Assembly (NCBI GenBank): GCA_034440615.1 | Contig: JAOTOM010004142.1 | Coordinates: 124,001-188,000, forward strand | Source of the DNA: Ashinkailepas kermadecensis | Taxonomy: Eukaryota; Arthropoda; Thecostraca; Neolepadidae | Reading direction: 5' to 3' | DNA: 64,000 nt | Shown: positions 1 through 64,000 of the stretch, in pieces | Position numbering within the stretch: position 1 is the stretch's first letter | Layout: each line of letters starts with the position of its first letter | The notes under the pieces: model-generated | Seen by the model: the letters and a program-made list of their open reading frames with translations, nothing else | Told to the model about the DNA's origin: nothing | Databases searched by the model: none | Program-made: the position numbers and the translations under genes

Positions 1-394
1 GTCTATGGAATATTCTAAAGTGCCTGAAGATTGGAGAAATGCAAATGTAGTACCAATTTTCAAAAAGGGAAGTATGAAGTTTGTAGGGAACTACAGGCCA
101 GTCAGTTTGACCTCAATAGTTTGCAAGATACTAGAAAATCTGGTTAAACAGAATGTTCAGATTCATCTTAATAGGCACAATCTTTTAAGGGATACTCAAC
201 ATGGATTTCGATCTCGAAGGTCTTGTTTAACTAACCTTTTGGAGTTCATGGAGTATGTTACTAAATAAGTAGACAATCAAAGCAGGATGGATGTTGTGTA
301 CTTGGACTTTAGCAAAGCTTTTGATAAAGTTCCACATGGGAGGCTAATTCATCAACTACAGCAACATGGGATTGTTGGAAAAGTTCTAGGTTGG

Positions 395-550
395 TTATTG
401 GTTTTACGACACGTCGACCGTTGAGTCATATAGCATCGCCAATCTCTCACGCCGATTGGTCGCGGACGAAGAGTAGCGACAGGTGAGACTCGAACCCACA
501 ATCTTTCGATTGTGAGACGAGCATCTTAACCCTAGACCACTCGTCCCGCT
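395..550 (-). mobile_element. tRNA-derived SINE (family 1) inserted in the CR1 RT gene
   Basis: Read on the minus strand, a tRNA-like head carries box A (TGGTCTAGGGTTAAGATG) and box B (GGTTCGAGTC). A family-specific body and an AAAACCAATAACC tail follow. The loop CTCACAA would give a Val(CAC) anticodon. It is flanked by a perfect 17-bp target duplication GAAAAGTTCTAGGTTGG at 378-394 and 551-567. Removing it rejoins the RT reading frame at KVLGW. Confidence 0.92.
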
Positions 551-852
551 GAAAAGTTCTAGGTTGGATTGAAGCATGGTTGAGGGAAAGGAAACAAAGG
601 GTAATGTTAAATGGATGTAAATCTGATTGGAAAGATGTTCTGAGTGGAGTACCACAGGGCTCTGTTCTAGGGCCACTTCTCTTTATCATCTTTGTGAATA
701 ACATTGAGGTAGGGCTGAGGAATAGTGTTCAAATGTGCTGATGACATGAAGCTGGTAGGCGTGGCAAACAGTTGTGATCAATCTAGAAATATTCAACTAG
801 ACTTTGAGGACCTAAAAAAGTGGGCTGATCAATGGCAGATGTCTTTCAACTA

Positions 853-2289
853 CACCTTTTTGCGTCCAATTTCGTCGCCTGTGCATCAATTTCAGCGAAT
901 AAGCTCATCCATTTTCGACAGTTCGGCGTAGCGCGTCCAATTTACAAATCACAGCTCCACTTTCGGCCCAGCAGCATTCATTTTGGTACTAGTGCAACCT
1001 ATTTCGGCAGAACTGCATTCGAATTCATGTTTGCAGTGAATATTTCGGCATGTGTGGATAATTCAGTGAGAGTGCGATGAATTTCGGCAGAGTGGAAGCA
1101 AGTTCGACACGGAAAATACTCCGCTATGAGACTCGATTTTGTCATATTCGGTTAAATATGTACCTATTGTCCAATAAAGGGGCAATTTTTACGTTTTGTG
1201 TGCGTAATTGTATATCTAATACATAACTCGACATTGACCAGCGGGTGCTGCTAAGCGGCGCGTCTCGGCATGGTAACGCACTCAATCAATCAGAAGCCAG
1301 TAATATTTCTTTGAAGACGAGCATGCCGCAACCACAAGGTCAGGAGGTCACAGCTCGTCTGGACGTCGTCATGCCACGTGGCTAAGGATGTACGAGGGGG
1401 CGGTACAGGAACCCAACCGAAGGGGAAAGATGGGCAATCATCAATGCTCATCTTTCTGGGTACTTCCTGCCGGCCTGCGCAGCCCGTGAGAACATTATCG
1501 ACTAAGTGACTGTCGCCCACGGACTAGGTAACTTTGATGTGCACCTTGTGCTCTGGCGTATAAGTGTACGGTATGTGCCCATCATTGCGAGCACTTCGCC
1601 GTTTGTACCCTTCGTTGTAAGACGTTCATGCGAAATTTATGACATGTTCAAATACATGTTATTTGTATATCTGGATATTTCTGCATATGCACAAGTTTAA
1701 AGTGCATATGGTTTCAACATTTTTACACAACAGAGAATTACATACTGTCCAATAAATGACCAAATTTTAACGTTTTATGTATATAATGCGATAGCGGCCA
1801 GTGGGGTGCTTCCTTAGACATCACTTCCAGATATAAAGCGAGGGTGGGGAGAGGGGGTTAAAAACCACGCTCTAGTCAGTAGTGTTCGGTCCAGTATCGC
1901 AGCACCTGAATCACGAGTTGACACATCAGAATATATAGACGTAAGCCGCTATCGTAAAAAGCCAACTAGCATTGGAGCTAATACGCAGATGCATTTATAT
2001 TGACCAAACTTTTCCCTTTTGAACCGAAATTTTTGCGTCGAATTTTGTTGCACTCAGCCGAAATCGGTTGATGCCGAGCCGAAACAAGCCTGCATGCCGA
2101 ATACCATGCTCATTGCACTGAATTATAATGCACTATGCCGAAATTGATTGCCCTATTTTTGAAATGCCTGCTGCCCGGCCGAATTTCTCAGTCTTGTCAT
2201 ATTCGGACGCAACGTGCTGAAACGCCGAAATTGGATGCGCTTAATACTGAAATCAGTGCAGTTTGTTCAAACTTGCACGCAAAAAGGTG
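853..2289. mobile_element. TA-flanked DNA transposon inserted in CR1 copy A
   Basis: A 1437-bp element has 13-bp terminal inverted repeats CACCTTTTTGCGT at both ends and a TA duplication (851-852, 2290-2291). Excising it with one TA rejoins the interrupted RT frame (SFN to YDRCKVMH). That fixes both ends. Both arms hold many short subterminal motifs of the form ATTTCGGC, inverted between arms. The longest internal ORFs are under 80 codons and resemble no transposase, so it is non-autonomous. Start CAC with subterminal repeats hints at an EnSpm/CMC-like family; the TA target would also fit Tc1/mariner. Confidence 0.88.
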
Positions 2290-3185
2290 TATGACAGGTG
2301 TAAGGTTATGCATCCGAGGTCTGGAGGTGAGACTTTAAGATATACAATGGGAGGGAGGAAACTGGATGTTATTGAAGATGAAAGGGACTTAGGTATGTTG
2401 GTTTCAAGAGACCTTAAAGCAGAAAAACAATGTAGCTTAGCTAGGAACAGGGCACTCAGAATGCTGGGACTCATTAATACAACACATAAACACATAAACA
2501 ACACACTTGGAACATCTTTAAAAACGGCATAGACAATCATTATAAGAATAGGGGGCTTTGGTCTCTTCTAGTATTCCAGGGAGGGCTAATCGACAGGGAG
2601 GAGTTGGGAGTTGGGAGGAGTTTGTAATTGTTGAGTGTGTTATGCAATAACAAGTGAGTCTCTTATTAAGTCTAAACGCTTTATAACTTTATATAGGGTG
2701 TACCTAGCAATGGATTCAGCACCTTCCTTCGGGATGTGATACTAATGAGATTGTCTATGGTAGCACAATGGGTATGATGGGAGGAGTTTGTAATTGTCCA
2801 ATGTGTTATGCAATAGCAAGTGAATGGTGCTAGATAGGCTGGGATATATAGCTCCCTAGGAACTTGAGATAAGGGATTGATTCGGGTGAGAGTATGTACA
2901 TTTCTAGTACCTTTTCTAGATAGGCTTAACCCAGATGGGCCCCTGTGGCTCTTATTAAGCCTCAACACTTTATGACTTTATGACTTTATAACCACATCAG
3001 AGTGCTCTTCCTTGACCAGGACGGTCCTCCGTAAACTGTGCTTCACTTGATGCTACGACACGACTAGTTCCGCGATGTGTGCAGTTTCCGTCCCACACAC
3101 GAGCTATTTCCAGCCGTAGCCGTAGCCTGGCTATCTCTGGACGATTGCCAGAAATACTGCACAGAAATACTGCAGGTTGTGCTGT

Positions 3186-3235
3186 CAAACTGCTGTCATT
3201 GACTGGGAGGCCTCCCAGTCAATGACAGCAGTTTG
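3186..3235. repeat. Perfect 50-bp palindrome without spacer
   Basis: Two 25-bp arms meet at 3210/3211 (GGGAGG then CCTCCC) and are exact reverse complements. Flanking bases do not pair. Confidence 0.95.
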
Positions 3236-3442
3236 TGATGCTGGAAATAGACCCCCAAGCTGGATGGCTTGCATCCCCCCAACAGTTACCGACATTTGAC
3301 AACAAACACGTGACAGTAAAAAGGCCCAATGTAACGGGTCGATGTCTTCACCGAGATAGTCTGGGGCGTCTGCACTAGACTGCACCGTGCTAAACCCTGC
3401 CCTTGGAAGCCGTACCAACCGGAAGCCTGTGGTGACTATAAG

Positions 3443-3553
3443 TACCTGCCCGTGGTCCTGCTCAGGATGACTACATAACATACCCGCTCATCGTCCTGTT
3501 CAGTGTGTCTGTACGTACCTGGGTGCAACCATGTCCAGGGTAACTGCACGTAC
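3443..3553. repeat. Donor-edge tandem array beside the probable UNC5 linker exon
   Basis: Three further copies (35-38 bp) of the last ~25 exon bases plus donor. On the minus strand the copies carry GTACGT, GTATGT and GTACTT after CCAG, GCGG and GCAG. Confidence 0.75.
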
Positions 3554-3663
3554 CTGCCTGTAGTCCTGTCCAGGGTGACCACAGATGAGCCGCCCGACGA
3601 AGAGCCGGTGGTGTTGGCTGATACGGTGGAGAGGGGTGGCCGGGAAGGCAGCGGGCTCGACAC
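3554..3663 (-). CDS. UNC5: Probable UNC5 linker exon between UPA and death domain
   Basis: A Ser/Thr-rich open segment of 36 codons plus two bases, including STVSANTTGSSSGGSSVVTL. It lies where UNC5 proteins have a Ser/Thr linker before the death domain. The acceptor is TGTTGCCAG and the donor is GGCAG|GTACGT, close to consensus. It starts in phase 0 as the preceding exon requires and ends in phase 2. Sequence similarity is too low-complexity to be decisive. The support is position, phase and splice sites, plus the fact that its donor edge is tandemly repeated like those of the certain exons. Confidence 0.5.
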
Positions 3664-3674
3664 CTGGCAACATA

Positions 3675-3965
3675 TTCACACACATCTCAACATATATTAC
3701 CCATACACCTGCGCACATATTATCCACATTCCTACACATCATTCACACGCCTGCACAATATATTATCAACACACCTACACATATATTATTCACACACGTC
3801 CAGATAAATTATCCAACACCTACACATATGCTATCCACACACGTCCAGATAAATTATCCAACACTTACACATATGCTATCCACACACCTCCACATATGTT
3901 ATCGACACATCTACACATGTATTATCAACATACACACAAATATTGTTGACACACATAAATATTAT
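3675..3965. repeat. CA/TA-rich degenerate tandem repeat
   Basis: Repeated CACACACCTACACATATGYTATC-like units, including two ~48-bp copies with GTCCAGATAAATTATCCAAC. Confidence 0.8.
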
Positions 3966-4224
3966 TTATTTATTTACTTATGATTATGATTTATTCATAT
4001 ATCCACATAGATTGTGGATAATATATGCGTAGGTGTGTAGTATATGCATAGTATGTGTATGTGACAACGCCTGCAACACGTGCATATATACATCATCCAC
4101 ACACCAACACAGATCTTGCTCCTGTTCCAGGCGGACATGTTCGTGACTCTCCGAGGACTGAGGAAGAGGACTGGCCGGGGCTGAACAAAAGGAGTGGACG
4201 ACCAGTTCAAATAAGTTTCTGTTA

Positions 4225-5232
4225 GTAGGAGTAATTTTTCGAATCCGGACGCGACATTCCAGGGCCCGGACGCGAGCTTTCTGGCCCCACATATTTTTTT
4301 TCGGAACGTCTGATTTTTTTCGTAGTCCTGGCTGTTTTCCAGGTCCATGCGTGATTTTGCGGGGAACCGGTTGAATTTTCCATCCCTCGGCGGGAAATTT
4401 TCCGGGTTCCAAAGTGACGCTCCGGGTCACGATTGATTGTTTTCAGGGTCCCAGGGCGATAGTTGAGGGTCCAATTCCTTCCATGAGGTAATTTCCCCTT
4501 CGGTACGTTACTGGGACCTCGACGGAATTTGTCGGGACCTCTTCCGAGGTTTTCGGAGCCCGGGCCGACATTTCTGGTCCGGCATGAGTTGTCGAGTCCC
4601 CGCCACAATATTTTGAGCCCCGGCGTGATTTTTTTCCGGATCCTGAAATATCTATTTCGGGGCTCGACACATTATGGGCGCCTTTGGCGTCATTTTGTAA
4701 GCCCCAGTGATTTTCAGTATCAGAGATTGACGTTTCTGGTCGGCGAGACTTTCGGGGATTCGGTACCAGTTTTCGGGTAGCGATTTTTTTTATCGAACCC
4801 GGCGCCATTTCTTTTGGGCCCGCCACCTCTCAGTGGAGGGAATTTACCTCCTCCCCTCGCCTTCGGTACGCAACTGGGCCTCGTAATTAAGAATAGGATA
4901 TCCAAGCTTTGTGTGGAGAATGGGGTTACATTTTTATATCTTTGGGGGAAACTCGACGTGCTGGGCTTAGATGAGATCCATCTGAGCGCGAATGGAGTGG
5001 AATTACTAAGTAGCACGTGTGAGGAGCCTCTATGCAGTCAAACTAGGCAGGTCATGGGGGGAAGAAGATGGTCAGAATGCATTCCTCGAAATAATTATCA
5101 GGCCGCGGTTCCGGCACAAATTGATTTTTTGGAGGCCAGCTACAGCTTTTGGGGTCCCGGCGCGAACTTCTGAGCCCCCAGCGTGATTTTCGAGTGCTGC
5201 GACGCGACCTTTTAGCCCCCGGTGTGCTGTAA
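4225..5232. repeat. Degenerate GC-rich ~30-bp minisatellite in two blocks
   Basis: Blocks 4225-4830 and 5100-5232 consist of diverged units like TTTTCGGGGTCCCGGCGCGA. The 4836-5090 segment between them is different sequence (see the possible LINE ORF1 fragment). Confidence 0.65.
4881..5046 (+). pseudogene. Possible fragment of a CR1-type ORF1 esterase (SGNH) domain
   Basis: The open stretch 4814-5173 contains RISKLCVENGVTFLYLW, then LGLDEIHLSANGVELL. This resembles the C-terminal SGNH-hydrolase pattern (V-FLDLW...DG-HLS-KG) found in ORF1 of some CR1/L2 LINEs. No catalytic Ser block is visible, so it is a fragment at best. Judgement is by memory of the family pattern only. Confidence 0.35.
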
Positions 5233-5283
5233 GAGGATTTGGGTACAGAAGTGGTAGGCCTCTGCTGTTGTTTTTCGTTCCTC

Positions 5284-5595
5284 TCTGTCCGTCCCTCTCC
5301 CTCTCTCCCTCCCTCCCTCCCTCCCTCCCTCCCTCCCCCTCCCTCCCTCCCTCCCTCCCTCCCTCCCTCCCTCCCTCCCTCCCTCCCTCCCCCCCTCCCC
5401 CCTCCCTCCCTCCCTCCCTCCCTCCCTCCCTCCCTCCCTCCCTCCCTCCCTCCCTCCCTCCCTCCCTCCCTCCCTCCCCCCTCCCTCCCTCCCTCCCTCC
5501 CTCCCTCCCTCCCTCCCTCCCTCCCTCCCTCCCCTCCCTCCCCCCTCCCTCCCTCCCTCCCTCCCTCCCTCCCCGTCCCCCTCCCTTCCTCCCTG
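5284..5595. repeat. (CCCT)n polypyrimidine tract, ~310 bp
   Basis: Near-pure CCCT repeat with a few C-run interruptions. The minus strand is (GGGA)n, a mirror-repeat and G-quadruplex-prone sequence. It begins about 20 bp beyond the donor of the 5618-5803 exon. Confidence 0.97.
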
Positions 5596-5617
5596 CCGAC
5601 GGTGTCTCTCGGCTGAC

Positions 5618-5803
5618 CTGAGTTTTCTCGGAGGAGGACACGCGCAGCATCTGTCGACGCGTCTGGCTGCCCTTCTGGCACGCCTGGACACGTGCCGAGA
5701 ACGACAGGCCGTCCCGTGCCGCCACGTGGCCCACGTACTCCAGACTGAAGGAGCAATGCAGCAGCGGGCACGTGCTGCTCCACACGTGCCGGAACGGAAT
5801 CTC
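5618..5803 (-). CDS. UNC5: UNC5 netrin receptor, UPA domain C-terminal exon
   Basis: Encodes 62 residues starting EIPFRHVWSS, the family's EIPFYHVWSG block. LLHCSFSLEYVGH, matching the LHCTFTLER block, and an ARVQACQKGSQ stretch follow, ending near SSEKTQ. The acceptor is CATCCTGCACAG and the donor is ACTCAG|GTCAGC, phase 0 to 0. A 0.3-kb (CCCT)n tract begins only about 20 bp beyond the donor, an unusually close neighbour for a splice site. Confidence 0.91.
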
Positions 5804-6060
5804 CTGTGCAGGATGACACGGCTGTTAGTGCCAACCGCCACACCACGTGAGTTGTCACTAGTTGTCACCAGAAACGAGCACTGTACGCAGCCAGCTTTGC
5901 TGAGCAATAACTAAACAATGAATGGGCACAGCTAAGGGTTGACCTTTGTATAGTTTTGGAGGTCTGCGCCCCCTCCCAATAATTTCAGCATTTAACATGT
6001 GATAATATGGACCATCCCTCAACCGATTTGGATCCCCCATGGAAATTGGAGGTGAGAGTT

Positions 6061-6285
6061 TGGGTTATTGGTCAACGGTATATCTGGTAACATCGGGTTA
6101 TTGGTCAACGGTATATCTGGTAACATCGGGTTATTGGTCAACGGTATATCTGGTAACATCGGGTTATTGGTCAACGGTATATCTGGTAACATCGGGTTAT
6201 TGGTCAACGGTATATCTGGTAACATCGGGTTATTGGTCAACGGTATATCTGGTAACATCGGGTTATTGGTCAATTATATATCTGG
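6061..6285. repeat. 33-bp minisatellite, about 7 copies
   Basis: Nearly identical units GGTTATTGGTCAACGGTATA + 13 bp. The last copy is diverged. The unit is a multiple of three, so several frames stay open by repetition, not coding. Confidence 0.95.
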
Positions 6286-6528
6286 TACAGCCTTTGCAAC
6301 CGGAAACACTGTTAGGGAGCTATAACTACATTTGTGCCTCAAATTTGACAATATCCATCCAGCGAGGAGTACATGCCGAACATATATGCGGGTCGGCATG
6401 TACGACCGGACATATACATTTCCATGCATCAACTGTGTGCCAAATATGCATCCAGGGAGCCGGCAGCAGACAAGGACGATGGACCATGTCAGCCAATACA
6501 GTGTGCATCCCTTCCAAGCCCAACACAC

Positions 6529-6675
6529 CTGGTAATCTCCCTGTGGCTTGCATTTCCATCCCAGACTGAGGTCTTCCAAAGCGAGGCAAAGACTGGCGCC
6601 GCCGCTCTGGAACAGCATCGTCTTGGGCTTGTCCAGCAGTCGACCGCCGAGCTTCCTCTCGAGTTGCAGTACGCT
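6529..6675 (-). CDS. UNC5: UNC5 netrin receptor, UPA domain exon
   Basis: Encodes 49 residues of the UPA domain. SVLQLERKLGGRLLDKPK aligns with the LKEIL-LERQ-GG-LLEEPK block, and LFQSGGASLCLALEDLSLGW aligns with the FK-S-HNLRLSIHD block. The acceptor is CTCTGCAG and the donor is TACCAG|GTGTGT, phase 0 to 0. The YQ end is followed by EIPF from the next exon, as in other UNC5 proteins. No stop or shift is seen. Confidence 0.92.
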
Positions 6676-6807
6676 CTGCAGAGTTGGGAGTGATGGCATC
6701 AACGAAGACATTAGTTGATCGCGATGATGTCGTTGACACATCAGTGATATACCGCAGAGCGGCAGCAGCGCAGCAGGACACATGGAATAACGAGATCTTG
6801 GTTTCGA

Positions 6808-6975
6808 AAAAGAACATTGGGTTCTTTTACGGCGCATTCAACTGCTAGGTCACATCGCCAGCCTATTACGCTGGTTGGTCACGGGTGGACTCTGTTATCC
6901 CGCCGGTTGTGGGATTCGAACCCACGATCTTGCGATCGATAGTGCACGCACCACCGACTGAGCTATCGCGACCGC
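6808..6975 (-). mobile_element. tRNA-derived SINE (family 2)
   Basis: The minus strand shows box A-like GATAGCTCAGTCGGTGG, box B GGTTCGAATCC and a tail GCGCCGTAAAAGAACCCAA. It is flanked by CTTRGTTTCGA (6797-6807 and 6976-6986; one mismatch). Confidence 0.85.
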
Positions 6976-7249
6976 CTTAGTTTCGATGTTCACTATTCAA
7001 CACCGAGTGAAAGAAGCTGCATAGTTGCCGTATTCCTGCGACGCAAAATGCACATGTGGATGACACTTTTGTTGTACATAATTCAGTGCACATTCGAGTG
7101 CCCTGGTAAGTTCTGATGAACCTACCTGGACGACGGTCTTGGTGCCCCGATGCAATTACCAACCTCGGAGAAAGCGCATCTGACATCCGACATCGTGATG
7201 AATTCATTAAACTCTCAGACGGCTTTGTGGTCCACATGAAGCCACCTAC

Positions 7250-7363
7250 CTCGAAGGCAGCTTTGGTGTCCTCGATGACGTAGACGCGGATGCAAGTACT
7301 CTGTGGAGCCCTGCACCAGCCGCGGTCCGAACGCCGCCAGCTTGAGGTTCTTCACGGCCAGAC
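7250..7363 (-). CDS. UNC5: UNC5 netrin receptor, UPA domain exon with apparent +1 frameshift
   Basis: The first half reads LAVKNLKLAAFGPRLVQGSTEY, matching the K-LKLAIFGP...SLEY block of UNC5. After STEY the conserved IRVYVIEDTKAAFE block is in the +1 frame. The exon is 114 bp where a 1-to-0 phase exon should be 113, so one base is extra at or near the TACTTGC around 7285-7290. The acceptor CTGCTCTAG and donor TTCGAG|GTAGGT are intact. A one-base assembly or sequencing error fits better than a dead gene, because all other exons are open. A real disabled allele cannot be excluded. Confidence 0.85.
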
Positions 7364-7458
7364 CTAGAGCAGAGGAGGTCTGCGTCAGACAGGACCGCGG
7401 CTCGAGCATCTACCACCACAGAGGGGAGCAATCTCCCGCGGTTGGTGGCGGTAATTCG

Positions 7459-7602
7459 TGTTAGGCTCGTCGGCTGTCGGGTGACATAGCGGCGCCAATC
7501 TGTCAGGCGGATTGGTTACGCGCGGAAAATAGCAACATGTGGGGCTCGAACCCACAACATTTCGGTTGGGAGACGAGTGCCTTACCCCAAACTACTCTCC
7601 AC
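7459..7602 (-). mobile_element. Diverged tRNA-derived SINE (family 1)
   Basis: Box B GGTTCGAGCC and the CGACGAGTG-like body motifs match family 1 with many substitutions. No clear target duplication was seen. Confidence 0.65.
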
Positions 7603-8047
7603 CTTAATCGGTTCGTTCAACCGTATCTAAGCGCGCAACACGATGTGGGAATGACAACTGAGGCTCCCTCTGGCCTCTCAAATTAATAACCTTCTGAGTA
7701 CAAGATGTTCAGAAACCATGCCCTTAAAGCCGTATTGTTCAACATAGCTATCGACGATGTAAGAGGATGATGTAACAGCATACCACGGCACATACAAACT
7801 CCGACTCGGAACTCCAGCCCAATTCCAACTTGGAACTCGATTCCAAGATTCCAACTTGGAACTCGATTTTCCTAATGCGCATACGTTGCAAGAAATAGGC
7901 AAGCACGGCTGGAAAACGCAAACTCTTCGGAAGTTCAGTGAACAACATTTCGGTTCAAGTATTCACGCATTATCAGATTCTCACCTATCCAGGTGCCTAA
8001 CCAAGCATCAGTCTACAGCAGTTGGGACTTCTCCTGTAGCCACTCAC

Positions 8048-8174
8048 CATTATTGACAGGCTCTCCGACCAGGACGAACCGCTGCAGACATTCTGTCATG
8101 ATGTGCACCTTGTTCTGGTCAATCTGCGTGTATACCGGAGTGTTGATGGTCTCTTCGCCGAGCATCACCACGCT
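8048..8174 (-). CDS. UNC5: UNC5 netrin receptor, exon joining ZU5 to UPA
   Basis: Encodes 42 residues. SVVMLGEETINTPVYTQID aligns with the VVVGEENFTTPCY-QLD block. HIMTECLQRFVLVGE then aligns with the HILTE-LSTYALVG block at the ZU5/UPA boundary. The acceptor is GGCTCCACAG and the donor is AATAATG|GTGAGT. Phase 0 to 1, fitting both neighbours; the split codon gives Gly. No tandem array flanks this exon. Confidence 0.9.
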
Positions 8175-8439
8175 CTGTGGAGCCGGAGGACACCGTCACA
8201 ACACACCCACGCAACGGACCAGAGGCATGCGACGAAGCAACCTCCGAGTATGGATTGGATGTATTTACTACCCCGATGCCGTTCACAGATCACATACAAG
8301 AGTTAAGCTACACCTAAACCTGAGGTGGTCAACTGACCTTCGGGAACACTGCAACCTGAGACCATATACCGGCTACAGGTGAGCCATCAGACGACACGAT
8401 AACCTCCTCATGTCAAGCACTGGCTACACAGTTTACTAC

Positions 8440-9010
8440 ACGTAAACCTGAGATACACCTGAGACAAACCTGAACGTAAACCTGAGATAAATTGACCTTT
8501 GGATCACGCGTTGGCCTTTGATCATGCATTTTGACTATGCGTTGACAACAGTCACATTGGGTTGGTTGGTTGGTTATTGGTTTTACGACACGTCGACCGT
8601 TGAGACAGTCATGTTGGGTCAATCATTGACCTGCAGCTAGGTATTAATCACGTCACATACCGCCTTTTAACCATATACTGGCACGAGTTCGCACAGTGAC
8701 CTCAGCTTACAGACCTCACACCTCACACGCTAATCTAAGGTCACACATCAATTTACAGTAACAAACTAACCCAGGTCTAAGTGACACCGGGTCATACCGT
8801 GCCCTCAGGCTACACACTAATATCAGATCCTATACTGGCCACAGACCAATCATTGACCTGGCCATACATTGACCTCAGGGCACATATTGACCTTATGTCA
8901 GGCTGAGGTCACATGTTGACCTCAGACCATACATTGACACCAGGTCATCCAGCGACTTTGGGTCACTAGCTGGCCTGAGGTCACAGATTGACCCCAGGTC
9001 ACCAACTGAC
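8440..9010. repeat. Degenerate TGACCTCAGGTCAC-type repeats in UNC5 intron
   Basis: Many short diverged units such as TTGACCTCAGACCATACA. The sequence abuts and resembles the donor edge of the 9011 exon (GGTCACCAACTGACCTC), so it may be an old donor-edge array. It also contains the short SINE tail at 8563. Confidence 0.55.
8563..8604 (-). mobile_element. 42-bp SINE family 1 tail insertion
   Basis: Only the 3' end of family 1 (CAACGGTCGACGTGTCGTAA and tail). It is flanked by ACAGTCACATTGGGT (8548-8562) and ACAGTCATGTTGGGT (8605-8619), a 15-bp duplication with two mismatches. Confidence 0.8.
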
Positions 9011-9174
9011 CTCCCAGTGTGGCAGCTCATCTGGCTGGCTCTCAGTGCCATACACAGACACATTCCAGGTTGTCTTGAGGTTGGCGCAGTGGTGAAAACT
9101 GATGACGACCGGCTTGAGAAACTGCGTACCAGGTGGCCCCACGAGTACCACCGGAGATAGTAGCGTCTCATGAT
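9011..9174 (-). CDS. UNC5: UNC5 netrin receptor, ZU5 domain exon (C-terminal half)
   Basis: Continues ZU5. ETLLSPVVLVGPPG matches the TLLTPVVSCGPPG block, and PVVISFHHCAN matches PVVLTM-HCA of the family. The acceptor is TCCTGTGCCAG and the donor is TGGGAG|GTCAGT. Phase runs 1 to 0. The split codon with the previous exon gives Asp. About ten diverged tandem copies of the acceptor plus the first ~40 exon bases extend to the right (9175-9775). The left intron is also made of degenerate TGACCTCAGG-like repeats. Confidence 0.92.
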
Positions 9175-9775
9175 CTGGCACAGGAGTCAGATCAGGTCAG
9201 GTCAGATCGCTGAGAGCCACAAACACCACCGGAAACAGTAGCATCTCACGAACTGACACAGAGGGCAGGGCAGGTCAGGTCAGATCCCGGGCCCAACGAG
9301 TATCACCTGCGCCTCATGATCGGGCACGGAAGTCAAATCAGATCAGGTCAGATCGCGGGTGACTCACGAGCATCACCGGAGACAATAGCGTCCCGCGATC
9401 TGGCACATATGTCAGGTCGAGTCAGGTCCCGGGGGGACCACGAGCACCACCAGATACAACGGCGTCTCGCGATCTGGTACATGTGTCAGGTCCCGGGGAC
9501 CGCGAGCACCACCAGATACAACGGCGTCTCGCGATCTGGTACATAGGTCAGGTCCCGGGGACCGCGAGCACCACCAGATACAACGGCTTCGATCTGGCAC
9601 ATAGTAGGTGAGTCAGGTCCCGGACAACACCAAGAAAAGGCGCCTGCGATCTGGTACATAGGTCAGTACAACGGCGTCACACGATCTGGAATAGGTCAGA
9701 TCAGACCCCGGGGGCCACGAGCACCACCAAAGCACAACAGAGTCTCATGATCTGGCGTAGAGGTCAGGTCAGGTC
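9175..9775. repeat. Acceptor-edge tandem array beside UNC5 ZU5 exon
   Basis: About ten 60-80-bp units, two or three nearly identical at 62 bp. Each contains GAGCACCACC...TCTCGCGATCTGG, i.e. the first exon bases plus the GCCAG|AT splice site of the 9011-9174 exon read on plus. Confidence 0.88.
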
Positions 9776-10389
9776 AGGTGGAATCCCGAACATTCGACGA
9801 ACACTACTGTGGATAAAAGCACGAGTCGGGTGGAGGTTACGTCAGGCCAGATCCAGTACGGATCCAGAAGAGCGAAGGGGACGACCGCCCCCTCCCCTTT
9901 GGACCTAAAAGGCTGAAGATTCACATGAAGATTCACTGTCATCCAAGATGTCCGAGCACAGCCCCTTGAATTTGTCAGCCCAAGGCGTCCCTTCGAGTAG
10001 AAAAGGTGCCCCTTCAGAGATACTCGAGTGCACTTGCTATAGACCCCTAAACGAAATCCGAAATTCGTCAGTGGGCAGATCAAGCAGGAATATAATTATT
10101 TGGAAAGTTTGGGTCATCAAGTGCACTGTGGCCACCCAGCAAATAACTCAGATAATTCGAGGAAGCACATCAAGCTATCTTATGCCTGTTTCCTCTTACA
10201 CCCTGATGTAAGTATTTGACACATCGCAAAATGTTGGCTGTCCAATTCAGAACATTTCGCACCTTGTCAAATTGTAATCCACACATCCTTGACCGTCGCA
10301 TGATTGAATCATTCCAAGACCATCATTCCAAAACCAATCTACATCAGCATGATGCAATGGGAACCTGTCTGTTATGTGACATCTGAAGC

Positions 10390-10603
10390 TGGGACCTGTC
10401 TGTGATGTGGCTCACCTGGTAGTTGGCTAGTTATTAAACCAATGGGCTTACATCAGTGGTCATGATGCGCCAATGGTTACATGACAGGCCTGTCTGTGAT
10501 GTTTCAGTTGGGACTTATCTTGATGTGCCTCACCTGACAGTTGGCCGGTCCGTCTGAGATGTGACTCACCTGACAGTTTGGGTATGTCTGTGATGTGACT
10601 CAC
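10390..10603. repeat. Donor-edge array beside UNC5 ZU5 exon
   Basis: Copies of CTCACCTGACAGTTGG (exon end plus GTGAG donor on minus) occur near 10405, 10527 and 10562, before the real one at 10600. Confidence 0.8.
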
Positions 10604-10744
10604 CTGACAGTTGGGGTCTGTCTTTGGCGTCAGCCATGACTGCCAAATAGACCTCCTCCGTTTGTCCCACGGCCACAGCGCCCTCGGGCACCATCAGGGT
10701 CACGCCGGCATCGACCAGGCTCAGAACTGCGCCGGCCGAGGTCA
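10604..10744 (-). CDS. UNC5: UNC5 netrin receptor, ZU5 domain exon (N-terminal half)
   Basis: Encodes the start of the ZU5 domain, which in UNC5 packs against UPA and the death domain to keep the tail autoinhibited. Visible motifs are DAGVTLMVPEGAVAVGQ, matching the GVSLLVP-GAIPQG core, and EEVYLAVM. The acceptor CTGCCCCCAG is strong and the donor CTGTCAG|GTGAGT is near consensus. Phase 1 to 1. The donor edge with its GTGAGT-like site is repeated three more times to the left (10390-10603). A separate ~55-bp array begins about 10 bp outside the acceptor. Confidence 0.92.
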
Positions 10745-10754
10745 CTGGGGGCAG

Positions 10755-11035
10755 GCGGTGACCGGTGTGAAGTCAGGCTAGCACAGCGGTGTCAATAATG
10801 ACACAGGTGACCGGTGTGATGTCAGGCTATCACAACAATGTCACTAATGACAGGTGAACGGCGTGAGGTCAGACTAGCATAATGGTATCAATAATGACAC
10901 AGGTGACAGGTGTGAGGTCAGGCTAGCATAACGGTATAAATAATGACACAAGTGACCGGTGTGAAGTCAGGCTACCACAGCAGTGTAAATAATGACACAG
11001 GTGACAGGTGAGAGGTTAGGCTGCTAGCATAACGA
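10755..11035. repeat. ~55-bp minisatellite, about 5 copies
   Basis: Units of AATGACACAGGTGACCGGTG plus GTCAGGCTAGCAYARCGGT. It starts about 10 bp outside the acceptor of the 10604-10744 exon but does not include exon bases. Confidence 0.85.
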
Positions 11036-13600
11036 TGTCCAAGGTCAGACACCCGCCAATGTCGTCCATACCTAATATCGCGGAAGAGTCAGCTAATGCG
11101 ATCAGTGGCGAATATGTTAGCTAATTATAACGCGTCGGGCAATATAACTGTCATGCTATCATGGCTTATAAACTAAAACCAAGGAGGGAAAAATACGAGC
11201 ATGAACAACCATTGGTTGTCAACACTCCTTTAGCCAGCGTAGCTGATAGTTCAGCGAGGGCATGACAGATGTCGCACCTACCTGTGCCGAACTCGAGGTT
11301 GTCCGGGTTGACACCAGATGGCAGTGTGTTGGAGAGCAGGGACTGCCTGCACGAGGCTGGCTCGGCGTCGTACAGCGAGGCGGGGCGGGACGTTGCTGCA
11401 AAGTGCACACAGAGCCATGCTCAACATATTTCCAATGTCATTCGTACTTTGCGGTAGACTCAACTATGGTACTTATTCGAGAAGTACTTCAGCTACAGTT
11501 CGAAAGCAAAATCTCCGTACATTTCGGCTACATTACGTTGCATTCGTTAGTGGCACATTACACCACCGAAGGCAACACAATGTAAATAAAACACAGCTTT
11601 TAGTTATTTGAGTTTGATATCGAAATATATATCCAAGTAACGTCACAAAAACGTACCGTATTTACATCAACGTCCCACGCAATATTGAATACATTCGTGT
11701 AAAAATCCAGAACGATGCAAGATCCCGTCTGCTTCCACGTCACCCAGAGTGCTCTGATCTCCTGGATGGTGCCTGCTCGCCACCACCAACCACCCCAGAG
11801 CAGTTGGCACAGTTCGCTGTCAGTGGCAACAGATTTCGTGCTCGACGCGGCGTTGATTCAGTTACTCAGTTTACCCAGTTAGCGGTAATTCGAATTTGCT
11901 TCCTAAGTGGTGCCTAGTCGAATTACCGTAACCATGTAAACAGTTCGCACGAGCCCGGTAAAGTCGAATTCACCAGCGGGCTAAATCATTTGCCAAGGGA
12001 TTGGCGTGATGGAAGCGAATTCCGTGTATGGATTTCTGTTGAGGAAAAAGGATGCTGAATTCAAGAAGCATTGAAGCCATTTCATTTTTGTGCCAAATAT
12101 TGAAAATTGAGTGATACAAAACAGGGTATTTGATGATATTTGGCAATATTGTTACCTTAAATAACTTTGAAATGCACGTAATTATTCCGGCTTAGAGCCG
12201 ATACCTTTCCTTTGTGGTCTTGTTTGGGTTCTTTTACGACGCATTCAACCGCTATGTCATATAGCTGTGGTTTTGTTTACGTCATCAATTATATTGAAGC
12301 GAGTTTGGATTGAGGGAACCGGCTGATTGTGGATCATATTTTCATTTTATTACACTGATCGATTTCATTTTCATTCACTATTGCTATGGAGACTAAGAGA
12401 TGGCCATCATTTTAAAGGTCATACGAGACCTTAGCCTATCTCAATTACAATGCAAAAGTTTAATACGAACAAAGCTTTCTCAATACGCATTCATCAATAC
12501 TTTAAGTTATGTAGCGTTGCCCAAGGTCCTATCCTATCTGCCCCAAAACATGCAAGCTCTGCATCTTTTAAAAATCCAAAGATTCCACCATTCACACCAA
12601 AATAGCAAATATTCCCAAATGCCAAACATTCGCCTGAATACATTCCCCATTCTAATTTTATTCGTATTTACTTGAACAGCTGATCAGACTTAATCCCTTG
12701 AATATGTCCTGAATTAACGCCTTACACCGCCGAATTTCGATCCGATCCAACTTCGAATTTACGTAGCAGTCTGCCAGTGTAAACCGGGTTAGTGTCGGCT
12801 GTGTTTGGTATCCGATCTTCTGGGCACCCTCGGCTTGCATCAGTGGAGATGCAGTTCTACACAACACTAACATCCAATGCACCGTAGGCTATTGGAAGAA
12901 AATACGCACCTCTTCGCCAAGACCGACGCTCTTATACCTGGTCGGGTCCGGAGGAAAAGGGTTTAGTACCAAAGGGGCTTAATACCATTACGTCGACGAC
13001 TCTCGCGCGCACAGGTCTGAGTAGCATGTCGGGCGGCCATTTGGGCTGCAGAGTGCAGTTGGCTATTGGATTGCGCCTTCGACGAGCTGCGGCCATTTCA
13101 CCGCTATGGGATGAGGGAGACGGGGAAAACAGCGCGCGGAGTAGGCATCTCGGACGTGGTTCGTGGCGATGGGTGGGGAAACGCGACTGGGTAGCGCATC
13201 GACCGCGTCCGCTGTACCAACTTCTCAGCAACTGAACGCAACACATATGCATCGATGCATGAGCGGTATTTTCGATGCGTCGGCTGCATTGTGTTTCGAT
13301 CATCATCGCATCGACATTGACACACCAGCTGAACAGCTTCATTATACCTACGAGCGACTCCACCTTATTCGCTGCGTAAACCAGTTCTACCACATGAGAA
13401 GCAAGCAAGCTCCGCTAAGATGACACTCGAAACATCCCAAAGCAGCACACAATCGGTGGTCGCTGTTTCCCAATCGCCGACTAACCGACACGCAACACAC
13501 AACAATGAGGTCTGCAGTCGACCCTGATCTGCAGACGAGCCGGCAGGACGAGCAGCACCCCTGACCCGGCCGGCGGCGGCGAACCACCCGCGCGCACACT
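11036..13600. other. Intron sequence without recognised gene
   Basis: No coding pattern was recognised. Apart from the 40-bp insertion at 12226, I see only unique-looking sequence, AT-rich around 11900-12650 and GC-richer at 13000-13250. Confidence 0.6.
12226..12265 (-). mobile_element. 40-bp SINE tail insertion (family 2 end)
   Basis: GGGTTCTTTTACGACGCATT plus 20 bp ending CATATAGC. It is flanked by TGTGGTCTTGTTT (12213-12225) and TGTGGTTTTGTTT (12266-12278), 12 of 13 identical. Confidence 0.82.
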
Positions 13601-13603
13601 CAC

Positions 13604-13783
13604 GCGAGCTGCAGTAGGACGACGAGCTGTGCTGTTGGCCATCCGACGTGTGGTTACCGCGCCAGCCGACAGATGGCAGTGCGGTGTCGGCGTCGGCCGG
13701 CGCGAACCGAGTCGCGTCCATGTGCTTCACGAGCAACAGGTGCGGCTCGTCGTAGTGGTGCTCCGACGGCGATTTGAGCAACG
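13604..13783 (-). CDS. UNC5: UNC5 netrin receptor, cytoplasmic linker exon
   Basis: Encodes 60 residues between membrane and ZU5 domain. It contains SPSEHHYDEPHLLL, a Tyr-containing motif resembling the HYD-P-H block of invertebrate UNC5 linkers, then a Ser-rich end (HSSSSYCSSR). The acceptor is ATGTCCTCAG and the donor is CTCGC|GTGAGT, both good. Phase 1 to 1 agrees with the exons on both sides: the split codon with 14955-15098 gives Ala and that with 10604-10744 gives Leu. A four-copy 16-bp repeat (GTCTTAGYGTTAACA) sits just outside the acceptor but does not copy the exon edge. Confidence 0.8.
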
Positions 13784-13794
13784 CTGAGGACATG

Positions 13795-13862
13795 GATCCA
13801 GTCTTAGCGTTAACAGTCTTAGTGTTAACAGTCTTAGCGTTAACAGTCTTAGTGTTAATTAC
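13795..13862. repeat. 16-bp tandem repeat, 4 copies
   Basis: GTCTTAGYGTTAACA units just outside the acceptor of the 13604-13783 exon. Confidence 0.9.
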
Positions 13863-14576
13863 TTGAGCATGACACGACTGGCTATTGCTCACCACCTAGC
13901 TGTTTATTGGAAATGCAACATTAGTGCCCATGGGGTTTGTATATATGCAATATTTTCTTTATCTCCTTCATCTGATAATCTCGAAATGAGATGGCCAGAG
14001 CTAACCGAAGAGACTGAGTAAAAAAACTAACCAACCATACATCGTTAAATGCGGTTTGCATACATCGTTAAAAACCGTATCACCCACCCTGCACATCTCA
14101 TACCACATCCTGGTATCCTCCTACACTTTCTCCATCACCTTCAATGCTTCATTCCATAGTCCCGAAATGGCCGACAAGACTTTGATCAAACAACCAGTCA
14201 AGCATGGCAGCCTGTCAAAACATGCTTGTTTGATCGGAGCTTCGAACTCTCACATACGCATCGATACACGTGTCCGTCTTGGAGTCTTCAGAACCGCGCC
14301 GACTAAGCCAGGACAAGCACAGGTGGAATTATTCAGCTAGACGCAATGTATCTGAAGGCAGGCAGGATCAGAACCCAGGTATTGTGTATCAGACAGACGC
14401 ACACACATACAAAGACATTACCACAAAAGTAACAGCGACAGCAGTTTGTCCAGTGATAGTTGACAGTGCGTCTTTAAGGGAAATAATAGTTAGAATTGTT
14501 GCTTGGAAGGATTTACAGAAGCAGTCATTGCTAAGCGCAAGCTTATTGCATTGACCCTGAACGGACCTCCCGATAT

Positions 14577-14801
14577 TGAAATTCCAGTTTTACGGCAGAA
14601 TTTTGACGTTGACCTCGCCGACCCACATCGTCCGACACGGCCGCCTGGTGCCTGCGCCCCGACCTTGCCCGGCCAGCTGCCAACTGACCATCCCAGCCGG
14701 AGGCGTCAGTAGCGGACGCGTGAAGCGACTCGAACCCGTTGTGCCAATACTGGTCGACGTTTGCATGCCAGCGTTCTAACCACTGAACTAACCAGACGAC
14801 A
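14577..14801 (-). mobile_element. Possible tRNA-derived SINE of a third type
   Basis: The minus strand has GGTTAGTTCAGTGGTTAGAA (box A-like), box B GGGTTCGAGTC and an end TCTGCCGTAAAACTGG resembling the other SINE tails. No target duplication was found. Confidence 0.5.
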
Positions 14802-14954
14802 GTCTTGTGCCAGCTGGCGAATCAATCGCCATTTGACGGGTCATCGCTACATTGGTATGACCGTTCACACAAGCACACACTAAGCGAACCCAGAGGTCAC
14901 TACACTAAGCGGACCACACACAGATCAATTCACAAGGTCGCCCATGTCGCTCAC

Positions 14955-15098
14955 CCGTCTTGTTACTGTTGGGATCTCCGTACGCGTAGTCGGCGTTGAG
15001 GCTCGGCGGAGTCGGGTTCATGATCGCCACGCTAGAGGTCAGGTCGGGCGCGTAGCCAAGCTGCTTTTTGTTGTTGTCATAGTAGCGAGCTTCGTAGC
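14955..15098 (-). CDS. UNC5: UNC5 netrin receptor, juxtamembrane cytoplasmic exon
   Basis: Encodes 48 residues after the membrane span. The stretch YAPDLTSSVAIM aligns with the conserved PPDLTS-AAAMY block of UNC5 cytoplasmic tails. It is also rich in Tyr (EARYYDNN, NADYAYGD), offering possible phosphorylation sites, which is inference. The acceptor is CGGCAG|GC, with a weak pyrimidine tract, and the donor is ACGG|GTGAGC. Phase 1 to 1; the split codons join smoothly to the transmembrane exon and to 13604-13783. No tandem array touches its edges. The weak acceptor makes the exact right boundary the least certain part. Confidence 0.78.
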
Positions 15099-15789
15099 CT
15101 GCCGGTTGGTGTTCACTGATTCACTGCACCCGCACCAGTACGTATTTTCACCGACGTACGACAAAACCTGCATCGGAACTACACTCGACACGCTCGCGAC
15201 CCGCGCATCTAGCGCTGAAGGGACGCCTGGAATAACGCGGCAACATTCGTAATGCAGCACTTCCCTTGAAAAGGAAATTATACCACAAAGTGCAGGCATC
15301 CCTCAAACCCAGGAAATAATTCCCCAAAACGGTAGAATACCACGCAGCAAATATAAATATAAATATCTGCCAAACCAAAACGAGAAATGCTACGATAAAT
15401 TCTGTCCACGACGCACGTAATAAGTCCCGACTATAGCCAGCGTTATACACTCAATATTTCATCAGTTTCTAGGCCCATCCTACGTAGGATAATCTCAGTC
15501 GAGTCGTAGCAACCAGCTGTAGGACAGCAATTTACCGACGCAGTCGGCAACATTCTCGACAAACTATAATTTCCTTCTCGCACCACTTTATTGGCATGGT
15601 TTACTTTACGGAAAAGTGCAATCATATACGAACCTAGCTTCTGCAACTGGGCATCTCAGCCATAGGTTACGCTAGCGGTCGTAAGCTACATTGCAATATC
15701 GCGGGGCCGTACTCAGATATTCCAAGTCATATCAGCCTTGTCACTAGCTTAACTCTATATCAAGCCACACGTACTCTGCTCACGACCTG

Positions 15790-16021
15790 GGATGATGTCA
15801 CTGGTCACTCTCCACGAGGCCATGCATGCTCTGCCCATGGCCCTTGGATTGTCACCTACCTCTTTCCGTGAGGCCATACATGCTGTGTCCATGGCCCTTG
15901 GGCTATTACCTACCTCTCCCCATGAGGTCATACATGCTCTGCCCACGGCTCTTGGGTTGTCACCTACCTCTCTCCACGAGGCCATACATGCCATGCCCAC
16001 GGTCCTTGGGTTGTAACCTAC
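15790..16021. repeat. Donor-edge array beside UNC5 transmembrane exon
   Basis: Four ~51-54-bp copies of the exon's 3' end with donor. On minus, each has GGGCCRTGG...ATGTATGGCC...GAGAG, and three retain GTAGGT. Confidence 0.9.
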
Positions 16022-16168
16022 CTCTCTCCGTGAGGCCATACATGCTCTGTCCACGGCCCTTGCGCCGGTACAGCTTGAGCGCCAGCAGCGCTATCATTGG
16101 GAACACGAGCAGCGCCACAGCCAGACCCACGTACAGGGCAACGTCCGAGCGGGCCACAGCATGAGGAG
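16022..16168 (-). CDS. UNC5: UNC5 netrin receptor, transmembrane exon
   Basis: Encodes the single membrane span. SDVALYVGLAV is the UNC5 signature just outside and inside the membrane, followed by a hydrophobic run to about ALLALKLY and a basic stop-transfer YRRKGR. The acceptor is TGTTTCAG|CTCC. The donor chosen is GAGAGAG|GTAGGT at the left edge. An alternative GCC|GTGGAC donor would end the exon at 16055 in the same phase. Phase is 1 at both ends and matches neighbours. Both edges are tandemly duplicated in the flanking introns, so several alternative acceptors and donors compete with the real ones. Confidence 0.88.
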
Positions 16169-16345
16169 CTGAAACACAGCGCAGCACAGCACGTCACAGC
16201 CAGACCCACGTACAGGGCAACGTCCGAGCGGGCCACAGCATGAGGAGCTGAAACACAGCACAGCACAGCACGTCACAGCACAGCCAGACCCACGGATAGG
16301 TCAACGTCCGAGCGGGCCACGGCATGAGGAGCTGACACAACACAG
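16169..16345. repeat. Acceptor-edge array beside UNC5 transmembrane exon
   Basis: Two further ~80-bp copies of the acceptor plus the first ~60 coding bases (GGGCCACAGCATGAGGAGCT read on plus), separated by GCAGCACAGCACGTCACA. Confidence 0.92.
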
Positions 16346-16564
16346 CACAGCACAGTAGACGGCCAGTCATCGCCTGCCTCTTGCGCGAACAATTCACCAC
16401 GGCGGCTGCGGAATGGTGCGAGAAAACAGCGACCACTGCCTCGACGTCTGTAATTTCTACATCCTGGACGTGGCTCGGGTGTCCTCAGCGGCTGCCCGAC
16501 CTGGCGACCTGACCTGACGCCGCCACAGCAACGGCAGCAGCTGATCGGCGAGACCAGCTGACTG

Positions 16565-16795
16565 GTCAGGTGTGACAGTTGTACCAGATGTGACATGTGT
16601 ACCAGGTGTGACGGGTGCACCAAGTGTACCAGGTGTGACAGGTGTATCAGGGGAATCAGGTGTCACAAGTATACCAAGTGTACCAAGTATGACAGGTGTA
16701 CCATGTGTGACAGGTGCACCATGCATGACAGGGGTACCATGTGTGGCAGGTGCACCAGGTGTGACAGGTGTACCAAGTGCACCAGGTGACAGTTG
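16565..16795. repeat. GTGTACCAGGTGTGACAG-type tandem repeat
   Basis: About a dozen 18-bp-like units with drift (TGTGACAGGTGTACCAAG). Confidence 0.9.
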
Positions 16796-17239
16796 CCGGA
16801 CCCGACGCGGCGGCCACTGCCGCATCACGCGTCACGTCACGTCACGTCCGGTCGTGATGTTTCGTGGGGTGGCGTCGCAGCCCTCATTTGGATCCAAGCG
16901 CTGCGTCTTTTTTCGCTTTGATCCGGGAATTTCGTGACGCCGGTCATGCTCGCTCCCGACGTGCCACCGTGACATTTCGTTACGTGGCGTGGGTTCGCGG
17001 CGCTCGGTCGCGACGACCCGTGCATGACCCGGCCGTTCTGAACGTCACGACCGGCCTGGGAGCCCGCAGCCGGAGCATCGCCTCCATCGGGAGCACACCT
17101 CGGGCGGCAGGTGGCTGTCGATGTACGCGGTGCGGGTGGGTCCGGGCGCGGCGCCCTTCCTGCTCTGCTCCCGTCTGGGCGATGCTACCCACTGGTGAAT
17201 TGTGGCGACCCGGCAGTAACGAACGGGCCCCTGCCACCC

Positions 17240-18375
17240 GCCGCCAGACCACCACCGGACCATCATTGCACCACTGCCGTACCACTAATGGACGATTACC
17301 AGACCACTGCCGGACTACTACTGGACCACTACTGGACCACTACTGGGTCACTACGGGGCCACTCTCGAATCACTGCGGGACCGCTCTCGGACCACTGCGG
17401 GACCGCTCCCGGACCACTGCGGGACCGCTCCCGGACCACTGCGGGACCGCTCCCGGACCACTGCGGGACCGCTCCCGGACCACTGCGGGACCGCTCCCGG
17501 ACCACTGCGGGACCGCTCCCGGACCACTGCGGGACCGCTCCCGGACCACTGCGGGACCGCTCCCGGACCACTGCGGGACCGCTCCCGGACCACTGCGGGA
17601 CCACACCCGGACCACTGCGGGACCGCTCCCGGACCACTGCGGGACCGCTCCCGGACCACTGCGGGACCGCTCCCGGACCACTGCGGGACCGCTCCCGGAC
17701 CACTGCGGGGCCACACCCGGACCACTGCGGGACCGCTCCCGGACCACTGCGGGACCGCTCCCGGACCACTGCGGGACCGCTCCCGGACCACTGCGGGACC
17801 GCTCCCGGACCACTACGGGACCGCTCCCGGACCACTGCGAGACCGCTCCCGGACCACTGCGGAACCGCTCCCGGACCTCTGCGGGACCGCTCCAGGACCA
17901 CTGCGGGACCGCTCCCGGACCACTGCGGGACCGCTCCCGGACCACTGCGGGACCGTTCCCGGACCACTACGGGACCGCTCCCGGACCACTGCGAGACCGC
18001 TCCCGGACCACTGCGGAACCGCTCCCGGACCTCTGCGGGACCGCTCCAGGACCACTGCGGGACCGCTCCCGGACCACTGCGGGACCGCTCCCGGACCACT
18101 ACCGGACCACTGCGGGACCGCTCCCGGACCACTGCGGGACCGCTCCCGGACCACTGCGGGACCGCTCTCGGACCACTGGGGGACTGCTCCCGGAACACTG
18201 CGGGCCACACCCGGACCACTGCGGGACCGCTCCCGGACCACTGGGGGACCGCTCCCGGACCACTGCGGGACCGCTCCCGGACCACTGCGGGACCACTGCC
18301 GGACCACTGCGGGACCGCTCCCGGACCACTGCGGGACTGCTCCCGGAACACTGCGGGGCCACACCCGGACCACCC
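17240..18375. repeat. 22-bp minisatellite, about 45 copies
   Basis: Unit GACCGCTCCCGGACCACTGC GG. A variant block of seven units (154 bp) occurs twice (from about 17811 and 17967). ORFs up to 517 codons here are a by-product of the repeat. Confidence 0.96.
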
Positions 18376-18443
18376 TTCGCGCGCTGCATGTCGCCACGTC
18401 AGTACCTCGAAACGTGACTGTCATTGCAGAGATTAATGAACAT

Positions 18444-18479
18444 TGTAGTTTAGGGGCGCATCGACTGCATAGGTCATAT
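18444..18479 (-). mobile_element. 36-bp miniature insertion with 16-bp target duplication
   Basis: Core TTTAGGGGCGCATCGACTGC ending GTCATAT. Flanks AGAGATTAATGAACAT are identical at 18428-18443 and 18480-18495. Confidence 0.9.
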
Positions 18480-18499
18480 AGAGATTAATGAACATCTGA

Positions 18500-18915
18500 A
18501 AATGTTCATCATCTCTTTCATAGCCGCTGGGTTCCAGCACATCACAGGGATCACACCACAGCACATCACAAAGATCACACATCACAAACGTCCCAGCACA
18601 TAACAGAGACCACACATCACGAACGTCCCAGCACATCACAGAGATCACATATCAGAAACATCCTAGCACATAACAGAGATCACACATCATAAACGTCCCA
18701 ACACATCACAGAGATCACACCACAGCACAAACGTCCCAGCACATCACAGAGATCACACCACATCACAAACGTCCCAGCACATCACAGAGATCACACCACA
18801 GCACAAATGTCCCAGCACATAACAGAGATCACGCATCATAAACATCCCAGCACATCACAGAGATCACACATCACAAACGTCCCAGCACATCACACAGAGA
18901 TCACACCACAGCACA
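18500..18915. repeat. ~37-bp tandem repeat (CAGCACATCACAGAGATCAC)
   Basis: Around eleven units of AAACGTCCCAGCACATCACA plus GAGATCACAC with variants. Confidence 0.92.
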
Positions 18916-21900
18916 AACAACGAACCGGAGCACGACTCAACACGTCCGCACTCGACTGCAGACAGACAATCGGGCCACGGAACTCAATCGCACCAACGTG
19001 GCCAATAAATCACCATTCACACTTCCGCCCGCTCCGCGCTCCCCAGGCTCGGGCGTGCACCGAGCCGGAGCCCAAAGCGGCAGCGCGCCGCCGGATGGCG
19101 TGCCAGATAGTCTTCAGGTGGTGGTGCTGCCTCCGCCAGGGCAGGGCCAGCCACTGCCCCGCCTGGTGTCCGCGCGCCGGCAGCGGCGGCGGCGGCGGCG
19201 CCCACATTGTCTATACGCGATACACATCTGGCTCGGAAAACAAACAGCGGCTCGGGTGGCGCGGCCGATGGTATCTCCCGAGCGGAGGTGCTCGCCGGCC
19301 CCGGCTAACAGCAGCGAGTACAGCCGGAGCTGGTCACGGCATGCCAAGGACGAGGAGCACTGCAGCCGAGATAGAGGATAACAGCAGTTAATTGTACCGT
19401 GCACGCCGGCAAACATCGAAAAAGCCAATATATAGTTGCTGTATTTAGCCTCCACCTCGGTAGTATATCAATAGGTAAAATTGAGTGTCAGGATGGTGAT
19501 CTTGAGCCGCGGGCTCATGATCTACAGTGCTCTCCGGTGGTACTGGGATATCTGGTGCTCTCTACGGCACCAGATATCGGCAAGGCATTTGACAAAGGCT
19601 TCGCTGCCAGGCGATGGAACGCCGCTCCAGTCGTCATTGCCGCTTGCTTATCTCGACTGTGGATGCGTGAGCTGGATTTATTTGCGAACCGCTCGTGACT
19701 GGCCCTGGGCGCTCCAGCAGGGTTGATTTGTGAACCACTGGTGAATTACGCGCGTCGACTGACGGCAGGTGTCCGGAGAAAATATGACTCCTTCGAGAGA
19801 GGGAAGACAACGTACGGCCGTCGAGTGATTTTGAGTTCAATGCTGTTGATAAGCTGACCGTGGATTGTGGCAAGGTCGTGCGGAAACAGGAAACTCCGGA
19901 AATAACTCCGACACCAATCTAACTGAAAACGTACCTCAGTAAATTGGTCATCTTATTCTGAACAGCATCACGATCAAGCTCCGCCCACGGCATGTTAATT
20001 TCCCATAAACTCTTCTAATCAACAGCGGTCATGCAAACATTGCCAGGTTGAATGAGCTCTGTGGACACTTTGCCGAAAACGTGATCAATCCACGTTGAAT
20101 GATTCCAAGCACAACATGAAATGCCAATTGTTGCAAATTTTTGCCAATGCCAATTTTTACACTGGCGAATTCATGCACGGATTTTCGGAAGCTTGCGTCA
20201 ATCCAAAACAGTTTTACTAGCTCTTAAAATGTTTCTTAAGCCGACAAAGGCATGTCAGTTCCAGACAACAGCAGTGTGCAAGCTGTGGGCAACGAGGAAA
20301 AAAACAATTTTCTGAGCTGGAAATTCTACCGTTAAACATAGCGGGACAACATAGCTGGGTCATTACTACAGCCCCCCCATATGTCTGATGTCTCTGTATA
20401 CACAGCACATCATCACCGGCAGACACCATTAGCCAGCTCCGGCGGCCTCCCCTCCTCCCCTCCTCCCTCCCTCCCTCCCTGCCTTCCGACGCGCTCCCGC
20501 TAAAAGCGCCAACGCCGCATTCCCCCGCAGCACGGCGGCACTGGCGGAATGGACCCAGCCGAGCGTGGGCACTTCCTGCCCGGAGATATCCGCCGTCGGG
20601 GGAGGCGAAATTTGCCAGGCCCGCCTCGTCCGGCTGTAGTATAGCGGGCCGGAGGGGAATGGGAATGGGCGAGAGAAGGGAGGGGCTATTGTGAGCAGAC
20701 ACAGCCGGCATCGGGTACACCGAGGGTATAAGACCTTTAACTAAGTAGTGCAGGCACTCAAATTTATATATGCACCCAGCCTGATGGATTATCTGGTATT
20801 AGCAGCAAGTCGTGGTTAGTAACTGGTGGATACACAGCGAATACTTAAAGCAAACAAAATACCCGGAATATACATCACAATGTGCTGGTGATGCAAAATA
20901 CGCACCTAGAGTGCGTATCACATATTATCCATCCATCCATCCATCCATCCATCTATATATATATATATATATCTATCCATCCGTTTTCCTATTTATTTAT
21001 ATATCTATCTACCCGCGCCAAATTATGCCAGACATTGGTTGACAGACGAGTGAGACGACGATAACGTGTGCTGCAGTTCGCTTTATCGAACCGTGCCGTC
21101 TCGGCCGACATACCAACACAACTTTGCAAGACAGAATCCGATGATGCATATCAGCGCTAGAACATTGGAAAGGCTATTTCGAGAGGGTAGATTTCACGCA
21201 GTTTCAAGCCAAACGTTTCCTGATGTGCTCCCACGGGCCAATCAGCTACCGCTGCAAACAATGTTCACTCGTGTCGAACCGTGCCCAAACACCGGCAAAG
21301 CGCGCGCTCGCCGGGCAGTGTAAATAGCGCGCCACCGGCCGCCTGCGCCCCCCCCACCGGCCGCCTGCGCGCCATTAGCGGCTCGGACGGCGCGCCTGCG
21401 TGTGCGGCCTCACGGCAGTCCGTGTGCCGCACACCGTCCGATGACACACGGTCCCCCCGGCGAGACGGATGGGTGCCGGCCAGCGGCGCAGACGCCGTCC
21501 TCCCGGCTCCGGTTACACCCCCTACACCGCCCCCCCCCCCCACACACACACACGATCCGGAGCGCCGCGACCGACCACCCCACCAACGTCCGTGCTACCG
21601 CTGGCCGTCGGAGAGCATTCCTATCTACCGGTACCGTGTGAAGTGTTGAAAGAAAATATGACACGCTTCAGGAAATGCTTGAGGAAATGCTTCTGGAAAT
21701 GCCTATACCTGAACCGATCACCGTCGCCAGGTCTTTGGACGAAGCTGAGCAGGTGGAACAAACGTGGCTTTCTTGGTGATCGTGTCTTCTCACGTGAACA
21801 CACACACACACACACACACACGAGGTAATTGTGTCGCATCCACTTCAGCTATACAGTGAAGTGAATGGAAAAGCCCCGTGGCAAAGCTAAACGGGCCAAA

Positions 21901-22117
21901 CGTAATGAACTGAACTGCATTAATGCCAATTCTTTCTGTTTTCAGCAGATGTACCATGAGGATCTAGTGAGCAACATTCTGCTGATATTCTGAGAAATGA
22001 TTACCAACATGGATATTAGATGTGGATCGGGAAGGAACGATTCCTCTCCTTGGAATTATATTCAAATTACCTGGAGTGCTTTATGACCTATCAAGAACAT
22101 TGAAATTAGAGTCGTAC
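18916..22117. other. UNC5 intron without recognised gene
   Basis: GC-rich patches (19000-19300, 20450-20650, 21300-21600) give ORFs on both strands but no family pattern. Simple repeats are (ATCC)n and (TA)n at 20926-21010, a C-run followed by CA at 21528-21555 and (AC)n at 21797-21822. Confidence 0.55.
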
Positions 22118-22176
22118 AGTCCTAAAGCGTTCAGACTTAATAAGAGCCACAGGGGTCCATCTGGGTATACCCTGTA
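22118..22176 (-). mobile_element. 3'-end fragment of the CR1-like element
   Basis: The reverse complement of GACTTAATAAGAGCCACAGG and adjacent bases matches the 3' end of copy A at 2930-2970 (CCAGATGG, CTGTGGCTCTTATTAAG). It is a 5'-truncated piece. Confidence 0.75.
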
Positions 22177-22679
22177 GATACTATAAGCCTGCACAAAAAG
22201 ATACTCAACACTCCAACTTAAATTCCTAACCACATCCTACATTCCAGAGGCTATCCACCAACATCCCACATACCTATCAATACCTATCTACCTACCTATC
22301 TAGCCGTATTCACTCGATCCCGCGTAACGCACGCGTGGATCGAGTGCCCTATCATTAATTTTGAAACTCCATCCATGTCTGCTTGAACGGGCCTGCACCG
22401 TGTACACCTACTGGCGTAAATATCGCCCCATCTACCACTAATAAAAGTGTAAAAAACAAGATTATATAGGCTACAAAATATCCACCTCATTTTAAATACA
22501 TTCAAGAAGGGACTGTCCACAACATTGGCAACTTATTGAAAGATCACTTCAGACACGTTCTGATGCGGCGCGAGGACTCAGCAGTCCAACGTAGAGAACA
22601 CCTCTGAGGAACAAAGTCCATCGACCCCCAACCCTCTCAATGTCGCACACCACGCGCCCTCCACCACAGCACCACCGTG

Positions 22680-22930
22680 CACCAGGGTCGGTGTGGAGCC
22701 CGTGCCCCACGGCCGGTGTGGAGCCCGTGCCCCAGAGCCGGTGTCGAGCCCGTACCCCAGAGCCGGTATGGAGCCCGTGCCCCAGGGCCGGTGTCGAGCC
22801 CGTACCCCAGAGCCGGTATGGAGCCCGTGCCCCAGGGCCGGTGTGGAGCCCGTGCCCCACGGCCGGTGTGGGACCCGTGCCCCACGGCCGGTGTCAAGCC
22901 CATGCCCCAGGGCCGGTGTCGAGCCGTGAC
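22680..22930. repeat. 25-bp GC-rich minisatellite, about 10 copies
   Basis: Unit GGCCGGTGTGGAGCCCGTGC CCCAC with single-base variants. Confidence 0.95.
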
Positions 22931-23324
22931 CCGCCGGCTGCGCGACACAGGTGTCGCCACCGTCGGCGCGCGCCCACGCTCACCTTGATCGGCGCGGTTC
23001 CGCTCCAGGCCGGCGAGGCGTCCGCCTGAAAACCGGTCACAGCGCCGCTGTCAAACGCCGCCGTCGAACACGGCCGCAGCGATACGCGCCCGCTGCGAGC
23101 GCGGCAAAAACGGCGCGCACCTCGCCGCCGCCGACAGCCGCTGTCACAGCGTGACGAGTTGGGCCGGTGACGTGTGGTGTCACGTGGTGCGCGTGACGGC
23201 CGGGTCGGCGGCCGCTCCGGCATACCTGGGCTCGGGCGGTGGGCGGGCCCACGGAGCTACACCGGGCCTGACCAGCTGACAACCGGTCGGGCGGGGCTGA
23301 GCCGAACCCGGGCTCAGTCTGGTG

Positions 23325-23810
23325 TGTGGTGATGATGACAGGAGATAACACTGCTAATGGTGATGATGACAGGTGGCGACGGATGGTGATGACGGTGGAT
23401 ACGACGGGTGGATGGTGATGATGGCATACAATAGTGTATTGTCAATGGTACTGGTGATAAATGATGATATTGAATATGATGCTCAAATAGGTGATATTAT
23501 TGTACATGGTGGTGACGACCTGCAATACCATTGTCTGTGATACTGGCGACAGGTAATACTATTACCTATGATACTGACTACAGGCGACACTGAGTCTGTG
23601 ATACTGACAAGTGATACCATTGTCCATGGTGCTCATGACAGATTCTGACTATTGCCTATAATATTGACTAAAGGTTGCACTGAGTTTGTGATACTGACGA
23701 CAAGTGATACCATTGCCCATGGTGCTGACGACAGGCAATACTATTGCATATGATACTAACTATAGGTGACACTGAGTCTGTCGTGCTGACAACAGGCGAT
23801 ACTGTCAGGA
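23325..23810. repeat. Degenerate GATGATGACAGG / TGATACTGACGACAGG repeats
   Basis: Loose ~55-bp periodicity, including ACTGAGTCTGTGATACTGAC. Confidence 0.7.
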
Positions 23811-24011
23811 CACGAAGTACATCGATGACTTGGCGCTATATCATCGGTGTTCAGCTAGGTGCGAACGCAACAGTTCTGAACCCAGGCACCAACTGCCTGC
23901 CAAACCTGTAGACCTATCACCAGACACCAACTACCAGCCAAACCTGTAGACCAGTCACCAGGCATCAACTAACCCATAAAACCACCTGATACAGGTTCTG
24001 GTGCAAACATC

Positions 24012-24183
24012 CAGAGGCGCAGCCAAGGGGATGGGGCAGGGGCCCGCCTCCTCTCCTTAACAACCAATAATACACTAGGTGAAACGATACATTTGATATT
24101 TTCATCATGGAAACCCCTAAATTTTATCAGTTTCTTCACATTTTTCGGGGTCGCCCCCTAGGAAAATCATGGCTGCGCCGCTG
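24012..24183. mobile_element. hAT-like MITE
   Basis: Terminal inverted repeats CAGMGGCGCAGCCA at both ends, 172 bp long with no coding. Flanking 8-bp sites do not match well. Confidence 0.6.
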
Positions 24184-24439
24184 CACGCATGCCATCACAG
24201 CTACAAGTGCGGCGATTTCCAAACGATCTGCAACCACTACTCGAGTTTTAGAAACCACGTGATGACGTCAGGGACATCCGGAGACAACGCGAAAGAGGCA
24301 TGGATTTGTCAATCGTTTCGGAAAACCTGGTACGCTCACACGACGAGCACAAATGAATACCTGGAACACCGCCAAGAAGCGCCACGACCAAGGAGCCCGC
24401 ACAAGTTGACTACAAATGTGCCTCTGGAGCCAATTCGAC

Positions 24440-24613
24440 ATGTTGGAAAGTAGTGCGGTCGGTGCTTCAAATCCATACCGCATATGCGTCCACCATGGCC
24501 GAATTAGTACACTAAAACCCCGACCGCCGTCAGAACTGGTGCGGTCGGTGCTTCACATGTGCCCACCATGGCCGAATTAGTACACTAAAACCCCGACCGC
24601 CGTCAGAACTGAC
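24440..24613. repeat. Duplication of donor-proximal sequence of UNC5 TSP1-2 exon
   Basis: CCGACCGCCGTCAGAACTGR is present twice about 70-75 bp apart with the following intron bases. The outer copy has lost the GT. Confidence 0.75.
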
Positions 24614-24778
24614 CTGCACACTCTGCCTCCGAGCAGTTGCGAGACACTCGGTCCGGCCCAACGCAGAGTCGGCCGCCGTGGGCCGGGGTCGGCGCCGAAC
24701 ACGACCGGCGGCGGTACTGGCGACAAGTGACGTCACACCCCGACCAGCCGCCGTACTGGGTCCACCCGCCGACCACGG
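24614..24778 (-). CDS. UNC5: UNC5 netrin receptor, exon encoding thrombospondin type-1 repeat 2
   Basis: Encodes the second extracellular TSP1 repeat. WTQYGGWSGCDVTC is followed by RRRSC, HGGRLC, RNC and EAEC, giving the six expected cysteines. The acceptor is TCTGTTACAG and the donor is GTGCAG|GTCAGT, phase 1 to 1. The split codon with the previous exon gives Pro, matching the CP-V linker between TSP1 repeats of UNC5. The split codon with the transmembrane exon gives Ala. The acceptor edge is repeated in a 65-bp array to the right (24779-25005), and the donor-proximal sequence is duplicated to the left. Confidence 0.92.
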
Positions 24779-25005
24779 CTGTAACAGACAGGTGACGTCA
24801 CACCCCGATCAGCCGCCGTACTGAGTCCACCCGCCGGCCACGGCTGTAACAGACGGGTGACGTCACACCCCGACCAGCCGCCGTACTGGGTCCACCCGCA
24901 GGCCACGGCTGTAACAGACGGGTGACGTCACACTCCGACCAGCCGCCGGCCACGGCTGTAACAGACGGGTGACGTCACACCCCGACCAGCCGCCGTATTG
25001 GGCCA
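24779..25005. repeat. Acceptor-edge array beside UNC5 TSP1-2 exon
   Basis: The block GTGACGTCACACCCCGACCA ... CCACGGCTGTAACAGAC recurs with 65-bp period (24727, 24792, 24857, 24922) and once shortened (24969). Each full copy keeps TCTGTTACAG on minus. Confidence 0.93.
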
Positions 25006-26356
25006 GCTCGAAACCGTACAGTCAAATGATCAGTTGTCTGAAACTCGAAAAGCAAGGGACGGAAGCGAAATACCTTGTAGGAGGTAAAGGGAAGGGGAAG
25101 GAAGGCTCTGAACGAATAGTTGATGATTGTCTTGTGTCATGGGTCATTTGTCTTGTGTCATGGGTCTAAATAATGGTCAACAGCAATGGGTTATAAGGGC
25201 AGCGGGCTTTGTCTCCATATGGACCCAGCACGCCTAAAAAATAACTCCCCCCTATATCCATATGCGATGGGAATTCCAATTCTGAAAAATAATTGCACAT
25301 GGACATGCCTTTCTCGTTACGACTAAGCGGTCTTGAATACTCCAATCAGAAATGGCCCGGTTTTGTACAGGCATTCATACAGATACACACGCACACACAC
25401 ACACACATGCATACGCGGGTGGCACGCACGCACGCACGCCCGCACGCCACAGTAGCGCAGTTGTGTGGTGGGTGGATACAACTACATATCGAACAGACGC
25501 AAGCTTCCCGACTGAATCCGCGTTTCGCTCACCATTCGCGCATCCGGCTCCAGCTAGTATTTCTGTATTGTCAGGTAACGACTAAAGCTCACCATTCTGC
25601 TCCATTAAGTCGGATGGACGCTGGGCAACTCACGGCACAGACTAACGGAGACGCTGCGCCGCCACAGCGCTGTGCCGGAAACAGCCCCCCCCCCCCAGAC
25701 TGGGCTGACACCATGAGTCAGGATTGGCGGCGCCGGAGACGGCGTCTGCCGGCCTCAGCAGCTCCAACCCACCATATGGCAGTGGCTGGGCCAAGGGTGG
25801 GAATTGGAGACATGTGCCCTCGTCGCGTGGAAAAAGACGTCCCTCTACAACGCCCGTGTGCATCCATCCTCCACGAATTTCCGAGCCAATGGCGCCTCTC
25901 TGAGTAGAATGGGTGCCACTGCAGAACGCTCGAGTGCATCCTCCACCCCTTCGCCTAAAAAGCTCAAAAATCAATGGCGCCCATCCAGACAAGTGCCCTC
26001 AATGAAAGCCCCTGGCATATGATGTCTAGATCCCAACCGAATTAACGATACATGACGAAGAGTGACGAAATCTGGTTATACCCGTCCCTGCTGCCTGTGC
26101 TAAATTATTCAATGCTTTCGGGCTAAACATGATTTTGGCGTAGCAAAACAGCGAGGCAGAAAAGCGTTTTCGTGTGCAGGGAGGTTCGTGACCACTGGCA
26201 CAACAGCGATCAATGAATTTGTAAATGGAAACAGCCAGATCATCCCCGCCCCACATCCACCAGTAATTCCAAGCCCGGCATCCTCCCCAGTATTCCACCA
26301 CGTGTCCTATCACATATGCCTTTTTTTATCTCTCTCATTGTGATAGTCACAAGCAG
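25006..26356. other. UNC5 intron without recognised gene
   Basis: Contains (CA)n at about 25385-25410, a C-run at 25685 and ORFs without recognisable pattern. Confidence 0.55.
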
Positions 26357-27992
26357 TCATGCCATTGTGAGGAAGCTATGTCAGGAAAATAAAGCCAAAC
26401 AAGGCAGCAGGACCTGATGGAATCTATGCTAGGGTATTGCGGGAAGCTGAAAAAGAATTGGCAATTCCACTCAGTATAATATTTTGTAGATCAGTTTCAC
26501 AAAATGAAATTCCAACCGATTGGAAAAGGGCAAATGTAGTTCCTATTTTCAAGAAAGGAGAAAGAGGGAAAGTTGAAAACTATAGGCCAGTAAGCCTCAC
26601 ATCACTAGTCTGCAAGGTACTTGAATCAATTATCAAGGATAAAATAGTTAGTTTTCTGGAAGGAAACAGAGTGATTCAAGATACTCAACATGGGTTTAGA
26701 AAAGGGCGATCGTGTTTCACAAATCTCTTGGACTTTTTTAATTTTGCTACAGAACAATTTGATAAGGGAAATCAGGTTGATGTAGCATATCTTGACTTTA
26801 ACAAGGCCTTTGACAAGGTACCTCATAAACGGTTAATGATGCAGCTTCAGGCCCATGGTATTGCGGGTAACATCCTAAAATGGATAGGGTTGTGGCTTTC
26901 AGATAGACAGCAGAGAGTGATGCTAAATGGTACAAAATCATCATGGCAAAATGTTCTTAGTGGAGTCCCCCAAGGGTCAGTATTGGGACCACTATTGTTC
27001 ATTATGTTTGTAAATAACATTGAAAGTAGCCTAAGCAGTAAGGTTTTGAAATTTGCAGATGATTTGAAGGTCTTTAGGGCAATAACAGGGCACAATGAGC
27101 AGGTCTTGCTGCAGAAAGACTTAGACGAGCTTGTGAAGTGGTCCGAAAAATGGCAAATGAAATTTAATTTTGATAAGTGCAAAATCATGCATGTAGGTAG
27201 GCAGCACATCAAGGCTCCATACTTGATGGGTGGCCAAGTACTATCTGTGACTCAGCAGGAGAAGGACTTAGGTGTTATTTTTAACACAAAATTGGGGGCA
27301 TCAGAACAGACCAAAGAAGCCAGGAAGAAGGCACTAAGAATGCTTGGGGCAATAAATAGGAATGTATCATACAAAAGTGTGGAAGTGATCAGGAAGCTTT
27401 ATTGTGAATATGTCAGGCCACATCTGGAATATTGTGTCCAGGCTTGGTCACCTAGTTATGAAAAAGATTGTTGGCTTTTAGAGAGAGTACAAAAGAGGGC
27501 AACAAAAATGGTGAATGGTATGGGCAACCTGGCATATGAGGAAAGATTGAAGAAATTGAATATGTTTTCACTTAGATATAGAAGGCTGAGAGGAGATCTC
27601 ATCGAGGTCTTTAAATTTGTTCATGGTCAGGAACAGGGTTATATCAGGGAACTGTTTGAATTTAACAGAAATGATGCAATTAGAGGTCATCGATTCAAAA
27701 TTAAAGTTAATCACAGCAGGACAAGGTTAAGACAGTCCTTCTTCACCAACAGGGTAGTAGAACACTGGAACCAGCTGCCAGAAACCCATTGTCAGTAGCA
27801 ACACACTGAACATCTTTAAGAACAGCATAGACAATCATTATAAGAATAGGGGGCTTGTTTTTCTGTATTCCAGGGAGAGTTGATCAACACATTTGATGGA
27901 CAACTGGTTCAGTGTACAGAGTGCAACCAAGAAGGGGCCTTGTGGCTCATAGTTGCACTGATCTTTTATGTCTTTATGTCTAAGCTACAAGC
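26357..27992 (+). pseudogene. CR1-like non-LTR retrotransposon, copy B, 5'-truncated
   Basis: An uninterrupted RT frame runs from about 26371 to 27798. It begins at NKAAGPDGI and carries WKRANVVPIFKKG, YRPVSLTS, YLDFNKAFDKVPH (catalytic Asp), SGVPQGSVLGP and FADD (catalytic pair). A thumb region ends at HWNQLPE. The last ~15 codons are thrown off by one extra base near 27785. The 5' end, with endonuclease and ORF1, is missing. The 3' end is two TTTATGTC units (27967-27982). CACAAGCAG occurs at both ends (26348-26356, 27993-28001) and may be the target duplication. The copy is far better preserved than copy A, so it is younger. Clade CR1/Jockey is inferred from motifs. Confidence 0.85.
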
Positions 27993-28224
27993 CACAAGCA
28001 GGCACATCAAGCCCGTGCTTAATTCATCATAGAAAACACCACTTATCGGACACTAAGTACTTCTACACCCTTTTCCGGTATATATGGGATAGCAGACTTT
28101 ATTTCAGCCTTGCTTGCACACAAAATGAAAGGTACCTCGGCTACTGTACTGATTCGAATAGTCGAAAATTAACAACATTGTCCTGAACTTGGCAAAACGT
28201 GACGTGGACAAGCTGATCACTGAC

Positions 28225-28749
28225 GTGGACAGACGGAGCACTCCAGTGGACAGAGTGAGCACTCCCGTGGACAGAGTGAGCACTCCCGTGGACAGAGTGA
28301 GCACTCCCGTGGACAGAGTGAGCACTCCTGTGGACAGAGTGAGTACTCCCGTGGACAGAGTGAGCACTCCCGTGGACAGAGTGAGTACTCCCGTGGACAG
28401 AGTGAGTACTCCCGTGGACAGAGTGAGCACTCCCGTGGACAGAGTGAGCACTCCTGTGGACAGAGTGAGTACTCCCGTGGACAGAGTGAGCACTCCCGTG
28501 GACAGAGTGAGTACTCACGTGGACAGAGTGAGCACTCCCGTGGACAGAGTGAGCACTCCCGTGGACAGAGTGAGTACTCCCGTGGACAGAGTGAGCACTC
28601 CCGTGGACAGATTGGGTACTTCTGTAGACAGAGTGAGCACTCTAGTGGACAGAGTGAGCACTCCCGTGGACAGAGTGAGTACTCCCGTGGACAGAATGAG
28701 CACTCTCGTGGACAGAGTGAACACTCCCGTGGACAGAGTGAGTACTCAC
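28225..28749. repeat. 21-bp donor-edge array beside UNC5 TSP1-1 exon, ~25 copies
   Basis: Units GTGGACAGAGTGAGYACTCC C are copies of the exon end plus donor (minus TCTGTCCAC|GTGAGTACTC). Most have CGGGAGT instead of CGTGAGT, but one copy at 28511-28520 keeps GTGAGT. Confidence 0.95.
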
Positions 28750-28917
28750 GTGGACAGAACGAGTCGCAGTTGTCAGTCTGCCGGGCCGGACCGACACAGT
28801 CTGCTCCGCCGTTCAGAGGCCGTGGGCTGTCGCACGTGCGCTGCCGCACCCTCTGTCCGGGACCACAGAGGGGTGCGCAGGCGGACCAGGCGGACCACGG
28901 GGACCACCGACCGTCCA
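28750..28917 (-). CDS. UNC5: UNC5 netrin receptor, exon encoding thrombospondin type-1 repeat 1
   Basis: Encodes a full extracellular TSP1 repeat. The WSPWSAWSAC tryptophan ladder is followed by the RQRTC and NGGADC motifs, with six cysteines ending in DSFCP. The acceptor is CTCCTGTTACAG and the donor is CCAC|GTGAGT. Both phases are 1, fitting the Ig2 exon before and the second TSP1 exon after. Both edges are seeds of tandem arrays: 21-bp units on the donor side (28225-28749) and 40-45-bp units on the acceptor side (28918-29205). The reading frame stays open through the donor-side array, so read-through would add Cys-containing 7-residue repeats. Confidence 0.93.
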
Positions 28918-29205
28918 CTGTAACAGGAGAGGGAGGTCATACAGGGGACCACCGACCGTCTACTGTAACAGGAGAGGGAAGAGGTCATCCAGAGGACCAC
29001 CGACCGTCCACTGTAACGGAGGGTCGGGGACCACCGACCGTCCACTGTAACAGGAGAGGGAGGTCATGCAGGGGACCACCGACCGTTCACTGTAACGGGG
29101 GGAGGTCATACAGGGGACCACCGACCGTCTACTGTAACAGGAGAGGGAGGAGATCATCCAGAGGACCACCGACTGTTCACTATCACAGTGAGAGGGAGTA
29201 GGCCA
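28918..29205. repeat. Acceptor-edge array beside UNC5 TSP1-1 exon, ~7 copies
   Basis: 40-48-bp units GGGACCACCGACCGTYYACT GTAACAGGAGAGGG. The minus strand keeps CTCCTGTTACAG|TRGACGG in several copies; two read CCGTTACAG. Confidence 0.94.
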
Positions 29206-29224
29206 TACGGGGGACATTGATTGA

Positions 29225-29268
29225 TTATTTGGGTTTAAGGGCGCGCCGACTACAGGGTTATTCGGTGC
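29225..29268 (-). mobile_element. Miniature GGGCGC-type insertion
   Basis: TTATTTGGGTTTAAGGGCGC followed by GCCGACTACAGGGTTATTCGG. No clear target duplication; it adjoins the next SINE. Confidence 0.6.
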
Positions 29269-29282
29269 CCATCATACAATGG

Positions 29283-29447
29283 TTGGTTGGTTGGTTATTG
29301 GTTTTACGACACGTCGACCGTTGAGTCATGTAGCGTCGCCAATCTCTCACGCCGATTGGTCGCGGGCGAAGAGTAGCGACAGGTGAGACTCGAACCCACA
29401 ACCTTTCGATTGTGAGACGAGCATCTTACCCCTAGACCACTCGTCCC
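29283..29447 (-). mobile_element. tRNA-derived SINE (family 1)
   Basis: Full copy with boxes A and B on minus and (CCAA)n-like tail. Perfect 15-bp duplication CCCATCATACAATGG at 29268-29282 and 29448-29462. Confidence 0.93.
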
Positions 29448-29569
29448 CCCATCATACAATGGACAACAACACGTCCACTGCAACATGGGGGAGGCCATAC
29501 CAGCACTCGCTGGATGCCCATCACTGCAACCGAACGTACTTCCAGCCAGTCCGCCGCGGATATATTGTC

Positions 29570-29632
29570 GGTTGGTTGGTTGGCTATTTGAGTTTTAGGG
29601 CGCATCGACTCGGTTCGGCCATTGAGCGCCCA
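29570..29632 (-). mobile_element. 63-bp miniature GGGCGC-type insertion
   Basis: GGTTGGTTGGTTGGCTATTT tail, AGGGCGCATCGACT and GAGCGCCC. The flanks GCGGATATATTGTC and GCGGGTATATTGTC differ by one base. Confidence 0.8.
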
Positions 29633-30398
29633 GCGGGTATATTGTCCGTCTGCCGCCACGGATATATCGTCCGTCGTTGGGAGGCCTGCACCGCCGGCAG
29701 AGATGGGGGGGGGGCGGAGATCGACGGTGGCCACCACTATCCCGGAAGGGTGGACAAGAAACAGATCACGTCTCGCCGCACAAATGGCGCGGTCACGAGG
29801 TAAAACTCTGTAGATATCGCAGACGCGTGGAATGAGCCTCGCACTGCGTGACTAACTGCACCCAATTAACCCGAATTGATCGGCTTCATTTGCAGCTCGA
29901 TTTGAAAACTATCTGTTTGCAATTGTTAACGGCTGACAGGCCGGCATAACGTGTGATAAAGTAGATCCGCTTTCCCGCTGAAGTGGCTGGTAGATAATCT
30001 GGTGAAGGGCGCCATCTGGCCGCTCTGCAGCTAGACATGTTGCACGTGCGGAAATGTGTGTGGTTTGCACTACAAAGTGTATGCGGCCCTGTGAAGTGCA
30101 CGCACACGGAACGTATCAGCTGTTGACCTATTATTGAGCGCGAGCACCAGAAGCACTTGCGCTTGGCTTTAAAAAATACGTGTGAGCGTTTACTGGGTGC
30201 CACTAGCAAAGCCTACAGCTTGCACTACGCCACAAAAAAAGAAACAAAACATCGACAAAAGTAACATCCAATAAAAGAATGAATAAATATATTACATACT
30301 TAACTCAACAATATTCTCTGGCCAGCATCCCCTGTATGGATACTCTGGCCAGCACCTCCCGTGGATACTCTCTGGATAAGTCAACAATTCAGAATTGC

Positions 30399-30437
30399 GG
30401 GTTCAGGGGCGCACCGACTGCAAAGGTGATGCAGCAT
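30399..30437 (-). mobile_element. 39-bp miniature insertion
   Basis: TTCAGGGGCGCACCGACTGC core. Flanked by identical CAATTCAGAATTGC at 30385-30398 and 30438-30451. Confidence 0.88.
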
Positions 30438-31101
30438 CAATTCAGAATTGCCACGGCACTCGATCCTACCGCTTGCCGCCTGAAACGAGCCGAGCTGCAG
30501 CCATTTTCCCCAGCACACACCACGGCCGCTGCTCTCTGTGCAGTAGCCCGCCGCCGACAGAACCACCGCCCGAGGTCACACACGAAGTCCACCAATCAGG
30601 CGCTGACCCGCTCGTAACGAACGACCGTCCGGACATTGTTTCGAACCGCTGAGAGGTCACACACGAAGTCCACCAATCAGGCGCTGACCCGCTCGTCTCG
30701 GTCGCCAACGATACGACCGTCACGTGACCCGATCCGGACTGTGTATTCGAACCGCTGGACCAGACGGGTCAAGCGAACCACCGCCCGAGGCCACACACGA
30801 AGCCCACGAATCAGGTGCCGGCCTTGGCACCTGGCAGCGCTCTGTGGCAGCCGACTGCACTAGTCACGTTCCGATGCCAACAATTTCGCTACCAGGCGTC
30901 AAGACAGCTTTAATTCATGGCATTCCTGACATACATGACACTATCCGATGGACGTTTTCCAACCCACCGACTTAATTGATCACTGGGACCAAAGCGAGGG
31001 CCAGTAGCTGGGTCACATCGCGGCGCTCCCGGCCACCGCATCACGGCTGGCTGGTGCTGGCTAGATACGGAGGCTCCCCACCTCGCGTCGGGCACCTGGC
31101 T

Positions 31102-31258
31102 GGGTTCTTTTACGACGCAATCACCGGCTGGGTCGTATGGCGTCACCAGAGTCTCGCGCTGATTGGTCGCACAGGTGGACTCGGTAATCCCGCCGGTTGT
31201 GAGATTCGAGGCCACGACCTCACGATCAAGCGTCCGACACCCTTCCGAGTGAGCTGCT
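31102..31258 (-). mobile_element. tRNA-derived SINE (family 2), diverged
   Basis: Tail GGGTTCTTTTACGACGCAAT and body GATTGGTCGCACAGGTGGAC. Box B has decayed to GGCCTCGAATC on minus. Confidence 0.75.
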
Positions 31259-31289
31259 GTGACCCCAACGCAGGTGCTGATTCAGTCCG

Positions 31290-31445
31290 CCCCCTCGCGC
31301 CTGGTCACCTTCCTCAATCCGTCCCCTCGCGCCTCGTCAACTTCCTCAATCCGCCCCCTCGCGCCTCAATCCGTCCCCTCGCGCCTCGTCAACTTCCTCA
31401 ATCCGCCCCCTCGCGCCTAGTCAACTTCCTCAATCCGTCCCATCG
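31290..31445. repeat. ~31-bp CCCCTCGCGCCTCGTCAACT repeat, ~5 copies
   Basis: Units end TTCCTCAATCCG; one shortened copy. Confidence 0.92.
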
Positions 31446-31940
31446 TGCGCCAAACGGGCTCTCGTATGGGTTGGGCCGATCCAATCTACACTATCTGTTG
31501 TGTTATGCTCAAAGACCAAGACTAAGGCAAAGACAAAGATAAAAAGACAAAGAAAAAACAAAGACTGGTCCTGGGGCGATTGGGGCGATCCACGATGTAC
31601 TCCCGGCTCTTAGAGCCCCTCGCTATCATGAGTAAAATAATGTAACAGGGAAAAGGGCCATGGTTGCAAAGTTTGCCTACCGAAAGCACGTCACAAATGT
31701 ACGCACCGAGGGCGGACAGCAAGTGCATGACCTCGTACAGTCTGACCTGTGAAGGGTTTTGGTGGCCTCCAGGACAGCTGCGCAAAAGCGCGACAGAAGG
31801 CTCTTGGACCAGATTGTGGACGGGTAGGGCTGCAAGGCAGGTCAGCCATGTAAGGCTAACATACCAATATCAGCTTTTAGAGCTTTGAGAGCTTTCAGAG
31901 CAGGTTTGAGAGAAGTCGGTCTGACTGATCTTGGCTTATC

Positions 31941-31979
31941 CGGAGTTTAGGGGCGCATCGACTGCGTTGGTCATGCAGC
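31941..31979 (-). mobile_element. 39-bp miniature insertion
   Basis: GTTTAGGGGCGCATCGACTG core ending GTCATGCAGC. Flanked by identical TCTTGGCTTATC at 31929-31940 and 31980-31991. Confidence 0.88.
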
Positions 31980-31991
31980 TCTTGGCTTATC

Positions 31992-33892
31992 TGAGAGCAT
32001 AAACATGCATAGCGATATTGGTGTCGGAGAAAAGTATTCAGTGTTTATTATCGTGGTTGGAATCGCCACGGGTACGAAATAGCAGCAGCAATACGAAAAG
32101 GCGAGCCGGATGCTAAGCTTGGCGTTCAAGGCCGGCATTTCAAGAACCCACAGGGTGATTTGAAAACCGATCACCCCTGTGCCGTACAATTCAATCCTAC
32201 AGGGTCTGGCGCAACAATGTTCCGCCCACTGCCCAACAATAAGGAGCTGAGGCGGGACCAGTCCCAGCTGCACTACGCGTTCGTGTTGTTAGGCACTTGG
32301 ATACTCGCACCACTGACGCTTTTCTTCTTCAGATACATTTTTCCGCCCAAATTTCGTTGTGCCGCACGGTGAGCTGTTCGATTTCATCGCTCCAACTGCC
32401 AGCCAGACGATGTCAAAGGCTCGTCGGGGGTCGAAGGCTCGCGCGCTGGCCACATTCATCACCGGGCTGCCCGGTCGATCAGGCCGGCATCGGCTGGTGG
32501 GAGCGGCGCGAGACGCATAACTCACATCACACACACCTGCTAATGCGGCCGCCGTCTGTTTTGATCGGTTCGTGCCAAGAACAGCAAACACGTCGTCCAT
32601 CAAAGGCGGCGCCGCGCCATGACGGATGGCGGGCGGCCGGCCGCCGCCGCTTCCGATTCGGCTCAATTAATTCGGCCGGCACGCGCCGACTTCACCCAGC
32701 CAGGTGAGAATCACGGCCACGGTGGCTTCCGTGGTGGCGAAAATTGCCGCCAATACGCTGTCGAAATGACTGGGATATTTTGCGGTGCGCCAGAGGAAAA
32801 AACAAAGGTGAGAAAAGTTTTGTAACACAAAATCGGTGATAAGCATATTTAACATAACATAGCATATATGCACAAGTATTTAAAGGTGTATACCCATACG
32901 CCCACACATTTTATATGTATATATATATAAATTCTTCCTTGCTAATCTTTGTTCGCTCTGTTCTTTAGAGCTCCGTTTTAATCTTTTAATCGAGTTTATC
33001 ACAAAAGGCAACCAATTCGGATACAATCAAACGCCAACCGTTAATAAACTGCACCGTTAACTATTGACAGCGAAACCGGGTACACAGAGATGGTTCTCAT
33101 CTCGGACGAGGTACTGTCAGCGGTCCAGCCTTCATCAATTATTGGGGCGTTTTGCAATGACTCATTATCATAGCCTTCCTTCGTTAGTTACTTAGGTTGA
33201 AGGGCGCTTCGGTACATTTGTCGCTTACGCATGCCACACTTGGCTGTAGCCGACATAGGTCGTGATCGTTTCAATATCAGCAGGCCTGACGCTTCCGTCG
33301 GAGAAGATGAAAACCAGCATGTGAGACCGACACGGCCAGGCTCGAGTTTACACCGCCGAGCTGAGACAACAGTACAGCTGAGGCGTGCTGAGCCTCGCTC
33401 TGTTGCCATCCGTACAACAACCGGGCGAACGCTACACCGCCACGCCATTGTCGGATCGAAATTTACCCGACGAGGCCTGTCGGTTTGCAATCGCCTCCGC
33501 CATCACCACCACAAAGAGAACCCATCCCGACTGGGCCCTCGCCAGAGATAAGTGCACGGGATCAAACACGGGGCAAACACTAAACACGGCGGGGCGTAAC
33601 CAGCCGAAATGAATGGCCCCGTCTGCAAGAACGGAGTGCGCTAGCAGTAAATCGGCCGCACCATGGTCGGACCGCTAAGTACTGGCCGGTCGGACCGGTA
33701 AGTATTGGTTATCCGCACACGGAGCTGCAACGGCTCGCAGTTCACGTCCCATTCACGTCCCATTCACAGAGAGCATTCGTCATTTGGAGCGACGCCCGCC
33801 AATGCGGTGTGGTCACGTGATGTGTGCTCGGCTCTGATTGGCCAGAATTGACGTGACGGTGACGTCACATCAGCGCTGGGCCGCCACTGTGC
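31992..33892. other. Intron sequence without recognised gene
   Basis: GC-rich ORFs at 32300-32700 show no family pattern. A possible decayed miniature element is at 33187-33235 (GTTAGTTACTTAGG, AAGGGCGCTTCGG). Confidence 0.5.
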
Positions 33893-34057
33893 ACAGCCGC
33901 GTGATGCCAGTAGGGCGTTCGACTCTTGATCGTACGATCGTGGGTTCGAATCCCACAACCCGCGAGATTTTCAAGTCCACTCGCGTCCAATGAGCGTGAG
34001 AGGTTGGCGATGCTATGTGGTCTGGCAGTCGAATGCGTTGTAAAATAACCCAAGGTT
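33893..34057 (+). mobile_element. tRNA-derived SINE (family 2) on the plus strand
   Basis: Loop CTCTTGA (Lys(CTT)-like), box B GGTTCGAATCC and end GTTGTAAAATAACCCAAGG. It is the only clear SINE on the plus strand in the window. Confidence 0.8.
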
Positions 34058-34152
34058 CTCCTTGAACATGAGCCACTCATTCTGGTCTATTAATGTAATA
34101 TTCAAGGGGGTGGCTTGAGCCTCAGTAGTGCATCAACAAGAATGCAGTGCTA

Positions 34153-34205
34153 GTTAGTTATTTGGGTTTAAGGGCGCTTCGACCAAAGCGTGATCATTTA
34201 GCGCC
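34153..34205 (-). mobile_element. 53-bp miniature insertion with 16-bp target duplication
   Basis: Tail GTTAGTTATTTGGGTTTAAG, then GGGCGCT...AGCGCC hairpin. Flanked by identical CAAGAATGCAGTGCTA at 34137-34152 and 34206-34221. Confidence 0.93.
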
Positions 34206-34255
34206 CAAGAATGCAGTGCTATAAATTATTTAGCGCTCTGGCGAGGAACATATCA

Positions 34256-34507
34256 TTTCATCAATATAATGCGATGACCTTTCCTCGATGATTAGAAAAT
34301 ACAGTCGAAAGTTACTTTGCTCATGGTGTATATTCGGATATAACCATTCGTCAAACCACAAAAATAAGCAATTCCATCTAACGGTCGAATTGCTTATTTT
34401 TTTGTGGTTTGACAAAGGGTTATACCCGAATATACACTATGAGCAAAGTAACTTTCGACTGTATTTTCTAATCATCGAGGAAAGGTCATCGTATGATATT
34501 GATGAAA
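34256..34507. mobile_element. Fold-back element: ~120-bp arms around a 12-bp loop
   Basis: Arms 34256-34374 and 34387-34507 are inverted copies with a few differences (for example TCATGGTG versus TCATAGTG). AGAAYGCAGTGCTA lies at 34208 and again at 34508, so the whole segment may be bounded by a duplication. Confidence 0.9.
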
Positions 34508-34633
34508 GAACGCAGTGCTATCGTGTTCCAAGGAGACTATCAATCACATCGGAAACGCACCACTGCACTGCAGAGTGCAGTCCATCATATAAAGCCAACC
34601 CAGGACGAGCAATCGCATCAGAAGTCGTTCACG

Positions 34634-34887
34634 GATCTGGCAGTCCCTAGACGGAAGCACCACCCACACACCGACGGAAATACATGGTGAATAACCAGCA
34701 AGACGTAAAATTGGGAAAATTGCGAGCGAGGTGTTGCACGCTTCATCTCTCCCGATTTGGGATCTGGCAGTCCCTGGACGGAAGCACCACCCACACACCG
34801 ACGGAAATACATGGTGAATAACCAGCAAGACGTAAAATTGGGAAAATTGCGAGCGAGGTGTTGCACGCTTCATCTCTCCCGATTTGG
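34634..34887. repeat. 127-bp tandem duplication
   Basis: Two nearly identical copies starting GATCTGGCAGTCCCT at 34634 and 34761. Confidence 0.95.
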
Positions 34888-36176
34888 AAGTGGTTTGCAA
34901 TGTTCCTTGGCATGTTCAGGCGAAGTTGCAACATCTCGAAAACCAATGCAACAACCAATAACTCAGGCATTGAAGTAATCCGATCCATTCTGGCCCAACA
35001 AGTTCCACAATAAAATCATGTTATCCCTAAGCAATGAATCTGAGATGGTCGAATAGGAGAACACCATGCAAGGCACTCGTTCCTCGCCACAAATCATCAT
35101 CTGTTCAACAACTGAAGTCAACGCAAGTGTCGCAACCCGAACGTCTCACGACACGAACAATTGCGTGGGAGGAAATGTGGACGGAGGCCGAGTCTCACAC
35201 ATTAACGATTGCTGGAGAATGGAGTTACAAGTATGTACTAGTTCCATGATGCTGGGGTGTGCCATGACAACGATGCAAACCTTTCAAAGGCTGCGCGACA
35301 GACTCACTTCAACTGATGCTTTTTCAGGCGGTTAAATAAAGATGGACTTCGCCCTCGCTCCGAATAAGCCGTGGGATATATCGACTTTACTAATGGTTTT
35401 TGCTGATGCAGTCAATAAAAGTACACCGGCAAAAATGGCTTGGAAAGGCTTCGGCCGGTTTTTGCTTGTTCCTAGGCTTTCCATCAGCAAAGGCAATACG
35501 AACGGCAACCACAACACATACAAAAACACACGAAAAGCTTTCCAAATCAATTTCCCAACATTTTTCACGTATATGTTTGCTTCTATAGCATGCACCATCG
35601 CACTATGATAATAATTGCCCTTTGCCACCGCATGCGATGTAATAATGTGAAGCAGTTCCACCGATGAGGAAAGCTGCACGTCTACTGCATGCACGCCAAG
35701 TACTGTGTCGACACTGGCGCGGTTTTGCGGCGCCATATGGCGCCAGCACTGTGACACCTCTTTGTCCGACACGGCAGCTTGGTGCATTTCCCCAGCGGGC
35801 AGCCGGTGGTTTGTTGATCGGAACGTTTCTCCGGCCGGCGCCAGCTACCCAACCCCTCAAATCCAATTGTGCCAGGCCACTGCCTCCGCAGACACGCACG
35901 CCACAGTCCTTAGCGACAGTGAGGGGGGGTCGTCGAAGTCGATGGCACGGACCACAGGCGTAGAAATCGACGACATGGAACCGGGCCGTTCTGGCACTGA
36001 GCAGTGCAAAACTCATTCATTCATCCATGCATCCATCCATCCATCCGCAGGATGAGACAGGAACACACACCCCATGCGGTCTAGATAAACACACACACAC
36101 ACACAGTCTGGATTCTGAGTGAGCATCATGCTCGGTTTGCACTGTAATACAAACAACAAATGATAACAAGAAGAAG
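34888..36176. other. Intron sequence without recognised gene
   Basis: The longest ORF is 151 codons on minus (35332-35787), with a hydrophobic stretch but no family pattern. (CATC)n at 36026-36045 and (CA)n at 36090-36103. Confidence 0.5.
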
Positions 36177-36327
36177 GGCCTTGGGTTTTATGACGCATTC
36201 AACTGCTAGGTCGCCAACCTCTCACGCGGTTGGTCACGGAGGACTTGGCAACCCTGCCGGTTGTTAGATTCGAGCCCACGACCTTACGATATAAGTAGGA
36301 GCCTTACCGACTTAGCTACCGCGAACC
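36177..36327 (-). mobile_element. tRNA-derived SINE (family 2)
   Basis: GGGTTTTATGACGCATTCAA tail and box B GGGCTCGAATC on minus, then AGCTAAGTCGGTAAGGCTCC near the head. Confidence 0.8.
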
Positions 36328-38192
36328 GAACAAAATGCAGCAAAAAGCACACAGCTGAAGCAAGTGCGCATCAGTAATTACATACAAATAGTGGGGAGGG
36401 AGGGAGAAAGAATGTTGACGTGAATGATCTTCATGCAACGATAGTGACGTGATAGTAACGTTCAGTAAGTTTGGCGACGCGACATTCCCCGTCCCCTTGG
36501 CTAGGTCCAAGAGATTGGGCAAACGCCGGGACAACACGAGTTGACTGGTTCCCAGTTCAATATGCCCCACTTCTTCAAACGTCCTCGCGGGTGAAAACTG
36601 CACAGGTGAACACCACGGCGACATCGCCAGCATTGCGATAATTAAAACGAAAAAAAACTATATAAATCCGGCTGACGTGAATGATGTGCTTTCCTCTCCA
36701 ACGCGTCGTATTTCCGTCGCCGCTCAAGTCGCTCGCGCTAAGCATCTCCCGCAATTTATCCAGCCCGCTGTTACAAATGCAAAGCCCTGCCGCCTATCGC
36801 TGTTCTCGCTCATTTGGGTCACCCGCGCAGACGAGGCAATCATGCCAATCATTCATCAGTGATGCAAATCCTGCATACTTGACACCGTGAGCCCCTGTCA
36901 CAGCGGAGAGATTCGGAAAAATGAGATGCAAATTGCATGGTTGAGATTGAACATGGAAATTCTGCGCGAAGGCCTTACATTTTCAGGTTGAACCAGATGG
37001 AAGTGGTGGCGAACTAACAAAGTTCCTAGTTACGAGTGTTTCACCGTTTTCCATTAGATGCATATATTTATGCGCATTCCTGGCAGACGCCACCCCACAG
37101 TTGAACCGATTCCTGGACAAGGCTTCCATGAGAGGGCCCTGATATATCCCCTATAGTTAAACTGATTTCTGAGCAAATCTTGCCTGCGAGAGCCTTAATT
37201 TATCCCCTACAGTTGAGCCGATTCCCGGACATTTCCGGAGAAGGCGTCTGTGTCAGGGCCTGATTTGTCCCCTGCAGTTTAGTTAGCCGGCTCCTGCACG
37301 AAGCTTCCGTGTGAAGTCTCTGATTTATCCTCACACGTTGCGCTGATTCCTGGAAAAGGCATCCATGCGAGGGCCCTGACTTATCCCCACAGTACCAGAT
37401 TAAAGTACACACGGTGTGTCACTTCTGCACAGTCCGTCACCAAGAGGAAGGAGGCGCTGCGCACGTGCTGGTGGCAGCCTCCACCGACCAGCATCGATAG
37501 CCGAACACTCCGAACGCACACCTCCCACACGACGATTCAAGTTTCCCAGTTCTCTTCACACAGGGTGGCATTGGGAGATACGACCGAGGAGGATGGAGGT
37601 TAAGGACAATATTTGGGTATTTATATATCTATTTGTTTTACTACATGCACAGCCATTCATCACCCCGCGAAGGCATCATAATAGCCACCATCGGACGGAC
37701 GTGCTGCGGCAAACATAAGCAAATAAACAAACTGACGTTAGATGTGATGCGGGAAGACGAAGAGGCTGGGGAAGATGGCGTTGTTCGGCTCACGTCCCGT
37801 CGCGTTCTGTCTCCGCGCCATGCTCACAAGCGTGTGCAGGAAGACAACATAAAAGGATGATATGAAAATGATCATCCATGCAATTCCCAAGACTTCTGAT
37901 TTGCGCTGGTTATCTCGATCGTTCGGAGTTTTGCATGTGATTGGCGGCGTTTATTAAGTGTTAAACATCACGGGCATGCGAGGAAATTGACTCATTTTGG
38001 CAGAATTTCTGTGTCTCGTCAGCTGATCAAAATTACAGGTTCTCGAACTTAAATATGTTTTCAGTTGTGCATATTCATTTTCTCAAGCCTCAAACTTAGG
38101 TATGTTACGGTGTGTGGTACACAATGAAAGGCACCGTTATTTTCCAGGTTCAAAGTTGTTTAGTTGCAGCAATGCTTTTTTATATATTTTTT

Positions 38193-38261
<69 letters not shown>

Positions 38262-38377
38262 ATTGAGGGCTAAAACATTGGATTGAGACAGGAGGAAAAT
38301 CATCGGGAGTGGAGGGGGCCCGCCCACAGGGTCCTATGCTAAATTATGAAAACGTGGAAATTCAAAAGATGGGACAG

Positions 38378-38444
<67 letters not shown>

Positions 38445-38859
38445 TGTGTAAATAAACTTAAAAGTAAGTACAACTTTTATCGCTACTTTTGATGTCAACT
38501 CAGCACCTCCTGGTATATTGAAGGTCGTATATTATATTTACACACAATGTTACACCCAGGAGTTACAGTTACAAACCCAGGAGCATCTAAGAGCCATTCT
38601 TCGTTATATTATATATATATATGAACACCCATGAGTTGCAGCATACTTCAAGAGCAGATCTTCAAAAAGGAAAACTTCAGGAGGCCGAAGCCAACCGAAG
38701 CCAGCCGAAGCCCGCCGAACCGAAGCCAGCCGAACCGAAGCCAGCCACTTGATAAACCTAGAAGCGAATACAAAATTACATCACTGTAGAGTAACGGCTG
38801 GGTAGGTATAGCAAATTGAAAAAGTGCATACACACGCCGTAGCTATATCGTGACACCAC
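36328..38859. other. AT-rich intron sequence without recognised gene
   Basis: Long (AT)n at about 38190-38260 and 38380-38440. A GAAGCCAGCCGAA short repeat at 38690-38750. A degenerate TTATCCCCTACAGTTGAGCC-type ~60-bp repeat at 37080-37400. Confidence 0.6.
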
Positions 38860-38871
38860 AATCAACAATCC

Positions 38872-38935
38872 TTGTTATTGTTATTGTTATTGTGGTTTAG
38901 GGGCGCATCGACTGCACAGGTCATATAGCGCCCAT
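38872..38935 (-). mobile_element. 64-bp miniature insertion with TTATTG tail
   Basis: (TTATTG)n tail, TTTAGGGGCGCATCGACTGC, then GTCATATAGCGCCC. Flanked by identical AATCAACAATCC at 38860-38871 and 38936-38947. Confidence 0.92.
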
Positions 38936-38947
38936 AATCAACAATCC

Positions 38948-40749
38948 AAGATATTATCCTGTAGATACCAAATTAGACACTAAGATACATGCTGCCAGTG
39001 CGATACGTCCCCGCCGCGGACGCCTGGTTATTCCCCAGAACAGTGTCGCTGGGCACAACTCTAGCACACTCAGCTCACCGAGGGATTCTCCGACTGTCCA
39101 ACAGGCGTTGTGTTTGTCGGGAATTGGACCAAGAAAAAAACAAACATCCACATCACGGGCGATGGTCCGAGCCTTTTCCCCGCCAAAATACCGCGAAACG
39201 ACCGCCGGCCTCCGGCATCGGTTATGTCGGCCAAATTGGCTCCGAGCCGCCTTATCTCGACATCTCGCCCGCGGGAATTTGCGGGGCGGGAAATCGCCGC
39301 CCGCACGAGGCTCGAGAGGTAAACGTGTTTTTCTCCCGAGTGGAGGCGCCCGGCGATACATCATGAGTCGCGCACGTGTTTACCTCGGTCAGTAACCTCA
39401 TTACGCGCGAGAGGAGCTTCGGTCGGCAGATCTGAGCTCGAGTCTCGGCTCGTGATCACTGTTCCGGGACTACGAGCTGAGCTGGGGGCACGTTCGCGAC
39501 TGGTCGCAAACGGTGCTGCACGCCCGGACTGAGTATGCGGTTGTAGCGCCTGTTGCAGGCGCCCTTTTCAGAATATGATGGCGGGGCAGGATGTGAGAAC
39601 GGGGGGGGGGGGAATGGTACGAGAAGGAGACTTCCCTAAGGAAACTACTGAGGTGTCACACCCCTCCCTATAAAACAACATGGTCATCTTCTTCCAGGAA
39701 TGCAAATAAATACTTGACTTCCTGCACAACCTTGGCGCAGCTTTAGATTGCCTTCTTCCAGACCCCTCCCTCCACACGTGTAAGCCATCAGTCCGCCACC
39801 GTGTTGGGAGTCTGGGCAGCATGCACACAGAGAACAGAATGAACGTCAAATAAATCGCAGCAGCTGAAGTCTGGGTCAGCTGAACTTTTAGCCGTTTTCA
39901 ACGACCAGACCACGTGTCAAGCTGCCGTACGTCATAGCAGTAATCGTTATACGCATCATCGATAGCTCTCTGAGGCCCTTCTGTCCAAGAGCTACCGGGT
40001 GGCACAGGGTTGGATTTATGTCTTGGAATTCTGGATTGGGAGAGGAAAATTTGCGGAATTCCAGATTGGAGATGATAAACTTGATTTGTTTCTAGCTTTC
40101 AAAACTACTTCTTTTACGTGTTGGTCAGTTTTTGGCATGCGTATGAAACAGCCTGCAGTCAGTCATGCAGTCAGACTTGCAGTCATTTTAAAACAACTTG
40201 ATTACGTTGTGGCAAACAGCAAAACAAGGAGCAAAAAGCAAACAAAAAGGTGCTGCCTTCCCGCCGAGGGAAACGTTCTGGACGACAAACATCCCGCACA
40301 CAGCCATGCCGCCAATCCTGCCGGAACGACGGCTTCCGCAGCGACTACGGGTAGCATTCGAACAGCAGAAGCGATTGAAGACATTGATTATACACAGCTG
40401 ACCGGCCAAGTGTTCGTAGCCGCGACAGGGCGACCTCTCAACTGACGAATGTTTAGCGAGACGACATGTCTTCTAATGAGCGCTGGCCGACGCCATGTGG
40501 GTCAAGGCGACACCCAGCACGACTGCCACGGCCGGAGCATGGTCGGCTGATGCAGCAGGGATGTTTCAAGACTCCCGAGAGCACCAGCACATTGCACCAC
40601 GGCGCTATCACTTAAGCTATGAGTGATGGTTATGGCTGGCATCCAGTCACTTCAAATAATTACATATGCAAAATGCACTGGACAAACATACCTGGACAAA
40701 TTCAGCGTCACATTTGCGACTGTTGGCATGCATTCTCGCTGCTCGTACA
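38948..40749. other. Intron sequence without recognised gene
   Basis: GC-rich 39000-39500 with ORFs up to 136 codons on both strands. A G-run at 39601. No family recognised. Confidence 0.5.
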
Positions 40750-40972
40750 CAGGGACGGACTCAGAAATGTTGATCGGTGGGGGGGGGCACTTGTTTTGGA
40801 GGGGCGTCACTTCTCTGCTTGGCGCCTTTGCATCTCGAGTGCCATTGACCGAGTTGGTGGGGGTGCACCAGAGCTTCTTGAACGGGTGCCTTTCTTTCCA
40901 GTCCAAGGGCGACACATGTCTATCGGGGGTGGGGAGTGCATGTCCAACAGTTTCCCCCTGGATCCGCCACTG
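40750..40972. mobile_element. hAT-type MITE with perfect 8-bp target duplication
   Basis: Ends CAGGGACGGACTCAG and its inverted partner GGATCCGCCACTG. CTCGTACA flanks both sides (40742-40749, 40973-40980). Non-coding, 223 bp. Confidence 0.88.
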
Positions 40973-41499
40973 CTCGTACACAGATTAGCCGAATGCGGGG
41001 CGGGGTGACCGGAGCGCCGTGTGGCATCTCGTGCAGTGTACGACCAAATCCTGCACATAAAACGGCTGGGCTCACGTCACCTACCCGTAGACGTGTCTCT
41101 GATCGGGCATCCTTGATCACCAAATGAAGCCTCCTTAGTTGAAAGAAAAGACAGTAAGTAGTTTGCGACACATTTCGAAGTGCGGCCACCAAGTCTTCAC
41201 CAGCAGCTGAGGTTCAATTTACATGTTGCAAAGCGTAACTTTTAAACATGTAACTTACACGCAAAGCTACAGATATTGCCTTCTTCTTCTTCGGTGAATT
41301 TGACCAGCCTGCCACCAGTGCGGTGATATCGGCTGTTGTCGGAGTGTGTGTGAGGTGTATTCTGTTTGGTTTGTGGGTGACGTGGACAACAATAAATGTA
41401 TCGATGTAAGGAGCAGGGTACCCGGTTTCGTTTTGATCGGCCGATTCACTGACGATATTTACGCGAATCAAACCAGAATCTGCCGCAGGGCATCACGGT

Positions 41500-41734
41500 G
41501 ACGGTGAGCCCCAACTGCCCGCAGACGGTGAGCCCAACTGACCGTAGACGGTGAGCCCCAACTGACCGTAGACGGTGAGCCCCAACTGACAGTAGACTGG
41601 CCATGACCGCAGACGGTGAGCTCCAACTGCCGTAACTGACCGCAGACGGCGAGCCCAACTGACCGCAGCGGTGAGCCCCAACTGACCGTAGACGGTGAGC
41701 CCCAACTGACCACCGTCAGTGAGCCCCAACTGAC
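41500..41734. repeat. Donor-edge array beside UNC5 Ig2 exon, ~9 copies
   Basis: ~23-26-bp units GTGAGCCCCAACTGACCGTA GACG, copies of exon end plus donor (minus CTCACCGTCTACG|GTCAGT). Most copies keep GTCAGT. Confidence 0.95.
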
Positions 41735-42019
41735 CGTAGACGGTGAGCCGCGCCGCCTGGCTGATCCTCCTGTTGGCCACGTTCTCGGCCACACACGAGT
41801 AGTTGGCCATGTCGGACAGCCTGACGGCGGCGATCAGCAGGTTGCCCTCGTTGCTGATGATGTAGTTGGGGTCCTGCGTCACGTCGACAGTGACGTCATT
41901 CTTGAGCCAGCTGACGGTGGGCGCCGGGTTGCCCTCGGGCGCGACACAGCGCAGCTCCACGGTCTGGTCGACCTCCACGCGGTCCGAGAACGGCGGCGTG
42001 TGGAACGACTTCTTCAGGT
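41735..42019 (-). CDS. UNC5: UNC5 netrin receptor, exon encoding Ig-like domain 2
   Basis: The exon encodes about 95 residues of an immunoglobulin domain in the extracellular, netrin-binding part of the receptor. It opens with a YLKKSF-like stretch typical of UNC5 just after Ig1. The first Ig cysteine (VELRC), the core tryptophan (SWLKN) and the ANYSCVAEN motif with the second cysteine follow, and it ends in LTVY. The acceptor reads CCGCAG before the exon and the donor is TACG|GTCAGT. It starts and ends in phase 1. The last codon (G plus TG of the 28750-28917 exon) gives Val, matching the VYV junction before TSP1 in known UNC5 proteins. Immediately downstream is an array of copies of its own 3' edge. 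Confidence 0.93.
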
Positions 42020-44336
42020 CTGCGGACGGGTGGACGGCGTTAGTGCCGTGGAACGTCTCCGGCGCCAGACACGATCACGGCGGTGAAACGGTGGAGGGCC
42101 TCGTCCTGGCTGGCGGACAGAGCCGACAGGGTTGAAACGGGTCCCGTTTCAACATATGATTGGTGGGCTTGTAGGCGACAGAGCGGGTCAGCCGGTGCTG
42201 GCTGGACACACAAATCAGACACACCGGTGAACACTTTGTCGCGAGTAGAGACCGAGCTCACAGCCATTGACGTGTCATGTATGCATCCGTCCGCGTGTTT
42301 ATAAATCGATCACGAGAGGGAGATCGTGGGTGTAAATTTGGATAGATGGCGGATGACTTCCTTCTCGCTCGTGGTATGGATAAAGAGAAAGGATGCACAT
42401 CAAAAGCATCGGTGGATAAGTACATATTTTCAATGCTCTTTTTCATTGATTTCAACAGGCGACACCCTTCAGAGGTAGGATTCTAAGTTGAGCTTCACAG
42501 ATGCTCGACAGGTTTCAGTGGTGCACAGGCACCCAAAAAGAAGGCAATTCTCCACCCATGGCCCCAAGTAGAATGTCCGGGAACCTCACTCTGCACACGT
42601 GATTGCACCACTTAATCGGTGATGCGCCCACGCACGTGTTGGTGCTTCGAAACAGCTGTTGATTAATACCGTTCCATCGCTGCTACAATCGTTCATCATC
42701 CATCTCAAAATCAGTCAGCTGGTGAAGCGGCGGATTCCTGCGCCGTTGCACGCCACATTAGGCACAATCGCGCGCCGCTGCACGCCGCGTCAGGCGCATT
42801 CCGGCGCCGCCGACGACACGGCAGCTAAATCTGCCCTCGGCGGGGAGCCGGCCGGGCAGCAGGCTCGTGGTCGCCGGCAGGGTCTCCCACTGACGCGGCA
42901 GCCGGGTCCCGTTTCAACATATGATTGGTGGGCTTGTAGGCGACAGAGCGGGTCAGCCGGTGCTGGACACACAAATCAGATGTTCCATCGGCGTTCGGAT
43001 TCGGCTGAAGGTTTGGCGCAGCTGGAAAAACTCGAAGTGGGAGGTGCGGTAGGGTTTGTTGCAGCGAGGCGGTTTATTAATTAGTCCAAAACCCGGCCAG
43101 GATCATCGGATTGAAGCGGTCGATGTGGATTACTTGCTTTCACGGGCTACGAATAAAGGACGGTACTGGGAAAATGGTGATTTTCCAGGGTTGTCATCGA
43201 TGGGAAATTTACACACTCGAGGACAATATGGGATATCGCTCCTTTGATTATCATCGGAGGAAAAATGTCCCTGAAGATGATCCGGATAAGCAAAGCATAG
43301 TTTAATTTATAAATGCAATGACACACATACATAAACGATATGATAATGTTTGTTCTGTCCTATTTATCAGAAGCGGAAGGCTGCTTTATTCATAAATTAC
43401 CAGAAAAAGATCAATATTTCACAATAAGTAGAATTCTTTCAGCGTTGAGACCAGCACAATATATTTTCTCGAGCTAGAAGCTAGACGATATTCGAGCTCG
43501 AGAAAAGGTGCAGAAAATACAAAAATGTGCTGGCCTGTCGATAAGGATACTTGTGCGCCTTACTTTTCCACACGAAAGCATTTGAAGAAGTGAAAACAAT
43601 ACAAATTTGACCCATGTTGCGGGGTGAGCGGAATTGTTCAGCTGGCTCCTACCGGCCACACAGATGTCATAACATAACCACACACATTTATCACACCGCG
43701 GGAGCAATAACCTGTTACCCGAGCGGCCAAACCGAATTACGACAGTCTTAAAACCCCACACATAACTTCAACGATCCAGATAACGGACCCGCCGCCGGGA
43801 GATCAACGGCTCTAAACGTCTGATAAATACCGACGCACCATGCAGTGTCCATAGCGGAAGTAGTCTCAGCGCGAGCGGCGCGCGGCGGAGAATTAGTGGC
43901 GGACGTAACAAGCACGCGCCACTTCTCGTAAGTCACATCGCGTAATGGCTGAAACGTAATCGGAGGGTCGGCTCTGCAGACAAAGGGTCGCAACGACATT
44001 CAATTATATGGCAGACGATACGAGTGGCACCGCGCCGCGGCTCGCAGCGAGCTCACTGACAATGGATTGCCGGTGATCAAACGGAAATGCGTCGATAAAA
44101 ATGCACAATAACTCGCGGCGAGTGCACGGATACCCAGTCAGCTGTGCAGCGCTGAGTTATCAACGTCACCGCAGTGGCGCACTGTTGTTCTTTCATCAGC
44201 GGGTGGCGACGGTGACCTGGCTGTTCGGTGGTGGCAGCGGGCCCGCCGAGCGGTAATGCGCTGTGTAAATAGTTTGCCACGGCGGCCATCTATCTGCGAG
44301 CGGTGCTACGGACGGATTGAGGAAGTGGCAGCGCGC
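42020..44336. other. UNC5 intron; contains a duplicated ~80-bp segment
   Basis: 42140-42222 and 42904-42982 are nearly identical (GGGTCCCGTTTCAACATATG onward). The first is preceded by an 11-bp-arm hairpin GTTGAAACGGG/CCCGTTTCAAC. No Ig1 coding was found. Confidence 0.7.
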
Positions 44337-44561
44337 AGGGGCAGATCTAGGGTGCAAAGGGCTATGCCCCCTGCAAAGAGGCCGATTTTTGGCGATATTT
44401 TGCACAAAGAATAACATTTCTTCGAAAGCAAAGAACATTTCATGATATAAATATTATCTTAAGCAGACGCGACGAATGTTAACTGTTCAAATCTGATCAG
44501 TCTTTTCGAAATCGGGAACTTTTTAATTGTCCCCCAATCCAGGCTTCTGGATCCGCCCCTG
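44337..44561. mobile_element. hAT-type MITE
   Basis: Ends CAGGGGCAGATCTAG and CTGGATCCGCCCCTG. Flanks GCAGCGCG and GCGGCGCG differ by one base. 225 bp, non-coding. Confidence 0.85.
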
Positions 44562-44708
44562 GCGGCGCGCGGCAGGCGCGGAAGCCGAGGCGGGTTCAAG
44601 CTGACCGTCTCCTGACACGACGCAGCTGGCGGCGGCTCAGCTGACCATCGGCAGTCAGCTGGCGGCGCAAATGCGGACGGCGGGATCGAATCCCAACAGT
44701 GTCCAGTC

Positions 44709-44749
44709 AGCTATTTGGGCTTTAGGGCGCGCCCAGCCGCATCTCGACG
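44709..44749 (-). mobile_element. Miniature GGGCGC-type insertion, partial
   Basis: AGCTATTTGGGCTTTAGGGC GCGCCC; no clear target duplication, next to the following SINE. Confidence 0.55.
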
Positions 44750-44763
44750 CCTTTGAAACGTCG

Positions 44764-44922
44764 GTTGGTTATTGGTTTTACGACACGTCGACCGTTGAGT
44801 CACGTAGCGTCGCCAATCTCTCACGCCGATTGGTCGCGGGCGAAGAGTAGCGACAGGTGAGACTCGAACCCACAACCTTTCGATTGTGAGACGAGCATCT
44901 TACCCCTAGACCACTCGTCCCC
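44764..44922 (-). mobile_element. tRNA-derived SINE (family 1)
   Basis: Full copy. Perfect 14-bp duplication CCTTTGAAACGTCG at 44750-44763 and 44923-44936. Confidence 0.93.
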
Positions 44923-46307
44923 CCTTTGAAACGTCGAGCAATGGTGGAAAGATCGAGGTGGAACGACCGAATCCCAGCCGTGTTCAGAAGACCGAGAAGT
45001 GGCGGAACAGAGACCATGTGCGGAAGTACAACGGGAGAAAGCCGTGCTTAGCAGGCCGGTTCCCAGCTATCGAGGAGAAGAACGACAAACAGTGTGATGA
45101 GCTCTAAGTGCACGCGACGGAGTGCAGTTATCTCGACCGGCCCGTACGCAAATGTCCACCTGGGCCGTATTGATTCTACCGTCTACCGTATCTCCCCCCC
45201 CCCCCCCATCACACACAAACACACACAACCGCACCTGCGCTACTGATACCACAATAAACATGAGCAGAGGAAACACAAGAGCATATTAGCACACACGGCG
45301 GTACACACAGCAAAGGCGCGATTGCGAGTAGGTGTGTGTGGGGTGGGGACGACCGGCGGAGAGACTAAGGAAATGCTGGAGAGCCACAGTTGGACATTTA
45401 ACTCCGTGCCGGTCTAACTAACCGCACTCGGTCACCTGAACGCTCATGACGCTGCTTATCATTCTCCAAACTCAACGACAGCACCTGGTGGACCGCAGTC
45501 CACGAGTTCTCCCAACAAAAGCAACACCCCTCTCTCAGGGCAGCCGCCTTCCTGCGCAGTTGCCGCCTTTCCGGCGGATTTCAGTTCCAACTTGGCCGCG
45601 ACGGTGGCAGGCCGACTGTTTCTTTTGCCGCACACTTGGTTTGAGCACAATGCGCCATAAAAGCCGCCCGCCATCGGCCGCCGGCCGTCCGGCGGAACAG
45701 GAGCACATAACGTCGACGTGACTCGGATATAAACCGCTCCGGCTCATCAGACGGCAGCGGCTGCCTGGGGGTACAGCGGACATAGATGAACCGAACTGCA
45801 ACACGCCGTACTAACCCCACTGACAGCCCTGCATGAGAGCATGCTGCTACCAATACCAATAACTAGCACGCGACAGCCGGCGTGACGGGCGGTGTGGACA
45901 ATTACCTCTTTGTCCATACGGTAAAGATGCCTCGGTGCTCTTCGACAAGAGTAGGCAAATGCCGGCACAGTGGCAAAGTCGACTTTCTCGTCAGCCCTCC
46001 CTCACCCAGGTACAGATTATCTTGCGGAGCAGTAAAGTATACTAAAAACACTAAACATCCGGGAAACGTATCCCGCCCCGACCCCGAAACGCATCCCGCC
46101 CAGACCCCGCCTTCAGCCCATTAACGTCACATAGACTATAACGTAAGACTACCTTAACGTAAATGTACACTTGCCTTAAACATGCTTGCAAAGCCCACTC
46201 GCTTTAAAGTCGGCGCAGATGACCCCTATGATCCGACGCGCCAATAAACTCACTCCCGCGCACCCCTTTAGACGGCGACATATTTTCGAGTTGACCTCGC
46301 AGTGAGG
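44923..46307. other. Intron sequence without recognised gene
   Basis: C-run at 45190-45206. No coding pattern recognised. Confidence 0.5.
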
Positions 46308-46476
46308 AAGTTTGTTTTGTTTGTTATTGGTTTTACGACACGTCGACCGTTGAGTCATGTAGCGTCGCCAATCTCTCACGCCGATTGGTCGCGGGCGAAG
46401 AGCAGCGACAGGTGAGACTCGAACCCACAACCTTTCGATTGTGAGACGAGCATCTTACCCCTAGACCACTCGTCCC
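46308..46476 (-). mobile_element. tRNA-derived SINE (family 1) with TTTG tail
   Basis: Full copy with boxes A and B. Flanked by CGCAGTGAGG at 46298-46307 and 46477-46486. Confidence 0.92.
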
Positions 46477-49400
46477 CGCAGTGAGGCAGTGAGACAGACT
46501 GTCGTCGGGAGTGGCTCGTCGGCGGGGTCGCTGCACAACAGTGAACGACCACGTGTGACCGCGCACTTTAGTGACCACGGCCACCATCGACATGACGACG
46601 CATTTTCAACGCAACTGAGAAGCTGCAGCGTTCCAGACTCCAGCTTCGCGCCGAACAACGCCGTTTTGGACGCGGTGTCACTGTCATCAGATTGCTTCGA
46701 ACTTTGCCATATAGTTAGCAGACTTCGATTAATCCTTGGTTGGCCTACATTGCCGCTGTTTGGGTAGTTGATTACTGGGCCGGACGCGGCATTGGCACCG
46801 TGCCCATGGAATTACGCCTGTTCCGACACTCGTGCGGTATGCTAAATAGCTGGAATCTGCCCAAAATGACGCTTCAGAACAACGCCCATTCACGAGAATG
46901 AACGAAATTCGCCCATGCACTGATCGGCTATTTGCTGCATGGTTATTTGCATGGTTAGTTAGTTGCATGGTTATTTGCATGGTTATCTGCATGGTACTAC
47001 TGCATGGTTATTTGCTGCGTACCGATGGGCCGGGACATGGCTATTTCACCGCCAGGGGACTCTCCCATGGGCATCCCCTAAGATTTCGCCTTCTGTAGAA
47101 ATATGAAACAAACTTGAAATGTAAGGTAGTGAAACAGTGTAACTGCTTGGCAAAATATCCTTTCAACTGATGAAGTGAATGGGTGAAATGATGGTGTCAG
47201 TTCATATGCTACGACACATAGCAGTCCAGACGTTCAAGAGCATCGAACATTGGCCAATCTTAATTTTTAATGCCATTTAAGAGCAGTGACGTAACATCAC
47301 AGCCATGCATTCAGTGCGTCATCCTTGCACACACCCGGTGTATCGAATCGCTTGGATTTTAATCAATACTATAGCGGCGGATCCGTAGATTAACATGTCA
47401 CGCATCTTACTGACAAAAGTGTAGTAGATCTTGATACGTTTTAAATGGAGGCGATATGTCATCTCAATAGCTGCGGCTGTCCACTGATCTATGGCTTAAA
47501 TGCGATGTAACCGATATTTTTAGTAGGTGCAGTATAATGCGATTCAATAGTGAATGACAGGCATCACTGGATATTGATAAATTAATTAGTGCGAGTGGCA
47601 ATTTGCTCACGGTGACCAGGAGTCCTGAGGCTATCGAGCCGACGTCATCAGGGTGCTTATCACATGCACAGCTGCTGCCAATCAAAACCAGCCGGTCTGT
47701 AACGAATTGGTACTTACGTCACAACCAGACAGCAAATCTGAAGCAGTACTTACCTGAAAATTCGCAGATGATTAAAATGTTGATTGCTATGTTGCACAGT
47801 TTATTAAAATGAGCATGCGCATAATTTCGAAATTTGTTTTCTCACCTTGAAATTAGGTTAATGACAAAGAATGCTTAAGGTCACCTCTATGCGGTTTGCA
47901 ATTGAAGAAGGGCCATGTCTTTGTAGGTATTAATCATCTGGCTGCTCCTGATCAGCTGAACTTGTTAGCATCTGGAAAAAGTGCAAGTCTTGTGGCTGGA
48001 GAAGCTGGAGTACAAAGCGCATTCGAACTCTTTCCCATCAGAAATACCAAAGAAGTATAAATACCGTAGCAGGGTCCCTTATTTTATTGCAAATGTATTT
48101 CGCGAGAGGTCTACTGAAGTTCAATATAACAGGGCAGATGGAAGAAGGGCAGAGAGGTTCTGACCATCTGCATCAGGCAAACGGTCTTAATTTCCTCGAA
48201 AGTTGAGAAATTTTATCGAATGCAATACAGGAGATCGAAAAAGCATCAAAGCCCGTCGCTGATGGTGGTGTTTTCGTGTTGCAGGGTGCGTAAACTACAT
48301 GACCATTTTGCGCTCGTTGAAACCTCTTCGCTTACCGGGTGAAGGGAAGGAAGGACGCTGGAGGAATGCCACGGGCATTACACGCATGCCGCACCGCCAG
48401 CGGCGCAACAGCTGACCCACATTTTCCCGCGTTGTACATCACTGTCGACAGCAACGCGACCGGGCGCAGACGACACCCCTGCGGGACACCGTCTGCCAAG
48501 AACAGTAGGCCCGTGTGCCGAGCGGCACGGAAGCGTCACGGACAGCAGATGAATTGTCGTTGGGTGTCTGCCCTGAAGACGATCCGAAATGTCACATCCA
48601 GTCGGACCGTCCTTCAGGTATGTATCGCTCCGGAATTTAGGTGGATGCATTTCTTTTGCGCGCAACCCAACACGCATGGCATCGGCAATCCATTAACTGT
48701 CACAGTTCGTGCTAACGTCCCATAGTCAACGGCATTCCACAACCGCCCGGAATCTCAAGTATGGGAAACAGCAGCCAAAGGTAACTGTCCAAAGCATGCT
48801 CGAAAATAATGGATAAATAGAACAAATATACAATAATACAATAAATATAAGATATATAAAACATCATAAATATAGGAAAAAATTGAAAATAATTCATGAC
48901 GTATGTATTGAACATAATAGTACGGTGTAGTACGATGTATGACATGCATCGTACATGTACGATGTACAATACGTTGCACGATGCAATACGAGCTATACGC
49001 ATAGGTCACAAGTGGCACCAAGTTCCAGCAGTGTGTATGTGTGTGTGTGTGGGTGGGTACCCTTCCCAGCAAACACCAGAGCTGATGACGGGCCCGGACC
49101 CAGGCCCGTCTGTCCAGCAGGCGAGCCTCGGGTGTGACGCGCGACAGCGGTGGCCGGCGCCGCGTGACGAGCGTCCGCGTGACGAGCGTCCGCGTGACGA
49201 GCGTCCGCTACATCTCCACACTCCGTCGGCCGGATCGGTGCGAGCCCGGCCGCGGCGCACAGCCGTCGGTGACGTCACGCACCGGACGGCGCGTGCAAAT
49301 ATACAGTCGTGTCACGGAGCGCGCTGGAAGTGCCACGCTGACACGCCGGCCCATTACACGGTGTTAATTTATGTAGCGGGATGTGTAGCTTTAGATTATC

Positions 49401-51129
49401 TGGCCTGCGACAAGACCGAGCTCCCCCGGGGCCCTGTCGCATTCTAGCCGAAGAGTGTATTCAGCCTGATTCATCACGGAACATCTGTCGGTGTCAGCTC
49501 ACTCGCCGATAATCCGAATTTAGTTTGGTCATCAGAGACATTCATCCCCCATTTGTTGATGTGCGAAGACTGCGGACATTCTATTGACAAGACGAAGCAA
49601 ACACAAGCGGCAACGACAGCACAAACGAGCCATTTTTGTGTCCAGAGCACTCACTCTCTGTCATGATCGCGCCATTCCCGAGATATTCTCGCGTGGAGAA
49701 ATAGTTCCGAACATTTGTAAGCACGTGGCTTGTGTACAGTCGGATGGTCATGTGACGTTCACACACAGGCGGGAACAGTGACGGTCCGCGAGCTGCACCC
49801 ACACGTTGCATGAAGGTATTCTGCGAAAAGTTTAGGGAAAAGTTAGATCATGACGTCAGAATAAATTGGCAGCGTGGCAGGCATGAGACAAGGTTGAAAT
49901 TATGTCAGTAGGATCTGCTGACCCAGGCCGGGGCAACAGCAATCAGCTGCTGGGGTGTCGTTTAGCTACATGTAGGACGCATGTGGAAATTGTGATCGAT
50001 ATCAGGCTTTTGTTCTGTGCGCGTGCCAAGTTCACCAAATACAGTGCAGAATTGTTGTGACAATGGAAAGAATATCTTTTGTGAAATGCAACTCCATACA
50101 ACACAGCTATATTTATATTCACATATCAAATCCCTCCCACGGGAGCTTGGCTGGCGTGGTAGCACGTGCGCCCAATACCATTTTGAACCCGTGAATTTGC
50201 CTGAAGCAAACTTACGGATTGATCGATGGACTTCGAAGCCGCTTTGGTGAGAGCTATTTAGCTATTGTCACAAAAATGTTCCACTATAAATTGGTTCAAT
50301 TTATGCGCACACGGATATGAAGCTACTATTGATCACAATCGTCACACGAGTCATATATGTAGCTAAACGACACCCCAGCAGCTGACGCTATTGTCCAACC
50401 TGACTCGGTAGGCCTTGGGCTGACCAGTGTTTTAAGACTAAGGACATACATTTCACAAATTACACGAAAGTAGAGCGAAGAAGGCAAAATTATATTCCAA
50501 GAAGTCAAACAGAGTCCATACCAAGTGTCGGTTTGCATTACATTTGGTAATTTCAAGACGCTGTGTCTTTGAAACTTTACTCGACATACACACACCGTCA
50601 GGACTCGGGCAAACATTGCTTTGATGAATGGTGAGAAACAATCAATGCTTTTGAACCTGCCGCCAAATGATGTGAAAGATTTCCAAACAAAATAAAACAA
50701 CATCGATGTCCTATACTGGCTCTAAATTAACATGCCAGACCCAGAGTAAAGTGACATAAAAGCATGTTTCCGCACATCCATACATCCATGCTTCGCTCGT
50801 TTCAGCATGTTTTCCTAGCCGAGTTAAGCTCGGCAGTCCACAGCTACATCTGCGCAGACCGAATTGGCTATAACCGTCTGACACACCGCACCACGAGCCT
50901 GGGGAAACAGATGTCCTCTCTCCCCACACAAAGAAGCGGAAATAAGTTGCGCGCAAGTTAATACCTGCTGGTATCATCGGGAAAAGACGCAATAACATTT
51001 GTCATCAAAAGTGTTCGTGATTTTCGCGGTGTTGGTAGTGACGGCGACGCTCCGGGTTTTAGAAGCAGCGTCAGCCATTATAAGCCTGTAACGTTGGAGA
51101 AGGCACGAGCTTGGTGTTATTAATCGGTG
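46477..51129. other. Long intron stretch without recognised gene
   Basis: A GCATGGTTATTT short repeat at 46930-47010, a GCGTGACGAGCGTCC triple repeat at 49163-49210 and (GT)n at 49034-49052. ORFs show no family pattern on either strand. Confidence 0.5.
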
Positions 51130-51780
51130 CTGCCCATGAGCACTTGGTAGGCCAGCTCAGTTGGTGCTGTGAGGCTGGTGCAGCTGGTGTGGTGAGGATG
51201 GTGTAGTTGGTGTTGTGCGGATGGTGTAGTTGGTGTTGTGCGGATGGTGTAGTGGTGTTGTGCGGATGGTGTAGCTGATATGAGGATGGTGCAGCTGGTG
51301 TGGTGAGGATGGTGCGCTGGTGTGGTGAGGATGGTGCAGCTGATATGTGGATGGTGTAGTTGGTATTGTGATGATGGTGTAGCTGATGTTGTGAGGATGG
51401 TGCAGCTGGTGTGGTGAGGATGGTGTAGCTGGTGTTGTGCGGATTGTGTTGTGCGGATGGTGTAGTTGGTGTTGTATGGATGTTGTAGCTGGTGTTGTGC
51501 GGATGATGCAGCTGGTGTTGTGTGGATGGTGTAGTTGGTGTTGTGTGGATGGTGTAGTTGGTGTTGTGCGGATGATGCAGCTAGTGTGAGGATGGTGTAG
51601 CTGGTGTTGTGCGGATGTTGTAGCTGGTGTTGTGCGGATGGTGTAGTTGGTGTTGTGCGGATGTTGCAGCTGGTGTTGTGCGGATGGTGTAGCTGGTGTT
51701 GTGTGGATGGTGTAGTTAGTGTTGTGCGGATGGTGTAGCTGGTGTTGTGCGAGTGATGCAGCTGGCATAGTGAGGATGTG
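51130..51780. repeat. 24-bp minisatellite, ~27 copies
   Basis: Units GTGTTGTGCGGATGGTGTAG CTG with variants. A multiple of three, so a 320-codon ORF on minus is a repeat artefact. Confidence 0.95.
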
Positions 51781-52644
51781 GGACTGGTGCCAAGCGGATG
51801 GTGCATCTGGTGCTGTGCGGACGGTGCAGCCGGTGCTGTGGGGGCCGGCACAGCGCCGCCTCCGCCGGACGGCTGTGTGCGGGCTCGGTCCACAGTCGGA
51901 CAATGGATGGCCGCCAAGTCACACCACGACCTCCGGCAACAAATGGCGCGCGTCTGGCCGGCTGGCGGCAGCCGCCTGGGCGCTCCGCACCGCGCCGACA
52001 AACACGGCCACAGTCCACGGCCGGCCGGTGCGGGGGCTGCCGCCGCCGGACGTCGCTGCAGCCCCCCCCCCCACCCCTCCACCTCCCGCGGAGTTAAGCA
52101 ACGTCCACTCGCCCACCAATGCGGGAGGCAAGCTCACCTTCCATCCGTCTAAAGTAGACATACAGCGTCATGCACACGCAAAAAAGCCCAGTCATCATTC
52201 ATTCATCATATTATTTAGAACTTGTTGGTAAATATCGTAATTATTATTAATCGCCCAATGAAGCATTGTATTACTCTAGCGAATACAAATGCACACAATG
52301 CGTTTTCCGCTTTACTCGCCTCCATATTACCATGGTTCCATAGGCCCCTTTGCGGCTCACATAGTTGGTACAAAATCCGATAATTTGCGGTGACACTAGT
52401 GGGACTTGAGCCTGCCATCTCCCGCCAGAATCACGCACGCCGCGCATGCATACAGCTGCTTCCGGCGCCAACTGGACGTTAGTTTTGAGGTACGACCGGG
52501 AGCGGCGAGCTGTTGAATTTGTGCGACGCCACGCCACACCCGCGGGTCCGGTCCTGAGTGCAGCCGAGGTCGGGTGGGCCCACTTCCGGTGAGGAGTGGC
52601 CGGTTAGTCGGTCAGCGTGACCTCGACTGAGCTGGACTGGACCG
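51781..52644. other. GC-rich intron sequence without recognised gene
   Basis: ORFs on both strands at 51800-52150 with a C-run at 52061; nothing recognised. Confidence 0.5.
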
Positions 52645-53150
52645 CACAGGACAGGGCAGGGCAGGGCAGGGCAGGGCAGGGCAGGACAGGGCAGGACAGG
52701 ACAGGACAGGACAGGACAGGGCAGGGCAGGGCACGACAGGGCAGGGCACGACAGGGCAGGGCAGGGCACGACAGGGCAGGGCACGACAGGACAGGACAGG
52801 ACAGGACAGGACAGGGCAGGACAGGACAGGACAGGGCAGGACAGGACAGGACAGGACAGGGCAGGGCAGGGCAGGGCAGGGCAGGGCAGGGCAGGGCAGG
52901 GCAGGGCAGGGCAGGGCAGGGCAGGGCAGGGCAGGGCAGGGCAGGGCAGGGCAGGGCAGGGCAGGGCAGGGCAGGGCAGGGCAGGGCAGGGCAGGGCAGG
53001 ACAGGGCAGGGCAGGACAGGACAGGACAGGGCAGGGCAGGGCAGGGCAGGGCAGGGCAGGGCAGGGCAGGGCAGGGCAGGGCAAGCCAAGACAAGACAAG
53101 ACAAGACAAGACAAGACAAGACAAGACAAAACAAGACAGGATAGGGCAGA
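52645..53150. repeat. (GCAGG/ACAGG)n pentanucleotide array
   Basis: About 100 five-base units. The centre is pure GCAGG, the ends mixed, finishing in ACAAG units. Confidence 0.98.
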
Positions 53151-53547
53151 ACACGACATAACATGCTACGATAGTGCAAGGCAAGATGGGAGCAAATGAA
53201 CTGCGGTAAGACATACCATCAGATGTACAGATCAGATCTCACTTCCGCCAGCAGGCCGCCCGGATCATGCATTGTCGCCCTGCGCTCCTCTTGCCACGGA
53301 TCATGCATTCTCGACACGAGCAGCTGGTGTCGAGTTGTGAGGGCATCATCAAATGTATGGATCCAGGGCGACAGCACACCGGACATTCTACACCAGCAAA
53401 TGCCAATATGAGCACATACCCGATATGGATCACGGAAACATTCCGATCATATCTGTTTTCGCAATCAGTCGCAATAATTGGCGTTCCACATGACTTCACC
53501 AATGGTAGGGCAGACATACACGTAGAGACAAAGTCTTGTCGATAGAT

Positions 53548-53613
<66 letters not shown>

Positions 53614-54107
53614 GTGACATACTGCTTGATGCACTGATTCATTATCCACACTCTGTCCTGTTCTTTACCGCCGTCCCATCTGCCACCACAATCATTTAGT
53701 AAGTTTGTTAACCGATATTACGGGCAAGTGGCCACAGCAGACCGCTTGAGCCGCGAGATTCCCGCAGTGGGCCGTGGCACGACTGACTTGTCGCCATATA
53801 TTTGCACGGCTGCCTGCGTGTCACGTGACATGCTGTAGGTACGTAGCACACCACGCCTACCGCACCCGCACACCATGTCCATCTCCGGTGCCGACACGTC
53901 GGGCGCCTTCCGGTGCGACACACGACGACACGACACATGTACCACAGCGAGGGATGACACGACACGACACGACACGACACGACACGACACACCACGCACA
54001 CCACGACACACGACACGGCGCGACATGTCGCACCACAACGAGGGATGACAAGCTGACACGGCCAGTGTGATACTTGCTGTTAACGCAGAGCTGACGAGAC
54101 ATATCGG
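53151..54107. other. Intron with simple repeats
   Basis: (AT)n at 53550-53609 and (ACACG)n at 53950-54010. No gene recognised. Confidence 0.6.
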
Positions 54108-54459
54108 CAGGGGCGGATACAGAAAGTTTCATGTAGGGGGTTGGGGGAGCACTCGTCTGGAGGGGAGCCACCGAAGAAGTCCCCGGAGGAGCGCGACTTC
54201 GGTTGAACATTGTCGAGGAAGGGGTGGGGGTACACACTCGAGCATAATGCAGGGACGCCCTTTCCTCTCAGGAGGGGGCGTTTAACTCCAAACGGGCGCC
54301 CACTCGTCTGAAAAACCCTCCGCTAAAAATGAAGAATACGGTTGTAAGCTGAGCGTGGGTGCACTCGAGTCGCCCCGGAGTAGAGCCTTTACCCGGTCAC
54401 AGAGGCACCACCTTTCCACGGGGCATATGCCCACAGTTTCTCCCCTGCATCCGCCCCTG
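54108..54459. mobile_element. hAT-type MITE
   Basis: Ends CAGGGGCGGATACAG and TGCATCCGCCCCTG. 352 bp, non-coding; 8-bp flanks match only partly. Confidence 0.75.
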
Positions 54460-56389
54460 CATCCCAGCACAGTGGACTTGCCACTAGTGCGGGTCGACAG
54501 AGAACGTACACAACACACAGTCTTGGGTGCAGCTGTGTTCACAGTCGTGTCCTCCCTCTGGCGCCCGGGTCCTCCCTTCGTAGTGTGGTTTATTTGACGT
54601 GTGCTCACTGGAATGCCGAACAGCTCATTCGCAGCAAATGCCACCACTCGCCGACAGCAGCCTCGGCGGTGGAGCGAAACCCTTCGGCCTTTCTCATTCC
54701 TCGCTCGTCATCGTCCCTGTGTTTGGTCATTCCTCCCCACTCATCGTCCCTCTGTGCACAATGGGTCGGCACACACCCGACCGGCGCACAGTGGCGCAAA
54801 ACATGCCACTCAGTGGCTCATTACGAGCCATTCAAAGGAGCGGCCCCCGGCTCCGAAGGATCGTCTGAAGAAGAAACGGTAAACAAGCGGACGGGCGGGC
54901 GGCGGTCGGTCAAAGCCCCACGTGCGAGCGTATCAAAGTGGCCAGGGCCGGGTGAATGGTGCAGTAACGGCAACAACGAGAGAGGCGAGTCGATGACGGA
55001 GCCGTCGCTCCCAACGAGCGGCACAGAACCGAGTGGTGTCGGCGCGTCCCACGAGCCACCGGTCCACCAGCGACACCTCGCGGGGAGAAGACGGTACGGG
55101 GGCACACGCAGCACACGGTGTGCGAGCTGCTCTCGGCCCAGACGGACGGATGGACGGCATCACCTGGCATACCATTAGACCCGTCTGAGGGAGACGCGAA
55201 ACGGACCGGTACCGAGTGTTGAACAACAAAGGACAATCGTGGCATGGCAAGGTGTGTCCAAGTGACATCCCGAGGTCACCGGGAAAACCGTCTCAGTAGC
55301 ACTACAAAGCACAGGACAGGGTTTCCAAGGAGCGCCGTACGGTCAGCGAGTGGTGCTAGGCAACAGGTTAATTAGCTCCATATATATGACATGCGAGCTC
55401 TGAGGTCATGTGGTACGGCACCAAAGCGGAACACTGAGGTCACGTGGTATGACACCAGAGCTGGACCCTGAGGTCACGTGGTACGGCAGAGCTGGGACCG
55501 TCGTAATGCCTGGCGACGAGCTGACCGCCACCGCCACCGCCACCGCCACCACCCCCCTCCCCCCTCACTCTCCAACTGAACCGAGCTCGTCCGGGAGCGT
55601 CGCCGAATCGTGCGCAGGTGTGGCGACACTGGCGCGGGGCGGGGCGGGCCGCGCCGGAACTGTGTCACCGGCACGGCGGCTGGGCGCGGTCGCCCTGTGC
55701 CCGGCAGGCCGGCGGCAGATGGCCCGCACCTCAGGTTACCTGCCCGCCGCCGCCGCCAGCTGCACACGCTGAGGTTCCACGTCGGCGCACCTTTACCGGC
55801 TGACCGAATCGGCCCCGAGCGCCGGCCACCGGCGCCTGCGTAATCACGAGGACTGAGCACCCGCAGGATTGGTGTCACACTGTGGCGTGGGACAGCTGCG
55901 CCCGCCGCCCTGCTGTCGTGGGCGGGCGGTGGGGCCTCCGTCCACACTCTGCCTTTGGGCGGATCTACGGGTGACGCCCGCCACCCTGCTGTTCTGTCGG
56001 ATATAGATCAAGTGTCCTATGGAGATAGATGGCCTATGCGAGACAGAGAAGTTCCTACGGATATAGAGGTGGCCTACGAAGATAGAAAATGTGACCAATG
56101 GAGATAGAGGTGGCCTGTGGACACAGCGGTGTCTACAGAGATAGCGAAGGCGACCTATGCAGATAGTGATGGTAGCCCATCGATACAGAGAAGGTGTGGC
56201 GGCGCTAGTTCCGTCCCGGAGTCGACACACAGTCAGCAGATGCAGGTGTGCAGCCGACCAGCGCGGCGGCCGCTGGCGGTGTGGGACACCCACAGACCAC
56301 CCGGCCGGTGTCCGTGTCGGTGACACTGCCGGAGACACGTGAGCACGCGCCGACGACTCGTCCAAGGTCGCTCAGACGACGGGCCGCCA
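54460..56389. other. GC-rich intron sequence without recognised gene
   Basis: A GAGGTCACGTGGTA repeat at 55405-55490 and ~35-bp GATAGAGGTGGCCTAYG repeats at 55995-56190. ORFs on both strands are unconvincing. Confidence 0.5.
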
Positions 56390-58790
56390 CAAACAGAGGC
56401 CGGCACATGGTATATACACAGAGGCCGGCACACGGTGTACACAGAGGCCGGCACACGGTATATACACAGAGGCCGGCACACGGTATATACGAGGACGGCA
56501 CACGGTATATACACAGAGGCCGGCACACGGTATATACACAGAGGCCGGCACACGGTGTATACAGAGGCCGGCACACGGTATATACACAGAGGGGCACACG
56601 GTGTATACAGAGACCGGCACACGGTGTATACACAGAGGCCGGCACACGGTATATACACAGAGGCCGGCACACGGTATATACACAGAGGCCGCACACGGTA
56701 TATACACAGAGGCCGGCACACGGTATATACACAGAGGCCGGCACACGGTATATACACAGAGGCCGGCACACGGTATATACACAGAGGACGGCACACGGTA
56801 TATACACAGAGGCCGGCACACGGTGTACACAGAGGCCGGCACACGGTATATAACGAGCACACGGTATATACACAGAGGCCGGCACACGGTATATACACAG
56901 AGGCCGACACACGGTATATACACAGAGGACGGCACACGGTATATACACAGAGGCCGACACACGGTATATACACAGAGGACGGCACACGGTATATACACAG
57001 AGGCCGGCACACGGTATATACACAGAGGCCGACACACGGTATATACACAGAGGACGGCACACGGTATATACACAGAGGCCGACACACGGTATATACACAG
57101 AGGACGGCACACGGTATATACACAGAGGCCGGCACACGGTATATACACAGAGGCCGGCACAAGGTATATACACAGAGGACGGCACACGGTATATACACAG
57201 AGGCCGGCACACGGTATATACACAGAGGCCGGCACACGGTATATACACAGAGGCCGGCACAAGGTATATACACAGAGGCCGACACACGGTATATACACAG
57301 AGGCCGGCACACGGTATATACACAGAGGCCGGCACACGGTATACACAGAGAGGCCGGCACACGGTATATACACAGAGGCCGGCACACGGTATATACAGAG
57401 GACGGCACACGGTATATACACAGAGGCCGACACACGGTATATACACAGAGGACGGCACACGGTATATACACAGAGGCCGGCACACGGTATATACACAGAG
57501 GCCGACACACGGTATATACACAGAGGACGGCACACGGTATATACACAGAGGCCGACACACGGTATATACACAGAGGACGGCACACGGTATATACACAGAG
57601 GCCGACACACGGTATATACACAGAGGACGGCACACGGTATATACACAGAGGCCGGCACACGGTATATACACAGAGGCCGACACACGGTATATACACAGAG
57701 GCCGGCACACGGTATATACACAGAGGCCGACACACGGTATATACACAGAGGACGGCACACGGTATATACACAGAGGCCGGCACACGGTATATACACAGAG
57801 GCCGACACGGTATATACACAGAGGCCGGCACACGGTATATACACAGACGGTATATACACAGAGGCCGGCACACGGTATATACACAGAGGCCGGCACACGG
57901 TATATACACAGAGGCCGGCACACGGTATATACACAGAGGCCGGCACACGGTATATACACAGAGGACGGCACACGGTATATACACAGAGGCCGACACACGG
58001 TATATACACAGAGGACGGCACACGGTATATACACAGAGGCGACACACGGTATATACACAGAGGACGGCACACGGTATATACACAGAGGCCGGCACACGGT
58101 ATATACACAAGAGGCCGGCCACGGTATATACACAGGGCACACGGTGTACACAGAGGCCGGCACACGGTATATACACAGAGGCCGGCACACGGTGTAAGTA
58201 CACAGAGGCCGGCACACGGTGTATACACAGAGGCCGACACACGGTATATACGAGGACGGCACACGGTATATACACAGAGGCCGGCACACGGTATATACAC
58301 AGAGGCCGGCACACGGTGTATACAGAGGCCGGCACACGGTATATACACAGAGGACGGCACACGGTATATACACAGAGGACGGCACACGGTGTACACAGAG
58401 GCCGGCACACGGTGTACACAGAGGCCGGCACACGGTGTACACAGAGGCCGGCACATGGTATACTCAGAAGGCCGGCACACGGTATACTCAAGAAGCCGGC
58501 ACAAGGTATACTCAGAAGGCCGGCACACGGTACATACACAGAGGCCGACACACGGTATATACACAGAGGCCGACACACGGTATACACAGAGGCCGGCACA
58601 TGGTATACACAGAGGCCGGCATACGGTTTACACAGAGGGTGGCCCCAGGTATACACAGAAGCTGGCCTCCGGTATTCAACGAAACTGGCCTCCGGTATTC
58701 ACAAAAGCTGGCCCTCGGTATGCACTGAAGCTGGCCCCGGTATGCACTGAAGCTGGTCTCCGTCATACACAGATGCTGGTCCCTGGTATA
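56390..58790. repeat. 25-bp minisatellite, ~90 copies, with higher-order structure
   Basis: Unit GAGGCCGGCACACGGTATAT ACACA. Three unit types (GCCGGC, GCCGAC, GACGGC) alternate in runs. The right edge from 58450 is strongly diverged. ORFs over 700 codons arise only because 25-bp units cycle frames. Confidence 0.98.
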
Positions 58791-58879
58791 CACTAAGGCA
58801 ATGTGCTGATCTATTCGATTTTATTACGATTAGAAGCAAGTTCGAAAGCCGATACTTCATTTAACTGCCAGAATAAACT

Positions 58880-59380
58880 AAACTTCAGCGGTAATTTGAT
58901 CCGGCCATAGTTCTTGTGAGGCGCTCCTAACTTTACAACTAGGCATCCCTGAATCACAGCGGTAATTTGATCCGGCCATAGTTCTTGTGAGGCGCTCCTA
59001 ACTTTACAACTAGGTATCCCTGAATCACAGCGGTAATTTGATCCGGCCATAGTTCTTGTGAGGCGCTCCTAACTTTACAACTAGGTATCCCTGAATCACG
59101 CGGTAATTTGATCCGGCCATAGTTCTTGTGAGGCGCTCCTAACTTTACAACTAGGTATCCCTGAATCACAGCGGTAATTTGATCCGGCCATAGTTCTGTG
59201 AGGCGCTCCTAACTTTACAACTAGGTATCCCTGAATCACGCGGTAATTTGATCCGGCCATAGTTCTTGTGAGGGCTCCTAACTTTACAACTAGGTATCCC
59301 TGAATCACAGCGGTAATTTGATCCGGCCATAGTTCTTGTGAGGCGCTCCTAACTTTACAACTAGGCATCCCTGAATCACC
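58880..59380. repeat. 71-bp tandem repeat, 7 copies
   Basis: Units CAGCGGTAATTTGATCCGGC ... CTAGGYATCCCTGAAT, nearly identical, with one- or two-base deletions. Confidence 0.97.
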
Positions 59381-59939
59381 GGAATGAGCGCGGATAAGTG
59401 GCCGCGTCCTCTAAATGTTGTACGTTCTAAGTTGCGAGTTACTGGCCAGGATACATTTTCCCCGACATCATCTGGTGGCGACGTGCTTTTGAGTTCGCAC
59501 CCTTTCGTCTGGCGAGGGTGTTGAACAGAACGTCGCTTGCAGCGAAGAATACGGGCGTTGCGCGAGACATTGCGCTGACAACGCCTCGACAAGATACGAT
59601 GTGATAAATTGTATTCATCGTGTTCGGCCTGTCTGAAGCACACGCCGTGCCATGCTGCCCACCACCTCACTTCAATGTCCGAGTTGTCACGGCTATTGCG
59701 CGCGCAAACACTTCTCCTTAATTAAGTCAGAACGCCTGCCGGGGTGGCTCAGCTTGATCACCGTCCATGTCCAGTCGAGTCTGTTCCGTGCACTCCGGAA
59801 ACGCCGCCCAGTTGGGGTGTTCTAACTTGGCGGGGAGTCCGGCGCTCCATTGTAGAAGTAGTAGCTGCGGGGGAGCACCGGTGCCCGCTCCCGCACAAAA
59901 GCCAGCCGGGCTCCACGGCCCGGCGATTATCGACTGGAC

Positions 59940-61760
59940 AGTTGGTTAGTTAGTTATATGGTTATTTGGGTTTAAGGGAATACGAGGAAATGGTTTAAGG
60001 GCATTAGGACTGGAGAGCGCTTAAGCAGGCAAATCTGGTCCGATGTAGAGCTGGTAACGCATATCCGGCAAAGGCAGGGATATTCAGGAAGAGACAGGTG
60101 GGGGGGGGGATGGATGAGAGTGGCAATTGGGGAGAACAGCAATGGGGGGTTGGTTGGTTTTGGGCGGCACACGCGGTCACAGGCCAAGCAATGGGTAAGG
60201 ATTAAATGATCTAGTAGGAAGGCTTCCCTTCTCTCCACTACGGAGAGAAGAGGAAGACGTGGTGGAGAGAAGGTATTGTGCTCATGACTATACAAATTCT
60301 GGTGGTAAGACGGTCTTAAGAGGATGCAGCAAAACGCAACTTTACCGGGGGCAAGTGAGAGTGGTGGGAAAATGAGTCAGGTAAAGGAGAGGTGACATGA
60401 TGATCGTGTGATGCGGAGGAAACTCGTGTTCGCCATAGTTATTTTTGCATGGGGACACCAACGCACTGGTCGTGGTGGAAAGAAGAAGAAAAACAGTCGG
60501 GTATATTCTGGCTCACAGGGCTCTTTAACTATTTTTGGCATCATCAATACCCTTGGCTGATTGGCGGGGTGGACCCGGAGATTCACGAGCAGCTGCCGGA
60601 GACTCTTGGCAACCATAAACAAATTCCAACCAATCCCGGTAATCGTTCCTGACGCATTCTGTATTTAACCATATTCTTCACGCGCCTTGTGCGTTGGTCC
60701 ATATTCCTCGCGCGCCTTGTGCGTTGGTAACTTCAGGAGAGAGAGAGGACGCCACCCCATCGGTATCTACACAATAACGTGTCCGATTGTCCCATGGTAG
60801 ACGGCAGACGTTTCATCATAATGTGACATACCATCCCAAAAAGGGTAACGTCGAAAATTTTGACAGCAGCGGATACAAGCGGCCAAAAATGACGACAATA
60901 TTTTGGTGTGACTCCAGCTCCCACATTCAGTATCCAACACCTCACGTACTTTTCATCCAGTAGGAAAAATAGAACACAAGCATACATTCCTTCTGGCATG
61001 TAAGTCCTTTTTGTTATCAAAATTTTTCATGTGCGCAAATATACCCGAACATGTCATGAGTATATTAAATGGTCCAGCCGTCATTGAAGCCATTTACCAC
61101 GGCGTGTTAGCCATTCATTACAATGGCATTGACGGCATTCCGGGGCACAGCTCCCCGATATCGATGATTGGTTGGCTATTGGTTTTACGACACGCCGACC
61201 GTTGAGTCGTGTAGCGTCGCCAATCTCTCACGCCGATTGGTCGCGGGCGAAGAGTAGCGACGGGCGAGACTCGAACCCACAACCTTTCGATTGTGAGACG
61301 AGCATCTTACCCCTAGACCACTCGTCCCCCTAGAGATCGATGAGAGAAGATCGGGTATTACGCCGGGATTGCATCGTTTGCGGTCGGGAACTGGGACGTC
61401 TATGTACGGAAACCAACTAATACATCAAGGCAGGATGTCACGCAGACGCGCTCGAATTAATTGCGTTGGAGATCTTGAAAATGAAGGCGGGAGCAGCCTT
61501 GTCAACTGCTCAGTCGTAACAATTCCATCGCCAAAGATGCCCCCAGCCGCTCCTGCGCCGGAACAATACTGCGCACCAGCGCTGTATCGCTTCCAATGAA
61601 AGTGACGTCTTCGCTCATGGGCAAGTCGGGGGCAGGCAACAATTATGTGATGAACTGATAGTGGCGCGAGGCGGCACTTTCGGCACAGCGGCCTTTGGTC
61701 ACCACTCAGGAGGTACCGGCCGGGTGTTGCTTCATGAAAATGACTGGCAATCATCTAGTG
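59940..61760 (-). pseudogene. LINE 3' remnant on minus strand
   Basis: 61425-61754 (minus) encodes LCRKCRLAPLSVHHIIVACP and RLAHERRRHF, the Cys/His segment found after RT in several non-LTR LINEs. The frame is not intact beyond this. A SINE sits at 61168-61330. The left end, TTAAACCCAAATAACCATAT then AACTAACTAAC on minus, is the tail also seen in the miniature insertions. Joining these two ends into one element is inference; the middle was not aligned. Confidence 0.5.
61168..61330 (-). mobile_element. tRNA-derived SINE (family 1)
   Basis: Full copy with boxes A and B. ATCGATGA flanks both sides (61160-61167, 61336-61343). Confidence 0.9.
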
Positions 61761-62373
61761 CCTCCATTAGACTCAACGTGCATTTCACACATACGTATTT
61801 CCGGTCCGAATGGTCGATGCATTATGAGTAGAGGTGGCAAATGTCAAGAACGACAGCCAGCTAAAGATGCTTTTCTACCGGTCCTTTGGATATATTCCGG
61901 GCTTCCGGGCCTTTCGCACGCTCTTTGATCGGCTCACATACAGAACCGGTCTATTGGCCGGGCTCCGGGAGGTCTTAACTTGGTTCTAGTCAGAAATGTT
62001 TGGTTCTCTGACATCTCTACTTGTGATATTTATAGATATGATATTTATCCCTTCACGAGACGGTCCATCGAACTTTCAGTAACTTATGCATCATCCATCA
62101 CGTTTGAAAGATCCAGTATAACTCCATTTTTAAGGAGTATACTCAATTTTTAATCGCCATCTCAAGCTCTGGAAATTTATAGACATTCAATTCCACGCCT
62201 CCGCCACAATTTAGTTCTACGATTGCATGTATTTAACGACGATTACGTTCAGTACGGGTGTTCATTTGGGAAACCTAAATGAACACGCACCGAGACACAG
62301 ATAGCAGCGAACAATTCTGGCTGTTTCCCATCACGCAGACACCTGGCAACACCGGTCACGGAGCCGCCCCCGT
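61761..62373. other. Intron sequence without recognised gene
   Basis: AT-rich from 61980; nothing recognised. Confidence 0.5.
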
Positions 62374-62426
62374 TGGCTATTTGGGCTTCACGGCGCGTTG
62401 ACCGCTCCGGTCATATTGCGCCCGTG
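62374..62426 (-). mobile_element. 53-bp miniature GGGCGC-type insertion
   Basis: GGCTATTTGGGCTTCACGGC tail and core, then GGTCATATTGCGCCC. Flanks GGAGCCGCCCYCGT at 62360-62373 and 62427-62440 differ by one base. Confidence 0.88.
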
Positions 62427-62694
62427 GGAGCCGCCCTCGTGCCGGGTCGTTGCCACGCACGCGGCGCGACGGTATGACACGTGACACGAACACTTCTGGA
62501 CGGCAAATGACGCCGACCGCGTAATTGGCGAGGAGGTGGCGAGCTATTCGTGAGTGCGACGTCAGCGGCTCTTGGCGCAGTGCTGATGCAACACGGTTCA
62601 CCCCCCCCCCCCTCCCTCCCACCCATCCATCACCCCCGGTGGCAGCGCAAGACACGCAGGCACTTCACGAACCGGACTTTCGATGCTGACACCA

Positions 62695-63280
62695 CTCCCA
62701 GCGCTTCGGTCTTGATGTCCTCGGTACTCCGGTCCTGACGTCCCGGACACTCGCCCTCGCCATTTCCGTCCTCATGTCCCCAGGACTCAGATGGCCTCCG
62801 TGTTCTGGTACTGGCCTCCTTCGTACTGTGGTCCTGACAATCTCAGTACCCCGGTTCTGACGATCTGAGTACCGCGGTCCTGACCATCTCGGTACCAAGG
62901 TCCTGACCATCTCAGTACCCCGGTCCTGACCATCTCAGTATCCCGGTCCTGACGATCTAAGTGCCCCGGTCTGACAAGCTCAGCACCCCGGTCCTGACGA
63001 TCTCAGCACCCCGGTTCTGACATTTCAGTACCCCGGTCCTGACAATCTCGGTACCCCGGTCCTGACAAGCTCAGTGCCCCGGTCCTGACGATCTCAACAC
63101 CCCGGTCCTGACAATCTCGGTACCTCGTTACTGACGATCTCAGTACACCGGTCCCGACGATTTCAGTACCCCGGTCGTGACGACATCGGAACCCCTGTCC
63201 CAACGACCTCGGAGTCCCGGTCCTGATGTCAGCACTGCGACCATGGCGACCTCGGAACCCCGGTCCTGGTGTCGTCGGCA
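62695..63280. repeat. ~24-25-bp minisatellite (CCCCGGTCCTGACGATCTCA)
   Basis: More than 20 diverged units GTACCCCGGTCCTGACRATC TCA. Confidence 0.93.
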
Positions 63281-64000
63281 CTGCGACCATGACGTCATCA
63301 GAGCCGGACCGTTGGCCTGTCACACCGACTTCCTTCTATAGCAGGCGGCATGCAAATCGCGACACGCTTCCCGGACTCGGCTGAACAACCCGAGCCTGCC
63401 CGCTACGGAACACCGAGTCAGGTCTACCTCTTGCAAAGCGGTTGGCGATCGATCGTGTCGGCGATCCGCCACCAAACTGACTGAAAAGCGGAGAAGGCGC
63501 AGAACAAAAACCGGAGGGGGAAATCGTCCGCGTCGGCGGTGGCGTTACGTGGTACAAAGCCCGACACCGTGCGACGCACGAGCGCCATTCCTGTCGGCCC
63601 GGAACGCTTCCAGCCGAGAGAATCACGGCAATACTGGGGGCTGCCCGGCGAGGGAGCGCCGGGCCATGGTCGGCTCGTGACTGTGCCGGAAATGGCTCCT
63701 GAGGCAGGCCTGCACCAGCCACCTTTAGTGAAGTGACGTCTCAAAACTATAACGGCGGCAGCTGTACGCATGCACACGGCTGTACGGGTGGGTGCATTGT
63801 CCATCATCACCAACGATGGTATTACTGACAAATATACATAACAGACAGCGCAAAACAGCTATGTCTCAGATATTCGTGCATGGACGTTGCACGGACGTCC
63901 ATGGACGTATCAACGACGACTCATGTTGATATTCGTTGATAATGCATGGACGAGCATGACTAAAACAAATTTGAACGTGCGGAGGGTAAACAAGATCGTG
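63281..64000. other. Sequence without recognised gene
   Basis: Minus ORFs of 128-135 codons at 63336-63831 lack Ig or other family patterns. Confidence 0.45.

Follow-up and report, generated by a model that had tools for sequence, protein, structure and literature searches.

The window, i.e., the whole 64-kb stretch of DNA analysed here, carries a minus-strand UNC5 gene, in which 14 exons, i.e., 28 junctions, were mapped with their edges predicted by homology. In protein comparison, the best matches were barnacle UNC5s (75% and 65% identity), the host being likely a barnacle, and the domains follow the order Ig, TSP1, TM, ZU5 and UPA expected of UNC5; both results agree with the gene identity proposed in a first-pass annotation of this DNA. 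The affinities of individual exons were split, as D2 and K were closest to an Amphibalanus model (P0004; the other Amphibalanus UNC5 model is P0002), and A and F to a Pollicipes model (P0001). The exons are as follows.

41735..42019, minus strand: exon A, second Ig domain of UNC5; 74% identity to Pollicipes UNC5 P0001; edges acccgtccgcag ... gtcagttg
28750..28917, minus strand: exon B, first TSP1 domain
24614..24778, minus strand: exon C, second TSP1 domain
16022..16168, minus strand: exon D, transmembrane segment; 92% identity to P0001
14955..15098, minus strand: exon D2, juxtamembrane; 94% identity to Amphibalanus P0004; no junction array
13604..13783, minus strand: exon D3, juxtamembrane; a 15-bp array stops 15 bp upstream of its acceptor
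11282..11395, minus strand: exon D4, juxtamembrane; no junction array
10604..10744, minus strand: exon E, start of the ZU5 domain; a second array ends 12 bp upstream of its acceptor
9011..9174, minus strand: exon F, remainder of the ZU5 domain; 82% identity to P0001
8048..8174, minus strand: exon G; no junction array
7250..7363, minus strand: exon H; no junction array; frame broken by one extra base
6529..6675, minus strand: exon I, UPA domain; no junction array
5618..5803, minus strand: exon J, UPA domain; no junction-spanning array
3554..3663, minus strand: exon K, linker before the death-domain exons, which are absent from the window; weak match (E 5e-4) to Amphibalanus P0004; another array begins 15 bp from its acceptor

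Neither the first Ig domain nor the death domain was matched within the 64-kb window at E values up to 0.5. Exon K is the last one within the window on the 3' side, and the first Ig domain may sit past 64 kb.

At nine of the 28 junctions (five donors and four acceptors, in seven exons), the unit of the adjoining tandem array copies the exon edge, including 9-61 bp of exon, together with its splice site. A junction was counted when a self-alignment crossed it with a real match on both the exon and the intron side. The additional copies lie on the intron side of the exon edge, and exons B and D carry arrays at both edges.

41500..41749, minus strand: donor array of exon A (junction 41735); ~24-bp unit, nine further copies, 15 bp of exon included; GT in 8/9
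28203..28758, minus strand: donor array of exon B (junction 28750); 21-bp unit, 25 further copies, 9 bp of exon included; GT in only 2/25
28899..29198, minus strand: acceptor array of exon B (junction 28917); ~45-48-bp unit, six further copies, 19 bp of exon included; AG in 6/6
24722..24995, minus strand: acceptor array of exon C (junction 24778); 65-bp unit, three further copies, 57 bp of exon included; AG in 3/3
16108..16353, minus strand: acceptor array of exon D (junction 16168); 79-84-bp unit, two further copies, 61 bp of exon included; AG in 2/2
15808..16062, minus strand: donor array of exon D (junction 16022); 54-bp unit, four further copies, 41 bp of exon included; GT in 3/4
10521..10623, minus strand: donor array of exon E (junction 10604); 34-bp unit, two copies plus one at 10415, 20 bp of exon included; GT in 3/3
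9139..9763, minus strand: acceptor array of exon F (junction 9174); 62-79-bp steps, six diverged further copies, ~36 bp of exon included; AG in 5/6
3445..3576, minus strand: donor array of exon K (junction 3554); ~35-bp unit, three diverged further copies, 23 bp of exon included; GT in 3/3

The donor array of exon K is the weakest of the nine and barely satisfies the both-sides rule. Tandem Repeats Finder (TRF) intervals cross the junction in eight of the nine cases; for exon F, TRF gave just 9421-9666, not the exon-touching part. Edge copying had first been proposed for ten junctions, and self-alignment and the listing of copies bear out all except the exon C donor (24440..24613, minus strand), at which the duplication comprises intron only, the best copy starting 2-3 bases inside the intron (probe +2..+30) and lacking the exon edge. 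This donor and the acceptors of D3 and E were spanned only under a looser rule (seven bases per side, no match demanded; 12 junctions at low cut-offs), with their exon parts unmatched. The varied unit lengths pointed out earlier were recovered (21 to ~84 bp), as was the lack of relationship between units: a blastn comparison among the window's 46 TRF arrays (after merging) detected a single related pair, at 62.7-63.3 kb and away from exons, and no kinship between the junction arrays that TRF had reported. The unit lengths of three of the five donor arrays (24, 21 and 54 bp) are divisible by three, on which we base no claim.

The check suggested along with the first-pass annotation, namely TRF on the gene, alignment of units over the exon borders and comparison with random positions, was run, and the nine junctions represent an excess of modest size by its plainest form. 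The gene part contains 31 merged arrays with a cover of 16%, so that under the both-sides rule a random intron point, too, is spanned in 16-20% of cases. Relative to these points, the spanning of 9/28 junctions (8/28 at the two strictest cut-offs), against about five expected, is 1.6-1.8 times the expectation (p = 0.048-0.089). Free random placement of the same arrays, which also counts arrays that would swallow entire exons, spanned 4.2 junctions on average versus 8 by TRF (p = 0.062), and placement sparing the coding sequence spanned 1.52, with 8 reached in none of 3,000 trials. None of 336 shuffles reproduced the junction pattern. The intron side gave a sharper contrast: arrays cover 33-39% of intron sequence within 100 bp of a junction versus 10.5-15% past 400 bp, and the 100-bp test, which includes the exon F array by manual addition, yielded 0.385 for the first 100 bp versus 0.121 past 400 bp (0/20,000 draws). 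With the same addition, the contrast was 0.362 versus 0.092 when intron-flank GC was matched (0/5,000), and 0.311 versus 0.085 when the GC of flanks including the exon was matched.

Plain repeat density is the first explanation to be weighed against a preference for exon borders. If barnacle introns are simply rich in minisatellites, some arrays are bound to cross edges, as the overall cover, the small departure from about five junctions and the result of free placement would suggest. The looser rule, under which seven bases per side go unmatched, likewise finds 18-24% of intron points spanned, depending on the cut-off. Furthermore, about 20 or more arrays of the gene touch no exon, and array density is comparable at 42-64 kb: the cover is 0.217 in 42.4-63.8 kb, where no exon was found, and the contrast with junction flanks is narrower there (p = 0.017). 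Nevertheless, the threefold difference in intron cover between sequence within 100 bp of junctions and that farther away holds with or without GC matching, and the free placement that appears to favour mere density owes its mean to exon-swallowing arrays, without which it falls to 1.52. We regard density alone as a rather unlikely explanation. In this UNC5 gene, exon edges probably do carry an excess of arrays, yet a modest one by the plainest test, and the gene was chosen after the fact for its pattern. The earlier proposal of a process acting at exon borders is borne out more strongly by the intron-side tests and the coding-sparing placement, and is weakened by the small excess in the plainest test, the many arrays off exons and the density at 42-64 kb.

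Base composition could produce a similar picture if arrays arise in GC-rich DNA and exons, being GC-rich islands, seed them at their edges by composition alone. GC content is indeed 0.635 in exons, 0.578 in arrays and 0.505 in other intron sequence, and arrays cover 25% of positions where flanking GC is at least 0.6, as against 7-15% at lower GC. This explanation appears improbable to us, as (i) the contrast near junctions survives both kinds of GC matching, and (ii) exons D3, D4 and J match A or D in GC richness, yet have no spanning array.

As a separate observation, spanning arrays favour longer introns. Among the 26 internal junctions, seven of 12 edges beside introns of at least 1.3 kb carry one, versus one of 14 beside shorter introns (Fisher p = 0.009 with a cut-off set after seeing the data; p = 0.06 at 2 kb), and the association could be either cause or effect.

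The splice signals of the copies bear on whether the arrays serve a function. AG was present in 16 of 17 copies over all four acceptor arrays, and GT in 19 of 44 donor copies, or in 17 of 19 when the donor array of exon B is set aside. As 23 of the 25 copies in that array have no GT, the copies do not generally retain splice signals. We make no claim of selection for splice-site retention in the copies, because retention is high in eight arrays and only 2/25 in the ninth, and because copies share ancestry. Use of any AG-bearing acceptor copy is predicted to shift the frame or hit a stop (16/16), while use of a GT-bearing donor copy is predicted to lengthen the protein with neither frame shift nor stop in nine of 19 cases (A 5/8, B 2/2, D 1/3, E 0/3, K 1/3); among these, donor copies at 41710, 41686, 15967 and 28518 would add 8, 16, 18 and 77 residues, respectively. 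The latter figure would fit a scenario in which spare donors are retained to add in-frame repeats to the receptor, for example between the second Ig and the first TSP1 domain. We consider such a selected function very improbable, given that no AG-bearing acceptor copy is predicted to yield an in-frame product, that nearly all exon B donor copies have no GT, and that no insert of this kind is found between Ig2 and TSP1 in the barnacle gene models P0001 and P0002, both of which are predictions. An expansion or misjoining of exon-adjoining repeats in the long-read assembly can be dismissed almost entirely: single-base or local errors are possible, considering the 99% identical tandem copies at 34633-34887 in the window and the one-base frame break in exon H, but the copies of one junction array diverge from one another by a mean of 9-43%, depending on the array, and an assembler would not invent such divergence.

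On average, copies depart from the authentic edge by 0.103 to 0.313 (10 to 31%), depending on the array, which, together with the unrelated units, indicates separate events. The suggestion that the arrays reflect a recurrent process, not the spreading of a single satellite, is therefore sustained by both unit sequences and differing array ages. We favour, with a probability of about 0.6, the reading that the arrays at nine of the 28 predicted edges repeat the edge in tandem along with its splice site, were generated by repeated local tandem duplication and were kept since the exon-adjoining copy stays spliceable. Slippage or microhomology-driven duplication would occur throughout these repeat-rich introns and more frequently beside exons. 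A duplication from an exon into the adjoining intron would leave one exon edge intact and hence be nearly neutral, whereas one lying wholly within an exon would alter the protein and be lost. Once two copies exist, unequal exchange could let the array grow and drift on the intron side. The spliceosome would hold to the exon-proximal site, because any acceptor copy in use would break the frame. The two causes offered in the first-pass annotation, i.e., slippage or repair seeded at junctions and selection sparing splice-intact duplicates, may act together.

The first-pass annotation had known of no description of this pattern, but tandem repeats across exon/intron boundaries, termed mirages, are reported for several amphioxus genes in the excerpts of two papers (PMC3087553, PMC3902484). 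These excerpts place them in Adh3, the globins BflGb6 and BflGb9, and TnC, with related repeats in PGBD5; the units measure 10-72 bp in Adh3 and 150-160 bp in the globins, AG/GT is kept in many, not all, copies, and undisturbed normal splicing, length polymorphism between alleles and somatic instability have been reported on (PMC3087553, PMC3902484). As far as the excerpts go, the UNC5 arrays resemble mirages in that their units hold the exon-intron boundary at donor or acceptor edges, their unit lengths overlap, and many but not all copies carry AG (16/17) or GT (19/44). They are unlike those excerpted cases in occurring in a likely barnacle, at nine edges in one gene and at both edges of B and D, and with arrays more generally enriched near exons, and are known here from the DNA of one haplotype. 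The first description of amphioxus mirages reportedly appeared in a separate paper. All mirage cases found in print are cephalochordate, while the best protein matches of the UNC5 gene are barnacle, for which reason amphioxus was rejected as the source of this DNA. Anatomically, the UNC5 arrays are mirage minisatellites of separate origin, working like the amphioxus ones but not descended from them.

In the open-licence literature, we found no description of nine edges in one gene or of an arthropod mirage, no paper on barnacle intron minisatellites, and the term 'mirage' for such repeats only in the amphioxus papers. Junction-copying arrays go without mention in the excerpted parts of barnacle genome papers, and those of an earthworm metallothionein paper describe intronic minisatellites and no junction copies. 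The kind of structure is known from amphioxus; what is new is the lineage and how many edges of a single gene are involved. Intron gain from AG/GT proto-splice sites, like the UNC5 case, involves splice-competent sequence duplicated in tandem (PMC2891723, PMC4974935). This group takes in the Rogers model, cases in Drosophila and in potato RdRp, and human introns derived from tandem arrays, and is said to have been treated by Zhuo in 2007 and by Gao and Lynch in 2009. Such gain turns exon into new intron, whereas the UNC5 arrays multiply existing splice junctions. Human segmental duplications, according to the excerpt, contain variable internal tandem repeats at exon-intron boundaries, in which expansion of a minisatellite with a ~30-bp unit can create novel introns (PMC2812944). 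The likeness to UNC5 lies in minisatellite expansion at such boundaries; the human cases, as excerpted, were recognised via recent paralogs and transcript evidence, unlike the single invertebrate gene considered here from DNA alone.

It is tempting, albeit doubtful, to extend the reading to barnacle exon borders as genome-wide hot spots of minisatellite birth, independent of lancelet mirages, which would continually yield decoy splice sites, in-frame protein inserts and new-intron material, with array-exon conversion rewriting coding edges. Nine mirages in one likely barnacle gene, against a handful of amphioxus genes known to have any, would mean that this structure has also emerged in a distant phylum, touching a third of the gene's edges. 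The UNC5 arrays would provide a natural experiment on spliceosomal choice of the exon-proximal copy where near-identical sites follow each other at intervals of a few dozen bases, and on the ways in which introns acquire repeats, decoy sites and, perhaps, exons. In such genomes, gene finders may misplace exon edges, and genes of this kind would let the birth of decoy splice sites be watched.

The minus-strand UNC5 exons were located first with a probe, and the exon set of 14 predicted exons (A, B, C, D, D2, D3, D4 and E to K) with 28 junctions was built by tblastn with a Pollicipes model (P0001) and two Amphibalanus models (P0002 and P0004), together with the splice consensus. The joined exons carry Ig, TSP_1, ZU5 (4.5e-28) and UPA (5.4e-40) domains in Pfam, and matched UNC5B structures 6ool and 3g5b in PDB. 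Among the 7,998 candidates richest in shared words, the closest protein was the Pollicipes pollicipes UNC5 model (75% identical across 53% of the query sequence), and the Amphibalanus amphitrite UNC5 models showed 65% and 62% identity. On these matches, the source is likely to be a thoracican barnacle that is not closely related to either of these two sequenced species. In tblastn with the same three models, neither the death domain nor the first Ig exon had a match within the window. Exon H carries one surplus base at 7295, which shifts the frame (the match changes frame between 7358-7296 and 7294-7250) and represents either a damaged allele or a sequencing error. Other features of the window are as follows.

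26371-27795, plus strand: LINE-like element in the intron A-B to C region, with a reverse-transcriptase ORF (RVT_1, E 2.3e-36)
475-547 (within a broken LINE-like stretch), 29373-29448, 44847-44922, 46402-46477 and 61254-61329, all minus strand: five copies resembling tRNA-Val(CAC), which likely represent a tRNA-derived short interspersed element
3186-3235: perfect palindrome of 50 bp whose 25-nt arms abut directly, ~320 bp past the exon K donor
34633-34887: 127-bp unit present twice, the copies being 99% identical, either an assembly doubling or a very recent duplication
56393-58666: large minisatellite (23-25-bp unit, >90 copies) in a stretch without a found exon

By self-alignment, in which a real match was needed on each side of the junction, we found edge copies at nine of the 28 junctions when the cut-off was set between 14 and 20, at eight when it was 25 or 30, and at none in 336 shuffled controls. 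The first-pass annotation had claimed ten junctions; nine are indeed copied, and the duplication beside the exon C donor (24440-24613) copies intron only. TRF intervals cross eight of the nine, including 9, 15, 19, 20, 23, 41, 57 and 61 bp of exon, and the exon F acceptor array includes ~36 bp. Only one pair of the 46 TRF arrays in the window, at 62.7-63.3 kb, was related by blastn. Counting as further copies those with at least 62% identity to the authentic (exon-proximal) edge, we listed 61 across the nine arrays.

Junctions copied in self-alignment, further copies, and GT donor copies predicted to keep an open frame if spliced
Exon A donor: 9 copies; open frame in 5 of 8
Exon B donor: 25 copies; 2 of 2
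Exon D donor: 4 copies; 1 of 3
Exon E donor: 3 copies; 0 of 3
Exon K donor: 3 copies; 1 of 3 (judged without the next exon)
Exon B acceptor: 6 copies
Exon C acceptor: 3 copies
Exon D acceptor: 2 copies
Exon F acceptor: 6 copies

AG is present in 16 of the 17 acceptor copies, and GT in 19 of the 44 donor copies (2 of 25 in the exon B donor array and 17 of 19 in the others). Mean divergence from the authentic edge is lowest in the D acceptor array (0.103) and highest in the F acceptor array (0.313), and some copies in the A donor and B acceptor arrays are identical to that edge over the bases compared; thus, the arrays differ in age. The authentic exon C edge (24776 region) reads P-V-V-G-G-W, Amphibalanus P0004 reads P-V-A-G-G-W, and its three array copies, up to 24955, are of P-V-A/A-C type; these copies may preserve an older state of the exon.

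If spliced, all 16 AG acceptor copies are predicted to shift the frame or meet a stop, and acceptor decoys therefore must go unused or their products be destroyed. The frame is predicted to stay open for nine of the 19 GT donor copies, and some donor decoys could add residues to the protein.

The 31 merged arrays cover 16% of the gene part. Random intron points (1,500) were spanned at 16-20%, giving an expectation of ~4.5 to 5.6 of 28 junctions (p 0.048 to 0.089), and random placement of arrays gave a mean of 4.15 spans against eight observed (p=0.062). Including arrays within 25 bp, 11 were observed against 5.00 under random placement (p=0.009). Exon-sparing placement, which rejects arrays swallowing an exon, lying inside one or extending >80 bp over it, gave a mean of 1.52 spans against eight (0 of 3,000). 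Array cover in the first 100 intron bases was 0.385 (exon F array added by hand; 0.33-0.39 by TRF alone), against 0.121 beyond 400 bp (0 of 20,000 draws), 0.147 in all intron past the first 100 bases (p=0.0004) and, at 42.4-63.8 kb, 0.217 (p=0.017). After GC matching, cover near junctions was 0.362 versus 0.092 when intron-flank GC was matched (27 junctions) and 0.311 versus 0.085 when the flank included exon (25 junctions; 0 of 5,000 each). These p values flatter the contrast, because adjoining windows were treated as independent and the gene was chosen for its pattern. Three further arrays end 12-15 bp short of acceptors that they do not copy, at 13799-13858 (D3), 10757-11022 (E) and 3679-3944 (K), and ~23 bp separate a CTCC repeat at 5297-5594 from the donor of exon J.

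By their anatomy, the UNC5 arrays are members of the mirage kind, amphioxus minisatellites whose unit spans an exon/intron boundary, and are separate from these by lineage. To the amphioxus cases, PMC3902484 adds PGBD5, and it cites TnC. In the open-licence papers searched, we found neither nine such arrays in one gene nor an arthropod host. A tandem duplication running from an exon into the next intron would leave one edge intact and be nearly neutral, which a duplication within an exon would not, and frequent local tandem duplication could suffice to yield edge-copying arrays. That array cover is higher close to exons points to an additional factor, namely that duplication begins there more often or that arrays persist longer there.
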